A DNA stretch of 64,000 bases from Odiellus spinosus (taxonomy: Eukaryota > Arthropoda > Arachnida > Opiliones > Phalangiidae): contig OY987232.1 of the NCBI GenBank assembly GCA_963920705.1, forward strand, positions 12,773,726 to 12,837,725, in the 5' to 3' direction. A program made the translations under genes and the position numbers. Positions 1 to 64,000 of this stretch are shown here, in pieces (within the stretch, counting starts at the first letter, position 1; every line of letters begins with the position of its first letter). A model generated the notes under the pieces. That model was not told the DNA's origin and ran no database searches. It saw only the letters and a program-made list of their open reading frames with translations.

Positions 1-601
1 TGTTGAAATTACGACCTTCCTATAATAAAGTTTAATCATTATTCTTTTAAATATTACAGATCAATCGTGTTAAGTAAATAACGTGTCGTATGTCGAGGCC
101 CTTAAAGGGAGCGTGAAGTTCAGAAACAAACGGTTCGCAAGAATATGAAACTGTACACTATAGCCTTTTTATCACGCTGCTTAAAGGCCTAACTTCACTT
201 CTCCCCGTCGAAAAAGGGTTCAAACATCTTTTTTACTTCCCCTACTTACCCCTCTATTGTAAGCTCTCTCTCCCGTCTTCGGGGCTCGAAGGGATTATAT
301 TTAGCTTCGTACCTGCTTGCCAAAGACGAGAGAGAATAGGTCACTTTTACGTTAAACTATCAATCTATCTTTGTAGCGCGTACGATATTGGCGACGAGAA
401 AGGCGATTCTTACCTTTCCGAGGAGAAATCGGACTTCGTTTTTTCGAAAATAAAGCGTATATGCGTTTCAAATAAATAAAAATTATATAGGTACGCTAAA
501 TAATTCTGGTAATGTTTTGGTATGTAGCGAGAAAATGGTACTACAGCAGTTAATCCGTGACCTTGGTCATTGTATTAGAGCGGGCGGGAACTCGATTGGG
601 A
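1..601. other. Sequence left of the first minisatellite, no gene recognised
   Basis: I see no IR exon, RNA gene or transposon ends here. The stretch is moderately AT-rich with some GC-richer patches around positions 90-430. If another IR copy lies to the left, its last exon (with the F-I-W-K-x-G M3 motif) is not inside the window. Confidence 0.4.
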
Positions 602-993
602 GGCAGAGACATCGGGAAATCGGCAGAGACATCGGGAAATCGGCAGAGACATCGGGAAATCGGCAGAGACATCGGGAAATCGGCAGAGACATCGGGAAAT
701 CGGCAGAGACATCGGGAAATCGGCAGAGACATCGGGAAATCGGCAGAGACATCGGGAAATCGGCAGAGACATCGGGAAATCGGCAGAGACATCGGGAAAT
801 CGGTAGAGACATCGGGAAATCGGTAGAGACATCGGGAAATCGGTAGAGACATCGGGAAATCGGTAGAGACATCGGGAAATCGGTAGAGACATCGGGAAAT
901 CGGCAGAGACATCGGGAAATCGGTAGAGACATCGGGAAATCGGTAGAGACATCGGGAAATCGGTAGAGACATCGGGAAATCGGTAGAGACATC
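602..993. repeat. 20-bp minisatellite, about 19.6 copies
   Basis: The unit is GGCAGAGACATCGGGAAATC, repeated head to tail with almost no change except a C/T switch at unit position 3. The first ten units carry C and most later ones carry T. Because 20 is not a multiple of 3, every frame cycles through the same words, producing long spurious open frames on both strands. The array lies in the DNA upstream of the first IR cassette. Confidence 0.95.
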
Positions 994-2298
994 ACGAAAC
1001 TGACGAAAAATCTGTGTTAAATCAAAATCAATTTTTTTGGATTATTTTAACCAAAAATATCGTTAATCTGATTTTTAATAATGTCGTTCTAGTTATTATA
1101 GATTGAGTAATAGAAATCTCAATCGATTGACGTTAGTTCGGGTAGATCTATAACAGCTAAGGAAAAAAATATCATTATCCTAAGAATTATTTCGTTTTAT
1201 ATTGTTACTTGTAACATTAATATAATTTTATTTTTCACAAATAAGAATAAGCCTATTTTATTTGATTATATTGTATAATAATTAACAAACGGTGAATTTC
1301 TAACATAGATGCCAGCACTACGTTAAAACAAAATCCATTAAACTCTAAACTTTCAATAATTTATGATTAGCTAATTGTATAACCAATTTTAAACCAATAT
1401 CATTGCCAATTAATTATACACCATTTAATTTTCCACACAGTGTTTTAATTTATAAGGAAATATAGAATTTTAATATAATATCCCTAATGTATCAAAGATG
1501 GCAGAGCACGTCATCAATATCGTTCGAAGCTGAAACGCCAAGAAATTAACCATTTTACAAATTTACGGTAATTTTAAAACTAATTAAAACCGGTTTTAGA
1601 ATTACTAATGCTACATGGCTAAACTCCAAAAAAATTGTGCGCAATCTTATATAACAATAGAATGAAAGATATGAAAGATGTCTGCTAATTTAGAGATAAT
1701 TTACGATTAACCCTAATTGTTAATTTTACCGTTTCATAAATTTATATTTTATAACTTTAAAAGCAATTATGTAAATAATTATGTAAATTCTCCGTGTAGT
1801 TTTTTGTTTAAAAACAAGAGGCACTTTGATGTAGTTATTGTATTACTTTGTTAAATAGTAAAGTTTAAAATTTGGCCTGATTATTATTGTAGAGGTTTTT
1901 GCATACAAATGATATTTATTAAAATAATGAGCAATTAAAAACTCACATTTGATCATTTTAAGCCACAATGAGCTTTTTACGTTTTCATTTTCGATAACGT
2001 AAGTTAGTTAGGTAAGTTAGTCCTTCGAACTAGCACATCTCTCCATTTAGTTAAACCCTTGAGCTGTAACCCGTCCCTTTTGTAATATTTTAGGTTAGAA
2101 TAGGTTAGATAATCACTTGAACAAGCTGGGCCCTTCAACAAGTTAATTTCTCGGGCTAGTCCGTGCCATTCTCTATTATTTTGGGTAATGTTAGGTTTGG
2201 TAAGGTTAGTTAATCCATCGAACTAGGCCATCCTTCCAACTAATGAATACATTGGTCTAGCCAGTTTTACTTCTCAGTCTATTTCAATATTAATTATA
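994..2298. other. AT-rich intergenic DNA with cassette homology
   Basis: No coding exon is recognised. The part around 1,680-1,780 resembles the DNA at about 11,900-12,010 and 27,520-27,610 (shared words such as TTTACGATTAACCCTAATTG), so it is probably the left part of the IR-1 cassette. Positions 2,000-2,270 hold degenerate TTAGG-like words (GGTTAGTTAATCC, TAGGTTAGAATAGGTTAG). A similar word set occurs inverted near 61,900-61,990. Confidence 0.4.
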
Positions 2299-2795
2299 CA
2301 AAAAAGAGGTTGCTTCGCACCCTTAAAAAAACTCTTTATCTAACTCGAATCAAACCCGTGAAGGGACAGCAATTATTTGTTAGAGAAAGAGCAATTTCAT
2401 ATCTTTAAAATTATAGTTAGTAGATTTAGTCTACTACTTCAAAGATTTTATTACTATTATATATTTTCCAAAAAACGGATAAAGACGACCTAGGACTAAT
2501 GATAAATATATATATACATTAAAGGAACTCCTTCTTTAGCTAATTTTATTAGTGATACTGATAGAATTTAAAATAAACATCAATGGGAGAGGACCGTTAA
2601 CTAGGTCGTCTTTATCCGTTTTTTGGAAAATATATAATAGTAATAAAATCTTTGAAGTAGTAGACTAAATCTACTAACTATAATTTTAAAGATATGAAAT
2701 TGCTCTTTCTCTAACAAATAATTTCTGTCCCTTCACGGGTTTGATTCGAGTTAGATAAAGAGTTTTTTTAAGGGTGCGAAGCAACCTCTTTTTTG
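2299..2795. mobile_element. Foldback (palindromic) MITE with TA target duplication
   Basis: The left arm (2,299-2,493) and right arm (2,601-2,795) are near-perfect inverted copies of about 195 bp, separated by about 107 bp. Termini read CAAAAAAGAGGTTGC and its complement. TA dinucleotides flank both ends (2,297-2,298 and 2,796-2,797), as for Tc1/mariner-type insertions. There is no coding capacity. The superfamily assignment is inferred only from the TA duplication. Confidence 0.75.
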
Positions 2796-2859
2796 TATAA
2801 TAATATGATTGAACCAGTTTTGACAAACTATTGCATTTTCGCTCAAAGTTTCCTTTTAA

Positions 2860-3600
2860 TTAATAGAAATGAGTTACTTAAAATGGCCGAATTTCAGTAT
2901 GTCAAATTGACCCAAGTTTTTCGAACCAAAAATGGACGAACTTAAATCTGCTTACTTATGATTCTTTCGTATATATTAATGCTTATGTTTCTCCTTATAT
3001 TATTCGAACTTCCACAATTGCACGTTTATAGCTTAATATTGGCTGTATACATTATGTAACCACACGTAAAATGTAACGGAACACGCAATCGTGACTCTTC
3101 CGTTTAATTAAAGGGAAACTAGAATATTTAATAAAAAAACGAGAAAAGTTTCAAGGGTTTCAATAGAATTAAGCCCTATCCATTTGACGATCCAATATTT
3201 ATTATTATTCCACTCTCCCTTTAAAGTCATACGACCTTTATTTAAATACAAGAGTGAAAACTAAACTTTCTAATAAAGTGGCTCATATCGTGATTGCTTA
3301 AACAGATTTGAAAGTATAATTAAACACCATTTTCCAAGAATATCCAACCGAAACTCATAAAATGAATATATTATGTATTTCGTAGCTTACATACAACGAT
3401 CGAAACATCAAATTGTACCCCAAAGCTACTCTCGAGAGTCGTTTGGCGTCATTACGCTCTTAGGAGGAAGAAATAACGCATCTAAAGGTCGTAAACGTTC
3501 GTATTGTAACCTCACTTCATTATTTTCTGTATGCTTAATCCTTATATTTCTATTAATCAAAAATATAAGAATAAAGTATAAATGTGAAAAAAATGGGTCT
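2860..3600. repeat. Upstream cassette block of IR-1 (diverged copy)
   Basis: This stretch is a diverged copy of the block found upstream of IR-2 (from about 16,150), IR-3 (from about 28,270) and IR-4 (from about 40,720). Shared words include TATGTCAAA..., CTGCTTA(A/C)TTATGATTC and TTTCGTATATATTAATGCTT. The later part (3,430-3,520) resembles 18,200-18,260 and 54,330-54,390 (GGCGTCATT..., AAGTCGTA). No coding exon could be supported. Confidence 0.55.
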
Positions 3601-3651
3601 AGTTTCTATAAACAGCCAGAAGGGAGCCTCACTAAATTACTATTAATCCCT

Positions 3652-5940
3652 CCACTTTAGGAACTTGGCTTTCTAGAAGCCCCTCAAAAGGAGCCTGGCT
3701 TTCTAAAAGCCCCCGTGGAAGGGAGCCTGGCTTTCTAAAAAGCCCCCGTGGAAGGGAGCCTGGCTTTCTAAAAAGCCCCCCTGAAAGGGAGCCTGGCTTT
3801 CTAAAAAGCCCCCCTGAAAGGGAGCCTGGCTTTCTAAAAAGCCCCCCTGAAAGGGAGCCTGGCTTTCTAAAAAGCCCCCCTGAAAGGGAGCCTGGCTTTC
3901 TAAAAAGCCCCCCTGAAAGGGAGCCTGGCTTTCTAAAAAGCCCCCCTGAAAGGGAGCCTGGCTTTCTAAAAAGCCCCCCTGAAAGGGAGCCTGGCTTTGA
4001 AAAAGCCCCCCTGAAAGGGAGCCTGGCTATGAAAAAGCCCCGCTGAAAGGGAGCCTGGCTTTGAAAAAGCCCCCCTGAAAGGGAGCCTGGCTTTGAAAAA
4101 GCCCCCTGAAAGGGAGCCTGGCTTTGAAAAAGCCCCCCTGAAAGGGAGCCTGGCTTTGAAAAAGCCCCCCTGAAAGGGAGCCTGGCTTTGAAAAAGCCCC
4201 CCTGAAAGGGAGCCTGGCTTTGAAAAAGCCCCCCTGAAAGGGAGCCTGGCTTTGAAAAAGCCCCCCTGAAAGGGAGCCTGGCTTTGAAAAAGCCCCCCTG
4301 AAAGGGAGCCTGGCTTTGAAAAAGCCCCCCTGAAAGGGAGCCTGGCTTTGAAAAAGCCCCCCTGAAAGGGAGCCTGGCTTCGAAAAAGCCCCCCTGAAAG
4401 GGAGCCTGGCTTCGAAAAAGCCCCCCTGAAAGGGAGCCTGGCTTCGAAAAAGCCCCTAAAAGGGAGCCTGGCTTCGAAAAAGCCCCTAAAAGGGAGCCTG
4501 GCTTCGAAAAAGCCCCTAAAAGGGAGCCTGGCTTCGAAAAAGCCCCTAAAAGGGAGCCTGGCTTCGAAAAAGCCCCTAAAAGGGAGCCTGGCTTCGAAAA
4601 AGCCCCTAAAAGGGAGCCTGGCTTCGAAAAAGCCCCTAAAAGGGAGCCTGGCTTCGAAAAAGCCCCTAAAAGGGAGCCTGGCTTCGAAAAAGCCCCTAAA
4701 AGGGAGCCTGGCTTCGAAAAAGCCCCTAAAAGGGAGCCTGGCTTCGAAAAAGCCCCTAAAAGGGAGCCTGGCTTCGAAAAAGCCCCTAAAAGGGAGCCTG
4801 GCTTCGAAAAAGCCCCTAAAAGGGAGCCTGGCTTCGAAAAAGCCCCTAAAAGGGAGCCTGGCTTCGAAAAAGCCCCTAAAAGGGAGCCTGGCTTCGAAAA
4901 AGCCCCTAAAAGGGAGCCTGGCTTCGAAAAAGCCCCTAAAAGGGAGCCTGGCTTCGAAAAAGCCCCTAAAACGGAGCCTGGCTTCGAAAAAGCCCCTAAA
5001 AGGGAGCCTGGCTTCGAAAAAGCCCCTAAAAGGGAGCCTGGCTTCGAAAAAGCCCCTAAAAGGGAGCCTGGCTTCGAAAAAGCCCCTAAAAGGGAGCCTG
5101 GCTTCGAAAAAGCCCCTAAAAGGGAGCCTGGCTTCGAAAAAGCCCCTAAAAGGGAGCCTGGCTTCGAAAAAGCCCCTAAAAGGGAGCCTGGCTTCGAAAA
5201 AGCCCCTAAAAGGGAGCCTGGCTTCGAAAAAGCCCCTAAAAGGGAGCCTGGCTTCGAAAAAGCCCCTAAAAGGGAGCCTGGCTTCGAAAAAGCCCCTAAA
5301 AGGGAGCCTGGCTTCGAAAAACCCCCGCAAAGGGAGCCTCGCTTTCTAAAAACCCCCGCAAAGGGAGCCTCGCTTTCTAAAAACCCCCGCAAAGGGAGCC
5401 TCGCTTTCTAAAAGCCCCCGCAAAGGGAGCCTCGCTTTCTATAAGCCTCCTCAAAGGGAGCCTCGCTTTCTATAAGCCTCCTCAAAGGGAGCCTCGCTTT
5501 CTATAAGCCTCCTCAAAGGGAGCCTCGCTTTCTATAAGCCTCCTCAAAGGGAGCCTCGCTTTCTATAAGCCTCCTCAAAGGGAGCCTCGCTTTCTATAAG
5601 CCTCCTCAAAGGAAGCCTGGCTTTGAAAAAGCCCCCCCTCAAAGGGAGCCTGGCTTTGAAAAAGCCCCCTCTCAAAGGGAGCCTGGCTTTGAAAAAGCCT
5701 CCTCTCAAAGGGAGCCTGGCTTTCTAAAAGCTCCTCAAAGGGAGCCTGGCTTTCTAAAAGCTCCTCAAAGGGAGCCTGGCTTTCTAAAAGCTACTCAAAG
5801 GGAGCCTGGCTTTCTAAAAGCTCCTCAAAGGGAGCCTGGCTTTCTAAAAGCTCCTCAAAGGGAGCCTGGCTTTCTAAAAGCTCCTCAAAGGGAACCTGGC
5901 TTTCTAAAAGCTCCTCAAAGGGAACCTGGCTTTCTATTAA
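3652..5940. repeat. 2.3-kb minisatellite, 29-33 bp units
   Basis: Tandem units built around AGGGAGCCTGGCTTTCTAAA or AGGGAGCCTGGCTTCGAAAA followed by a run of C. The core (about 4,441-5,320) is a very homogeneous 30-bp block of about 29 copies. The flanks are 29-33-bp variants (AAAGCCCCCCTG, AAAGCCTCCTC, AAAGCTCCTC forms) arranged in successive blocks. Periods divisible by three make long frames with repeats such as GSLLGAFSKP and RGFFEARLPF on the minus strand. These are repeat artefacts. The array ends just before IR-1. Confidence 0.95.
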
Positions 5941-6192
5941 CCCTGGAACTGAACCTCGTTTTCTACTAACAGCCTCTTGGTCATGACATTAAGGGGGTGG
6001 CTCTCGTCTATAAACTACACGAATCAAAAGATATATATTTTTCGCTTGATAAAATAATTACAGGGTAATCGCATTTGTACATTATGGCTCTCCAAAACGA
6101 AAAATACATTTTTTGTTACGCAGTGAGATAATTTCCAATATTCTAGACCATGTGATTATATTTATTTATTTCATAATGTTTATTTATATAAG

Positions 6193-9100
6193 GCACCAAA
6201 AGATTGGAGTCTAAGGCGTGCTTCACTATTCGAACGTTCGGGAACTCTACTATATGATGACTACGATCATCCTTGGAAATACGTTTTGTTAAATTTATCG
6301 AATGTAACGTAAGAACGAAATTCAACAATATTATCAATAATCAAAGATTGTGTCTACTTATTATTTAATCCCTCTTCCCTTTTTTTTAAAGCACACCAAG
6401 TGGTCAGTAGCGTAGCTGAAAACTAGCCCCCCCCCCGCAAACATTACAATGGGTTACCCATCATGGGGCCCCTTTTTTAAACAAACTCGCACCGTCTACG
6501 TCACTGCAAGTGATGGAAAATGGGCAACTTTATTACCAAGATCAAGTCAAATTTTTAGCTGGTTTGAAAATATTTGAATGTTTAGGAGACACTTGGATAG
6601 AGAAAAAATATTTTACGTCCCCATACGCAACTTTTGCTGTATATTGTCCCTTCATCTATAATATAACCAGAAGCCGATGAAACCCTCCTTTGAAGTCTAC
6701 TACTCTAATGTTCCATATAGCGCTCCTCTCTGTATGGGTAAAAATACCAAGTTTACGAGATCGGAGGGGTCCTACTTCATGCCCCCTGTCTACGGAAAAT
6801 TGAAAATTCTCTATCTCCACAACCGACGTTTTTTTGACGAACTCCAAGGCTGCTAGAGATATTCGCTCGACGAACTCCCGCTCCGAAAATATCTACCGTT
6901 AGGAGGCGTACGAATTGCGCTTTTTGAAACTAACCCACACAGAGAGGGGTAGACAAGACCCAGGAGTAATAGACTTCAAAGGAGGGTTTCATCGGCTTCT
7001 GATATAACGGCAAAGCTATCTTGTCAGTCAAAACAGAAGCTGGGAGCTTTCAAATTAAGCGGAGCATTCAAATTAAGAAGACCATTTAGTTCATCAGCGG
7101 ATATGAGGAATTAAAATAACACCATAACAAAACTGTCAGTTTCTATTTAGATTTTAGAACAAATTACAATGCTATGATGTTATCAAATGGGTAAATGTAA
7201 TTAGAAAGATGATTTTGGTGAAACAAAGAGCTAATTTTTTGATAGAATATTAATAATTGTTCTTGGTTCTCAATGTATCCTTACATCTTTCCAAGGCAGA
7301 TTTGATTCCCTAAATACATCCTCCATGTAACATGGACTGACACATAAGAGCTTTCCCGAAATTGTATCTATCTCCTCCGTGATAATGCCTAGACTAACGA
7401 TATTTTGCGCTCTGTAGGTCGGGCCAAGAGCGCATCGCCCATGTTTTGAATCGTAAAGAGTAAATTCCTATCTCACAAAGAGTATAAAAACTAGTTCAGC
7501 CATGTTTCGCGTCTTGGACAAAAACCGATATATAGAGATTTTTTACATTTGAATCCCTTTTGCCAAATTTATAAGCAAATTTCCATCTTCGATCATTTGG
7601 TTATATATATATTATAAATATAATGCTAATTTAGTGTCATGACTTTAGTCTCAAATATGTATCATATGATGAAGCGGACGACATATTGCGAAAGTACCTC
7701 GGTGTAACTGACTCGAGACAAAAATTAAGCCTATTGGATATGGTTCGATACGGAGTAAGTATCTGAATATTATACGTAATTAAGATTTTTTGAAGTTTTC
7801 AATTTTTGGTCTAGTAACAGTTTCATATGAAACTATTTATATATTCAGACCGAGGATTTTAACCCAAATTGAGATCTAGAAGCTAGAATGTAGGAATTTA
7901 GTCGCTGTTCCTTTCAATTTAGATTAAAATATAATCATTATATTTCATTCTACACGGATTTTGAGAAACGTCATATTTTTATCTTCCCATTATCCGTTTG
8001 AATAAACGAGTAATTTGTTTATTAATCAAGCTTAAAATTTTATATTCGGATAATTCGTATCGTAGAGCTCCGATTCCGAGCTCTACTAATCGTATGGAAT
8101 TGTGAATGTTAATTTTGTTCTTTTATTGCAGTTGTGCGATGCTGTTATTAACTATTACAATATGAATGACCCCCAACGCCTACACATTTCGCCAGTATCT
8201 CGCGCCTACGAAACTATGATTTTTTCATGTACCGCATTTCCCGAGGGTGGCCCCGAGAAACACTTATTTTCTGGTATCGAAGAATCAGTTTGGATTACGT
8301 GGATATTCGGTTTCGTATTAATGTCCATAGTCGGTGGATTATTTAAAACGAGCTTCTTTCGTTCCTCGTCTTTCAGAAATAATTTTTTCGCATCTTTGGC
8401 AAACATCTGGTTTTACACTTCTAGCCTACTAATGAACAGTTAAGTATCACATTTATGGGAAAATCAACTGAAATTTTATATAACTACAGCCCTTTAATCG
8501 AACCTGTTTGCGTTAATAAAACCTGCAAAATATGTCACTGGATTTAGCAAGGTTGCTCGACGCAAGGGTGGCGCTTCCGTTGCTCGACGCAAGGGTGGCG
8601 CTTCCGTTGCTCGACGCAAGGGTGGCGCTTCCGTTGCTCGACGCAAGGGTGGCGCTTCCGTTGCTCGACGCAAGGGTGGCGCTTCCGTTGCTCGACGCAA
8701 GGGTGGCGCTTCCGTTGCTCGACGCAAGGGTGGCGCTTCCGTTGCTCGACGCAAGGGTGGCGCTTCCGTTGCTCGACGCAAGGGTGGCGCTTCCGTTGCT
8801 CGACGCAAGGGTGGCGCTTCCGTTGCTCGACGCAAGGGTGGCGCTTCCGTTGCTCGACGCAAGGGTGGCGCTTCCGTTGCTCGACGCAAGGGTGGCGCTT
8901 CCGTTGCTCGACGCAAGGGTGGCGCTTCCGTTGCTCGACGCAAGGGTGGCGCTTCCGTTGCTCGACGCAAGGGTGGCGCTTCCGTTGCTCGACGCAAGGG
9001 TGGCGCTTCCGTTGCTCGACGCAAGGGTGGCGCTTCCGTTGCTCGACGCAAGGGTGGCGCTTCCGTTGCTCGACGCAAGGGTGGCGCTTCCGTTGCTCGA

Positions 9101-11418
9101 CGCAAGGGTGGCGCTTCCGTTGCTCGACGCAAGGGTGGCGCTTCCGTTGCTCGACGCAAGGGTGGCGCTTCCGTTGCTCGACGCAAGGGTGGCGCTTCCG
9201 TTGCTCGACGCAAGGGTGGCGCTTCCGTTGCTCGACGCAAGGGTAGCGCTTCCGTTGCTCGACGCAAGGGTGGCGCTTCCGTTGCTAAGGCCACTAGAGA
9301 TATAATTGTTACGGGTAGAGACTTTTTGCGGCGCCTTAAATAGATGGTCGCCATTTTAAACGCCGTCTTGTTTGGTAACCCTGCACTCGAGAAGCCTTTT
9401 TCGACATGGTAGTTACTATTCATAGCTGTTGGGGTTAAAACTACTATAGATAGAGTTTCGGCAACTATATAGTTCGCGTTGAGGGAACTAGAGGCTTCTA
9501 GGGGAGTTAGGGAATAACGCGACAGACCAGTATAAAATATCTCCAGGGTAGGCTCTTTCCGCCGCAGTGCCTCTACTCATATCAACTAAAACAACCACCA
9601 CCTCGTTTTCTTCGTGACAAAAATGGCGGTTTGGGGGGCGGAACTAAGGAGAACGGGCAAAATGGTAGCCCCCTTCACAAGGCGCGGCAAAAGTATATAT
9701 GAAATCGTTAAAACTTTGTACCCACTTTACAGTTTTAGTACTGGTAAATAGATCCTCTACGGGGCGTTGTTTACTATATTGAACAAAGTGATAGACTTTG
9801 GTTTATAATGGATATTTTGCTTTGGAATGTAACTTAAATTATTTAAAAACCCTGTTCTAGCTCGGAGTATTATTCCTCGACGGCTTTCATCGAAATTTCT
9901 ACTGTGTTGCTGGCTGTTTGGAACATCCATCTTGGTGAAGATCTATTTGGGCAACTTGAAGAGCGAAATGACAGTCTACAAGCCAATTCGAATAGACACG
10001 ATCGAAGATGTGGAGAAATCCCCAGGCACTAGGCCAGCATTATTTAAATACTCTCAAATGACTCGATACGCGAAGAAATATCGTAAAGTCTTGCCAAAAA
10101 TGGATAAATTGTTAAGAGAAGCGAAAATTGAAACATTAATGGATATTAACAATAAGGAATTCATTCAATGTTTTCGAAACGGCACCCCGAAATACGCCTT
10201 AATAGCGACTGACGAGTTTTTCACATACGCTATGGATCGTCACATATGGATGAAAAAATATTATAAAGCCAACAAAGTAAATTATTATTTTGGTAAAAAG
10301 AAATACTTCACCGAATTCTTCGCTTTGCAACTGAATAAGAAACTACCAAGACGAATCTTGAAACAAGTTAATGTTCTGTAAGTAATATATGGAGGCTGTG
10401 ACGCGGCACATGTAGCGGAGAATTTATGAAGGCGATAGTATATGGTTATTTAGTTCGATGAAAAAAAACGAGATGGCTCTGATTTTCATTTTAGGGGTCT
10501 CAGTTTTTCTGGGGGTAAGGATTGTTTAGATTTATTTCCCTGTCTACTAAACTCTCTCTCTTACAATCTTTCCACAGTATCCCGCCTCTCGCGCGTGGTC
10601 AGGCTGTAGGCCAGACAGTGACGGGTCTTGGATAAAAGGCTATTGTGGCGACATCCTAATTCGAGTTTACGCGTAAAACACCGATATTCATTTACTATCA
10701 GAATTATAGAAAAATTAAACTTAAAAATTGACAAATTTGTCAGAAGTAAAGTTGAAGAATCTAGAGATATTAGAACGCGAGATAATAGGTAAGGGAATGA
10801 GAGAATTTCGATAAGTTATTTTTAAACCAGATTCGCTAATCTCTCGTGTTATAATTATCAAAATTTCATCATGAACTAATGATGATTTAAATTCAAATTG
10901 AAGTGAAAACCGCGAACTGATAGCATTAGTGGTTCGCTTGATAACGACAAATTACAGTTTTTGGTGGGTTACCCATTGACTACCGCCTTAAAATTATTTA
11001 ACTCTACTAAGTAGCGTTATGAAAATAACCATTTCTTATATTTCTTAGTACTGGGAGATTTTTCGAAACAGCCCAATATTATAATACGAGGACTGAGAAA
11101 AGAATTAACAGAATACTAACACGTATAACATTAACGAATAAAGTAACAATGAATGCAATTGTCGGCGCTATGACTTTAGATGAATTGTGGATCATAATTT
11201 TTATTTGGAAATACGGAATGACCCTAGCTTCGATCGCCTTCTTCTTCGAGATCCTCGTGAAATTGATTACGCGACGTTTCCCAAAAGAATTTCAAATAAG
11301 AAACGAAAAGAAAACCACTAGTGACAGATTATTAAACGTGATGGAAATTTTCTTAGGGTTATTCGTGAAATCATGGAAATTTGTAAAACGTTTAAGCCAT
11401 CGTTTTAAAATGAAATAG
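6193..11418 (+). CDS. IR-1: divergent ionotropic receptor (IR) gene, exons A-E
   Basis: Exons with GT..AG borders: A 6193..6308, B 7649..7754, C 8132..8438, D 9861..10377, E 11049..11418 (TAG). Together they give 471 residues with phases 2, 0, 1, 2, identical to the other four genes. A ends the S1 lobe and carries NLSNVT. C holds the end of S1 and M1 (ESVWITW...). D holds the pore and M2 (CCWLFGTSILVKIYLGNLKS) and S2. E holds M3 (IFIWKYGMTLASIAFFFEIL). The known role of the family is a ligand-gated cation channel in chemosensory neurons. No canonical S1 arginine motif is visible, as in many divergent IRs. The true start is unresolved. An alternative exon A from 6147 fits in phase with a candidate upstream exon ending at 6064 (donor GTAATC). 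A 27-bp minisatellite fills much of intron C-D. This is the most diverged copy. Confidence 0.82.
6668..7001. mobile_element. Inverted-repeat transposon, 7-bp TSD ATATAAC
   Basis: Termini are CAGAAGCCGATGAAACCCTC and its complement, extending for over 30 bp. The perfect 7-bp duplication ATATAAC flanks it (6,661-6,667 and 7,002-7,008). It lies in intron A-B of IR-1 and has no transposase. The ends match those of the 757-bp element at 56,397-57,153. Internal sequence (CTCTCTGTATGGGT, AAAATATCTACCG) is also shared, partly in inverted order. Confidence 0.85.
8553..9285. repeat. 27-bp minisatellite in intron C-D of IR-1
   Basis: About 27 near-identical units beginning TTGCTCGACGCAAGGGTGGC and ending GCTTCCG. 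I noticed one substitution (GGTAGCG at about 9,243). The 27-bp period keeps frames open on both strands, reading DARVALPLL or ATEAPPLRR. These are not genes. The array is wholly inside an intron of IR-1. Confidence 0.95.
9286..9860. other. Rest of intron C-D of IR-1
   Basis: The segment around 9,740-9,800 (GGGGCGTTGTTTACTA..., TGATAGACTTTGG) resembles parts of the A-B introns of IR-2 (about 22,845-22,900) and IR-4 (about 49,905-49,960), so it is a dispersed repeat. I see no exon other than the acceptor for exon D at 9,859-9,860. Confidence 0.4.
10378..11048. other. Intron D-E of IR-1 with a dispersed repeat
   Basis: Positions about 10,450-10,640 are the approximate reverse complement of 23,440-23,660 (shared words TCCCCAGA.../GTAAGGATTGTTT and ACTGAACTCTC...). 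Part of it (AGGGGTCTCAGTTT) recurs inverted near 37,555-37,600 and at the right edge near 63,960. No exon is seen between D and E. Confidence 0.4.
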
Positions 11419-13248
11419 TTCATTATTGAGTTATAAATTTTGACCACCAACCTCATAAATAAATGGAATTTGATTATCATTTTCGGAGAGATGGTTAAAA
11501 TCTAATATAAAAATCAAAACTTCACACGTAACTTGGCGTCCCAACTCTTGTTTAGAACAAACTTTTATTTCTCGTTATCAGATATTGCGCAGATAATTTA
11601 ACAGATAAAAACTGTTTACTCGACCATTTGTCTATTCAACTCATTTTAATATCCGAAGTATCTGTCCAAAGATTCCATTTTTTTAAACAGATATCTACGG
11701 TTGATTTATTTTTGCGATTAAAAGCACAATTACTTGACAATAGTTTTAATCTATTCTTTAAGCGACTATTCATTTAAATGAGCGTTTCTCGGTTGGCTGG
11801 CAGATCGAAAGCGAAGTTAAAAACACAAAATATGTAAATAGCTCTCCTTCAGATCAATGTTAGTTTATATCTGGCCCTGGTTGTATGGTCCCACTACTTG
11901 CTAGGCATAATTAACCGGTAATTTTGCGATTATTTACCATTAATCCTAAATGTTTTGTTCATTTTAACGTTTCATAATTTAATATATTATCTTTTAAAAC
12001 AATAATCTAAAAAACAACACCGTTAATGTTTTTGGAAAAAGGCTCGAAGATAAGATGTTTGAGTATATGTCACTTTGAATTATTGTGAACCATACGATGG
12101 TGGTCATCGAGTATTCGGACTTAAAGAAATTGCTATCTCGAATATTTTTGAAATTCTTGGAAAATATTACGCAAATATTTGTTAAAAACAATGTATTTTT
12201 TTTGTTACGTGCACCATTAAAATAATTCAAAAACCGAATAAGCGAGCAATTTTGAATAATTGATAAATTTCTGGGTAATCAAATTTTAAATGGCTTGATG
12301 CGGTTATATTAATACCAAGTTATTCTTTATTGATAAATTTAAGTAGTTGTTTCATCGAAAATGAGGTACGATTATTATCAATTAATGAGGTTGTTTCTTA
12401 ATTTTTGCTCCGTTTTATCAAACGGCGAGCGCTAGTAGTCGGCAAAAATATAGAAAGGGGAGCCCCATCATCGGGAAAAAATATCCATAGGGAGGGAAAA
12501 CATTGTCACTAAAATCATATGGAAGAGTTCAAGTCACTGAAACGTAACAGGGGTGGTAGACACGTTTATCGTTTCGCTAGCTCCATATTGTAGGGCTTAA
12601 AAATTACAATTGACGTATACGCAACTTCTAAATTAATGTACAGAAGGGCCTCGGCACAAAACCTCTCGTAAAAAAGGGGTTATCTCTATATACCATGTTG
12701 TTTTCTTTGTAAAAACAATTTCTACTATATCTCAACAACGGTAAATAATAAGTTTAATATTACTGGTCTGCTTTTAGTAATAGCAGCAGCTTTTTCAAAT
12801 TTTCTACCCCAAACATTAAAAAAACCAATAACCAAGTTCCAAAAATATGGAAAAATACATGGAACATGTGAAATTAAGAATGAAATGATCCTACCTGAAG
12901 TTGTCATTTTCCGGTCGAGATTTTCAGAATTCCGGTTAAGTTTCGAGCACATTTCCAGGGATGAATAAAAATTTCCATTCACATCCTTCAAAATCGTTCG
13001 TCTCGAAAGGATTATTACACCGTAACACCCAAACGTTGGGAAGCTAAGAGTTTTGGCATCCGGACACATACGCCAGTCCCGTGGCAGGAGCAGACGTTGA
13101 CTAAGTCATTATTGAAGCCGCCCTTGTCAAAGGCTTAGCGACACAAAAGGCCTAGACGAGGCATGTACCGGTACTCGACAAAATCATAACACCGCGCATA
13201 AAATCCAAGGCGAAGAGTCCATTAGCACGGTACTAATAACACTAGTAC
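11419..13248. other. Intergenic DNA between IR-1 and the IR-2 cassette
   Basis: No coding exon is supported. Positions about 11,890-12,010 match the cassette DNA at 1,680-1,780 and 27,520-27,610. Positions about 12,140-12,260 match 27,720-27,840 and 40,310-40,440 (AATTCTTGGAAAATATTACG, AATGTATTTTTTTTGTTA). Small open frames on either strand here have no recognisable domain and no homologue in the other cassettes. Confidence 0.4.
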
Positions 13249-14555
13249 CAGAAGTTAATAATTATATCAAGAAGTGTACTACTTCATTGAATTTTCAACT
13301 TTCACCATGTATTCCATGTAATTTCTTGAGCAGACGAAAGCAATTTTTGCATTGACCAATGAGAGAGAGGAAATGTTGAAAATAGTTCTTTAAGATCACG
13401 TGGGGCGCCCGTCATAATCGCGCGTCACAGTCTCACAGATGCGATAGTAAACAAGTAAAATGGCGCCCGCGCGTCACCCGAGACTGAAGGTTTTACGATT
13501 ACCGGATATAAACAATTATATTTTTGTAATCCTACATAAATAATCGAATTTTAGTCGCAAATTGCATTGTAACCTTTCTCAGTTTCACATTATAAGTTTT
13601 AAATTCAATTTAGTATCACGTATTTGTTAGTCCAAAGTCTTTAAGCTCGATTTGGCCTAAGCCTTGGTTAGTTCAGTTGGTGGAAACTTGGATAGTAAAC
13701 TATCGCTCAAGACTCCGACGCCGCTCATTATGCCCCGGCTCCCGGCCCGGCGCTCCGTTCAACAATATTTTTGGCGCCGGTATGAAAAAAACTCGGCGAG
13801 GCGCGGCCGCCGGTATGGAAAAAACTCGGAGAGGCGCGGCCGCCGGTATGGAAAAAACTCGGCGAGCCGCAACCGAAACACGGTCATGCCGCTGCCGGGT
13901 TTTTTTCATGGCGTCTGAGTCTATATCTCTCGCAACTTGATCCATTAACCGTTACTTAAATAAACCGAGCTCAAATTTAAAATGCGGCTCACCTTCTGTC
14001 TCTGCCAAAACAACAATATACAGTGTGATCTTTATTTAAAACCTTCAGTAACAAAACAAATTCAGCGTGACAACTGTGATTTTATGTTTAACGCATCGAA
14101 TCAAACAAATGCGGTAATTATTAAAAATATAATTGACACTAATGATTCATCTACTGATTTTATTTTTGCAAAAATAATCTACTTAATTAATTAAATTTAT
14201 CGAAAATATGATGCCTTTGCCTAGTTTTGATATTACTAACTAAATATCTTGGCCAAAATAATCAGCGACGTAAGAAACATAACATACCTAGGGCTAGGGG
14301 CTACCAACAATATACAAGAGCAGACAAATCATCTGCCTTCAGAACCTGGGAAATTTGGTTTTAGAGGAACTATGCTTTTTGGCTCCGCGCCACAGTCTCT
14401 CTATGTACCTTGTAAAGCGGTCAGCCAAGTCACGTGGGGCCTTACAGGCGCGTTACCAAATTTTTTATATCCGCGCGAGGGGGGAAAGCAACGTAAATTA
14501 CATGGCGCACCAAAATTCTAAGTAGTACACTTCTTGATATAATTATTAACTTCTG
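13249..14555. mobile_element. 1.3-kb inverted-repeat transposon, 7-bp TSD CTAGTAC
   Basis: Terminal inverted repeats of about 35 bp start CAGAAGTTAATAATTATATC. The perfect 7-bp duplication CTAGTAC lies at 13,242-13,248 and 14,556-14,562. The interior has three 33-bp repeats (13,779-13,869; GGTATGGAAAAAACTCGG plus GC-rich tail), which create three overlapping spurious frames. No transposase was recognised. Same terminal class (CAGAAG..CTTCTG, 7-bp TSD) as 6,668-7,001. Confidence 0.82.
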
Positions 14556-14739
14556 CTAGTACCAAGAACGTTTTCGCCGTAGTCGAACCGCGAAATAAGA
14601 AGCAGGCAGCAAAACCGTATATCAACACTGGGCCCGCGTGAAATTAGCGACTTTCCACTTCAAACATCACGGCTCCAAATGAATTTCATTTCCAGCTGTT
14701 GACAAAAAATATACCATTTTTTTTTTAATTTACAAAGCT

Positions 14740-15540
14740 AAAAAACAAACATCAATGGGAGAATGCAACCTAACAAGTGATTTTTTTATCGATACCTTAT
14801 CGTTTAAATCGGCCTAATCCACCGGTACCAACCTTTGCGGGGATATAACGATATAACACCCAATGCCTACGGAATTTTTCCAATTTCAACAACTTCCCAC
14901 AATTAAAAATGCGTAATTACAACCACATGAAGATAGTTTCTCCACTGTCTGACGTAACTGAATTCCTCTATTAAAATTTTTAAGATTAAGCTTCGATCTA
15001 AAAGCATTTTTTTTACCTCATTTTAAGATTTTAACTTCATTGTTTTGTTTATTTCAAACTTCTAAATTTATTTAATTTTATTTGTATCGTACTTTTATAT
15101 TCATATATTCTTTAATTTATTTCGCTCTCCCAAATAATCTCCGAAATTTCATTCACGCCATTAGCCTTAATTTTAAAATCTCATTTTAATTTAATTTAGA
15201 TATATTTAAACTTAATAGTTCCTTCGCCATATTCCATATAAATTTTTAAATTGCCCAAACTACTTTAGAGACTCGCACTTTTCACGTGCTGTTATGGTCT
15301 TAGGGCCCTACTCTATTCAAAGGTCAATTAAATGAAAATATAGAGCAGGGTAACCACATCTCCCAAGTGTCTTCTGATCGTGGTACAATTCCGTTAATTT
15401 TATTCTTACGATTAATTTTGTACTTAACATAAAAGTAGTTGTTGCAGTTTGACAACTTTCATAAGTACATGTCCCTTATCAAGCCATTATTAAACCATGA
15501 GATGTAAAGGAAATATTTAATCGGCGCACTTGACTTCATA
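14740..15540. other. Intergenic DNA with a solo transposon end and one satellite unit
   Basis: At about 14,758-14,830 lies a single end of the TTAA-type family (GGGAGAATGCAACCTAAC... TTTTATCGATACCTTATCG). At about 15,493-15,535 lies one isolated unit of the 39-bp satellite that is expanded behind IR-2, IR-3 and IR-4 (CATGAGATGTAAAGGAAATA). No gene is seen. Confidence 0.55.
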
Positions 15541-15575
15541 ATTTGCAGTTAATGCTTTACAGGGTTCTTCACTAC

Positions 15576-15891
15576 CAAGAATCCATTCAGGTTTCATAAG
15601 AATATGGGAGGGCCGCGATTCAATAACCATCCTCCCAAACTTTGTAGCAAAAGTTCGTCCGCTTCGAATCGATTTTTCAAGTAAATCGCTCCTGACATCT
15701 ATTATTAACCCGCGCCACTAACGACCTTCACATAATATTTTGGGTAATAAAAATGGAGCCGACCGAAAAATGATCTAAGCGTACAAATGTTGCGAAAATT
15801 GCGGAGGAACTTTTGTTACAGAGTTTGGGAGGATGGTACCAGAGGCTAAAGCTATGCTCCCATATTCTTATGGAACCTGAATGGATTCTTG
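15576..15891. mobile_element. Inverted-repeat transposon, 7-bp TSD TCACTAC
   Basis: Ends are CAAGAATCCATTCAGG and the complement, with inverted repeats of roughly 35 bp. The duplication TCACTAC is at 15,569-15,575 and 15,892-15,898. The paralogous DNA near 28,008-28,020 reads GGTTCTTCGCTACTATAAGATG with no insertion. It therefore serves as an empty-site control that fixes both borders. Non-coding. Confidence 0.88.
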
Positions 15892-17251
15892 TCACTACTA
15901 TAAAATGTGTCTAGCTTACAAATGAATGTCGAAGCCTATCGATGACTTGGTTAATTAACGTTGCTTCATTATCTTAAAATATTAAGTCATAAGGAACAAT
16001 AAATATGTCATTTTTACAGAACCACAGGAAATTCAAATTTAGAACTACTGAGAACGTTTCAAAATATATTACTACACTTAGAAATTTACAGGAAAATAGG
16101 TCAATTTAAGGTGAACTTAGTATTAGAAACGTGCTACCCAAAAATTGTATAATTTTAGTATGTCAAAATTACCTTCCCAAGCCCAAGTTTTTTGCACCAA
16201 AAGTGGACCAACTTAAATCTGCTTAATTATGATTCTTTCGTATATATTAATGCTTCGTTTTCTCATCATATTGGCTGCATACGTTTATAATGCAATACCA
16301 AAAAGAAAATGGAAGGGAACACGCCATCGTAGCCCTTTCGTTTAATTAAAGGGAAACAAGAATATTTAAGGCGGTAACTCACCAAAAAAAAGGGTCATTC
16401 GCGGTTTTCACTTGAATTTCAATTAAAATCTTCTTTTGTTCGTGACGTAATTTTGATAATTATAACGCGAAAGATTAGCGAATCTTGTTTAAAATTAACT
16501 TTATCGAAATTTTATCCTTTCCGTTCCTACTATCCCACGTTCTAATATCGCTAGATTCTATAACTTCCGACTTCCCTTGAAATGAACGATATCGAAATAG
16601 TGACACGATTCATTTTCCATTTGATTTGAAGCTTTTTACTGGCGAATACATACATCATATAAATATTAAAGACATCATGTATCCAACTTTTGGAAATTTG
16701 AATAACCAAAACATTTGTACAATAATAAAACATTAATACAGCCTTTTTTTAATATTACTAATGAAGAATGGTGTATAATTTTACCATCTACAGTAAATAC
16801 ACAACTTTCCCAGTGTTTAAAAGTTCCAAATCAAATGGAAAAGAACCTCGTCACACCAACGTGATAGTTACATTCAAAGAAAGGTGAAAAAAAAAAAAAT
16901 AAATAAATAAATAAAAAAAAATGAAGTTTATTCCCGATTGTTAAAATAACTCGAAAAGTACGAAGTCACAAATAGCTAGCTCTGCCAATCAGCAGAACTA
17001 TAAATTAATCTGCTGATCGCCAGAACTAATACTAGTATTTTTTTAAACGTATTCTATATTATAGGCATTAATTAGTTTCTCACTGGTTCTCAATTTGATA
17101 ATACTCTTTCCTCTAGGTACGCTAGCTTTCAAAAATCTTACGAAAGAAAAATGATATTCAGTGGTTATTTGAAAACTACCAATTTTAGTTTTTACTGACA
17201 AGCTCGTGATAACAATCACTTAAGATCTTCGCAGTTGATTTCTTGCTAAAG

Positions 17252-17259
17252 TATATAAG
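17252..17259 (+). promoter_or_regulatory. TATA-like box (TATATAAG) upstream of IR-2
   Basis: The context GCTAAAGTATATAAGAGAG is conserved at the same relative place in the IR-3 and IR-4 cassettes, about 360 bp before exon Z or its relic. Assignment as a core promoter is inference from sequence and conservation only. Confidence 0.4.
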
Positions 17260-17621
17260 AGAGTGTTGGAGAACCTCAAATTGTACCCCTCAGTTTTATA
17301 TCTTTGATTAGATTAGATCGTGACATATTTTATCTCGATTTGACTCTCCCTTCAAATTCATCCGACTCTTTTCGTGTACATATTAAAGCCGCAATTAATC
17401 TTTGTAATACAAAGCTGTCATAATTAGGCGTATGTTATATCGTGAAAAAATATCTAGAAGTATAAGTATATTATATAAACCTTTCATAAGAAAAGAATAA
17501 AATGAATATATTATCTTTCATTACTCGGATGATTCCGTGATCCTTATTTCAAATTGCAAACTAAACAGAAGAGGCTCTTCGCGACATTTCACTCCTGGCA
17601 ACGATATTTTAAACGAGCTCA

Positions 17622-17668
17622 GAAGTTAAAATGGCTATTCAATAAGAAAAATATGATTTTAAATACAC
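17622..17668 (+). pseudogene. Decayed copy of exon Z in the IR-2 cassette
   Basis: This is the orthologous position of exon Z of IR-3 and IR-4 (AAGTTAAAATGGCTATTCAA...). Here CAACAA is CAATAA, giving an in-frame TAA after only seven codons. The donor GTAAGT is intact. An open exon-Z-like copy lies 1.1 kb downstream at 18,753-18,799. Confidence 0.55.
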
Positions 17669-17955
17669 AGTAAGTTAAAAACGTTACAATGTTGACAAAA
17701 AACGTGGGAACTTTATTACTTGGGGCGCGAACTTAACTAGTAAATTAATTTTTAATGAGTATAAGGTCAAAAATCTTTAAACCTTTTGTGAAGTTAAATC
17801 TGTGAATTATTTATTTTGAAAAGAAAGCAGATAAAAGCCCATAAAAAAGCCACATTCAGAGAGGTTAATTAAAGGTAGAATAGTCTGCATTATCCCTTTT
17901 AAGTGAGGCCATGGACTAATTATATCAAAAATGTCTTTGTGAACAAAGACCCAGA

Positions 17956-18075
17956 AGGACATGTTATGATTTCGGATGGCTGAAGTGACAGATATAATAT
18001 CAAAAATGTCTTTGTGAACAAAGACCCAGAAAGATCTGTTATGATTTCAGATGGCTGAAGGGACAGATATGTTAA
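17956..18075. repeat. Tandem duplication of about 75 bp
   Basis: The segment ATATCAAAAATGTCTTTGTG... ending GGCTGAAG(T/G)GACAGAT occurs twice in direct order (about 17,923-17,993 and 17,998-18,070), with a few substitutions. It is non-coding and lies between the two exon-Z copies of the IR-2 cassette. Confidence 0.8.
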
Positions 18076-18377
18076 ATTTTCTTCTAAAACGTAAAATTTA
18101 ATTATAATCGCAAAGTGACAGGATTTAGAGTCTAATTTCAAAACAACAGATTTTATTCACTCGCAAATATTTAAGAAAAAACATAATAGACGATTTTCTC
18201 CCATTCACCCTTCGCGTCATTTCACTCGTGTCATAAAGAAACTACGCATTTGAAAGTCGTAGGAGCAAGCTCCCTTAAACCTTTGGGTGGCTCATAACTG
18301 AGACTAGGGGGTATCGTCCCAATTGATCGACTTTTAAGTGATCGAAACCAGTTTTTTGGATTAAATGATCGAAATAT

Positions 18378-18401
18378 TTAGGTTAGGTTAGGTTAGGTTA
18401 G
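18378..18401. repeat. Short interstitial TTAGG run
   Basis: Nearly five units of TTAGG, the common arthropod telomere repeat, lie inside a small imperfect inverted repeat with GATCGA words (about 18,320-18,470). Shorter runs occur near 19,978, 41,950 (complement) and 59,650. Confidence 0.7.
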
Positions 18402-18752
18402 TTTTTTAACTCAATCGATCATATGAAATTCGATCATTTCGACCCAAATCGACTAGGGCTCGACGTTTGTTAATTTAATCTTAAATATTTTGTTAATTTA
18501 AATAGTTTCATAGTTTTAAACATTTTCTTTAAAAACAATTATATCTAAAAAAAAAAAAAAAAAAAAAAAAAAATCAAACCGTTTTCATTTCAAAATAATC
18601 GAAAATGATTATTATCTCTTAATGGTGTTGTTGTTTTTTATTTTTTTTTATATCCAAACGCCGAGGCCAAAAAGAGCCAACCTCATTTGCGGGTCAAATT
18701 GTCTAACAGAGAAAATGTTTTTAAATAATTTTTACAGGGCTAAGGGTTGCAG

Positions 18753-18799
18753 AAGTCAAAATGTCTATTCAACAAGGAAAATATGTTTTCAAATATGTT
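18753..18799 (+). CDS. Candidate exon Z (start of S1) of IR-2
   Basis: A 47-bp exon between GCAG and the donor GTGAGT, encoding VKMSIQQGKYVFKYV. It joins exon A in phase 0. With an earlier acceptor (ACAG, start 18,738) it would begin LRVAEV, resembling the first strand of IR S1 domains. The same 47-bp length and phase are found in IR-3, IR-4 and IR-5. What precedes it is not resolved. Confidence 0.5.
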
Positions 18800-18844
18800 G
18801 TGAGTTAAAAGCGTTGCATGTTGACAACTCAACGATTTGCGTCC

Positions 18845-19038
18845 GCTTGCGCAGTTTCCCACTTGCGCAGTTTGCCATTCGAGCTGTCCACAAGAGGGAC
18901 AGGCTAGTTCGAGTGATTAACTAACATAACATAACTTGCAAATGAGCACTGCGCAAATGGAAAAAGCGCAAATGGAAACTGCGGAAATGGAAACTTGCGC
19001 AAATGAAAAACTGCGCTTGTGGGAACTGCGCAACGACT
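18845..19038. repeat. Foldback built of GCGCAGTTTCCCA words
   Basis: The left half repeats TTGCGCAGTTTCCCA and similar words. The right half repeats the complementary GCGCAAATGGAAACTGCG words. The whole can fold back imperfectly. It lies in the Z-A intron of IR-2, where the other cassettes have ordinary sequence. Probably a small foldback transposon. No target duplication was found. Confidence 0.6.
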
Positions 19039-19440
19039 CAGCTAGTAATTTCAATTTATTCCTTTAAATCTGCGAATTATTTACTTTGAACAGCAGAGTC
19101 AATAAAAAAAGCCACTTTCAGAGAGGTTAATATACTAGTAGAAGTGTCTGCATTATCCCTTTTAAGTTAGGCTATCACTGATTTATCTCCAAACTTAAAT
19201 TGAGCGGGCCTAATTTTTTTTAGAAAGATCGTTAGAAAACGATTCAAAATATATACTATATACTTTAGAAACAATTACAGCGACAGTGAAAATACATATT
19301 TTATAATCGCCATTTTCCCAAATTTCAAAAATTACCCCATATGTCATCAGATATATGATGACGTGGTTATTACAGAGCTTAGAGTTGACAGCTTTCTCGC
19401 AGCGTTTTTCGTAAAAGTACTTAATCCAGAAAGTCCCTTG

Positions 19441-20777
19441 GGAGATGCAACCTAACAACAAGTGATTTTTTATCGATTCCTTATTGTTTAAATAGGCCTA
19501 ATCCACTATTTAAAAAATTTACGAACAAATATTAAACTAGAAATAAATTTAAAACTTACCGGTAAAATAGGCTTAGCGGGATCCTGATTTCCTCGCGTAT
19601 AAGGTCTAGTGGTGATCTCGCGTGAACGGAGTGTATGTAAAAGAGCAATCCTCAAAACAGCGTTTGTCATTTGAGCGGTGACCAAAACCGCAGTTTGCCA
19701 TAAGAGCAATTCCCAATTGGTCTTTTCCTAATACGGCGGATTATCAGTTGAGCAGTTTTTTACTTCAGCGGTTCCCAATTAGATGTGTCTGTAAAAGAGC
19801 AATCCTCAAAAAAGCGGTTGTCAATTGAGCGGTGACCCAAAACCGCAATTTCGCATAAACGCAATTCCCGACTGGGCTTTTCCTAATGCGGCGGGTTATC
19901 AGTTAAGTTTTTTACTTGAGCCGTTTCCCAGTTGCGAGTGTATGTAAAAGAGCAAATCCCAAATGGGTTAAGTTAGGTTAGGTTAGATTAAGTTAAGTTT
20001 AAGCATATGGGGGTCGGCCTGCCTTTTGCCTATAGGAGAAACACTGAAATTATAGGTAAGTATAGGTTTGAAATATGAAGCTATATTTAAAGGGTGTTAA
20101 CCGCCTAATATCTCATTTTAAAACTAAACAGATTGAAGATGACATTTGAACCCAGTTCCTTAAACGTTTTCACTTATTTTTTATAGTTTTAGAGCACCAT
20201 CCCCAATAAATATTCATTTAACTCTTGTAGTTTTTAAGTAACACATATATATTAAAAATATACAGTCGAGAATGTCTCGGAAACCGCCCTTTTGAGGCAC
20301 TGCTATTTTAGGAAACGCTGTTTTGAGAACCGCTATGTTAAAACGCCGCTGTTTTGAGAACCACTATGTTGAGACGCCGCTGTTTTGGGATGTCGCTGTT
20401 TTGGGAACTGCTGTTTTGAGAACCGCTCATTTGAGACGCCGCTGTTTTGGGATGCCGCTGTTTTGGGAACCGCTATTTTGAGAACCGCTATTTTGAGACG
20501 GCGCTGATTTAGGAACTGCTGTTTTGGTAATTGCTCTTTTGAAAACTGCTCAACTGGCAGTAGACCGCGTGAACGACGGGCCTTCGCTCACAGGTCGTAG
20601 ATCTTACACGGAAGCAATTTAGGATCTCCATGTATCCCGCTAAGCCTATTTTTCCGGGTAAGTTTTAAATTTATTTCTAGTTTAATATTTGTTTTGTAAA
20701 CATTTTATTGGTGAATTAGGCCCTATTTACACGATACGGAATCGATAAAAAAATCACTTATTAGATTGCATTCTCAC
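19441..20777. mobile_element. 1.3-kb TTAA-family-like element with long inverted termini
   Basis: The left end reads GGAGATGCAACCTAACAACA. The right end is the complement (TTAGATTGCATTCTC). The two ends are similar for about 125 bp, including TTATCGATTCCTTAT and AAATAAATTTAAAACTTACC. The interior has arrays of short words (GAACCGCTATTTTGAGACGC on the right, AGCGGTTGTCAATTGAGCGG on the left), again mutually complementary. Related termini occur at 14,758, 31,915-36,025 and 61,133-61,471. No transposase was recognised. Confidence 0.7.
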
Positions 20778-20798
20778 TTTAAGAATATTTGTTAATAC

Positions 20799-21115
20799 CA
20801 GAAATAGATGAACCGAAATTATCAACGAGAGCTTAGATTGGGAAATGCATTTTATTTGGAGTGAATGGGGAGGGTAAGCACTGGGGGAATGGGCTTCCTC
20901 GGCCTCAATGAAATACCGAGGAGGATCTTGGGAAACTGATCGCCCCACGTAGCGACGGCTGCAAAACAAGCCAGGTGGCGCATTCAACGTTTCTCGGCTA
21001 GGCGAAATTCCGCGGGGGAGGGGGCTACAACTGTCGTCTAAGAGAGGGGAAACGGAGAACTTGCCTGTGGCGTTAGAGGAATAGCTCGTTGATAATTTCG
21101 GTTCATCTATTTCTG
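20799..21115. mobile_element. Inverted-repeat transposon, 7-bp TSD TTAATAC
   Basis: Ends CAGAAATAGATGAACCGAAA and complement, about 31 bp inverted repeats. The duplication TTAATAC is at 20,792-20,798 and 21,116-21,122. It abuts the 19,441-20,777 element. Non-coding, in the Z-A intron of IR-2. Confidence 0.85.
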
Positions 21116-21249
21116 TTAATACCCGGCTGAATTATATTACAAACTAAAATAGCCACCAAGAGGTATTTCTTGGAAATTCCCTGGTTACAATAGGGCGTAT
21201 ATTCGGATGGTGAGGTGACTAGTAATCTTAGATAATTTTATTATTTCAG

Positions 21250-24200
21250 AGTTCAGATGATTTTAATTGGAATGAAACTGCGCGTAGAAGTTTCGAAGAA
21301 GGAAAAGATTTGGAGCAAGATACACCATCTATGGTGCAATATATTTTGCTCAATTTATCAAACATCACGTAAGAACGTTGATTTTTTTGTGTATATGTTG
21401 AAGAGCCCTTGGCGATAACTGGCATGTGAGCTGCTCCTACTTGACTAAATTTGTATTTGTGAATCCATGGATTAATTATACGTGCTTAAGGATAGACAGC
21501 AGGCAGATAAAGTTCAAAATTGTTCAGCCCTAAACCAACCTAGCAGCTCGTCTTAATTCCGTCCCTCTCTCCCGAGGGGCAAACCACTCAGAAAAATTTG
21601 TACATCTGATTTGTACATCATTTGATACGCGTGATTCCGAATCGTATTTCGTGATTCCGAATCGATTCTCGTGATTCCGAATCGATTCTCGTGATTCCGA
21701 ATCGATTCTCGTGATTCCGAATCGATTCTCGTGATTCCGAATCGATTCTCGTGATTCCGAATCGATTCTCGTGATTCCGAATCGCTTCTCGTGATTTCGA
21801 ATCGCTTCTCGTGATTCCGAATCGCTTCTCGTGATTCCGAATCGCTTCTCGTGATTCCGAATCGCTTCTCGTGATTCCGAATCGCTTCTCGTGATTCCGA
21901 ATCGCTTCTCGTGATTCCGAATCGCTTCTCGTGATTCCGAATCGCTTCTCGTGATTCCGAATCGATTCTCGTGATTCCGAATCGATTCTCGTGATTCCGA
22001 ATCGATTCTCGTGATTCCGAATCGATTCGCCTGATTCCGAATCGATTCGCCTGATTCCGAATCGATTCGCCTGATTCCGAATCGATTCGCCTGATTCCGA
22101 ATCGATTCGCCTGATTCCGAATCGATTCGCCTGATTCCGAATCGATTCGCCTGATTCCGAATCGATTCGCCTGATTCCGAATCGATTCGCCTGATTCCGA
22201 ATCGATTCGCCTGATTCCGAATCGATTCGCCTGATTCCGAATCGATTCGCCTGATTCCGAATCGATTCGGCTGATTCCGAATCGATTCGCCTGATTCCGA
22301 ATCGATTCGCCTGATTCCGAATCGATTCGCCTGATTCCGAATCGATTCGCCTGATTCCGAATCGATTCGCCTGATTCCGAATCGATTCGCCTGATTCCGA
22401 ATCGATTCGCCTGATTCCGAATCGATTCGCCTGATTCCGAATCGATTCGCCTGATTCCGAATCGATTCGCCTGATTCCGAATCGATTCGCCTGATTCCGA
22501 ATCGATTCGCCTGATTCCGAATCGATTCGCCTGATTCCGAATCGATTCGCCTGATTCCGAATCGATTCGCCTGATTCCGAATCGATTCGCCTGATTCCGA
22601 ATCGATTCGCCTGATTCCGAATCGATTCGCCTGATTCCGAATCCATTCGCCTGATTCCGAATCGATTCTCATGATTCTATTTTAATCACACTTCATTTCA
22701 AGAGTGGTTTGATCCTCGCTCTCTCCGAACTCAAAATATAGAGGAGGAGTCCAAATCACTCGAGCCAGAGAGGGGTGATGACATTTTGGCTAGTTTTAAG
22801 TGATGAGCTATGACGTAAAACTGGACCATTGCTGTTAGTTTTAAGCTAGGGGGCGTTGCTTACTTTAGTATAACATAGATCCAAGAGAAAACGGACTGAT
22901 TTGATAGTGGCAAATATTCTCCCACCGACTTTGTTACCCGTTCCACCGCTGTTTGTTCCATGTATTCTACTACGGAACGACTTCTAAATAATTTGAAGTT
23001 TCGATAGGCCGAATATATAACTTCAATTTTATTCCTATTAATCTCAATGAATAATCACTTTCAAAAGATTCCCACAAACTTTCTTTATACGAACTTTTTT
23101 TTATTTTATCATTTTATAGTCTGAAATTTGTCGGATCCTCGCAAGCCGAGGCCATGGTGCAAAATCATCATCAGGCTTCGCCTATTGAGACAACAGCAGC
23201 CTCAGCTGTTGCCCTTGGAGTAGGTATATAATTGAGAAACCAAAGTTTTAGCTCTAGAAGAATTGGGTGTACTCAGCTAGAGCGCTTTCCCAAAAGAGCG
23301 CGGCGCTGTTTTTCAAAAAAGCGTTCAGAATTAATTGAGCCTACCAGTAGATCGTGGTTCAATTTGACAATTTTAAGTTGAATGTTTCTAGTTACGATAA
23401 GAAATAAATATTATAACGGTGTTTACGCGTAAATTCGAAGATGTCGCCACAACAGAGTCTATTGTCCAAAACCCGTCATGGTATGGCCTTCAGCGTGCCC
23501 ACCCGCTTCCGCGAGAGTCGGGATACAGGGGAAAGAGGCATGAGAGAGAGTTCAGTAGACTGGGAAATAAATCATTCCCAAACAATCCTTACCCCAAAGA
23601 ACAACTGATCTACCCATATTAAGAAAAATCAGTCAAATGTCGTGTTTTTTCATCGTACGAAATAACCCTTTACTATACCGTCTTAAAGGGAGAATGAAAG
23701 GCCAAATCAGCCTATTTTTAATCGATTACGAATACTAAAATAATGAGAAAAACAATAATATAACTCACCAAAAATATTTCGTTATTTTATAATCTATTTC
23801 CAAAGTTCCGAAACTTGCAGATACTAAGCCTTGGCTGCCTAGCTCGTCGAACTAGGCGAGTACGAGCCGTAATTTTTTTAATATTCCCGTCTGATCTAGT
23901 CGTCAATCACGAGCGAGTACGCGTATTTTTAAAGTACGCGTACTCGCTGGTGATTGGCGACAAGAACAGCCGCGAATATTAAAAAAAATGCAGGTCGTGC
24001 TAGCCTTGTTCACCAAGCTATAGGCAGCCTAGGCTTAGCATCGGAACTTTGGAAATTGATTATAAAATAACGAAATATTTTTGGTGAGTTATATTATTGT
24101 TTTGCTCATTATTTTAGCATTCTTAATCGATTAAAAATAGGTTGTTTCGGTCTTTCATTCTCCCTTTAACTTTAAATTCTCCTGGAATTTTTTTTACTTA

Positions 24201-26184
24201 AAATTTTTAAGTTCTAATTTATGCGTGCCCATGTCACGAATGAGTATATCAATCCTTCTCGCGTCCTCTGGCTTGTTTTAAACGAAAAACTATAAAGGCC
24301 GCCTTGAAGGGAGTTATAAGGTTAGATTTCGACCCATTTTAGACAAATTTTCTCACGATAAAGAAGTAATATTACCAGGGTAATAAAAATTTTGGTAAAA
24401 TTACCAGAATTACCCTATCCCGTAAATTAACAAGGCAAATTACCGATTAAGAACTCTACAATCGCGTCTGTTTACGGAAACGAAGACAAGGATAATAAAG
24501 CTAATTCTTCAATCAACGTGTTTCAAGAGCTTTAATTTTTCAAGAGAAGTCTGTAAATAAGGGTTAAAGGAGTAGCTTGGTTTTAAGCCTCACCTCTGTT
24601 TAAACGCAAAACTCGTTTCTTGGCCAAATAATCTCAACTGAAAAAGAGATTTCCGTTAATATTTAATAAATATTAACTTATTTTACTCGCAGTTGTGCGA
24701 TATGATTGCTGAACCTTTCGGGTTCAACGAGAGGACGCCCACCTTGTATCACTATTCACCTCCATTGAACTTCAGGGAAACTGTTATTGCAAGCCTCGTT
24801 AACCCAGCGAGCAGCGATAAGCAATTTTCATTGAAGGGCCTCGAGCTATCAGTTTGGGTGACGTTGCTAGTCTGTCTGCTAATATTGTCTCTGGTCTGCG
24901 CAATTTTAAAAATCAACTTCATTCGTTCGAATTTCGCGAATCGTTTTCTGTCTTTGGAATACACGTGGTACTTCCTGTCTAACCTACTATTCAACCGTTA
25001 AGTATACTCCTTAAATGGTGATTCTGAATCTGACAAATTAAACAAATTAAACGTAATAACTTTGAAACCGTTCCAGCTCCGGATACGTTTCCAACAAGTA
25101 TTTCGGCAAAAGTTCTACTGGGTAGCTGGTTACTTGGCTCGATGGTCTTGATCAAGGCTTATTCAGGAGTTTTGAAGAGCGAATTAATGGTGTCAAAGAC
25201 AATTCGAATAAACACTCTCGAAGATTTGAGTAAATCACCCGGAACAAGGCCCGCGATACGTAAAGGGAATCCCTTTATGGACTATGCTGAGGCGACGCGT
25301 AACAAATGGCCAATGATGGATAATTTGCTGAGGGATGCATTTATGTTCTCAAATTACGGGTTTTACAGAACTAAACTACATAGTTCTTTTCCGAATGGCA
25401 CTGCAAAATTCGCAGAACTGATTTCTCGAGAAGAGGTGAATGGCCGATTAGAGTATGGCGATCTAAATAAATATCTAAAAAAAACGGGCAGATGTTACTA
25501 TATCGGAAACAGAAATTATCATACTCAAATTGCCGTTTTGTTGTTCAATAAAAATCTGCCTAAAAGAATATTGGAACAAGTTGATTATCTGTAAGTATCC
25601 CGTTAGATATTTATAGTGCATACGCAATTGTATTACCGCTTTCTCTTTTTATTTTCACGGGGAAATATGTTTCCTGCGCAATTTAAGAAACGCCAAAGTA
25701 TACAATTACTGTTCCATGGCGTAAATTTAAAAAAATATTTGCACCTTAGGCACACTATTCCCTTGTTCTTTGTCTCTCCGTATCGTAAATATTTCCCACT
25801 GCTTTATCGTTAATGTTTTTACATTTACTAGTAAATAATAATAACGAATTCCTTAGAACCACCAAATACTTTGAAACGGACCTAAAAAGCCGATATACAT
25901 TGAGAACTGAATTCATCGTACAACCAATGCTTGCATCAGCCTCAGAAACCGAAATAAATGAATTGAGTCCCGTGACCTTTGACGAATTGTTCATTTGCTT
26001 TTTCATTTGGAAATGCGGGATGTCATTCGCTTCAGTCAGCTTCTTCTTCGAGTTTCTTTCGTTTTTTATAAGACGTCTGATGCAGAAATCGCCACAACGA
26101 GGCAGGCTAACCACGATTGACAAAGTTGTAGACAACATCCTGGGATTCTTTACGAAAATATGGAAAGCTTGTACCGAAGAGTAA
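21250..26184 (+). CDS. IR-2: ionotropic receptor (IR) gene, exons A-E
   Basis: Exons: A 21250..21368, B 23120..23219, C 24693..24996, D 25077..25590, E 25857..26184 (TAA). This gives 454 residues with intact frame and phases 2, 0, 1, 2. M1 spans about residues 128-148 (SVWVTLLVCLLILSLVCAIL). The pore and M2 lie at about 183-212 (LLGSWLLGSMVLIKAYSG). M3 lies at about 390-411 (FFIWKCGMSFASVSFFFEFL). Sequons NLS/NIT at the end of exon A and NGT in S2 fit an extracellular ligand-binding domain. The C-D donor is GTTAAG and the D-E donor GTAAGT. The product is most likely a chemosensory cation-channel subunit. The ligand is unknown and the canonical S1 arginine is not visible. It pairs with IR-4 in exon A (FNWNE) and intron content. 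Exon Z at 18,753 probably belongs to it. Confidence 0.86.
21633..22672. repeat. 20-bp minisatellite in intron A-B of IR-2, about 51 copies
   Basis: Units are GTGATTCCGAATCGATTCTC and, from about 22,026, CTGATTCCGAATCGATTCGC. A middle block (21,781-21,960) carries GCTTCTC. Most units contain the palindrome GAATCGATTC. Long minus-strand frames (ESIRNQANRFGIRRIDS repeats) are artefacts. The paralogous intron of IR-4 near 49,775-49,785 lacks the array. Confidence 0.95.
23687..24165. mobile_element. Inverted-repeat transposon with TTAA target site
   Basis: Ends AGGGAGAATGAAAG and complement, with inverted similarity for about 170 bp inward (ATTTCGTTATTTTATAATC, GGAACTTTGGAAAT). TTAA lies at 23,683-23,686 and 24,166-24,169. 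A TTAA duplication is typical of piggyBac- and Kolobok-type elements, and which one applies here is not decidable. It lies in intron B-C of IR-2. No coding capacity. Confidence 0.75.
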
Positions 26185-26295
26185 AAGAGGTTATTCTCTG
26201 CACAAAAATGATTACCATGATGATATTATAAATAATTAACGAGAGTGCTAGTACTTGTCCTTTATCAATCCATTTTTAAACTTAATTATATCTTT

Positions 26296-26918
26296 AATCA
26301 GTGTACTTGAAATGTAAGGATGATATTTAATCGGCGCACTTGACCATGAGATGTAAAGAAAATATTTAATAGGCGCACTTGACCATGAGATGTAAAGGAA
26401 ATATTTAAAAGGCGCACTTGACCATGAGATGTAAAGGAAATATTTAATTGGCGCACTTGACCATGAGATGTAAAGGAAATATTTAATCGCCGCACTTGAC
26501 CATGATATGTAAAGGAAATATTTAATCGGCGCACTTGACCATGAGATGTAAAGGAAATATTTAATAGGCGCACTTGACCACGAGATGTAAAGAAAATATT
26601 TAATCAGTGTACTTGACCATGAGATGTAAAGGAAATATTTAATCGGTGCACTTGACGATGAGATGTAAAGGAAATATTTAATCGGCGCATTTGACCATGA
26701 GATGTAAAGGAAATATTTAATCGCCGCACTTGACCACGAGATGTAAATACAATATTTAATCAGTGTACTTGACCATGAGATGTAAAGGAAATATTTAATC
26801 GGCGCACTTGACCATGAGATGTAAAGGAAATAATTAATCGGCGCACTTGACCACGAGATGTAAAGGAAATATTTAAACGGCGCACTTGAACTTTATATTT
26901 AAAGGAAATATTTAATAG
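26296..26918. repeat. 39-bp satellite behind IR-2, about 16 copies
   Basis: The unit starts TTGACCATGAGATGTAAAGG, continues AAATATTTAATCGGCGCAC, and shows moderate variation (TCAGTGTAC, TCGCCGCAC variants). The array starts about 110 bp after the IR-2 stop codon. The same satellite lies behind IR-3 and IR-4. Frames such as RRLNISFTSHGQV on the minus strand are repeat artefacts. Confidence 0.95.
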
Positions 26919-26931
26919 GCCCAATAGTTGT

Positions 26932-27503
26932 TATTATAAAAGAGGAGGCGTCTACTTATGGTATGTTGCCGTCGACGTCATCAGCTACGTATTTGCTTGT
27001 AAAGCTCATAGCGCTCGTGAGCACCGAGCGTTTCTTAAGCTTATTTCTTCTATATCCAGGTTTCAGTTCTCAAGGTCGGGTGACTGGGGTCTCTCCCGAG
27101 TGACTTCTGAGCCCTCTGACCCCTAGCGTTTTATGAAAACGGAGAAAATGTTCTTGTGCGCAAGCAATTTAAGCCACCACTTCTCAGCCTCTAAGCCGAT
27201 TAACCACCCCCTGGAGCGCGTGCACGGTCGCTCTTTTGTTATAGGTTCCAAGAAGCTTTCCCTATCATAGTAGTCGTGTCCACTTCCACTGATTTTCTTA
27301 TCTTTTTACGCGTGTGTAGTCAGCGAATACCTGTAGCAGTGCCGCTGTCGTGTCAATAAACTTAAGAGCGACCGTGCACGCGCTCCAGGGGGTGGTTAAT
27401 CGGCTTAAAGAGGGGCTGAAATTTTCTCTGGTCACGTGATTTCGTGACGTAGTTAGCAGCATTCGAACAAGATGTCGCACCCACAACTTCTTTTATAATA
27501 TCA
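26932..27503. mobile_element. Foldback element between IR-2 and IR-3
   Basis: Outer ends TTATTATAAAAGAGG and ACTTCTTTTATAATA are imperfectly complementary. A strong internal inverted repeat of about 65 bp (27,178-27,235 versus 27,368-27,425; GTGCACGGTCGCTC, AACCACCCCCTGG) forms a large hairpin. No target duplication was identified, so the borders are approximate. Non-coding. Confidence 0.55.
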
Positions 27504-30309
27504 TCTATTGATAAAAATAAATAATATCTGCTAAGTTTGCTATTATTTACGGTTAACCCTAATTTTTTGTTAATGTTTCCGTTTGATATTTTTATACTTT
27601 ACCTTTAAAACAAATCGATTTCACTATCAGTTAAACTTTAAAAATTATTAAGAATTATATTTATCGGGAAATTTCGATTATTTTGAACAATAAGACGGCG
27701 GTCATCGATTATTGGGACTATAAAAGTGAAAATATTTTTAAAATGCTTGGAAAATATTACGCAAATTGGTGTTAAATAAAATATTGTATGTTTTTGTTAA
27801 TTGAACCATTAAAATATTTCATAAAGTTCTTTTAATTTACTCAAAAACTCGCTTACGAGTCTGATAATTAGCCACGGATAAACTAGAATAAGTGTTTCAC
27901 TTCGATTAATCGAATTATTTGAAATTGAATTCTTTACAATAAGTTATAAATCACAATTAGGATCTGATTTCATTTCGTAATTTGCAGTTAATGCTTTACA
28001 GGGTTCTTCGCTACTATAAGATGTCTCTAGCTACTAAATGAATGTCGAAGCCTATCGATGACTTGGTTAATTAACGTTGCTTCATTATCTTAAAATATTA
28101 CGTCATAATGAACAATAAATATGTCATTTTTACAGAACCACCGGAAATTAAAATTTAGAACTACTGAGAACGTTTCAAAATATATTACCACACTTTGAAA
28201 TTTATAGGAAAATAGGTCAATTTAAGGTGAACTTAGTATTAGAAACGTGCTACCCAAAAATTGTATAATTTTAGTATGTCAAAATTACCTTCCCAAGCCC
28301 AAGTTTTTTGCACCAAAAGTGGACCAACTTAAATCTGCTTAATTATGATTCTTTCGTATATATTAATGCTTCGTTTTCACATCATATTATTTGAACTTCC
28401 ACTTAATACTGGCTGCATACGTTTATAAGATAATATCACAAGGAAAATGGAAGGGAACACGCCATCGTAGCCCTTTCGTTTAATTAAAGGGAAACTAGAA
28501 TATTGAAGGCGGTAACTCACCAAAAAGGGGTCATTCGCCCTACCTATTATAAGTTCGCGGTTTACACTTGAATTTCAATTAAAATCTTCTTTAGTTCGTG
28601 ACGTAATTTTGATAATTATAACGCGAGAGATTAGCGAATCTTGTTTAAAATTAACTTTGTCGAAATTTTATCCTTTCCGTACCTATTATCACACTTTCTA
28701 ATATCGCTAGATTCTTTAACTTTACTTCCGACGAACCGTAAAATTCAGAAGTAATTGGTGGTATAATTTGACAATTTTAAGTTTATTTTTACTCAAGTTA
28801 TATTAAAAGTTTAACTACGGCATTATATTCAAAAGTTCGTAACTGAGGTAGGGAAACAGTGTTTATCGATTGCTCTATTTGATGACGTTTGCGCATTGCT
28901 GCTCTTCAAAATGCAGAACTAATTAGCACCACCTTATGTTTTTACTGACATTAAGCTCGTGACATCATAGCATTATCGCCAATTACTAAAGGTTTCACAG
29001 TTGATTTCTTGCTAAAGTATATATGATCAGTCCTCCTAAATCTGAACGCTTCTGTTTCTGAACACTTTCATTTAAAAATGTATAAATTAACATTGGTTGT
29101 GCCTATTTAAAATTCGGAGGGCTCATTTTGTAGATTAACAATGAGGCTATTCGCGGAACGCACGTCAACACTCTATGATTCAGATATGACTCGGAGAAGA
29201 TACGACCCTCATTAGCCAACCGCGATGATAGGCCAAATTAATTAGACCGTTTTAAAAGGAATGTTTCAATTAACGATCTGGAAAATAAGGTTTAACGAGC
29301 TTCAGAAAAATCGCGGGCTTACGCACTGATTTCGTCGTAAAGTTTGTGTTTCCCGCTAAAAAATAAACTTCTCAAACCCAGAATCTGGCAACAAGCTCTT
29401 TGCGAGAACGTAATTTCAAAAATTCAGAACGGTGCGAAATCAAACTTTGGAACACGCGTTAAAATTTATGAAAAATTCCCAAAATTTGCAAAAGGAACCA
29501 GTTCCGCGCCTCGAATCGAGAAACGAGTGCCACCAATGAATTCCATGGCCCTAGTTAACGAGGCAAGGGCGGAATTAGCGCGCTCGAGCCAGTATTTCCG
29601 GAGTTATCGACGATTTTCAAAGCAATGATTAATTTTTAAATCGCCGATAACTTCCCTTGAAATGAACGATATCGAAATCGTGACACGATTCATTTTCCAT
29701 TTGATTTGAAGCTTTTTACTGGCGAATACATACATCATATAAATATTAAAGACATCATGTATCCAACTTTTGGAAATTTGAATAACCGAAACATTATTAC
29801 AATAATTAAACATTAATACAGCCCTTTTTCTAATATTGCTAATGAAGAATAGTGTATAATTTTACCATCTACAGTAGATACACAACTTTCCCAGTGTTTA
29901 AAAGTTCCAAATCAAATGGGGAAAGGAACCTCGTCACGCCAACGTGATAGTTACTTTCAAGGAAAGGTGGAAAAAGTAAGTTATTCTCGATGGTTAAAAT
30001 ATCACGAAAAGTATGAAGTCACAAATAGCTAGCTCTGCCAATCAGCGGAACTATAAATTAATACTATCTGCCGATCGCCAGTACTAATACTAGTATTTTT
30101 TTAAACGTATTCTATATTATAGGCATTAATTGGTTTCTCACTGGTTCTCAATTTGATAATACTCTTTCCTCTAGGTACGCTAGCTTTCAAAAATCTTACG
30201 AAAGAAAAATGATATTCAGTGGTTATTTGAAAACAATCAATTTTAGTTTTTACTGACACGCTCGTGATAACAATCACTTAAGATCTTCGCAGTTGATTTC
30301 TTGCTAAAA

Positions 30310-30317
30310 TATATAAG
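30310..30317 (+). promoter_or_regulatory. TATA-like box (TATATAAG) upstream of IR-3
   Basis: Same context and distance (about 364 bp) to exon Z as in the IR-4 cassette (357 bp). Promoter function is inferred from conservation. Confidence 0.4.
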
Positions 30318-30673
30318 AGAGTGTTGGAGAACCTCAAATTGTACCCCTCAGTTTTATATCTTTGATTAGATTAGATCGTGACATATTTTATCTCGATTTG
30401 ACTCACCCTTTAAAGTCATCCGACCCTTTTCGTGTACATATTAAAGCCGCAATTAATCTTTGTAATACAAAGCTGTCATAATTAGGCGTATGTTATATCG
30501 TGAAAAATATCTAGAAGTATATTATATAAACATTTCATCCGAAAAGAATAAAATGAATATGTTATCTTTCATTACTCGGATGATACCGTGATCCTTATTT
30601 CTAATTGCAAACTAAAAAGAAGAGGCTCTTCGCGACATTTCACTCCTGGCAACGATATTTTAGATGAGCTCAG

Positions 30674-30720
30674 AAGTTAAAATGGCTATTCAACAAGAAA
30701 AATATGATTTTAAATACACA
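30674..30720 (+). CDS. Candidate exon Z of IR-3
   Basis: A 47-bp exon between CTCAG and GTAAGT, encoding VKMAIQQEKYDFKYT, joining exon A in phase 0. A slightly longer reading (from 30,664, phase 0) would start with Met (MSSEVKM). If that is right, this could be a first coding exon. The upstream part is unresolved. Confidence 0.5.
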
Positions 30721-31039
30721 GTAAGTTAAAAACGTTACAATGTTGACAAAAAACGTGGGAACTTTATTACTTGGGGCGCGAACTCAACTAGTAAATTCAT
30801 TTTTAATGAGTATAAGGTCAAAAATCTTTAAAGCTTTTGTTAAGTTAAATCTGTGAATTATATATTTTGAAAAGAAAGCAGATAAAAGCCCATAAAAAAG
30901 CCACATTCAGGGGGGTTAATTAAAGGTAGAATAGTCTGCATTATCCCTTTTAAGTGAGGCTGTCACGGGTTTAACACGAACTCCAAATGAAAATTGAGTA
31001 TCGGTTAAAAACGAGTCAATATATATATATTTTATAGAA

Positions 31040-31094
31040 AGCACATTTAATCTTCGCACTTGACCATGAGATGTAAAGGAAATATTTAATCGGT
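31040..31094. repeat. Isolated 39-bp satellite units before the 24-bp array
   Basis: About 1.3 units of the 39-bp satellite (GACCATGAGATGTAAAGGAA) lie directly against the 24-bp array upstream of exon A of IR-3, far from the main array. A recombination or conversion junction is likely. Confidence 0.6.
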
Positions 31095-31099
31095 GCATG

Positions 31100-31620
31100 G
31101 GGTGTATACCCGGGGTTTACAATGGGGCGCATGCCCGGGTTTACAATGGGGCGCATGCCCGGGTTTACAATGGGGCGCATGCCCGGGTTTACAATGGGGC
31201 GCATGCCCGGGTTTACAATGGGGCGCATGCCCGGGTTTACAATGGGGCGCATGCTCGGGTTTACAATGAGGCGCATGATCGGGTTTACAATGGGGCGCAC
31301 GCCCGGGTTTACAATGGGGCGCATGATCGGGTTTACAATGGGGCGCACGCCCGGGTTTACAATGGGGCGCACGCCCGGGTTTACAATAGGGCGCATGCCC
31401 GGGTTTACAATGGGGCGCATGCCCGGGTTTACAATGGGGCGCATGCCCGGGTTTATAATGGGGCGCATGCCCGGGTTTATAATGGGGCGCATGCCCGGGT
31501 GTACAATGTGGCGCATGCCCGGGTGTACAATGTGGCGCATGTCGGAGTTACACTGTGGCGCATGCCGGGGTTTAAAATAGGGCGTATACCTGGGTTGACC
31601 ATCGGGCGTATACCCGAGGG
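31100..31620. repeat. 24-bp minisatellite abutting exon A of IR-3, about 21 copies
   Basis: Unit GGTTTACAATGGGGCGCATG plus CCCG. Degenerate units on the right read GGGCGTATACC. It ends only about 30 bp before the acceptor of exon A. A related array of 9-10 units (60,600-60,832) occupies the same place in IR-5, and a single unit is seen in IR-2 (about 21,182-21,205). Frames in the array are artefacts. Confidence 0.93.
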
Positions 31621-31652
31621 ATGGTGACTACTAATATTATTTTTTATATCAG

Positions 31653-34600
31653 TGCCACCATTTGGACAAATTTAATTTACATGGACGCTTGCATAGAGAT
31701 TTCGAAGAAGGAAAATATTTCAATGGTATTTCAGAATCTTTGATGCAATATATTTTGCTCAATTTATCGAATATCACGTAAGAACTATACTACATGATTT
31801 TTTGTGTGTATATTTAATTTTGTAAAAGAATGCTTGACAATAACATGCAAAAGAAATCCTCCTATTTGAATAAATTTCAATTATTGAATCTATAAGAGAC
31901 GTCTCTCGCTTTAAATGGAGAATGCAATCTAACAAGAAGTGTTTTTTTATTCCTTATCGTTTAAATAGTCCTATCCAACAGTTAAAAACATTATGAACAA
32001 ATAATGAACTAGAAATGAATTTGAAACTTACCATCGAAATAGGCTTAGTTGGATTCGTGGAGATATCCTGAACTCCCCGTACAAGGACTAGCGACCAATG
32101 AATGGAGATCCACATTCCCCAAATAAAAGACATCGATCAATGTCATTGGTCGTTAGTCCTTATACGGGGAGTTCGTATGATCTATATGAATCCATTTAAG
32201 CCTCTTTTCCGGGTAGGTTTTAAATTTATTTCTTATTTTAGTATTTGATTGTATTTTTTTACTGTTTGATTAGGACTATGTAAACAAGTTGGGAAACCAA
32301 AATAATACCTCCCCGACAACCACGTGATGTTAACTAACCTAACCTTACCTAAAATATTAAAATTTATGGCATTTGTGGAAGACGAAGATTGAAAGCAAAA
32401 AGAAATAATATCTCAATTAAACACTAAATATATTAAACCAATAATTCAGATCAAAAATATACTTCTTATCAAGATAAATTTGAATGCAAAAGAATCAAAC
32501 TTAATTCAAAATAAAATTTTGAGAACCAGAGTCGGAAAAAAATTTGCTGAATAATGAATTAATTTTAATATAAATGCGTATCGAGTAAAATAAGCAAGGT
32601 CAAGGTTCTTCTTTTAAAACCATATAATAATTTTGAAGGCTCTAGAGTTTTTGCAGACCAAGTAACGCCAATAGGCAAAATATTATATCACATTGAACCT
32701 ATAAGCATTTCTTCAGTATACCAACACAACCCTAAATAATTCTCTACTTAAAACCAAACCTAACTAGAGAAAAAAAGGAAAATAAATAAGATATAACCAC
32801 ATAGATTTCAAGATAAATAATCCAGTCCATAATTCAGTATTAAAACAAAAAAGTCAGAATTAAGACAACTGAAATTAGCAACCTTTGGTAATATGTAAAA
32901 TAGCCCTTACACGAACAATTTAAGTAAAGCAAATTATCAAATAAACGCCAAATAAGTCAATTAATTAAAATGAAAAATATTAATCTTACCACTACCAAAT
33001 AGCGGGCAGAAAACACAGACATCAAGATAACATTAGCAAAATAAATTTTCAACACCGGTAATCCTGAGAACTAGGTTCTACAAAATCTTCCTGAATAATA
33101 AATTTATTTTAATCTAAAAAATATAAAATCTTAAAAAAATATATATACAAATAACATATTGATAAACCAATTAAAATTAGATGCGAAAAACATTTAATCT
33201 CGATATGAGATTAAATACACAAGGTCAAGGTTCTTCTTTTAAAACCATATCAGAATTTTGACGGTTGTAGAGTATTTGTAGACCAAGTAACGTGAAAAGG
33301 CAAAATGTTATATCACATTGAACCTATACATGGCTTCAGTATACAACACAACCCTAATAAACCTATCAATAAACAACTAACGCATTGGCTTTCCGTATAT
33401 CAGGTTAAACTAAAAATTACGATGTAAAATTTCGCTTATTTGCGCTACTCGGTCTACATATACTCTACTTGTCTGTACAGAAAGTTTTAAGTAACCTTTT
33501 TTTAAGTTAACCTTCTTTGTGGATTAAGGCTGTGAGTGAAGAATAAAATATATTCTTTTAAGGCAGGACAGATCAGAGTAAAATTACACCAAGTTGGGAA
33601 ACAACGTCATATGACGACAAACTAACTAGAATATTTTTCAAAATATTTAAGGCCTGGTTCTTCGCGCGACTTTCGTCGATTTGCCGGAAATGGGCGCTTG
33701 TCTCATAGCCGCGCCGACATCTTTTTGCAGTAACAGGTTGCCAGACTATTTCTAATTTTATTTCCCACAAACCAAATTCAAGTTGTTAGTCCAACACCTC
33801 CGATATGATAAAATATAGGAGGCGTTGGTTAGTCTGTCGCTATATTCACACTACAAAAAGATGGCGGACGATCACGTGACAAAAGTTTTCCCCGCCAAAA
33901 TTTTCGCGAGGGTCTCTAGACTTCCGGTTTTGGAAATCGACCAGGACTATACTGCAAATCCAGCGCTTCTCCTGACACACGCGAAATTTAAACCCTCGCG
34001 CGAGTTTCAAGCATATTTGATTTCTCGAACAACTTCAATGTGCATCCGCTTATAGAATTTTTGCAACTTGTCGAGTGTAAACCGGCTCGATCTTTTCGCG
34101 GGATCACAGTTGCGAAGTTTGTACAACTTAAAGCAAGTTCGCAAATCGAACAAGTACTCTAGTGAACTAATTGCAGACCGGAAGTGTGTGGCGGCTTATT
34201 GAACTTGCCTACCTTAATTACCGTATAGCCTATCCTAGTAGTAGGAATGGGGCTGCTATTGAGTATAGTTGTCCATTTATTAAAGTCTGGGTCTATACTC
34301 TATAGCACATCCTAGTCGCGGGACTCAAATACATTTATAAATAAAGTAGAGATTAGGAATTTAAGTATAATTGAGCACTTGGTGTAGGATGTCCAACTTG
34401 ATCGTATTTTTTTTCCCTATTGTAAAGTCATACTTGCCTTACAGTCTAAGAATTGCGAATCAAGTCGCCGAAAAATAGGTACTTGCAAAGGGTTCTTGCA
34501 AGAAGTACGTGCCTTATTTAAACACACTACTCAAAATATGTGATAATAGGTGCGTTTTACCACCGCCTTAGCAACCAAGAGCCGTTGCCGAATCAATGAG

Positions 34601-37600
34601 GCAACACCGCTAGCGTGAAAGCCTAACGTGAACCTCTCCTCGCCCTACACAAGGTTATCATTGAGTGGGAAAAATGATAATCTCGCTTATTTATACCCCG
34701 AGAAGCGATGCTTATACAAAGTTAAAAAATATATCTAGTCTACTTTTCAACCAAAAATAGATAAAAAACAAAAGTATACAAATTGGTCTATAATGTTATT
34801 TAAATTCTTCAATCCACCCCGAGTTTGCAGAAAGCCAAAACCTATACTGCCCGTTATACCTCGGCTTTTTTTACTAAATGATATATGGAAAATAGCTTAG
34901 CGCTTGCTGTCAACTCAAGCTGGTATTAGTATAGAAATTGGCTTAAATTTTTCAATCCACCCCGAGTTTGCAGCAAGCCTAAGCCTATACGGCCCTTTAT
35001 ACCTTTGCTATTTTAACTAAATGATATATGGAAAATAGCTTAGCGCGTGCTGTCAACTCAAGCTGCTATTAAACGGTCAAATATTTAGAGAATTTCTTAA
35101 ATATCTTCAAAACTATCGCCAATTTAAAATTTAATTTTCAGCTACATTATTAATAAGATTAAGAGACATAATTATAATATTTTGAATTATATTTTAAATT
35201 AATATTATGTTTCAATTCACTAAAAGATATCACGCCATAATGCTACAATGTACTATACTTCCAAAGAGACTATATAAGCGAATCGAATGCCATTATACAG
35301 TATCCGATTGTGATAAGATCTGGTGGAGATCCCACCTTATCAATGCTCAGACGTTTGTCGTAACCCTGAGTGCTCACGTGTCGGCCAATTTACCCTTGGG
35401 GGGCGATGTTTGGAGAGTGGAGGGTCGATGTGGACCATATTAGTGAGGGACGCCTCGCTAGTATGGCCCGCTGACATCCGACACTAGTGGTTGGACCTTG
35501 GTGCGTGATGGTCGGAGGTGATTATAACAGTGGGAGACGTCCCATTGCGTATAATCGCCTTCAACTGTCCAGCATCGAGGTTTGACCGTAAAGTGGATGG
35601 TGGAAGGTGATAATATGCAATTGGAGACGTCCTGTTGCATATCATTGCACGACACTTGAAACTTAATGTTGCAGCCACGCTTAAAGGAGGTAATTCCCGT
35701 TAAACGGAATTGAACGATAAGCTGGTATGATAATGTCTCTAGACTTTTGGCTCTACGAGCTAGGTCACGTGATATCCGCGTACACAGGATATCCGGTTAC
35801 ACACACAGACAGACACACACACACACACACACAGACACGACCAGTGTAAAACCTCCCCCTGAACTAAAGTTCAGTCGGGGAGGTAAAAATCAATTGTTTT
35901 TATGTTGTATTCTCTCTTTAAGAGTACTTCGTAAATCAGCGAAATAGGATTCAATAAATATTCAGAAAAACGTTGCAAATGGAGTGATTTGATGTTGTGA
36001 TTGTTGTTAGGTTGCATTCTCCCTTCAGATTTTTTTTTTTTTCTTTTCTTTTTCATTTTACAGTCTGAAATTCGTTGATTACGGGCAAGCCAGGGCCATG
36101 GTGCTAAGATATGATAACAGAATTCTTACTGAAAGTTATCAAAGCGAAGCTGTTGAGCTTGGAGTAAGTATATAGTAATACAATCAACAAGTTGATATAT
36201 CAAATTTAACCTTATTACCTTAAATATGAAAATTGGCAACAAATGTGCCTGTTTACACGCACGAAGACGAAAAACGTTTGGTTTCGCTTTTCCAAGAAAA
36301 GTTTAGATCAAATCCATTTAGATTCGGGTTTCTTCGTCAATTGACTGTTAAAAGCTTGGATTTAAGCTTCACCTTTGCTTAAAGGCAAAAGCTCGAAAAA
36401 ATTTGGACTGAAAACTCGATTTCCTTTGGTATTTAATAAAAAATAATTTGTTTTGATCGCAGTTGTGCGATACGACTTTTGAACCTTACGGTCAGAGCGA
36501 GTATTTGTTCCGAGAATTTCACCTTTCACCTTTAATCGAAGCGCAAGATGTTGTAATTGCAACCATGGCAAATCCCGCGAGCAGCGACAAGCAATTTTCA
36601 TTGAAGGGCATCGAGCTATCAGTTTGGGTGACGTTGCTAGTCTGTCTGCTAATATTGTCTCTGGTCTGCGCAATTTTAAAAATCAACTTCATTCGTTCGA
36701 ATTTCGCGAATCGTTTTCTGTCTTTGGAATACACGTGGTACTTCTTGTCTAACCTACTAATGAACCGTTAAGTATATTCCTTAAATGATGATTCCGAATC
36801 TGACAACTTAAACAAATTAAACGTAATAGCTTTGAAACCCTTCCAGCTCCGGATACGTTTCCAACAAGTATTTCGGCAAAACTTCTATTGGGTGGCTGGT
36901 TACTTGGCACGATGGTCTTGATCAAGGCCTATTCGGGGAATTTGAAGAGCGAATTAATGGTGTCAAAGACCATTCGAATAAACAATCTCGAAGATTTGAG
37001 TAAATCACCCGGAACAAGGCCTGCAATAGAAATAATGAGTCCTTTTTATGCCTATGCTAAGAGCACACGTAACAAATGGCCTTTGATGGATAAATTGCTA
37101 AGAGAAGCATTTCTATACAAGGATTTTAGGTTTAATCTTGAACTATTTGATTCTTTTCCGAATGGCACTGGTAAATTCGCAGACCTGACTTCTAGAGAAG
37201 AAATGTACATCGTGTTACGACACCCCACAGTCATCAGTTGGCTAGCCAAAGCTATAAGCTCGGGCAAAGGTGTTTATTTCGGAAACACAAATTATTTCAC
37301 TCAAGTGGGCCATCAAATTTTCAATAAAAAACTACCTAAAAGAATATTGGAACAAATTGATTATCTGTAAGTTTTAGATTTTGATATTTATAGCGCATGC
37401 GCAATTTTATTTGAACGTTTTTAAATAGTGAAGCTGTAAAGCTCACTATTGCTTAGTCCGATAACGGCGTGCCCGTAGTCCGTTACTAACTATGGGTTCA
37501 GGAACACGAAAAATATCAAAAATGGCACACCATGTTATTTTATCCTAGACACCCTCATTTAAACTGAGACCCCTATAATGAAAATCAGTACCATCTCATG

Positions 37601-38288
37601 TTTTTTCATCGTGCTATATAACCCTTCACTGCCGTCAGTAAAACGCTTCGCACCGAAATAAAATATATATTCATGACCCGCAAACAGAATTGGGCTGTAA
37701 TGAGAACATCTTAGTTACGAAGCCCTACTCTGGGAGAGAAACTTAATTTATCGCGACCAAACTTCGAAGAGAATTATGTCGAACAAGTGCTCAATTTTGG
37801 TTAAAATTTCAAAAGTATCCCAAATATCGTAAATCTAACGCTATTTACTCAAATCAGAAAAACGCGACTCAATTTAGGGCCGGTTTGACGACGTTGTTGT
37901 TTCTCTCTTCTCGTATCGTTAATTTTTAGAATTACTGGTAAATAAAAGTTACAAATTCTTTAGAGCCACCACATTCTTTCAAACGGGCCAAATACGTCGA
38001 TATAGAATGAGAACTGAATTCAACGTACAACCAATGCTAGCATCAGCCGCAGAAACCGAAATAAGTGAATTGAGTGCCGTGACCTTTGAAGAATTGTTCA
38101 TTTCCTTTTTCATTTGGAAATGGGGGATGGCATTTGCTTCAGTCTGCTTCTTCATCGAGTTGCTTTCGCTTTTCATAAGACGTCTGTTGCAGAAATCGCC
38201 ACAACGAGGGAGCCTAACCATAAGTGACAAAGTTGTAGACAGCATCGTGGGATTCTTTATGAAAATATGGGAAATTTGTACCAAGTAA
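31653..38288 (+). CDS. IR-3: ionotropic receptor (IR) gene, exons A-E
   Basis: Exons: A 31653..31777, B 36064..36163, C 36463..36766, D 36847..37366, E 37964..38288 (TAA), giving 457 residues with intact frame. M1 matches IR-2 almost exactly, while the preceding S1 stretch (TTFEPYGQSEYLFREFHLS) differs strongly. The pore segment is LLGGWLLGTMVLIKAYSGNL. M3 contains FFIWKWGMAFASVCFFIELL. The S2 region ends with ISSGKGVYFGN, shared with IR-5 but not IR-2 or IR-4. NLSNIT and NGT sequons are conserved. The A-B intron (4.3 kb) consists almost wholly of a TTAA-type element carrying a 3.6-kb Helentron-like insertion. The product is probably a chemosensory cation channel with unknown ligand. Exon Z at 30,674 probably belongs to it. 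Confidence 0.86.
32601..33362. repeat. Direct repeat pair of about 140 bp inside the Helentron-like element
   Basis: Copies at about 32,601-32,740 and 33,226-33,355 share GGTCAAGGTTCTTCTTTTAA, AGACCAAGTAACG and TATATCACATTGAACC. The AT-rich intervening DNA has no gene. Confidence 0.75.
34795..35075. repeat. Tandem duplication of about 145 bp
   Basis: Two adjacent copies (about 34,800-34,940 and 34,948-35,075) share TTCAATCCACCCCGAGTTTG, ATGATATATGGAAAATAGCT and TGTCAACTCAAGCTG. Non-coding, inside the Helentron-like element. Confidence 0.85.
35405..35660. repeat. Three imperfect GC-rich repeats with internal hairpins
   Basis: Three related segments of roughly 95 bp contain GGTGATTATAACAGTGGGAG / GGAGACGTCC type words, each with an inverted pair (for example GATAATATGCAA and TTGCATATCATTG). 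Spurious frames occur on both strands. They lie near the right end of the Helentron-like element. Confidence 0.5.
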
Positions 38289-38511
38289 AAGAGTATTTGC
38301 TCTGCACAAACATAATTTAATACTTGCAATTGACTGTCATAAGATAAAAATAAAATATTTTATCTCCGCTATGGGACAACGAGATGGAACCAGCTTGGTT
38401 TTAAATCCTCAAAAACAATTTTCTGGGGAGCTTTCGAGCAACAATACAATGGGTTATCAATTAAATTTATATTTCATCATACTAATTAATTTTAATATTT
38501 AAGAATGGAAA

Positions 38512-40240
38512 TATTTAATCAGTATAATTGGTCATAAGATGTAAAGGAAACATTTAATGGATGCACTTGACCATGAGATGTGAAGTAAATATTTAATCGG
38601 CGCACTTGGCCATGAGATGTAAAGAAAATATTTAATCGGCGCACTTGACCATGAGATGTAAAGAAAATATTTAATCCGCGCACTTGACCTTGAGATGTAA
38701 AGGAAATATTTAATCGGCACACTTGACCATGAGATGTAAAGAAAATATTTAATCGGTGCACTTGACCATGAGATGTAAAGGAAATATTTAATCGGCGCAC
38801 TTGTCCATGAGATGTAAAAGGAAATATTTAATCGGCGCAGTTGACCATGAGATGTAAAAGAAATATTTAATCGGTGCACTTGACCATGAGATGTAAAGGA
38901 AATATTTAATCGGTGCACTTGACCATGAGATGTAAAGGAAATATTTAATCGGTGCACTTGACCATGAGATGTAAAGAAAATATTTAATCGGTGCACTTGA
39001 CTATGAGATGGAAAGGAAATATTTAATCGGCGCACTTGACCATGAGATGTAAAGGAAATATTTAATCGGCGAACTTGACCATGAGATGTAAAGGAAATAT
39101 TTAATCGGCGCACTTGACCATGAGATGCAAAGGAAATATTTAATCGGTGCACTTGACCATGGGATGCAAAGGAAATATTTAATCGGTGCACTTGACCATG
39201 AGATGTAAAGAAAATATTTAATCGGCGAACTTGACCATGAGATGTAAAGGAAATATTTAATCGGCGCACTTAACAATGAGATGTAAAGGAAATATTTAAT
39301 CGATGCACTTGACCATGAGATGTAAAGGAAATATTTAATCGGTGCACTTGACCATATGGGATGCAAAGGAAATATTTAATCGGCGCACTTGACCATGAGA
39401 TGTAAAGGAAATATTTAATCGGTGCACTTGACCATGAGATGTAAAGAAAATATTTAATCGGTGCACTTGACGATGAGATGTAAAGGAAATATTTAATCGG
39501 TGCACTTGACCATGAGAAGGAAAGGAAATATTTAATCGGCGCACTTGACCATGAGATGTAAAGGAAATATTTAATCGGCGAACTTGACCATGAGATGTAA
39601 AGGAAATATTTAATCGGCGCACTTGTCCATTAGATGTAAAGGAAATATTTAATCGGCGCACTTGACCATGAGATGTAAAGGAAATATTTAATCGGTGCAC
39701 TTGACGATGAGATGTAAAGGAAATATTTAATCGGTGCACTTGACCATGAGATGTAAAGGAAATATTTAATCGGCGCACTTGACCATGGGATGCAAAGGAA
39801 ATATTTAATCGGCGCACTTGACCATGGGATGCAAAGGAAATATTTAATCGGCGCACTTGACCATGGGATGCAAAGGAAATATTTAATCGGCGCACTTGAC
39901 CATGGGATGCAAAGGAAATATTTAATCGGCGCACTTGACCATGGCATGCAAAGGAAATATTTAATCGGCGCACTTGACCATGAGATGGAAAGGAAATATT
40001 TAATCGGCGCACTTGACTATGAGATGTAAAGGAAATATTTAATCGGTGCACTTGACCATGAGATGTAAAGAAAATATTTAATCGGCGCACTTGACCATGA
40101 GATGTAAAGGAAATATTTAATCGGTGCACTTGACCATGAGATGGAAAGGAAATATTTAATCGCCGCACTTCACCATGAGATGTAAAGGAAATATTTAATC
40201 GGCGCACTTGACCATGAAATGTAATGAAAATATTGAATCT
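38512..40240. repeat. 39-bp satellite behind IR-3, about 44 copies
   Basis: Same unit as behind IR-2, in its largest array. Five adjacent units around 39,780-39,960 share the variant CCATGGGATGCAAAGG, showing recent local amplification. Occasional units have a 1-3 bp insertion (39,355 CATATGGGATG). Long minus-strand frames come from the 39-bp (13-codon) period. Confidence 0.95.
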
Positions 40241-40244
40241 ACCC

Positions 40245-41637
40245 AATTGATAAAAATAAACTTTCTCTTAATTTTTTTGTTAAATTTTTGGTTTCTTAAT
40301 TTTAAAAGATCTCGAATATCTTTAAAATTCATGGAAAATATTACGGAAATTTGTGTCAAATACAATACTGTATGTTTTTGTTAATTGCACCATTAAAATA
40401 TTTCAAAAAGTTCTTTAATTTACTCAAAAACTCGCTTAAAATTTAGGTAATTAACCACGGATAAATCATAATAAGCGCTTCACTTCGATTAATCGATTAA
40501 TTTGAAATTGAATTCTTTAAAATAAGTTATAATGTATGTCGAAGCTTATCGATATCTTGGTTAATAAACGTTGCTTCATTATCATAAAATATTATATCAT
40601 AATGAACAATAAATATGTCATTTTTACGGAACCACTGGAAATTAAAATTTAGAACTACTAAAATATATATATTACCACATTTTGTTAGTTACTTAAATAT
40701 GCTACCCAAAATCGTTTAATTTTAGTATGTCAAAACTACTTTCCCAAGCCAATTTTTTTGCACCAAAAGTGGACCAACTTAAATTTGCTTAATTATGATT
40801 CTTTTGTATATGTTAATGCTTCGTTTTCTCATCATATTATTCGAACTTCCACGATTGCATATTTAAAACTTAATAGGGCCGCATATGTTTATAATGTAAT
40901 ATCACATGGAAAATGGAACGGAACACGCAATCGTAACCCTTTCGTTTAATTAAAGGGAAACTAGAATGTTTAAGACGGTAGTCAATTGGTAACACACAAA
41001 AAAAGGGGTCGTTCCTATTATCGAACGAAAAGTTATTTTATTCAAAATTCTTAGGTTGGGAAACCGTGTTTATCCATTGTTATATTTGATGACGTTACTG
41101 CATTGCTCCTCTTCAAAATGCAGAACTAATTAGCACTATACTTATGTTTTTACTGATGTTTAGCTCGTGACATCATAGCATTATCGTCATTTGCTCAAGG
41201 TTTTTGCAGTTGATTTCTTGCTAACGTATATATGGTCAATCCTCCTAAATCTGAACGCTTCTATTTCTCAACACTTTCATTTAAAAATGTATAATTTAAC
41301 TTTGGTTGTGTCTATTTAAAGATGGGAGGGCTCATTTTTTAGATTAAGAATTGGGCTATTCGCGGAACGTAGCGTCAACACTCTACGATAAGACGCGGAG
41401 AAGATACGACCCTTATTAAGCCAACCGCGATAGTTAGAACAATTAATTAGACCGTTTTAAAGGGTATGTTTCTCTTAACGATCTGGAAAATAAGGTTTTA
41501 CGAGCTTCGGAAAAAATCACGGGTTTACGCGCTCGATTTCGTCATAAAGTTTCTGTTTCCCGCTAAAAAATAAACTTCTCAAATCCAGAATTTGGCCACA
41601 AACTCTTTAGGAGAACTTAATTTCAAACAAGTTGGGA
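40245..41637. repeat. Left part of the IR-4 upstream block
   Basis: Homologous to 27,720-29,410 of the IR-3 cassette, including the second TATA-like site (GCTAACGTATATATGG, about 41,222). It is cut by the Helentron-like insertion at 41,638 within the word TTAATTTCAAA. It resumes at about 44,573 (AATTCAGAACGGTGCG). No gene is recognised. Confidence 0.65.
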
Positions 41638-41736
41638 AACCAAAATATTACCTCTCCTCGTCCCAAGTCTATTTGTAAACAAGAAAACTAATGAAACCAA
41701 GTAGTCGATGTTAAAAAATGATTTTCTAATTGGTAT

Positions 41737-41896
41737 GATTATACTTTGAGTGGGATCAGCCGTAAGAGGCGTAATTCATCTCCTATCTACCGGAAACTAT
41801 TTTTATAGTATATGTCAGACCTTGACGACTTCCGGAAACCAAAAAAAAAAAAAAAAAAAAATAAAATAAAAAAAAAACATTATTTGGTAGGCTTTT

Positions 41897-41937
<41 letters not shown>

Positions 41938-42139
41938 CATTGGTGGGACCTAACCTAACCAAAGCCATGTAAAAAAACTGAAAAAAAAAAAAAAAACAAA
42001 AAAACAAAAAAACTTCAATTTATTTTTTATTTTTTTTGTTTCCGGAAGTCGTCAAGGCCTGATATATACTTTAAAATAGTTTCCGGTAGATAGGCGGTGA
42101 ATTACGCCTGTTACAGCTGATCCCACTCAAAGTATAATC
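41737..42139. mobile_element. Foldback element with poly(A)/poly(T) core
   Basis: Arms of about 100 bp (41,737-41,840 and 42,036-42,139) are inverted copies starting GATTATACTTTGAGTGGGAT. The loop contains long A and T homopolymers and a CTAACCTAACC word. No target duplication could be confirmed. Non-coding. Confidence 0.75.
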
Positions 42140-42152
42140 TTACCTTATAATT

Positions 42153-42268
<116 letters not shown>

Positions 42269-42275
42269 TATAATA

Positions 42276-43280
42276 AGAAATAGGAGTGGCACACTTCTTG
42301 CTATAAGGTTACTTTTGCCGCTACACTACACGATGAAACTTATGTCACCAGCTGGTAGAAAGTTACAGCATATTTATTTACAAAATAAATTTAAATTTAA
42401 ATATGATATTATGATAGCAGAAGACTAATACTATTTTATTAAGCATAACTGATACGAAAAAATCGTATTAAAATAACAATGCTAAACAAGAAAACTAATG
42501 AAACCAGGTAGCAGGGCTCCCAGCGCATAGCCCAGAAAAAATTATAGGTATTATAGGTTTTAAAAGCCAAAAAGATAGGTAATTTATAGGTCCAAAAATA
42601 TCAATTTATAGTACTTTTTATAGTTTTTAGTTTCGAAAATTGGGGTTTTATAGGTAGGTTTCGCTGACATGTAACGAAATATAGATTCTAGACCTGTCCC
42701 TCTGCCTTTCTTTGGCACTACTAGCTACTCACGCCCCTCTCGACAGTCTACCTAACCTCTAAATGAATAGAGTAATAATTACCAGTGACCTAGGAGAGGC
42801 AACCTTTCTGCCACAGCTTGGTTTTTTGCAATCATTTGCACTTTTTTTAAGCAAAAGTATAATTTTTATAGTTATATAGTTCATTCCTTTCGAATTTTAT
42901 CACCGAAATTGAACAAATTCCCCAAAAAAATAGGTATTATAGGTTAAAAAGTGAAATTATAGGTTTTTATAGGATCACTTCAGAATTATAGGTAATTATA
43001 GGTATTATAGGTGGTCTGGGAGCCCTGAGGTAGACGATGTTAAAAATTTATTTTATAATTTTTGGGTTAAAATAAGAAAGAGGAGTGGCACACTTCTTGC
43101 TATAAGGTTACTTTTGCCGCTACACTATTTACACGATGAAACTAGTGTCACCTGTTGGTAGAACGTTTACATCATATTTATTTACAAAATAAAATTAAAT
43201 TTAAATATGATATTATGAAAGTAGAAGACTAATACTATTTTATTAAGCATAAATGATACGAAAAATTCGTATTAAAATAA
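42276..43280. repeat. Direct repeats of about 200 bp flanking the hAT-like element
   Basis: Copies at about 42,276-42,475 and 43,072-43,280 share AGGAGTGGCACACTTCTTGC, ATAAGGTTACTTTTGCCGC and AAATATGATATTATGA. More diverged copies lie at about 43,797-43,960 and 44,006-44,130. The Helentron-like element therefore contains its own internal repeat series. Confidence 0.8.
42512..43027. mobile_element. hAT-like non-autonomous element
   Basis: Ends CAGGGCTCCCAG and CTGGGAGCCCTG. AGGTAG flanks both sides (42,506-42,511 and 43,028-43,033). The related unfilled sequence at about 41,690-41,705 reads AAACCAAGTAGTCGATG. The interior repeats TTATAGGTATTATAGG in both orientations. CAGGG-type termini suggest hAT, but only 6 bp of duplication is visible rather than 8. 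Confidence 0.7.
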
Positions 43281-45589
43281 CTAGTCAAATTCTAATGACA
43301 ATTAAAAATAGGAGCGTCCCAAGAGCGACGTAATCATTTACATGTTTAGTTTTATTTTCACTCTCTCGAAAGAGTTGAATATTCTACGAAGAGACCCCAT
43401 GCTCCGTGCAAGCACGGACGCGCCATACCACTACCTTAATTTTCGAGCCTCTGTTATTTTACAGATACATAATAGTTAAAGTTTATCTTAAATTAAAATT
43501 ATTCTAACCAAAAGTAAAACAATAAAACCATAATTAAATTATTTTCAAGCTATAGGACTAAATTAAACGTAATGATGATAGAATTCAATTAACTATGATT
43601 AAACAAATTGTAGTTGAAATGGATTTTACAAGAATAAACACAACTGAATTTCTAGATTATTTATTATTAATTAATTTAAACCTAAGACTGAATTAAAGAG
43701 AATGATGTGATTAAACAAATTATAGAAAATGACTTAATGAGTTTGACCTTCCTTGACTGAGAGGTATTTAGGTAAGCTTTAAGCCGAGTTCGAGGGAAAC
43801 TAGTGTCACCTACAGCATAAGCAACTAATTATTCCATGCTTACAGATAGAAAGTTAATTTACAAAATATAATTAAATTTAAATATGATTTTTTGAGAGAG
43901 GACTAGAACTAATTATTATAGAATTTAAATCAAGCATAATTAAAGTTTTTAAAAAAACCGTACGCCTTTATTTCGTTATACTGCTGTAGTCCTACTTCCT
44001 ACTAATCTAGCGTCACCTGTGACAAAAAGTTAACGTCAAATTAATTTCATAAATATAATTAAATTTGAATATTACATTATGATCGTTTAAGACTAGTAAT
44101 ATTTTATTTTATAATGTAAATCACGAGTAATAAGCTTTTAAATTTTTTTTTAATTGGATACATATATAAAGCATTATACGCGACGCTACTATTACACGGC
44201 CTGGCCTCCGTAAAGCACCTATCACAGATTTAAGATGTTTTTATCTCAGATTCTACCATGTACTTATAGCATAACCGCTAGCGCGTTGGCATGGCTATCC
44301 CAAAAGTTAACAGCGTCGAGCGCGGACAGTGACTGGGAGGGAGACCTCCTGTGAGAGTTTTTATTTGAAATGAAAATTTCAGAATTTGGAAATTGTACCG
44401 CCACCTATGAGAAGAGTGGTGAACTAAAATAGAATTTTCTTGCGATGACGTAATTGCGAACACGGCGAACGACGGACACACACACCCCCACCCCCACACA
44501 CACACACACGATCAGGACAGAACCTCTCCGTGAACTAAAGTTCACTCGGAGAGGTAAAAATGTCTAAGAATTTCTAATTCAGAACGGTGCGAAATCCAAC
44601 TTTGGAACACGCGTCGTAAAGTTTGTGTTTCCCGCTAAAAAATAAATTTCTCAAACCCAGAATCGGGCAACATATATGTCTAAGAATTTCCAATTCAGGA
44701 GCACGCGTTAAAATATACGAAAAACTCCCAAAATTTGCAAAAGGAACCAGTTCCGCGCCTCGAATCGAGAAACGAGTGTCACCAATGGATTCCATGGCCC
44801 TAGTTAACGAGGCATGGGCGGAATTAGCGCGCTCGAGCCAGTATTTGCGAAGTTATCGACGATTTCCTCCGAAATGAGTACTCCTATACGGATTCTATTC
44901 CAAAGCAATGCTAATTTTTAAATCGCCGATAACTTCCCTTGAAATGAACGATATCGAAATCGTGACACGATTCATTTTCCATTTGATTTGAAGCATTTTA
45001 CTGGCGAATACATACATTATATAAATATTAAAGACATCATGTATCCAACTTTTGAAAATTTGAATAACCGAAACATTAGTACAATAATACAGCCCTTTTT
45101 TAAGATTACTAATGAAGAATAGTGTATAATTTTACCATCTACAGTAGACACACAACTTTCCCAGTGTTTAAAAGTTCCAAATCAAATGGAAAAGGAACCG
45201 AGTCACGCCAACGTGATAGTTACCTTCAAGGAAAGGTGGAAAAAGTAAGTTATTCTTGATGGTTAAAATATCACGAAAAGTATGAAGTCACAAATAGCTA
45301 GCTCTGCCAATCAGGAGAACTATAAATTAATACTATCTGCCGATCGCCAGTACTAATACTAGTATTTTTTTTAAACGTATTCCATATTATAGGCATTAAT
45401 TGGTTTCTCACTGGTTCTCAATTTGATAATACTCTTTCTTCTAAGTACGCTAGCCTTCAAAAATCTTAGGAATGAAAAATGATATTCATTGGTTGAAAGT
45501 AACAAATTTAAGTTTTTACTGACAAGCTCGTGACATCATAGCATAATCGTCAATTACTCAAGATCTTTGCAGTTGCTTTCTTGCTAAAG

Positions 45590-45597
45590 TATATAAG
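45590..45597 (+). promoter_or_regulatory. TATA-like box (TATATAAG) upstream of IR-4
   Basis: Conserved with IR-2 and IR-3, 357 bp before exon Z of IR-4. Function inferred. Confidence 0.4.
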
Positions 45598-45946
45598 CGA
45601 ATGTTGGAGAACCTCAAATTGTACCCTCATTTTTATATCTTTGATTAGATTGTGACATTTTATCTTGGTTTCACTCTCCCTTTAAATTCATCCGACTCTT
45701 TTCGTGTACATATTAAAGTGGCAATTAAACTTTGTAATACAAAGCTGTCATAATTAGGCGTATGTTATATCGTCAAAAAATATCTAGAAGTATATTATCC
45801 AAACATTTCATCCGAAAAGAATAAAATTAATATATTATCTTTCATTACTCGGATGATACCGTGATCCTTATTTCAAATTGCCAACTAAACAGAAGAGGCT
45901 CGTCGCGACATTTCACTCGTGGCAACGATATTTTAGATGAGCTCAG

Positions 45947-45993
45947 AAGTTAAAATGGCTATTCAAGAAGAAAATTATGATTTTAAATACACA
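45947..45993 (+). CDS. Candidate exon Z of IR-4
   Basis: A 47-bp exon between CTCAG and GTAAGT, encoding VKMAIQEENYDFKYT, in phase 0 to exon A at 49,123. The intervening intron carries the palindromic mariner-type element. An alternative start at 45,937 would give an initiating Met, as in IR-3. Confidence 0.5.
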
Positions 45994-46683
45994 GTAAGTT
46001 AAAAACGTTACAATGTTGACAAAAAAAGATTACATTAATTGGGGTGCGAACTCCAGTAAATTAAATTTTAATGAGTATAAGGTCAAAAATCTTTAAACCT
46101 TTTGTTAAGTTAAATCTGTGAATTATTTACTTTGAAAAGAAAGCAGAAAAAAGCCCGTTAAAAAAGCCACATTCAGAGGTTAATAACGAGTAGAAGAGTC
46201 TGCATAATCCTTTTTAAGTGAGCCTATCACGGATTTAACACGAACTCCAAACCGAAATTGAGTAGTATACAGGGTGTTTTAGAAAGGTCTGGAAAAAATG
46301 AAGGGGGTTCTTCGTGGGGTCAGACTGAGTAAAAAAGGTTTATGAACCTTTAGTCTCACGCGCTGCGTTGCGTAGTTATGAGCCCTTGAAAATAGTCCTC
46401 AAAAATACGAAAAACGACCGAAAGGTGTAGGTAAGATTGTGCCTTTGACCATTATTGTTTTTCTATTTAATTGTGCATAAGCTAATTATCGAGAGATAAG
46501 TGAAACAAGGTGTTTATTAACTAAAAAAAAGCGTATCAACATGTTTAGGAATGGGCAATCATTAACGTTGGTCAGAAGAACTTGAACTCAAACTGTGGTT
46601 TCGGGTGTAGAAAAGGGAATTTTACAAGACGCCATTATTAATTACCATAATTAATTATGGTAAATAATCGGAATCAAAAGTAT

Positions 46684-47624
46684 TTACAAAAATTGTTCGA
46701 AATGCATTCCTACAGCGTTGATACACACTTGAGCCCGTCTAATAAATGATTGTCTAACTCGTGCGTTGCGTATGGTTTCGCAGGCATCAATAATCCTTTG
46801 ACGTAGATCTTCCACGTCACGCACTTCACTAACATAAACAAAAGTCCTTAAGGTGGCCCCAAAGAAAGAAATAACAAGGGTTTAGGTCCGGAGATTTGGC
46901 TGGTCACGCAACCGTTCCGCCACGACCAATCCACCTCAAAGGGAATGTTTCATTTAGGAAGGCCCTAACTAGGAGAGAAAAATGAGGTGGTGTACCGTCG
47001 TGCAATAAACCACATGTCTCGTCTCAAGGCCAATGGTACGTCTTCAAGAAGCTCGAACAGATTGTCTTGAAGAAACGGGAGATATGTCTAACCATTAAGC
47101 CTTGGCTGCAAAAAGAATGGTCCAATTAAATGGTCACCAACAATTCCGCACCAGACGTTTAAGCTGAATTGAACTTGGTGAGCCCTAACACTTGTAGCGT
47201 GGGGTTTTGTTACGCCCACTGATGCCTGTTGTGCATGTTCAATATGCCATCACGGGAAAAATTGGCCTCATACGTAACTAAAAGGTTTTGGGGTAAGTTG
47301 ATGTCTTGATGTTGAGCGATAAACCACTGACAAAAGTCCAGTCTGCTCGGGTAATCCGTTTCGTTAAGGGCTTGGACCTTCTGTAGATGGTAAGGGTGAA
47401 ACTGATGTCCTCGGAGTATTCACCAGATAAGATCGTGACTTACTCCCAATTGGCGTCCAACTCGCCTAGTGCTTGTTCCTGGATCTTCGTCGAAAATGGT
47501 GAGTACTTGTTCCTCCACCTCTTCAGGAACGTCTGGAGCTACAGCACCTCGTCCCGCCGGTTGGATATGTCCACCTTCCCTCAAACGTCCGTCGACAATT
47601 TGGATAGTTTGTTGATTTCGGAGA
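46684..47624 (-). pseudogene. Broken mariner-type transposase, minus strand
   Basis: Read from the centre into the left arm, the minus strand shows LREGG, an HTH-like segment with STRRVGRQLGVS, HPYHLQKVQ and DYPSRLDFCQW, then the catalytic region. In-frame stops occur (after SHDLIW, after NRHQWA and later), and about the first 60 residues expected for the family are missing at the inversion point. The N-terminal DNA-binding part is therefore incomplete. The product would be a cut-and-paste transposase, but this copy is dead. Confidence 0.8.
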
Positions 47625-48284
47625 AGACTGGACTTTTGTCAGTGGTTTATCGCTCAACATCAAGACATCAACTTATCCCAAAATCTTTTAGTTACGGATG
47701 AGGCCAATTTTTCTCGTGACGGCATATTGAACATGCACAACAGGCATCAATGGGCGAAACAAAACCCCCACGCTACAAGTGTTAGGGCTCACCAAGTTCA
47801 ATTCAGCTTAAACGTCTGGTGCGGAATTGTTGGTGACCATTTAATTGGACCATTCTTTTTGCAGCCAAGGCTTAATGGTGAGGCATACCTCCCGTTTCTT
47901 CAAGACAATCTGTTAGAGCTTCTTGAAGACGTACCATTGGCCTTGAGACGAGACATGTGTTTTATGCACGACGGTGCACCATCTTATGTTTCTCTCCTAG
48001 TCAGGGCCTTCCTTAATGAAACATTCATTTGAGGTGGATTGGTTGTGGCGGAACGGTTGAGTGGCCAGCCAGATGTCCGAACCTAAAGCCTTGTGATTTC
48101 TTTCTTTGGGGCCACCTTAAGGACTTTTGTTTATGTTAGTGAAGTGCGTGACGTGGAAGATCTACGTCAAAGGATTATTGATGCCTGCGAAACCATACGC
48201 AACGCACGAGTTAGACAATCATTTATTAGACGGGCTCAATTGTGTATCAACGCTGACGGAATGCATTTCGAACAATTTTTGTAA
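47625..48284 (+). pseudogene. Inverted duplicate of the transposase catalytic part, plus strand
   Basis: A better-preserved copy of the catalytic region. TDEANFS carries the first acidic residue, FMHDGAPSY the second, and PCDFFLWGH the third, a DDD-type triad typical of mariner relatives. Frame breaks fall after FLNETFI (48,030) and before the third motif, so it is not a single frame. It ends with HFEQFL and TAA at 48,284. It lacks the entire N-terminal half. Confidence 0.8.
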
Positions 48285-49122
48285 ATACTTTTGATTCCGA
48301 TTATTTAACAATTGATAATTATGGTAATTAATAATGGTGTCTTGTAAAATTCCCTTTTCTACACTCGAAACCACAGTTCGAGTTCAAGTTCTTCTGACCA
48401 ACGTTAATGATTGCCCATTCCTAAACATGTTGATACGCTTTTTTAGTTAATAAACACCTTGTTTCACTTATCTCTCGATAATTAGCTTATGCACAATTAA
48501 ATAGAAAAACAATAATGGTCAAAGGAACAATCTTACCTACACCTTTCGGTCGTTTTTCGTATTTTTGAGGACTATTTTCAAGGGCTCATAACTACGCAAC
48601 GCAGCGCGTGAGACTAAAGGTTCATAAACCTTTTTCACTCAGTCTGACCCCACAAAGAACCCCCTTCATTTTTTCCAGACCTTTCTAAAACACCCTGTAT
48701 ATACTATATATTATAGAAAAAATTACAGTGACAGTGAAAATACATATTTAATAAAAGCTATTTTGCAGAAATGTTTAAACTAAAATTACCCCATACGGCA
48801 TCACATATATGGTCACGTGGCTATTGGAGAGCCTACGATTGACCACTTTCTTGCGGCGTACTTAATCATATCTTTAATAACGTCCCAGAAATAAACTACG
48901 TCACATATCGGAAAAAAATACATATTTTATAATCTCTTTTCTTAATCAAATTTTTAAAATAAAAACTCCCCGCGATAGAACGTCATCATATTTGACTGTA
49001 ACTATTCGATATCAAACGAATCAAATTACAGTATTTTATTGAAGAGCCAATGATCATTAACCTCGCGGTCCTCAAAGGGGTAGTGACACTAATCTTAGAC
49101 AGTTATATTTTTATATGATCAG

Positions 49123-52100
49123 AGTGAAACGCATTTTAATTGGAAGGAAGACAAGCGCAGAGATTTCGAACAAGGAAAATATTTCGACGATAACTTAGTA
49201 TCTTTGATGCAATATATTTTGCTTAATTTATCAAACATCACGTAAGAACAATATTTCATGATTTTTTGTACATTGAAGAGCACTTGACCATAACTGGCTT
49301 GTTAACTACTCCTACTTGACTAAATTTGAATTAGTGAATCTACGAGAGTCGACTATTAAGAATATAACCAAAAGTCTGTCACTTCATTCTATAGAAGTAT
49401 ACCACGTCTCGTAGCTTAATACTATAAGCAAAGGTCCTGGTAAATGTACCGGCAGATTCTGATTCGAGACACTCTAGCGGCCCGAGGGGTCAGACACTCT
49501 TGGATTTGCTGTACACCTGAGTTCAGCTTTGAGTTCGTACTCTCATGAACTCTGAGTTCAGCTTTGATTATGCAAAGAGTTCAAAAATTTTGTACAATTG
49601 AGTTCGCGAGCGTCTGCCCCTCGTAGCGGCCGCAGTCGCCGTGCTATTAGGGAAAGAAAGTGGCGCCACTCTTTGCAGAAATAAGAATAATATAAGAATA
49701 ATATATTAATATAAGAATAATATATTGGGAGATAAGACAATATAGCCAAGCCTGGCCCGCCTCAATTCCGTCCCTCTCTCCCGACTCAAAATATCTAGAA
49801 AGAGTAAGAGTCCAAAATCACTCGAGGTAGATAGATGATGAGTTTTTTCGCCATTTTTAAATGATGAGCTATGACGTAAAACTGAACCTCAAGTGTTAGT
49901 ATTAAACTACGGGGCGCTATTTACTTTTATGGAATAAAATGATAGACCTTTGGTAAAACATAGATCCAAGAGAAAACGGAGTGATTAGATAGCGGCAAAT
50001 ATTCTCCCACCAACTTTTTGCACAGGCATAAAATGTTAACCGTATAATTCGAAATTGAAGAGGAACGTGAAGGGGCTGCGTGCCATTGGGGTACATGTAC
50101 ACTCTTTACGCGCCGATCTGTTAAGAGATGTCGCTATCGTAGTTCCATTCCGATCCTATTTCGATTGGCTAAGACGAGAGAGGCAAACTAGGCGGTAACA
50201 CCTCCCCTCTCGCTTCGAAACTCGCCGCGTTTCCCATAGCAGCGGGTAATACGTGGATAGGTACGAGAGCGAGAGAGACAGTGAGGCGCGGGCGCGCCAT
50301 CTATTTTGATAATTCATCATTATATTTGTACCCCAATGGCCGTAGCCCCTGGATCAGTTGGTTTACGAGTATGAAAATTTCGAATTGTCAATTATGGGGA
50401 GGAAAAACCTTGAAAATTGAGTGATTTCTCTAGTTTTTATGTTAATATAGCTGGCTCCGACAATTAAGCAACATAATTGTATTGCAAGTAGAACACTTCT
50501 AGATCCTCCGCTTTCGAAAGTTTTCCACTAACTTTCTTTATATTCGCTTAAATAATTTTTTTCTATTTGTTACAAACAATATATTATTTTATAATTTTAT
50601 AGTCTGAAATTCATCAGTATCAGTCAAGTAAAGGCCATGGCGAAAAATCATCGCGACAATTCTTTTAAGGGATCATTAACCAAAGCTGTTGAACTTGGAG
50701 TATGTACAGTAATATAAATCAACAAAAGAGTAGCTTATTTTTAAGCCTCAGCTTTGTTTCATCGCAAAAACTTGATTCTTGGCCAAAAACAATTTTGGTT
50801 AATTAAAGCTGGCGTTTCTGATTTCTTTAGTATTTTATTAATAAATATTAATTTATTTTACTCGCAGTTTTGCGATACGATTCTTGAGCCTTTCGGCCTC
50901 AGTGGGACCGACAAGATCTCTTATCACTTTTCACCTCCATTCGAATTCCAAGAAGTTGTTATTGCAACCATCGCGAGCCCCGCGAGCAGCGACAAGCAAT
51001 TTTCATTGAAGGGCATCGAGCCATCTGTTTGGGCGACGTTGCTAGTCTGTCTGCTAATATTGTCTCTGATCTGCGCAATTTTAAAAGTCAACTTTATTCG
51101 TTTGAATTTGGCGAATCGTTTTCTTTTTTTGGAATACGCGTGGTACTTCGTTTCAGACCTACTACAGAACCGTTAAGTATATTCCGTAATTGGTGTTTCC
51201 GAATCAAACAAATTAAATGAAATAACTTTGAAACCTTTCTAGCTCAAGATATTTTTCCAGCGAGAATTTCGGCAAAGTTTCTAGCGGGTGGCTGGTTACT
51301 TGGCACGATGGTCTTGATCAAGGCCTATACGGGGAACTTGAAAAGCGACTTAATGACGTCAAAGACCATTCGAATAAACACTCTCGAAGATTTGAGTAAA
51401 TCACCCGGAACAAGGCCCGCGATACGTGGAGATGGTCCCTTTATGGGCTATGCTCTGAAGACGCGTAACAAATGGCCTTTGATGGATAAATTGTTAAGGG
51501 AAGCATATCAATACGATGATTACAAGATGCACCCTCAACTACATCGTTCTTTTCCGAATGGCACTGCTAAATTCGCCGATCTGATTTCTCGAGAAGAGAT
51601 GAAAAATAGATTACACAGAGGTTTATTCAAAGATTGGCTTCAGAAATATCTAAAAAGCTCGGGCAGAGGTTTCTATTTCGGAAACAAAAATTATTTTACT
51701 CAATTTGGGGTTTTCATGTTCAATAAAAATCTACCTAAAAGAATATTGGAACAAGTTGATTATCTGTAAGTATCGGGTTAGATATTTATAGTGCATACAC
51801 AATTGTATTAGCGCTTATTTTATTTTCATGGGGAAACATGTTTCCTGCGCAATTTAAGAAACGCCCCAGTTACCGCGTCTTCGCGTATTCTATTACTGTT
51901 CCATGCGTATAATTAAAAGAATATTTGAACCTCAGGAACACTATTTCCTTGTTGTTTCTCTCTCAGTATCGTCAGAGGTATATAATATCCCCCTTCGGGG
52001 GGAAGTATGAAAGCCCTTATACTACCAATGCTAAAAATCACGAACAACAAGAGCCCACTGCTGACTATCTAGGCCACTAGCTCGCGCTGGACTTCTCAAT

Positions 52101-52795
52101 GTCGCTACTCTAGTAAATGGTCTTTGTATAAACAAGACGGCTCGATTTGTGTTTAGAACTTCCTGTCTCAGGAGTCAGGCTGTCTGTTATATTGGAGTCG
52201 AAGGTTGACTTCAGCTAGCAGGTTCCGGAAGTGTGTGTAGGGAAAATTTAGTGAGGTTCAAAATGGTGTAACTATTTTTTGGGAGTAAAGCGGTGTGTCG
52301 ATCCGCCGCCATTTACGCCGGGCACTTGTTGTTCGTCGATTTTGCCTACCTTTCATACTTCCCCCCGAAGGGGGTTATTATATACCTCTGGTATCGTAAA
52401 TAGTTCCCACTTGTTTATCGTTAATGTTTTTAGATCTACTAGTAAATAATAATAACGAATGCCTTAGAACCATCAAATTCTTTGAAACGGACCAAATACG
52501 CCGATATCGAATGAGAACTGAATTCGACGTACAACCGATGATAGCATCAGCTGCAACCACCGAAATAAACGAATTGAGTGCCGTGACCTTTGACGAATTG
52601 TTCATTTCGTTTTTCATTTGGAAATGCGGGATGTCATTCGCTTCAGTCTGCTTCTTCTTCGAGTTTCTCCCGTTTTTTATTAGACGTCTGCTGCAGAAAT
52701 CGCTACAACGAGGGAGGCTAACCACGAATGAAGAAGTTGTAGACAACATCGTGGGATTCTTTACGAAAATAAGGAATATTTGTACCGAAGAGTAA
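49123..52795 (+). CDS. IR-4: ionotropic receptor (IR) gene, exons A-E
   Basis: Exons: A 49123..49241, B 50603..50699, C 50868..51171, D 51243..51765, E 52468..52795 (TAA), giving 456 residues with intact frame. Exon B is one codon shorter than in IR-2, IR-3 and IR-5. M1 is SVWATLLVCLLILSLICAIL. The pore is LAGGWLLGTMVLIKAYTGNL. M3 is FFIWKCGMSFASVCFFFEFL. Exon A (FNWKEDKRRDF) and the A-B and D-E introns match IR-2 better than IR-3 or IR-5. Exon C begins FCD instead of LCD. Intron D-E carries a 418-bp transposon. NLSNIT and NGT sequons are conserved. The product is probably a chemosensory cation-channel subunit with unknown ligand. Exon Z at 45,947 probably belongs to it. Confidence 0.86.
50071..50350. 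mobile_element. Small inverted-repeat element in intron A-B of IR-4
   Basis: Ends AGGGGCTGCGTGCCATTGGG and the near-complement CCCCAATGGCCGTAGCCCCT. The interior is GC-rich with CGAGAGCGAGAGAGAC. No clear target duplication. Non-coding. IR-2 lacks it. Confidence 0.65.
51973..52390. mobile_element. Inverted-repeat transposon, 7-bp TSD GTATCGT
   Basis: Ends CAGAGGTATATAATATCCCC and complement. Inverted repeats of about 40 bp include CTTCGGGGGGAAGTATGAAAG. GTATCGT flanks both sides (51,966-51,972 and 52,391-52,397). The IR-2 intron at about 25,780 (TCTCCGTATCGTAAATATT) is the empty site. Non-coding. Confidence 0.9.
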
Positions 52796-52951
52796 AAGAT
52801 GTTATTCTCTGCCATTCTTTACCATGATGGTAAACTTATAATATTATAAATTAATTAACAAGACTGCTACTTCATGGTTAAGAAAAACTGTTTATGAACT
52901 TTTCACGAAGTACTTGTCCTTTATCAATCCATTTTTAAACTAAATTATATC

Positions 52952-53258
52952 TGTAATCATTGCACTTGAGATGTAAGGAAAATATTTAATTGGCTTACTT
53001 GACCATGAGATGTAAAGGGAATATTTAATCAGGCCACTTGACCATTAGATGTAAAGAAAATATTTAATCAGGCCACTTGACCATTAGATGTAAAGAAAAT
53101 ATTTAATCAGGCCACTTGACCATGAGATGTAAAGGAAATATTTCATCGGTGCACTCGACTATGAGATTTTAACAAAAATATTTAATCGGCGCACTTGACC
53201 ATGAGATGTAAAGGAAATATTTAATCGGTGCTCTTGACCATGAGATATAAAGGAAGAC
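52952..53258. repeat. 39-bp satellite behind IR-4, about 8 copies
   Basis: Same unit as behind IR-2 and IR-3, with a local variant (CAGGCCACTTGACCATTAGA) repeated three times. It starts about 160 bp after the IR-4 stop codon. Confidence 0.92.
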
Positions 53259-53511
53259 TATGGTACCATTTAACTATGAAAAATTCTGATTGGCTAGCCT
53301 ACCCTGTTCTACACGGAACAACATGGTAAACGATTTAAATAAGTCATGGGAGGGGTACAACGCTGACTTTAAACAATTATTTCGAGTAATTACGCGGAAT
53401 AAAAAACAATTGAGTGGAGGAAGGGACTTTTATTACGGTTTTATCAACAATATAGGGCATTCGATTTTTCCTGAACAATTTTGAGCTTTATCTGCCTTCT
53501 GTCTAACCTAA

Positions 53512-53648
53512 TACCCTTTTCAGACGAGGCGTAACTAGCCGGTTTAGTCAGATTTAACCATGGTTTATTCAAAATTAACCGAGGTTTATTAAACCTCGGT
53601 TAAATCAGATTAAACCACGGCTAATTACGCCTGGTCTGAAGAGGGTAT
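53512..53648. mobile_element. Short hairpin MITE
   Basis: Ends TACCCTTTTCAGAC and GTCTGAAGAGGGTA. The interior is also self-complementary (AACCGAGGTTTATTAAACCTCGGTT), so nearly the whole 137 bp folds into one hairpin. TA dinucleotides at the borders would fit a Tc1/mariner-type MITE. Confidence 0.7.
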
Positions 53649-53919
53649 AAGGGAAGTTATTAATCCAATATATTCAGTGCTTGGTTTCAAAGTACCAAAC
53701 TTCAGTTTTTAATGACAAGCTCGTGACATCATGCCATTATCGTAAATTACTTTAGATCTTTGCAATTATATTTCTAGGGAACGTTTTGGCGAATATTTTA
53801 GTGGTCCTCGTTTTTTTATCTTTAATAGATCGTGGCATATTTTATGATTTCATTCTCCCTTTTAAGTAATCAAAGTTATTTTGCGTAAGTACTTAAGTGG
53901 CAATTAAACTTCCTAATAA

Positions 53920-54189
53920 CAAGAAGGATCAGACAAGGAGAGGAAAAGTGCGTCGGCCTAAACTTCCACTCTGGGAGAACGGGGGTAGAGATGTTTCGTG
54001 GTAAAATGTTGTCACGTGGGTAAAACGGATCCTTTATCAGCTTCGTAGCAGCCAACGACGCTAGTGACCACGTGACAACAGTTTACCTCGAGAATTTCCT
54101 ATCCCCCTTTCCACCCGAGTGGGAGGTTGGCTCTTCTCTCTCTAACTCAACGCAGCCCCACTTTTCCTCTCCTTGTCTGATCCTTCTTG
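53920..54189. mobile_element. Inverted-repeat transposon, 7-bp TSD CTAATA(A/C)
   Basis: Ends CAAGAAGGATCAGACAAGGA and complement (about 31 bp). It is flanked by CTAATAA (53,913-53,919) and CTAATAC (54,190-54,196). The paralogous sites (about 17,400, 30,460 and 45,730; CTTTGTAATACAAAG) are empty. Non-coding, in the IR-5 upstream block. Confidence 0.85.
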
Positions 54190-54611
54190 CTAATACAAAG
54201 CGGTCCCAAATAAACAAATGATATATCGTGAAAAGTAGAAGAGTATTATGGTCAATTTGCAAAAGTAATTATTTGGATGATACCGTGATCGTTATAAAAA
54301 TTGTTGTAATCTAAAAAGAAGAAGTGCTTGGCGTCATTTCACTCTTGACATAAAGAAACTACGCATAGGAAAGTCGTAAATATTCGCGCTTACATTTCGT
54401 TTATATGCGAAGAGTGTCCAAATAAAGTATTTCTAATATCTAAAACAAATAAAAGTAAAAAATGTATTTGTAATGTATTTATGAACAATCCTAAAGGTTG
54501 CCTACAGTGTCTAGAATTGACCCTAGGTGCACCGAGTTTGTGGAAACAAATCTAAAGGGAAGTTGCTTGAGAAACAAAAGGAGGTCTCGCTTCTGTAAAA
54601 TATAGTTTAAA

Positions 54612-55575
54612 AATATTTGATTTTATTCGTGAATATTTGATTTTATTCGTGAATATTTTATTTTATTCGTGAATATTTGATTTTATTCGTGAAAATTTGA
54701 TTTTATTCGTGAAAATTTGATTTTATTCGTGAAAATTTGATTTTATTCGTGAATATTTGATTTTATTCGTGAATATTTGATTTTATCCGTGGATATTTGA
54801 TTTTATTCGTGAATATTTGATTTTATCCGTGGATATTTGATTTTATTCGTGAATATTTGATTTTATTCGTGAATATTTGATTTTATTCGTGAATATTTGA
54901 TTTTATTCGTGAATATTTGATTTTATCCGTAAATATTTGATTTTTTGTGATTATGATTTTTTTCGTTAATTTTTTTATTATTTTTCGTGAAAATTAGATT
55001 TTATTCGTGAATATTTGATTTTATTCGTGAAAATTTGATTTTATTCGTGAAAATTTGATTTTATTCGTGAATATTTGATTTTATTCGTGAATATTTGATT
55101 TTATTCGTGAATATTTGATTTTATTCGTGAATATTTGATTTTATTCGTGAATATTTGATTTTATTCGTGAATATTTGATTTTATTCGTGAATATTTGATT
55201 TTATTCGTGAATATTTGATTTTATTCGTGAATATTTGATTTTATTCGTGAATATTTGATTTTATTCGTGAATATTTGATTTTATTCGTGAATATTTGATA
55301 TTTTTCGTGAATATTTGATATTTTTCGTGAATATTTGATATTTTTCGTGAAGATTTGATATTTTTCGTTAAGATTTGAAATTTTTCGTGATTATAATTTT
55401 TTCGTAATTATTTGATTTTTTCTTTAATTTTTTTTTCGTGAATAACTGATTTTTTTTTCGTGAATATCAAATTTTTTTCGTGAATATCTATTTTTTTTTG
55501 TGAATATCTAATTTTTTTGGTGAATATCTGATTTCTTATCGTGAATATTTAATTTTATTCGTGAATATATGATTT
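54612..55575. repeat. AT-rich 20-bp minisatellite, about 48 copies
   Basis: Unit GAATATTTGATTTTATTCGT. Sub-blocks have GAAAATTTG, TATCCGTGGATA and TATTTTTCGTG variants, and both edges are degenerate. It lies in the upstream block of the IR-5 cassette. Confidence 0.93.
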
Positions 55576-55710
55576 TTGTAAATTGTTTCGCAATTTTTAG
55601 ACACGTTTTTGATGTTTAAATTAACTTTTAAAGTTTGGTAAATATTTCTATAAAAGTAAATGAATAATTCTGGCCAATCATATTATTTCAGCCTTCAAAA
55701 GTGCTTGTAA

Positions 55711-55791
55711 TGTCCTAACAAGAATAGGCCGGCCTTTGATGCCTAAGACCGTGAGCGTCAAACGTCGGCCTATTCTTGTAGAGTTAGGACA
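55711..55791. mobile_element. Small hairpin element
   Basis: TGTCCTAACAAGAATAGGCC on the left is complementary to GGCCTATTCTTG plus GTTAGGACA on the right. Only about 80 bp, non-coding. It lies just before the two exon-Z-like copies of IR-5. Could also be a fortuitous hairpin. Confidence 0.45.
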
Positions 55792-55811
55792 TTCATTTTT
55801 ATACGGCTCAG

Positions 55812-55858
55812 AAGGCAGAATATCTATTCAACGTGGAAAATGTGTTTTAAACCATTTT
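55812..55858 (+). pseudogene. Degenerate exon-Z-like copy in the IR-5 cassette
   Basis: AAGGCAGAATATCTATTCAA... aligns with exon Z and is open for 15 codons, but no GT donor follows. The sequence runs into the acceptor (TTTTTTACAG) of the intact copy 53 bp downstream. It parallels the decayed copy at 17,622 in the IR-2 cassette. Confidence 0.45.
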
Positions 55859-55871
55859 TTACAGGGCTCAG

Positions 55872-55918
55872 AAGAAAAAATGACTAATCAACAGGAAAAA
55901 TATGTTTTCAAATATACA
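55872..55918 (+). CDS. Candidate exon Z of IR-5
   Basis: A 47-bp exon between CTCAG and GTACGT, encoding EKMTNQQEKYVFKYT, phase 0 to exon A at 60,875. If the acceptor ACAG at 55,861-55,864 is used instead, three more codons precede it. The Z-A intron is long because of the transposons at 56,397 and 57,320. Confidence 0.48.
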
Positions 55919-56396
55919 GTACGTTAAAAGCGTTGCAATGTTCTTTTCTCCGGGTTTCCAACGGGCCGTAATGTAATTACTAAACTTGTTTCAAGGGAGT
56001 ACAAGGTCAAAAGACCTTTAAAGCTTTCATTCCTTTAAATGTGCGAGTTATTTTGTATTAGAAGGCTTAGTCAGAGAGGTCATATACGATCCTTAGAAGT
56101 GAGGCTGTCACTGATTTTTCACAAACTCCAAATGGAAATTGAGGAATATTTTCGGAAAGATCGTTAAAAAACAATTCAAAATATATTTATATATATATAA
56201 AAAAAAATGCGATTTTACGTCATCGTAGGGTCAAGTGGCTATGTAGAGCTTACAGTTCATAGTTTTCGCCAGGTGTTTTTCGCAAAAATACTTAATACAG
56301 ATCGTTAATAACGTACCAGAAATAAATTACGCCATAAATCCAATAATACGCCCAGCATAAAATTTTGCTTAAGGTGTTTTAATAATAATATAAAAC

Positions 56397-57153
56397 CAGA
56401 GGCCGATGAAACCCTCCCTTGAGTAAATTAGGTCTTGTTCATACATAGACCTAAATGCGCTTCGTTGCCTTTCAATTTCTATAACTGGTTATCAAATCAA
56501 CGTGAGAAATCAGTTCGTGTTGGTTCGGGAAGCAATTTGGTCGAGTCCCTTCGGTTCAATCCGCCAAGAAAATAACGAGGCGGGGAGACAAATTTGCTGA
56601 TAAATCTTAAAATAACGCGATTAAAATTAAAGTTTATGTCAGAAATTATTAACCAACGAGTTACAAACACGATTTACTAACTAGTTTGAGATAATTTTTT
56701 AAAAATTTTAAATTCTGGGCATTTTTTAAAACGACGCTAAGCTTTGGCTTAGGTCGAACCGGGGCGAAGGGCCGCGAACCGTCTTGTCAGCGTGTGAACC
56801 AGGGAAATCGGAAAACGTTCGTATTGGTTTTGGAACCGATTTTGCCCTGAAGTATGAACGAGGCTTTAGTTCCGGGTCTTGCCTACCCCTCTCTGTATGG
56901 GTTAATCTCAAAATTCGCGATTCTTACGCCTCCTCACGGTAGATATTTTCGGAGCGGGAGTTTGTCCCGCGAATATTTCTAGCAACCTTGTAGTTCGTCA
57001 ACCGAACGTCGTCGAATGTGGAGAGAATTTCCAATTTTTCCGTATGAAGTAGGACCCCCTCCGATCTCGTAAAATTGGGAATTTTTCCATACAGAGAGGA
57101 GCGCTATATGGAACAGAGTAGTAGACTTCAAAGGAGGGTTTCGTCAGCTTCTG
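56397..57153. mobile_element. 757-bp inverted-repeat transposon, 7-bp TSD ATAAAAC
   Basis: Ends CAGAGGCCGATGAAACCCTC and near-complement. The perfect duplication ATAAAAC is at 56,390-56,396 and 57,154-57,160. Same family as 6,668-7,001, with a longer interior. Small frames inside are not recognisable proteins. Confidence 0.87.
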
Positions 57154-58735
57154 ATAAAACTAAAAATTAAATCCATAGGCATTCTAAAATTAATGGTGAC
57201 AGCTTTACTTTAATAAGTATATTTCTTAATATCAGCATATTTGTGGGGCTACATTATCCCTTTAGGAAAATTTGCAAATAACGACTGAATTATGTTAAGA
57301 ACTGAAATGGAAGCAAGGACAGGGTTGCCACAGTTTTTTCAGATTCAAATTCCCTGACTTTTCTAGGTTTTTCCCTGACCTTTACCAACGATTTTCCCTG
57401 ACCGTTTCATCTAATACTACCCAATTTTTAACCTTTTATTTTTTATATAATTGCTCTGGCCAAACTTTTTGCACGCGTATCTTTGTTCTAATTAGAGACT
57501 GGCGAGAGCCAGTCTCTGTTATTCATAGCTCTAGTTTTCCGTAGACTGCTAGCAGCTCCTCTGTTTGGGCTGTATTAACTCCGATGGGGAAATAACATGG
57601 GCTGCCAAGATCCGAGATTCTTATACATTATCGAAGCTCAAAAATCGAGTGATTACCCATGACGCTTTTTTTGGTACACGTTAAAGTTCAGTGTGTCTGT
57701 ACCTAGAGTCGTCATACCCGAAGGCCTATCTATAATTTGGAAGCTGTTTGTTTTCTTTTTTTCTGTGATTTAGTTTAATCTTATGTCGATATGTGTGCTT
57801 TTGACCTTTTTTTTCCCCAAATCAGACTTTAATATAAAGTAAAATTAATTTTAAATCTATGTTATACAGAATGGTCCCTCGCTTTGCACGCGTTGAAATT
57901 ACGGTTGCCTCTAGCTAGTGCATAAACGGCCATAGAGTATTTGCATAGCCCGCTTAGACAGCCCGCTTAGGCAAAAAAGGCCGTAGCTTCAAGCTCTATC
58001 ATTGCTATGTACGCGTTGAAATTCGGTATGGTTCCACCTCTAGCCAATGAACACGCCGTCAGGCGGTTAACCATCCCGCTTATAAATTCCCTACGCGCTG
58101 CTGCAAAGCGACCGTTCTCTGTATTTATTCTGGGATAGAGAAAAAACACCCCTTTACCTTTACACCCGCTGAATTTGGAAAGTGAAATAAGCGGGAGAGT
58201 AGCGAAAAGAGAGTAAGAGACGCCATAAAATGTTTCATCGGTTAGTTTCGTAAAACTACTATATCTTTAACAAAAGACTTGAATATGGTAATTATTTTTG
58301 TTTATTTTTGAAATGTCTTAATTGAATTTTTATGAGTTTTATTTTCCATTTGGACTTAAATATTAACTAAATGAGTTGTTATAAATTACAATCCAAGGCT
58401 TAGTGGGACAATCTCTTCGACGTAGACCTTTTGGTCAGGTTTTACTAGATAGATGTCAGTACTTTCTCCGCCGACCGATGAATTCGAATCTCGTAGCGAG
58501 TTCAAGTTTTTTTTTAAATTATTTTTTTATTAAACTTTAATTTTTCTTCAAATTAATTATATTATAAAATATCATTCCTCTTCTAATATCATAATATCAT
58601 TAAAATTTAATTATAATTCATAAATAAATTTAGTGGTTCAACTTTTTGTCAGTAGGTGAAAGCTGATTTCGTACGTTATCTTACAGCTACGCTATAACAC
58701 GCGCATGAGCATGAAATTGGTAGCCTATTGCATAT

Positions 58736-59452
58736 GGCGAATTCCACTGGGACGTTTCGAGCGCTCCGAGAGCGCTCGAGATGAGATTTCGTGTTCCACC
58801 TTAGAGCGGCTCGTGGCGAGATCCGCGTGTTCCACTGGCGATTTCGCTCTCGCGGAGAGCGCTCTGAGAGCAAAAATATCGCTCCGAGATATTCGACAGA
58901 TCGACAGATCTCGAGCGGTTTTCGTGATTTTTTTATAGCGATTTCCACTGGGAAGCTCCGAGAGGGCTCCGATTAAAAATGGCGGAACTAGATAGGAATA
59001 GCAAAATTCGGGCTGCGTATTTATTTTTGGAATCGTCTTCGGATAGTTCCGACGAGGAAATTGTAGCTAATCTTTTACAGAAAACATTAAGGATAGTAAA
59101 AAGGCCTAAAATAAATGGTTATATTGAGGATGTTGTTCATTCCTACTCCGAAAATGAGTCCTTCTTTACGCATAGGCTTATCGTTTAAAATAATTTGTTT
59201 AAAATAATTTATTCAAGTGTTGTTATTTATTATTTCGTAAAAATTAACCATCTTCTCGAACACAACATGATTCGAATCATCCATGACTTGCCGCGAAAAG
59301 CTTGCCTTGAGAGTCGCTCTTATAATTGAGTCGTGTTTCACTGGGAGATTCGCTCGACCACTCTCAAGCGAATTCTCGACCGATCTGTGACGTCAAAATC
59401 GAGTTCGGAGCCCTCTCTTGGAGCGCTCGAAACGTCCCAGTGGAAATCGCTA
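58736..59452. mobile_element. Harbinger-like fragment with inverted ends
   Basis: The ends GCGAATTCCACTGGGACG and CGTCCCAGTGGAAATCGC are near-complementary, followed by GAGCGCTC-rich repeats. The enclosed frame (58,979-59,188) looks like the N-terminus of a PIF/Harbinger-type protein. Borders are from the inverted repeat. The target duplication is unclear. Confidence 0.55.
58979..59188 (+). pseudogene. N-terminal fragment of a Harbinger-type transposase
   Basis: A 69-codon frame starting MAELDRNSKIRAAYLFLE, with an acidic SSDSSDEE stretch and ending near VVHSYSENESFFTHRL. HARBI1-like proteins have a similar start and a Y-x-x-x-E-F-x-x-H-F-R element at this distance. The sequence loses register there and stops. 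The catalytic domain is absent. The assignment rests on remembered family features and is tentative. Confidence 0.4.
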
Positions 59453-59699
59453 TTAGACTCCTCGATCACGCGCTTCGGTGGCGCTCATGGAAGCCCCGCC
59501 AATCGGGCGAATAAATGAATTCTCGAGATTTACCAAACTGATGCACGTCTCAAATGGGGGAAACTGACCAAGTTCTAAGGATTTCGCCCTTTTCACGGCT
59601 ATAACGATTTAAAGCCACAATCAAAATCTATGCCTTTGTCGTTGCTTACAGGGTTAGGTTAGGTAAAGTTTCTCGGAGAGATAATTATTTGGTTTCCCA

Positions 59700-59725
59700 A
59701 ATTGTTAATACAACTTACAATGATA
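59700..59725 (-). mobile_element. Solo end of the Helentron-like family, inverted
   Basis: GGTTTCCCAAATTGTTAAT is the complement of the left end seen at 32,285, 41,638 and 62,530 (AACAATTTGGGAAACC). The sequence further left (ATCTCTCCGAG complement) also agrees. No right-end hairpin was found nearby. Confidence 0.5.
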
Positions 59726-59861
59726 CGTTCACACTTGTCACTCTGCATGAAAACGTTTTGAAAATTTTTTCAACATTAAAATATTTTCCAACGCAACTAT
59801 TTTGTTTATTGACAAACTAACTCTAAAGTTCACCCTGACTACTTTTTACAAAGGAACAGAT

Positions 59862-60365
59862 ATTAGTTAAAAAACCTTGTTGCAATGCAACAAGAAGGAA
59901 CAGGTTATTCATAACGTAAGTACTACTTTCACAATTGTAATTACAACTTTGAATGGACAGATATGATTATCATTCCGAGAACACCCATCACAACTTTCAA
60001 TGGGCATATATTATCATTTTAAATGGGAGTGCCATTGATTCAAACCTTTCACGAATAACTCTGCGAAAATTTGTGTTATAGAATGTAACAAGCACCACCA
60101 TTTCCAAAACTAAGCGATTGGGAAGTCTTGGGTACAGCATAATAGACCAAGTAGAAATTTTCGCTGAGTTATTCGTGAAAGGTTTGAATCAATGGCACTC
60201 CCATTTAAAATGATAATATATGCCCATTGAAAGTTGTGATGGGTGTTCTCGGAATGATAATCATATCTGTCCATTCAAAGTTGTAATTACAATTGTGAAA
60301 GTAGTACTTACGTTATGAATAACCTGTTCCTTCTTGTTGCATTGCAACAAGGTTTTTTAACTAAT
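59862..60365. mobile_element. 504-bp near-perfect palindromic foldback
   Basis: Arms of about 205 bp (59,862-60,075 and 60,155-60,365) are essentially exact inverted copies, starting ATTAGTTAAAAAACCTTGTT. The loop is about 80 bp. No coding capacity. Nested within the hAT-like element. A target duplication was not resolved. Confidence 0.85.
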
Positions 60366-60599
60366 CTATACAACTGACACGGTCAGCTGAGAATCTTTTC
60401 TGCAGATGATTGTAATTTCCTGGCTTCTTGAAAGATCTTCGAATTCCCTGACATTTCCCTGACTTTTTTGGTTCATTTTCAAATTCCCTGACTTTTTTGG
60501 TTCATTTTCAAATTCCCTGACATTTAACTGACTTTTTTGGTTAATTTTCAAATTCCCTGACTTTTCCCTGACCTGTGGCAACCCTGCAGGAGATATTCT

Positions 60600-60832
60600 T
60601 GGAAATACCCGGGTTTTCAATGGGGCGTATACCGGAGTTTACAATGGGGCGTATACCCGGGTTTTCAATGGGGCGTATACCGGAGTTTACAATGGGGCGT
60701 ATACCCGGGTTTCCAACGGGGCGTATACCCGCGTTTCCAACGGGGCGTATACCCGCGTTTCCAACGGGGCGTATACCCGCGTTTCCAACGGGGCGTATAC
60801 CCGCGGGTTTCCAATGGGACATATTCCCGAGG
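60600..60832. repeat. 24-bp minisatellite abutting exon A of IR-5, 9-10 copies
   Basis: Unit GGGTTTTCAATGGGGCGTAT plus ACCC, with GTTTCCAACGGGGCG variants on the right. It ends about 40 bp before the exon A acceptor. Same repeat family and place as in IR-3. Confidence 0.92.
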
Positions 60833-60874
60833 GATGCATGGTGACTACTAATCTTAGATTATTTTTTAAATCAG

Positions 60875-61475
60875 AGTTTAGGGGATTTGAATTTACATGA
60901 AAACCTGTATAGAGATTTCGAAGAAGGAAAAGATGTAAATAATACCATATTATCTTTCATGCAATATATTTTGCTCAATTTATCAAATATCACGTAAGAA
61001 CTATATTATATGATTTTTTGTGTGTATATATATTTTTTTAAAGAACGCTTGACAATAACTGGCAATTGAACTCCTACTACTTGACTAAATTTCCATTAGT
61101 GAATGTATGAGAGACAACTCTAGCCTTAAAGGAGAATGCAAACTAACAACAAGTGACTTTTTATCGATTCCTTATCGTTTATATAGTCCTAGTCCAACAG
61201 TAAAAAAATTATAAACAAATATTAAACTAGAAATAAATTTGAAACTTACCATCAAAATAGGCTGTTGGATTCATGGAAATATCCTGAACTCTCCATACAT
61301 GGACAAGCGACCAATGACATTCATCATGGAGATCCGCATTCCCCAAATAAGAGCCCATCGATCAATCTCATTGGTCGGTAGTCCTTATATGGGAGTTTTG
61401 TTGGCTAGGCATATTTAAACGATAAGGAATCGATAAAAAAAAAATCACTTGTTGTTCGGTTGCATTCTCCATTTC

Positions 61476-61512
<37 letters not shown>

Positions 61513-63784
61513 CTTATAGTCTGAAATTCGTGAATTTCTGGGAAGCCAAGGCCATGGTGCAAAGATATAATCACACCACGAGTACTGGAGAATACACGAA
61601 AAAAGCTGTCGCCCTTGGAGTGAGTATAGTAATATAATAATTAAGTTGAGTAACCAAATTTTTATCAAACCTAACATAAAATATGAAAATTAGCCACCAA
61701 TGAGTCTGTTTCTACGCACGAAGACGCCACATTTGGGTGCCGGGACGTTTAGCGGCCGTTTCATTTGGGCGCAATAGTCGGAAAAAATTTAACATATGGG
61801 CGTCCCGTGTTATAGTATCCTTACCCGAACTGCGCCGTCTCATATATTTGCCTACTCATGGTCAGGTTCCGCTCAGTGCCACCTAATGCGCTTTACGCCA
61901 ACCTAACCTATCCTAAAATATTACAAGACGGACGGGTTAGCCCGAGTTATTAACTAGTTGGAGGAACGGGCTTATTCGTGTAATTATCTAACCTAACATT
62001 AGCTTAAAGGCGGTTTGAACCGGTTTAATCTAATTAAAATATCCCGCTTCTTTAAATCTTAAAAACACACGATTCAAACGTCTCATTAGGATTTTTAAAC
62101 GTACGCGAAGGAAATATTTATGCTTGAAAATCCTAGATTTGAGTCAACCCTCTCGAATTCTAAAAAATCTTCTGTTGAGTTAATAGATTATATAATAAAT
62201 ACGACTTTACTTTAACGCATTTAAAAGGTTTATTAATCTATTTAGTTGTTTAGTTATTAAAAATTACTACTTCAGTAAATACATTAGTCATTAGATATTC
62301 TAAGAGCAGAACCTATCACAATGAAATCTAGGTCAGAACTAAAAAAAACTTGACTATGTAGTTCTACTCTTGTTCCATAAGGTTATTTTGGTTAATCACC
62401 AGATTGCACTGGTGCATAACAGGTTAAACATTTAGAGGTATATACCTTTTCAACTCCTACACTTTATACTTTAAGAAATATTATTGGTTGTCCAACATCT
62501 TCCGCGTTTCAGGCAAAATGATTTATTAACAATTTGGGAAACCAAAATTTACCTCATTGACTCTACTAAAGTTCAGTTGGGGAGGTAAAAATTATTGGGA
62601 GACATTAGACCTAATCCCGTTCGAACGAAAAACTTGCACAGGGGATGTAAACTTTGCATAGCCTAGCCTAAAATGTCCGAGCGTCCAAATCGTCCGGTTC
62701 CGAAGAACTTGTGCTTTCGCATTTCTAAGAAAGGTTTAGATCAAATGCATTTAGATTCGGGCTTCTTTCTCAATTGAAGTCTGGTAACGTGGACTAAAAG
62801 AAAATTTTGGATTTAAGCTTCAGCTTTGTTTTTAAGCAAAAAAATAAAACTAAAAAAAGTAAATAAATATTAATTTGTTTTACTCGAAGTTGTGCGACGC
62901 GACTCTGGAAGTCTACGGTGCCGGCCTGTCAATGTTCCAATATCACCATTCCCCTGTATTCGAATTCCAAGACGTTGTTATTGCAACCATCGCGAGCCCC
63001 GCGAGCAGCGACAAGCAATTTTCATTGAAGGGCATCGAGCCATCAGTTTGGATGACGTTGCTAGTCTGTCTGCTAATATTGTCTCTAGTCTGCGCAATTT
63101 TAAAAATCAACTTCATTCGTTCGAATTTCGCGAATCGTTTTCTGTCTTTGGAATACTCGTGGTACTTCTTTTCTAACCTACTATTGAACCGTTGAGTATA
63201 TTCAATAATTGGTGATTCTGACAAATTAAACAAATTAAAAGTAATAGCTTTGAAACCCTTCTAGCTCCGGATACGTTTCCAGCGAGTATTTCGGCAAAAT
63301 TTCTATTGGGTGGCTGGTTACTTGGCACGATGGTCTTGATCAAGGCCTATTCGGGGAACTTGAAGAGCGAATTAATGGTGTCAAAGACCATTCGAATAAA
63401 CACTCTCGAAGATTTGAGTAAATCACCCGGAACAAGGCTCGCGATACGTGGAAATGGTCCCTTTATGGGCTATGCTGAGAAGACGCGTAAAAAATGGCCT
63501 TTGATGGATAAATTTTTAAGGGAAGCATTTCTATACTATAATTTGAAGTTAAACCCTGAACTACTTGATTGTTTTCCGAATGGCACTGCTAAATTCGCCG
63601 ACCTGAGTTCTAGAGAAGAAATGTACTCCCGATTACGTAGCAGCTATACCATTAGACAGCTAGCGAAAGCTATAAGCTCAGGCAAAGGTGTTTATTTCGG
63701 AAACAGAAATTATTTTACTCAAGTGGGCTATTCTATTTTCAATAAAAATCTAACTAAAAGGATATTGGAACAAGTTGATTATCT
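60875..63784 (+). CDS. IR-5: ionotropic receptor (IR) gene, exons A-D, last exon beyond window
   Basis: Exons: A 60875..60993, B 61520..61619, C 62890..63190, D 63265..63784. The phase-2 donor CT|GTAAGT after exon D points to an exon E right of the window (M3 missing here). M1 is SVWMTLLVCLLILSLVCAIL. The pore is LLGGWLLGTMVLIKAYSGNL. The S2 end is ISSGKGVYFGN, as in IR-3. Exon A (LNLHENLYRDF) and the A-B intron also match IR-3. The exon C acceptor is TCGAAG rather than TCGCAG, slightly weaker, and the C-D donor is GTTGAG instead of GTTAAG. The frame is intact throughout. The product is probably a chemosensory cation-channel subunit. Exon Z at 55,872 probably belongs to it. Confidence 0.84.
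61133..61471. mobile_element. TTAA-family MITE in intron A-B of IR-5
   Basis: Ends GGAGAATGCAAACTAACAAC (after TTAA) and GGTTGCATTCTCC. The subterminal AAGGAATCGATAAAAA is complementary to TTTTTATCGATTCCTT. It is the short relative of the element at 31,915-36,025 at the orthologous position in IR-3. A poly(T) run (61,479-61,512) and the exon B acceptor follow directly. Confidence 0.72.
61620..62529. other. Intron B-C of IR-5, left part
   Basis: No exon is seen. Positions about 61,900-62,000 carry CTAACCTATCCTAAAATATT and GAGTTATTAACTAGTTGGAG words, which are the approximate complement of 2,080-2,250. The rest is AT-rich without recognisable structure. Confidence 0.4.
62530..62592 (+). mobile_element. 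63-bp minimal Helentron-like element (both ends fused)
   Basis: The left end (CAATTTGGGAAACCAAAATT, TACCTC) is followed almost at once by the right-end hairpin (ACTAAAGTTCAGTTGGGGAGG) and TAAAAAT. It is either an internally deleted copy or a minimal unit that defines the termini. In intron B-C of IR-5. Confidence 0.6.
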
Positions 63785-64000
63785 GTAAGTTTCGAATTAG
63801 ATTTTGATATTTATAGCGCATGCGCAATTGTGTAGCTGTATTTCTCTCTATTAGTCCGATAGCGGCGTGTTCGTAGTCCGTTACTAACTATGGGCTCGGG
63901 AACACGAAAAAAAAAAAAAAAATCAATGGCACACCTTATAATTGTCCCGTAGACCCCCCCCCCCCAGAAAAACTGAAACCCCTATTATGAAAATCAGTAT
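63785..64000. other. Start of intron D-E of IR-5
   Basis: Matches the IR-3 intron at 37,380-37,610 (TTAGTCCGATA(A/G)CGGCGTG, CCGTTACTAACTATGGG, ACTGA(A/G)ACCCCTAT) and not the IR-2/IR-4 type. The window ends before exon E. Confidence 0.7.

Follow-up and report, generated by a model that had tools for sequence, protein, structure and literature searches.

Seven-base-pair target duplications and a probable P-superfamily origin of non-autonomous transposons in Odiellus spinosus

Seven inverted-repeat elements in the window, that is, in the whole 64,000-nucleotide stretch of Odiellus spinosus DNA analysed here, appeared to share a 7-bp duplication, and the question is which kind of transposase moves them, and whether it is one enzyme or several.

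The elements of the window and their families

All seven elements start with CA, end with TG and carry inverted ends, and the coordinate pairs of the original prediction proved exact throughout. The first is a MITE of 334 bp at 6,668-7,001 (6661..7008 with its target site duplication, TSD), which has a perfect terminal inverted repeat (TIR) of 31 bp and is flanked by ATATAAC at 6,661-6,667 and 7,002-7,008. It is followed by a non-autonomous element of 1,307 bp at 13,249-14,555 (13242..14562 with TSD CTAGTAC), by MITEs of 316 bp at 15,576-15,891 (15569..15898 with TCACTAC), 317 bp at 20,799-21,115 (20792..21122 with TTAATAC), 418 bp at 51,973-52,390 (51966..52397 with GTATCGT) and 270 bp at 53,920-54,189 (53913..54196 with CTAATAA/CTAATAC), and by an element of 757 bp at 56,397-57,153 (56390..57160 with ATAAAAC). 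None is assigned a strand. Six of the elements measure 270-757 bp and one 1.3 kb, with TIRs of ~19-35 bp by an ungapped measure. The 7-bp TSD is exact in six of the seven, and at 53,920 it agrees at 6 of 7 bases, as had already been noted.

A blind scan of the window for TIRs with TSDs returned six 7-bp matches, namely five of the seven elements and one tandem-repeat match (55,350); elements 53,920 and 56,397 were missed because of an imperfect TSD or TIR. The same scan of five Markov-simulated controls gave three matches with 6 bp, a single one with 8 bp and none with 7 bp. In the window there were also 330 8-bp matches, all of which, among the matches listed, fall within a tandem array at 21.6-22.7 kb.

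The internal sequences of the seven had been described as unrelated. This holds for six separate families, named here after their window copies, but not for elements 6,668 and 56,397, which are 82% identical over 307 columns, so that 56,397 is a relative of e6668 and the families are six, not seven. Inside 56,397 lies another high-copy repeat (its inner 438 bp gave 724 first-look candidates genome-wide), which ruled out this interior as a clue to an autonomous copy. In the genome searched, an assembly of 443 Mb in 286 contigs, first-look candidates numbered 1005 for e6668, 212 for e13249, 108 for e15576, 365 for e20799, 460 for e51973 and 1721 for e53920. All six families are repetitive, with copies from many contigs, and their TIRs have little in common past CAG/CAA, the first two or three bases. 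The 6,668 TIR had 0 matches in a scan of viral contigs.

The 31-bp TIR of e20799 was found 298 times in forward and 292 times in reverse orientation genome-wide, and its reversed control not at all; at one place this TIR is followed by a different base, and that place is one of a pair at MITE spacing. Among 30 fetched copies of e20799, 28 are letter-for-letter identical, orientation aside, a count biased by the choice of best-scoring copies. This near-identity points to a recent amplification of one family, e20799, as a burst. No two of the 30 fetched e6668 copies are alike. The sampled copies are the best-scoring ones of each search, so that identity and TSD preservation are biased upward. 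One e20799 copy, with TSD ACACTTC, was found inserted in the terminal repeat of an e13249 copy (L056).

The window holds other features besides these elements. A repeated array of receptor-like genes (8090-11415, 24660-26181, 36457-38285, 50745-52792 and 62863-63785) reads by eye as ionotropic glutamate-receptor-like channels, two of its ORFs having Lig_chan matches below the cut-off, and the 51,973 element is positioned between two ORFs of one gene copy. Large tandem arrays with units of 20-39 bp lie at 3666-5933, 8552-9286, 21624-22677, 38507-40239, 26308-26920 and 52967-53252, and those at 26.3, 38.5 and 53.0 kb share near-identical units of 39 bp and adjoin receptor-like genes; Pfam matches of the tandem-repeat ORFs were taken as compositional. 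At 46266-48701 there is a near-perfect palindrome of 2.4 kb with TATACAGGGTG ends, whose inner ORF resembles a Tc1/mariner transposase by eye and for which Pfam found nothing. Perfect hairpins at 2293-2801 and 59862-60365 have arms of 201 and 211 nt, short loops and no clear TSD. A search of the window for Rfam or tRNA matches found none.

Length and sequence of the target duplication

Mostly 8-bp duplications in genome-wide copies, or a lack of (A/T)AC bias, had been named in advance as results that would speak against the original prediction. Ends were read for 96 copies across the genome, three of the window's own included: 84 have an exact 7-bp TSD, 8 agree at 6/7 bases and 4 lack a TSD. 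An 8-bp TSD was seen in 0 copies, and the bias is present. By family, exact 7-bp TSDs were found in 25 of 30 copies of e6668 (3 more with 6/7), 30 of 30 of e20799, 6 of 6 of e13249, 8 of 10 of e51973 (2 with 6/7), 6 of 10 of e15576 (2 with 6/7, 2 with none) and 9 of 10 of e53920 (1 with 6/7). Elements with 8-bp duplications and other ends were found in the same fetched DNA, which means that the method is able to detect 8 bp. The inverted-repeat scan of this DNA also lists readings of 5, 6, 9 and 10 bp, several of them shifted readings of the same elements.

Each of the seven window sites had been said to end in (A/T)AC in one orientation. The bias itself is real, with a WAC end in 40 of the 84 exact sites against ~6% expected; it is not found in every site of this wider sample, and it constitutes one half of a palindromic target motif, RTWNWAY, seen in the 84 exact sites with both orientations counted. 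The first sample was counted for this bias on exact 7-bp copies only (55/60). In the window, a WAC end in one orientation is found in 6.4% of random 7-mers, and 0 of 200,000 random sets of seven 7-mers equalled the observed WAC, with 53,920 taken as CTAATAC. Position 1 of the motif is A or G in 76% of sites, position 2 is T in 84% and position 3 is A in 53% or T in 30%, with the mirror image in the second half. Of the 84 sites, 80 have T2 or A6 and 61 have both. Outside the TSD, a T/A-rich signal appears at -3/-4 only, and the target sites read are AT-rich.

A 7-bp duplication at such a target has been described in the P superfamily. Galileo has mostly 7-bp TSDs, three copies having 8 bp, with the consensus GTANTAC in six Drosophila genomes (PMC4168063). 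Against this consensus the mean number of matching positions is 3.0-4.5 of 6 for five of the families and 2.9 for e53920, with 1.64 expected. The test used only exact 7-bp copies, 78 sites without e53920, which was added later as 9/10; 0 of 100,000 null draws reached the first five families, and for e53920 P = 0.0005.

Other inverted-repeat elements with 7-bp TSDs were seen at L019:165, L048:46 and L077, with CAAAAGTC ends (ATATACC, CTAATAG) or CATAAGCC ends (GTATTAA).

P-type transposases and the 20,799 family

The genome contains many diverged P transposases. PF21787, the TNP-like RNase H domain of P transposases, gave 150 scored matches from 386 candidates there and none in the 14 control genomes. 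At locus L061 lies an element of 3,777 bp with perfect 25-bp TIRs and the TSD GTTTTAC, whose frame of 794 aa contains the PF21787 RNase H, a THAP domain (8e-12) and a GTP-binding domain, the last of which is found also in L063. An alignment of its protein to 6p5a, the P transposase of Drosophila, has an E-value of 3e-21 and covers the regions of all three catalytic residues (D, D, E). Three further copies of this type, read at their ends only, have the TSDs ATTATAC, TTTGAAG and ATACAGA, all of 7 bp, and L088, whose frame has stops, has the TSD ATCCGAC and 26-bp TIRs starting CACTACC. These five TSDs average 3.2 of 6 GTANTAC matches (P ~0.001). The ends of L061 and L088 (CGGTGCC, CACTACC) are unlike those of the MITEs.

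Convincing TIR/TSD pairs were present in these two of the eight fetched P-transposase windows; in the other six none was found, a relaxed scan giving weak 10-of-14 pairs only. For L062/L091 no TSD is claimed, as the matching 7-mer downstream of L091 comes without an inverted end. The elements of our window have no blastn match in the eight P windows, and their weak tblastn matches (best E 0.012) were taken as chance. Two of the P-type transposase frames are each followed downstream by an ORF that converges on them (L062:4599-5252 and L064:4821-5558, both on the minus strand); these ORFs share 36% identity along 73 aa, and Pfam gave nothing above the cut-off for either.

On sequence grounds, e20799 is linked to a P-type transposase lineage, with shared subterminal DNA that runs into a PF21787 frame. 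Two long e20799 copies of 803 and 909 bp, with TSDs GTAATAT and GTAGAAT, share the TIR and the subterminal DNA, and look like internal-deletion intermediates. The interior of the 909-bp copy had 21 genome matches, three of which break at one point, bases 1-280 being found on C13 and 281-430 on C1 and C18; the others break elsewhere. Such a shared break at 280/281 is what one would see had the 909-bp copy arisen from a longer element by internal deletion. The left end on C13 (L155) and the window MITE are 93% identical along 136 bp, a stretch that takes in 21 bp of the TIR on its inner side. Another element, whose end reads CTTATTTCCCAGCCTG and which at L036 is flanked by an 8-bp duplication, cuts away the outer 10 bp of this C13 TIR. 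Elements ending in CAGGCTGGGAAATAAG or similar with 8-bp duplications, which we take to be hAT-like, were seen at L036:1047-1328, L042 and L155, and one of them cut into the C13 TIR.

Downstream of the C13 left end, L152 and L154 are open in frame to their ends, and by genome search the C13 frame spans 801 aa without a stop. L154 scores 35.8 bits for PF21787 (cut-off 24.6), is 21-24% identical to four other P-type proteins of the genome and retains catalytic positions one and two as FDE and CDG, the stretch read ending before the third. PF21788, the GTP-binding domain, gave no match in L154, though the region aligns with the other P-type proteins. A search of the N-terminal 303 aa of the C13 frame gave no THAP, which may be encoded by an exon further upstream. 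With L154 as query, phmmer failed to recover the P transposase (6p5a) from the PDB. The AlphaFold model of L154 is weak (pLDDT 50, pTM 0.43), and its input alignment included further P-type proteins from this genome; Foldseek with this weak model gave as best PDB matches the P transposase structures 6p5a and 6pe2 (E 7e-11 and 1e-10, TM 0.41), followed by Mos1 at E 1e-3. The C13 frame has 119 genome matches; six of these are 801-aa copies with equal scores, at 56% (C2:31746975, C7:14068100, C1:7155498, C1:8760307, C2:22190782 and C2:25790946). The C1 copy, which has the exact e20799 TIR, contains an inward frame from the opposite end with a GRPKNKR motif.

The C13 locus, at 18,772.6-18,777 kb, is known from its left end and frame, the right end and TSD lying outside the stretch read, and its left TIR is interrupted. 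These points would fit a MITE relative that had landed by accident beside an unrelated P-type gene, a reading that we consider unlikely: resemblance to the 909-bp copy ends with base 280, just where the C1 and C18 pieces begin at 281, as internal deletion predicts, and the C13 stretch that was fetched shows no second TIR.

Two other loci were set aside. L081, considered as an autonomous e20799 copy, has both TIRs and is flanked by the TSD ATAGGGC; a THAP-like fragment in it (E 3e-4, below the cut-off) belongs to a nested insert and is therefore no evidence for a P element. This TTAA-flanked insert (L081:588-1640, with GGAATGGT/ACCATTCC ends), perhaps Kolobok-like, sits in an e20799-type element. 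The 5-kb interior of L080 (C18) reads by eye as reverse transcriptase and was taken as a nested retroelement.

Assignment, mechanism and significance

Taken together, the seven elements are very probably non-autonomous cut-and-paste elements of the P superfamily, inserted by the genome's P-type transposases with a 7-bp stagger at RTWNWAY. The 7- or 8-bp TSD at a palindromic target that goes with this superfamily was found, and a TNP-like RNase H transposase in the element or its source was found for e20799 only. The search for an autonomous copy with matching termini linked e20799 to a PF21787 frame and gave no transposase partner for the other five families, which we infer to be P-superfamily members by footprint alone. 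The P-like origin suggested originally is supported by the footprint, by P-type elements with 7-bp TSDs in the same genome and by e20799, and a little-described superfamily is not needed. The idea of one mobilising transposase finds no support: the six TIRs have little in common and the P transposases of the genome are many and diverged, and the enzymes that move the other five families are inferred to be several.

Dada elements have TSDs of 6-7 bp. Since the search for autonomous partners came up empty in five families, and since the TIRs are alike in little but their first two or three bases, it could be argued that only e20799 is P-type and that the others belong to one or more different superfamilies with duplications of ~7 bp, such as Dada. 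This seems very unlikely, given that the 7-bp length is common to all six families and that each of the other five lies above the GTANTAC null; Dada, moreover, inserts into multicopy RNA genes (PMC8869645), whereas the sites here are AT-rich and spread over many contigs.

The CAG/CAA ends resemble hAT ends, and the 8-bp elements in the same DNA include some with ends such as CAGGCTGGG, which are presumably hAT-like. That the seven are hAT MITEs whose transposase gives 7-bp rather than 8-bp duplications is nevertheless hardly credible, as the 8-bp TSD of hAT elements occurs in 0 of 96 copies here and in 99.8% of published hobo insertions (PMC3276498), and as e20799 DNA runs into PF21787 and not into a hAT domain.

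For the P-superfamily assignment, the nearest systems can be likened by description. Galileo has mostly 7-bp TSDs, a palindromic GTANTAC-type target and many non-autonomous copies with two TIRs (PMC4168063, PMC2775673 and PMC3573991). It differs in its long TIRs, against ~19-35 bp here, and in an extended AANGT/ACNTT motif not seen as such in our elements; its TIRs in D. mojavensis range from 18 to 1,250 bp with a mean of 668 (PMC3573991), which makes TIR length alone a weak criterion. Similarly likened by description, 1360/Hoppel of D. melanogaster, also of the P superfamily, has a 7-bp TSD, GTTNAAC, that falls within RTWNWAY; the P element and hobo (hAT) have 8 bp in the same source (PMC3276498). 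The P element, Anopheles P-MITEs and zebrafish Pdre2 are alike in that their transposase is of the TNP-like RNase H type, that autonomous copies have given rise to MITEs and that the TIRs measure ~13-31 bp (PMC7776569, PMC1562414 and PMC10983969), and differ in their 8-bp TSDs and in their ends. The literature searched, which covered few subscription journals, yielded no description of P-type MITEs with 7-bp duplications in a genome of this kind.

In the proposed mechanism, P-type transposases encoded elsewhere in the genome would act in trans on the inverted ends of the elements. By analogy with the P element (PMC7776569), the transposase would bind the ends, excise the element and join it to the target strands. 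Target cuts staggered by 7 bp at AT-rich, palindromic RTWNWAY sites would then be repaired into the 7-bp duplications, and the small elements may arise by internal deletion of longer ones. A bolder reading, tentative and rather doubtful, is that of a distinct 7-bp P lineage in radiation, with a transposase devoid of a recognisable THAP, a second convergent gene read from the opposite end (C1:543878, L067/L153, the GRPKNKR inward frame), and several sublineages each feeding its own non-autonomous family simultaneously.

Flies are the best-known hosts of P elements. With its 150 scored P-transposase matches, its six repetitive families of P-type non-autonomous elements and one near-identical recent burst, this genome is suited to asking why some P transposases duplicate 7 bp and others 8, and it is also a place to ask how MITEs arise by internal deletion. 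The footprint of 7 bp at RTWNWAY may serve as a practical label for placing orphan MITEs in the P superfamily.
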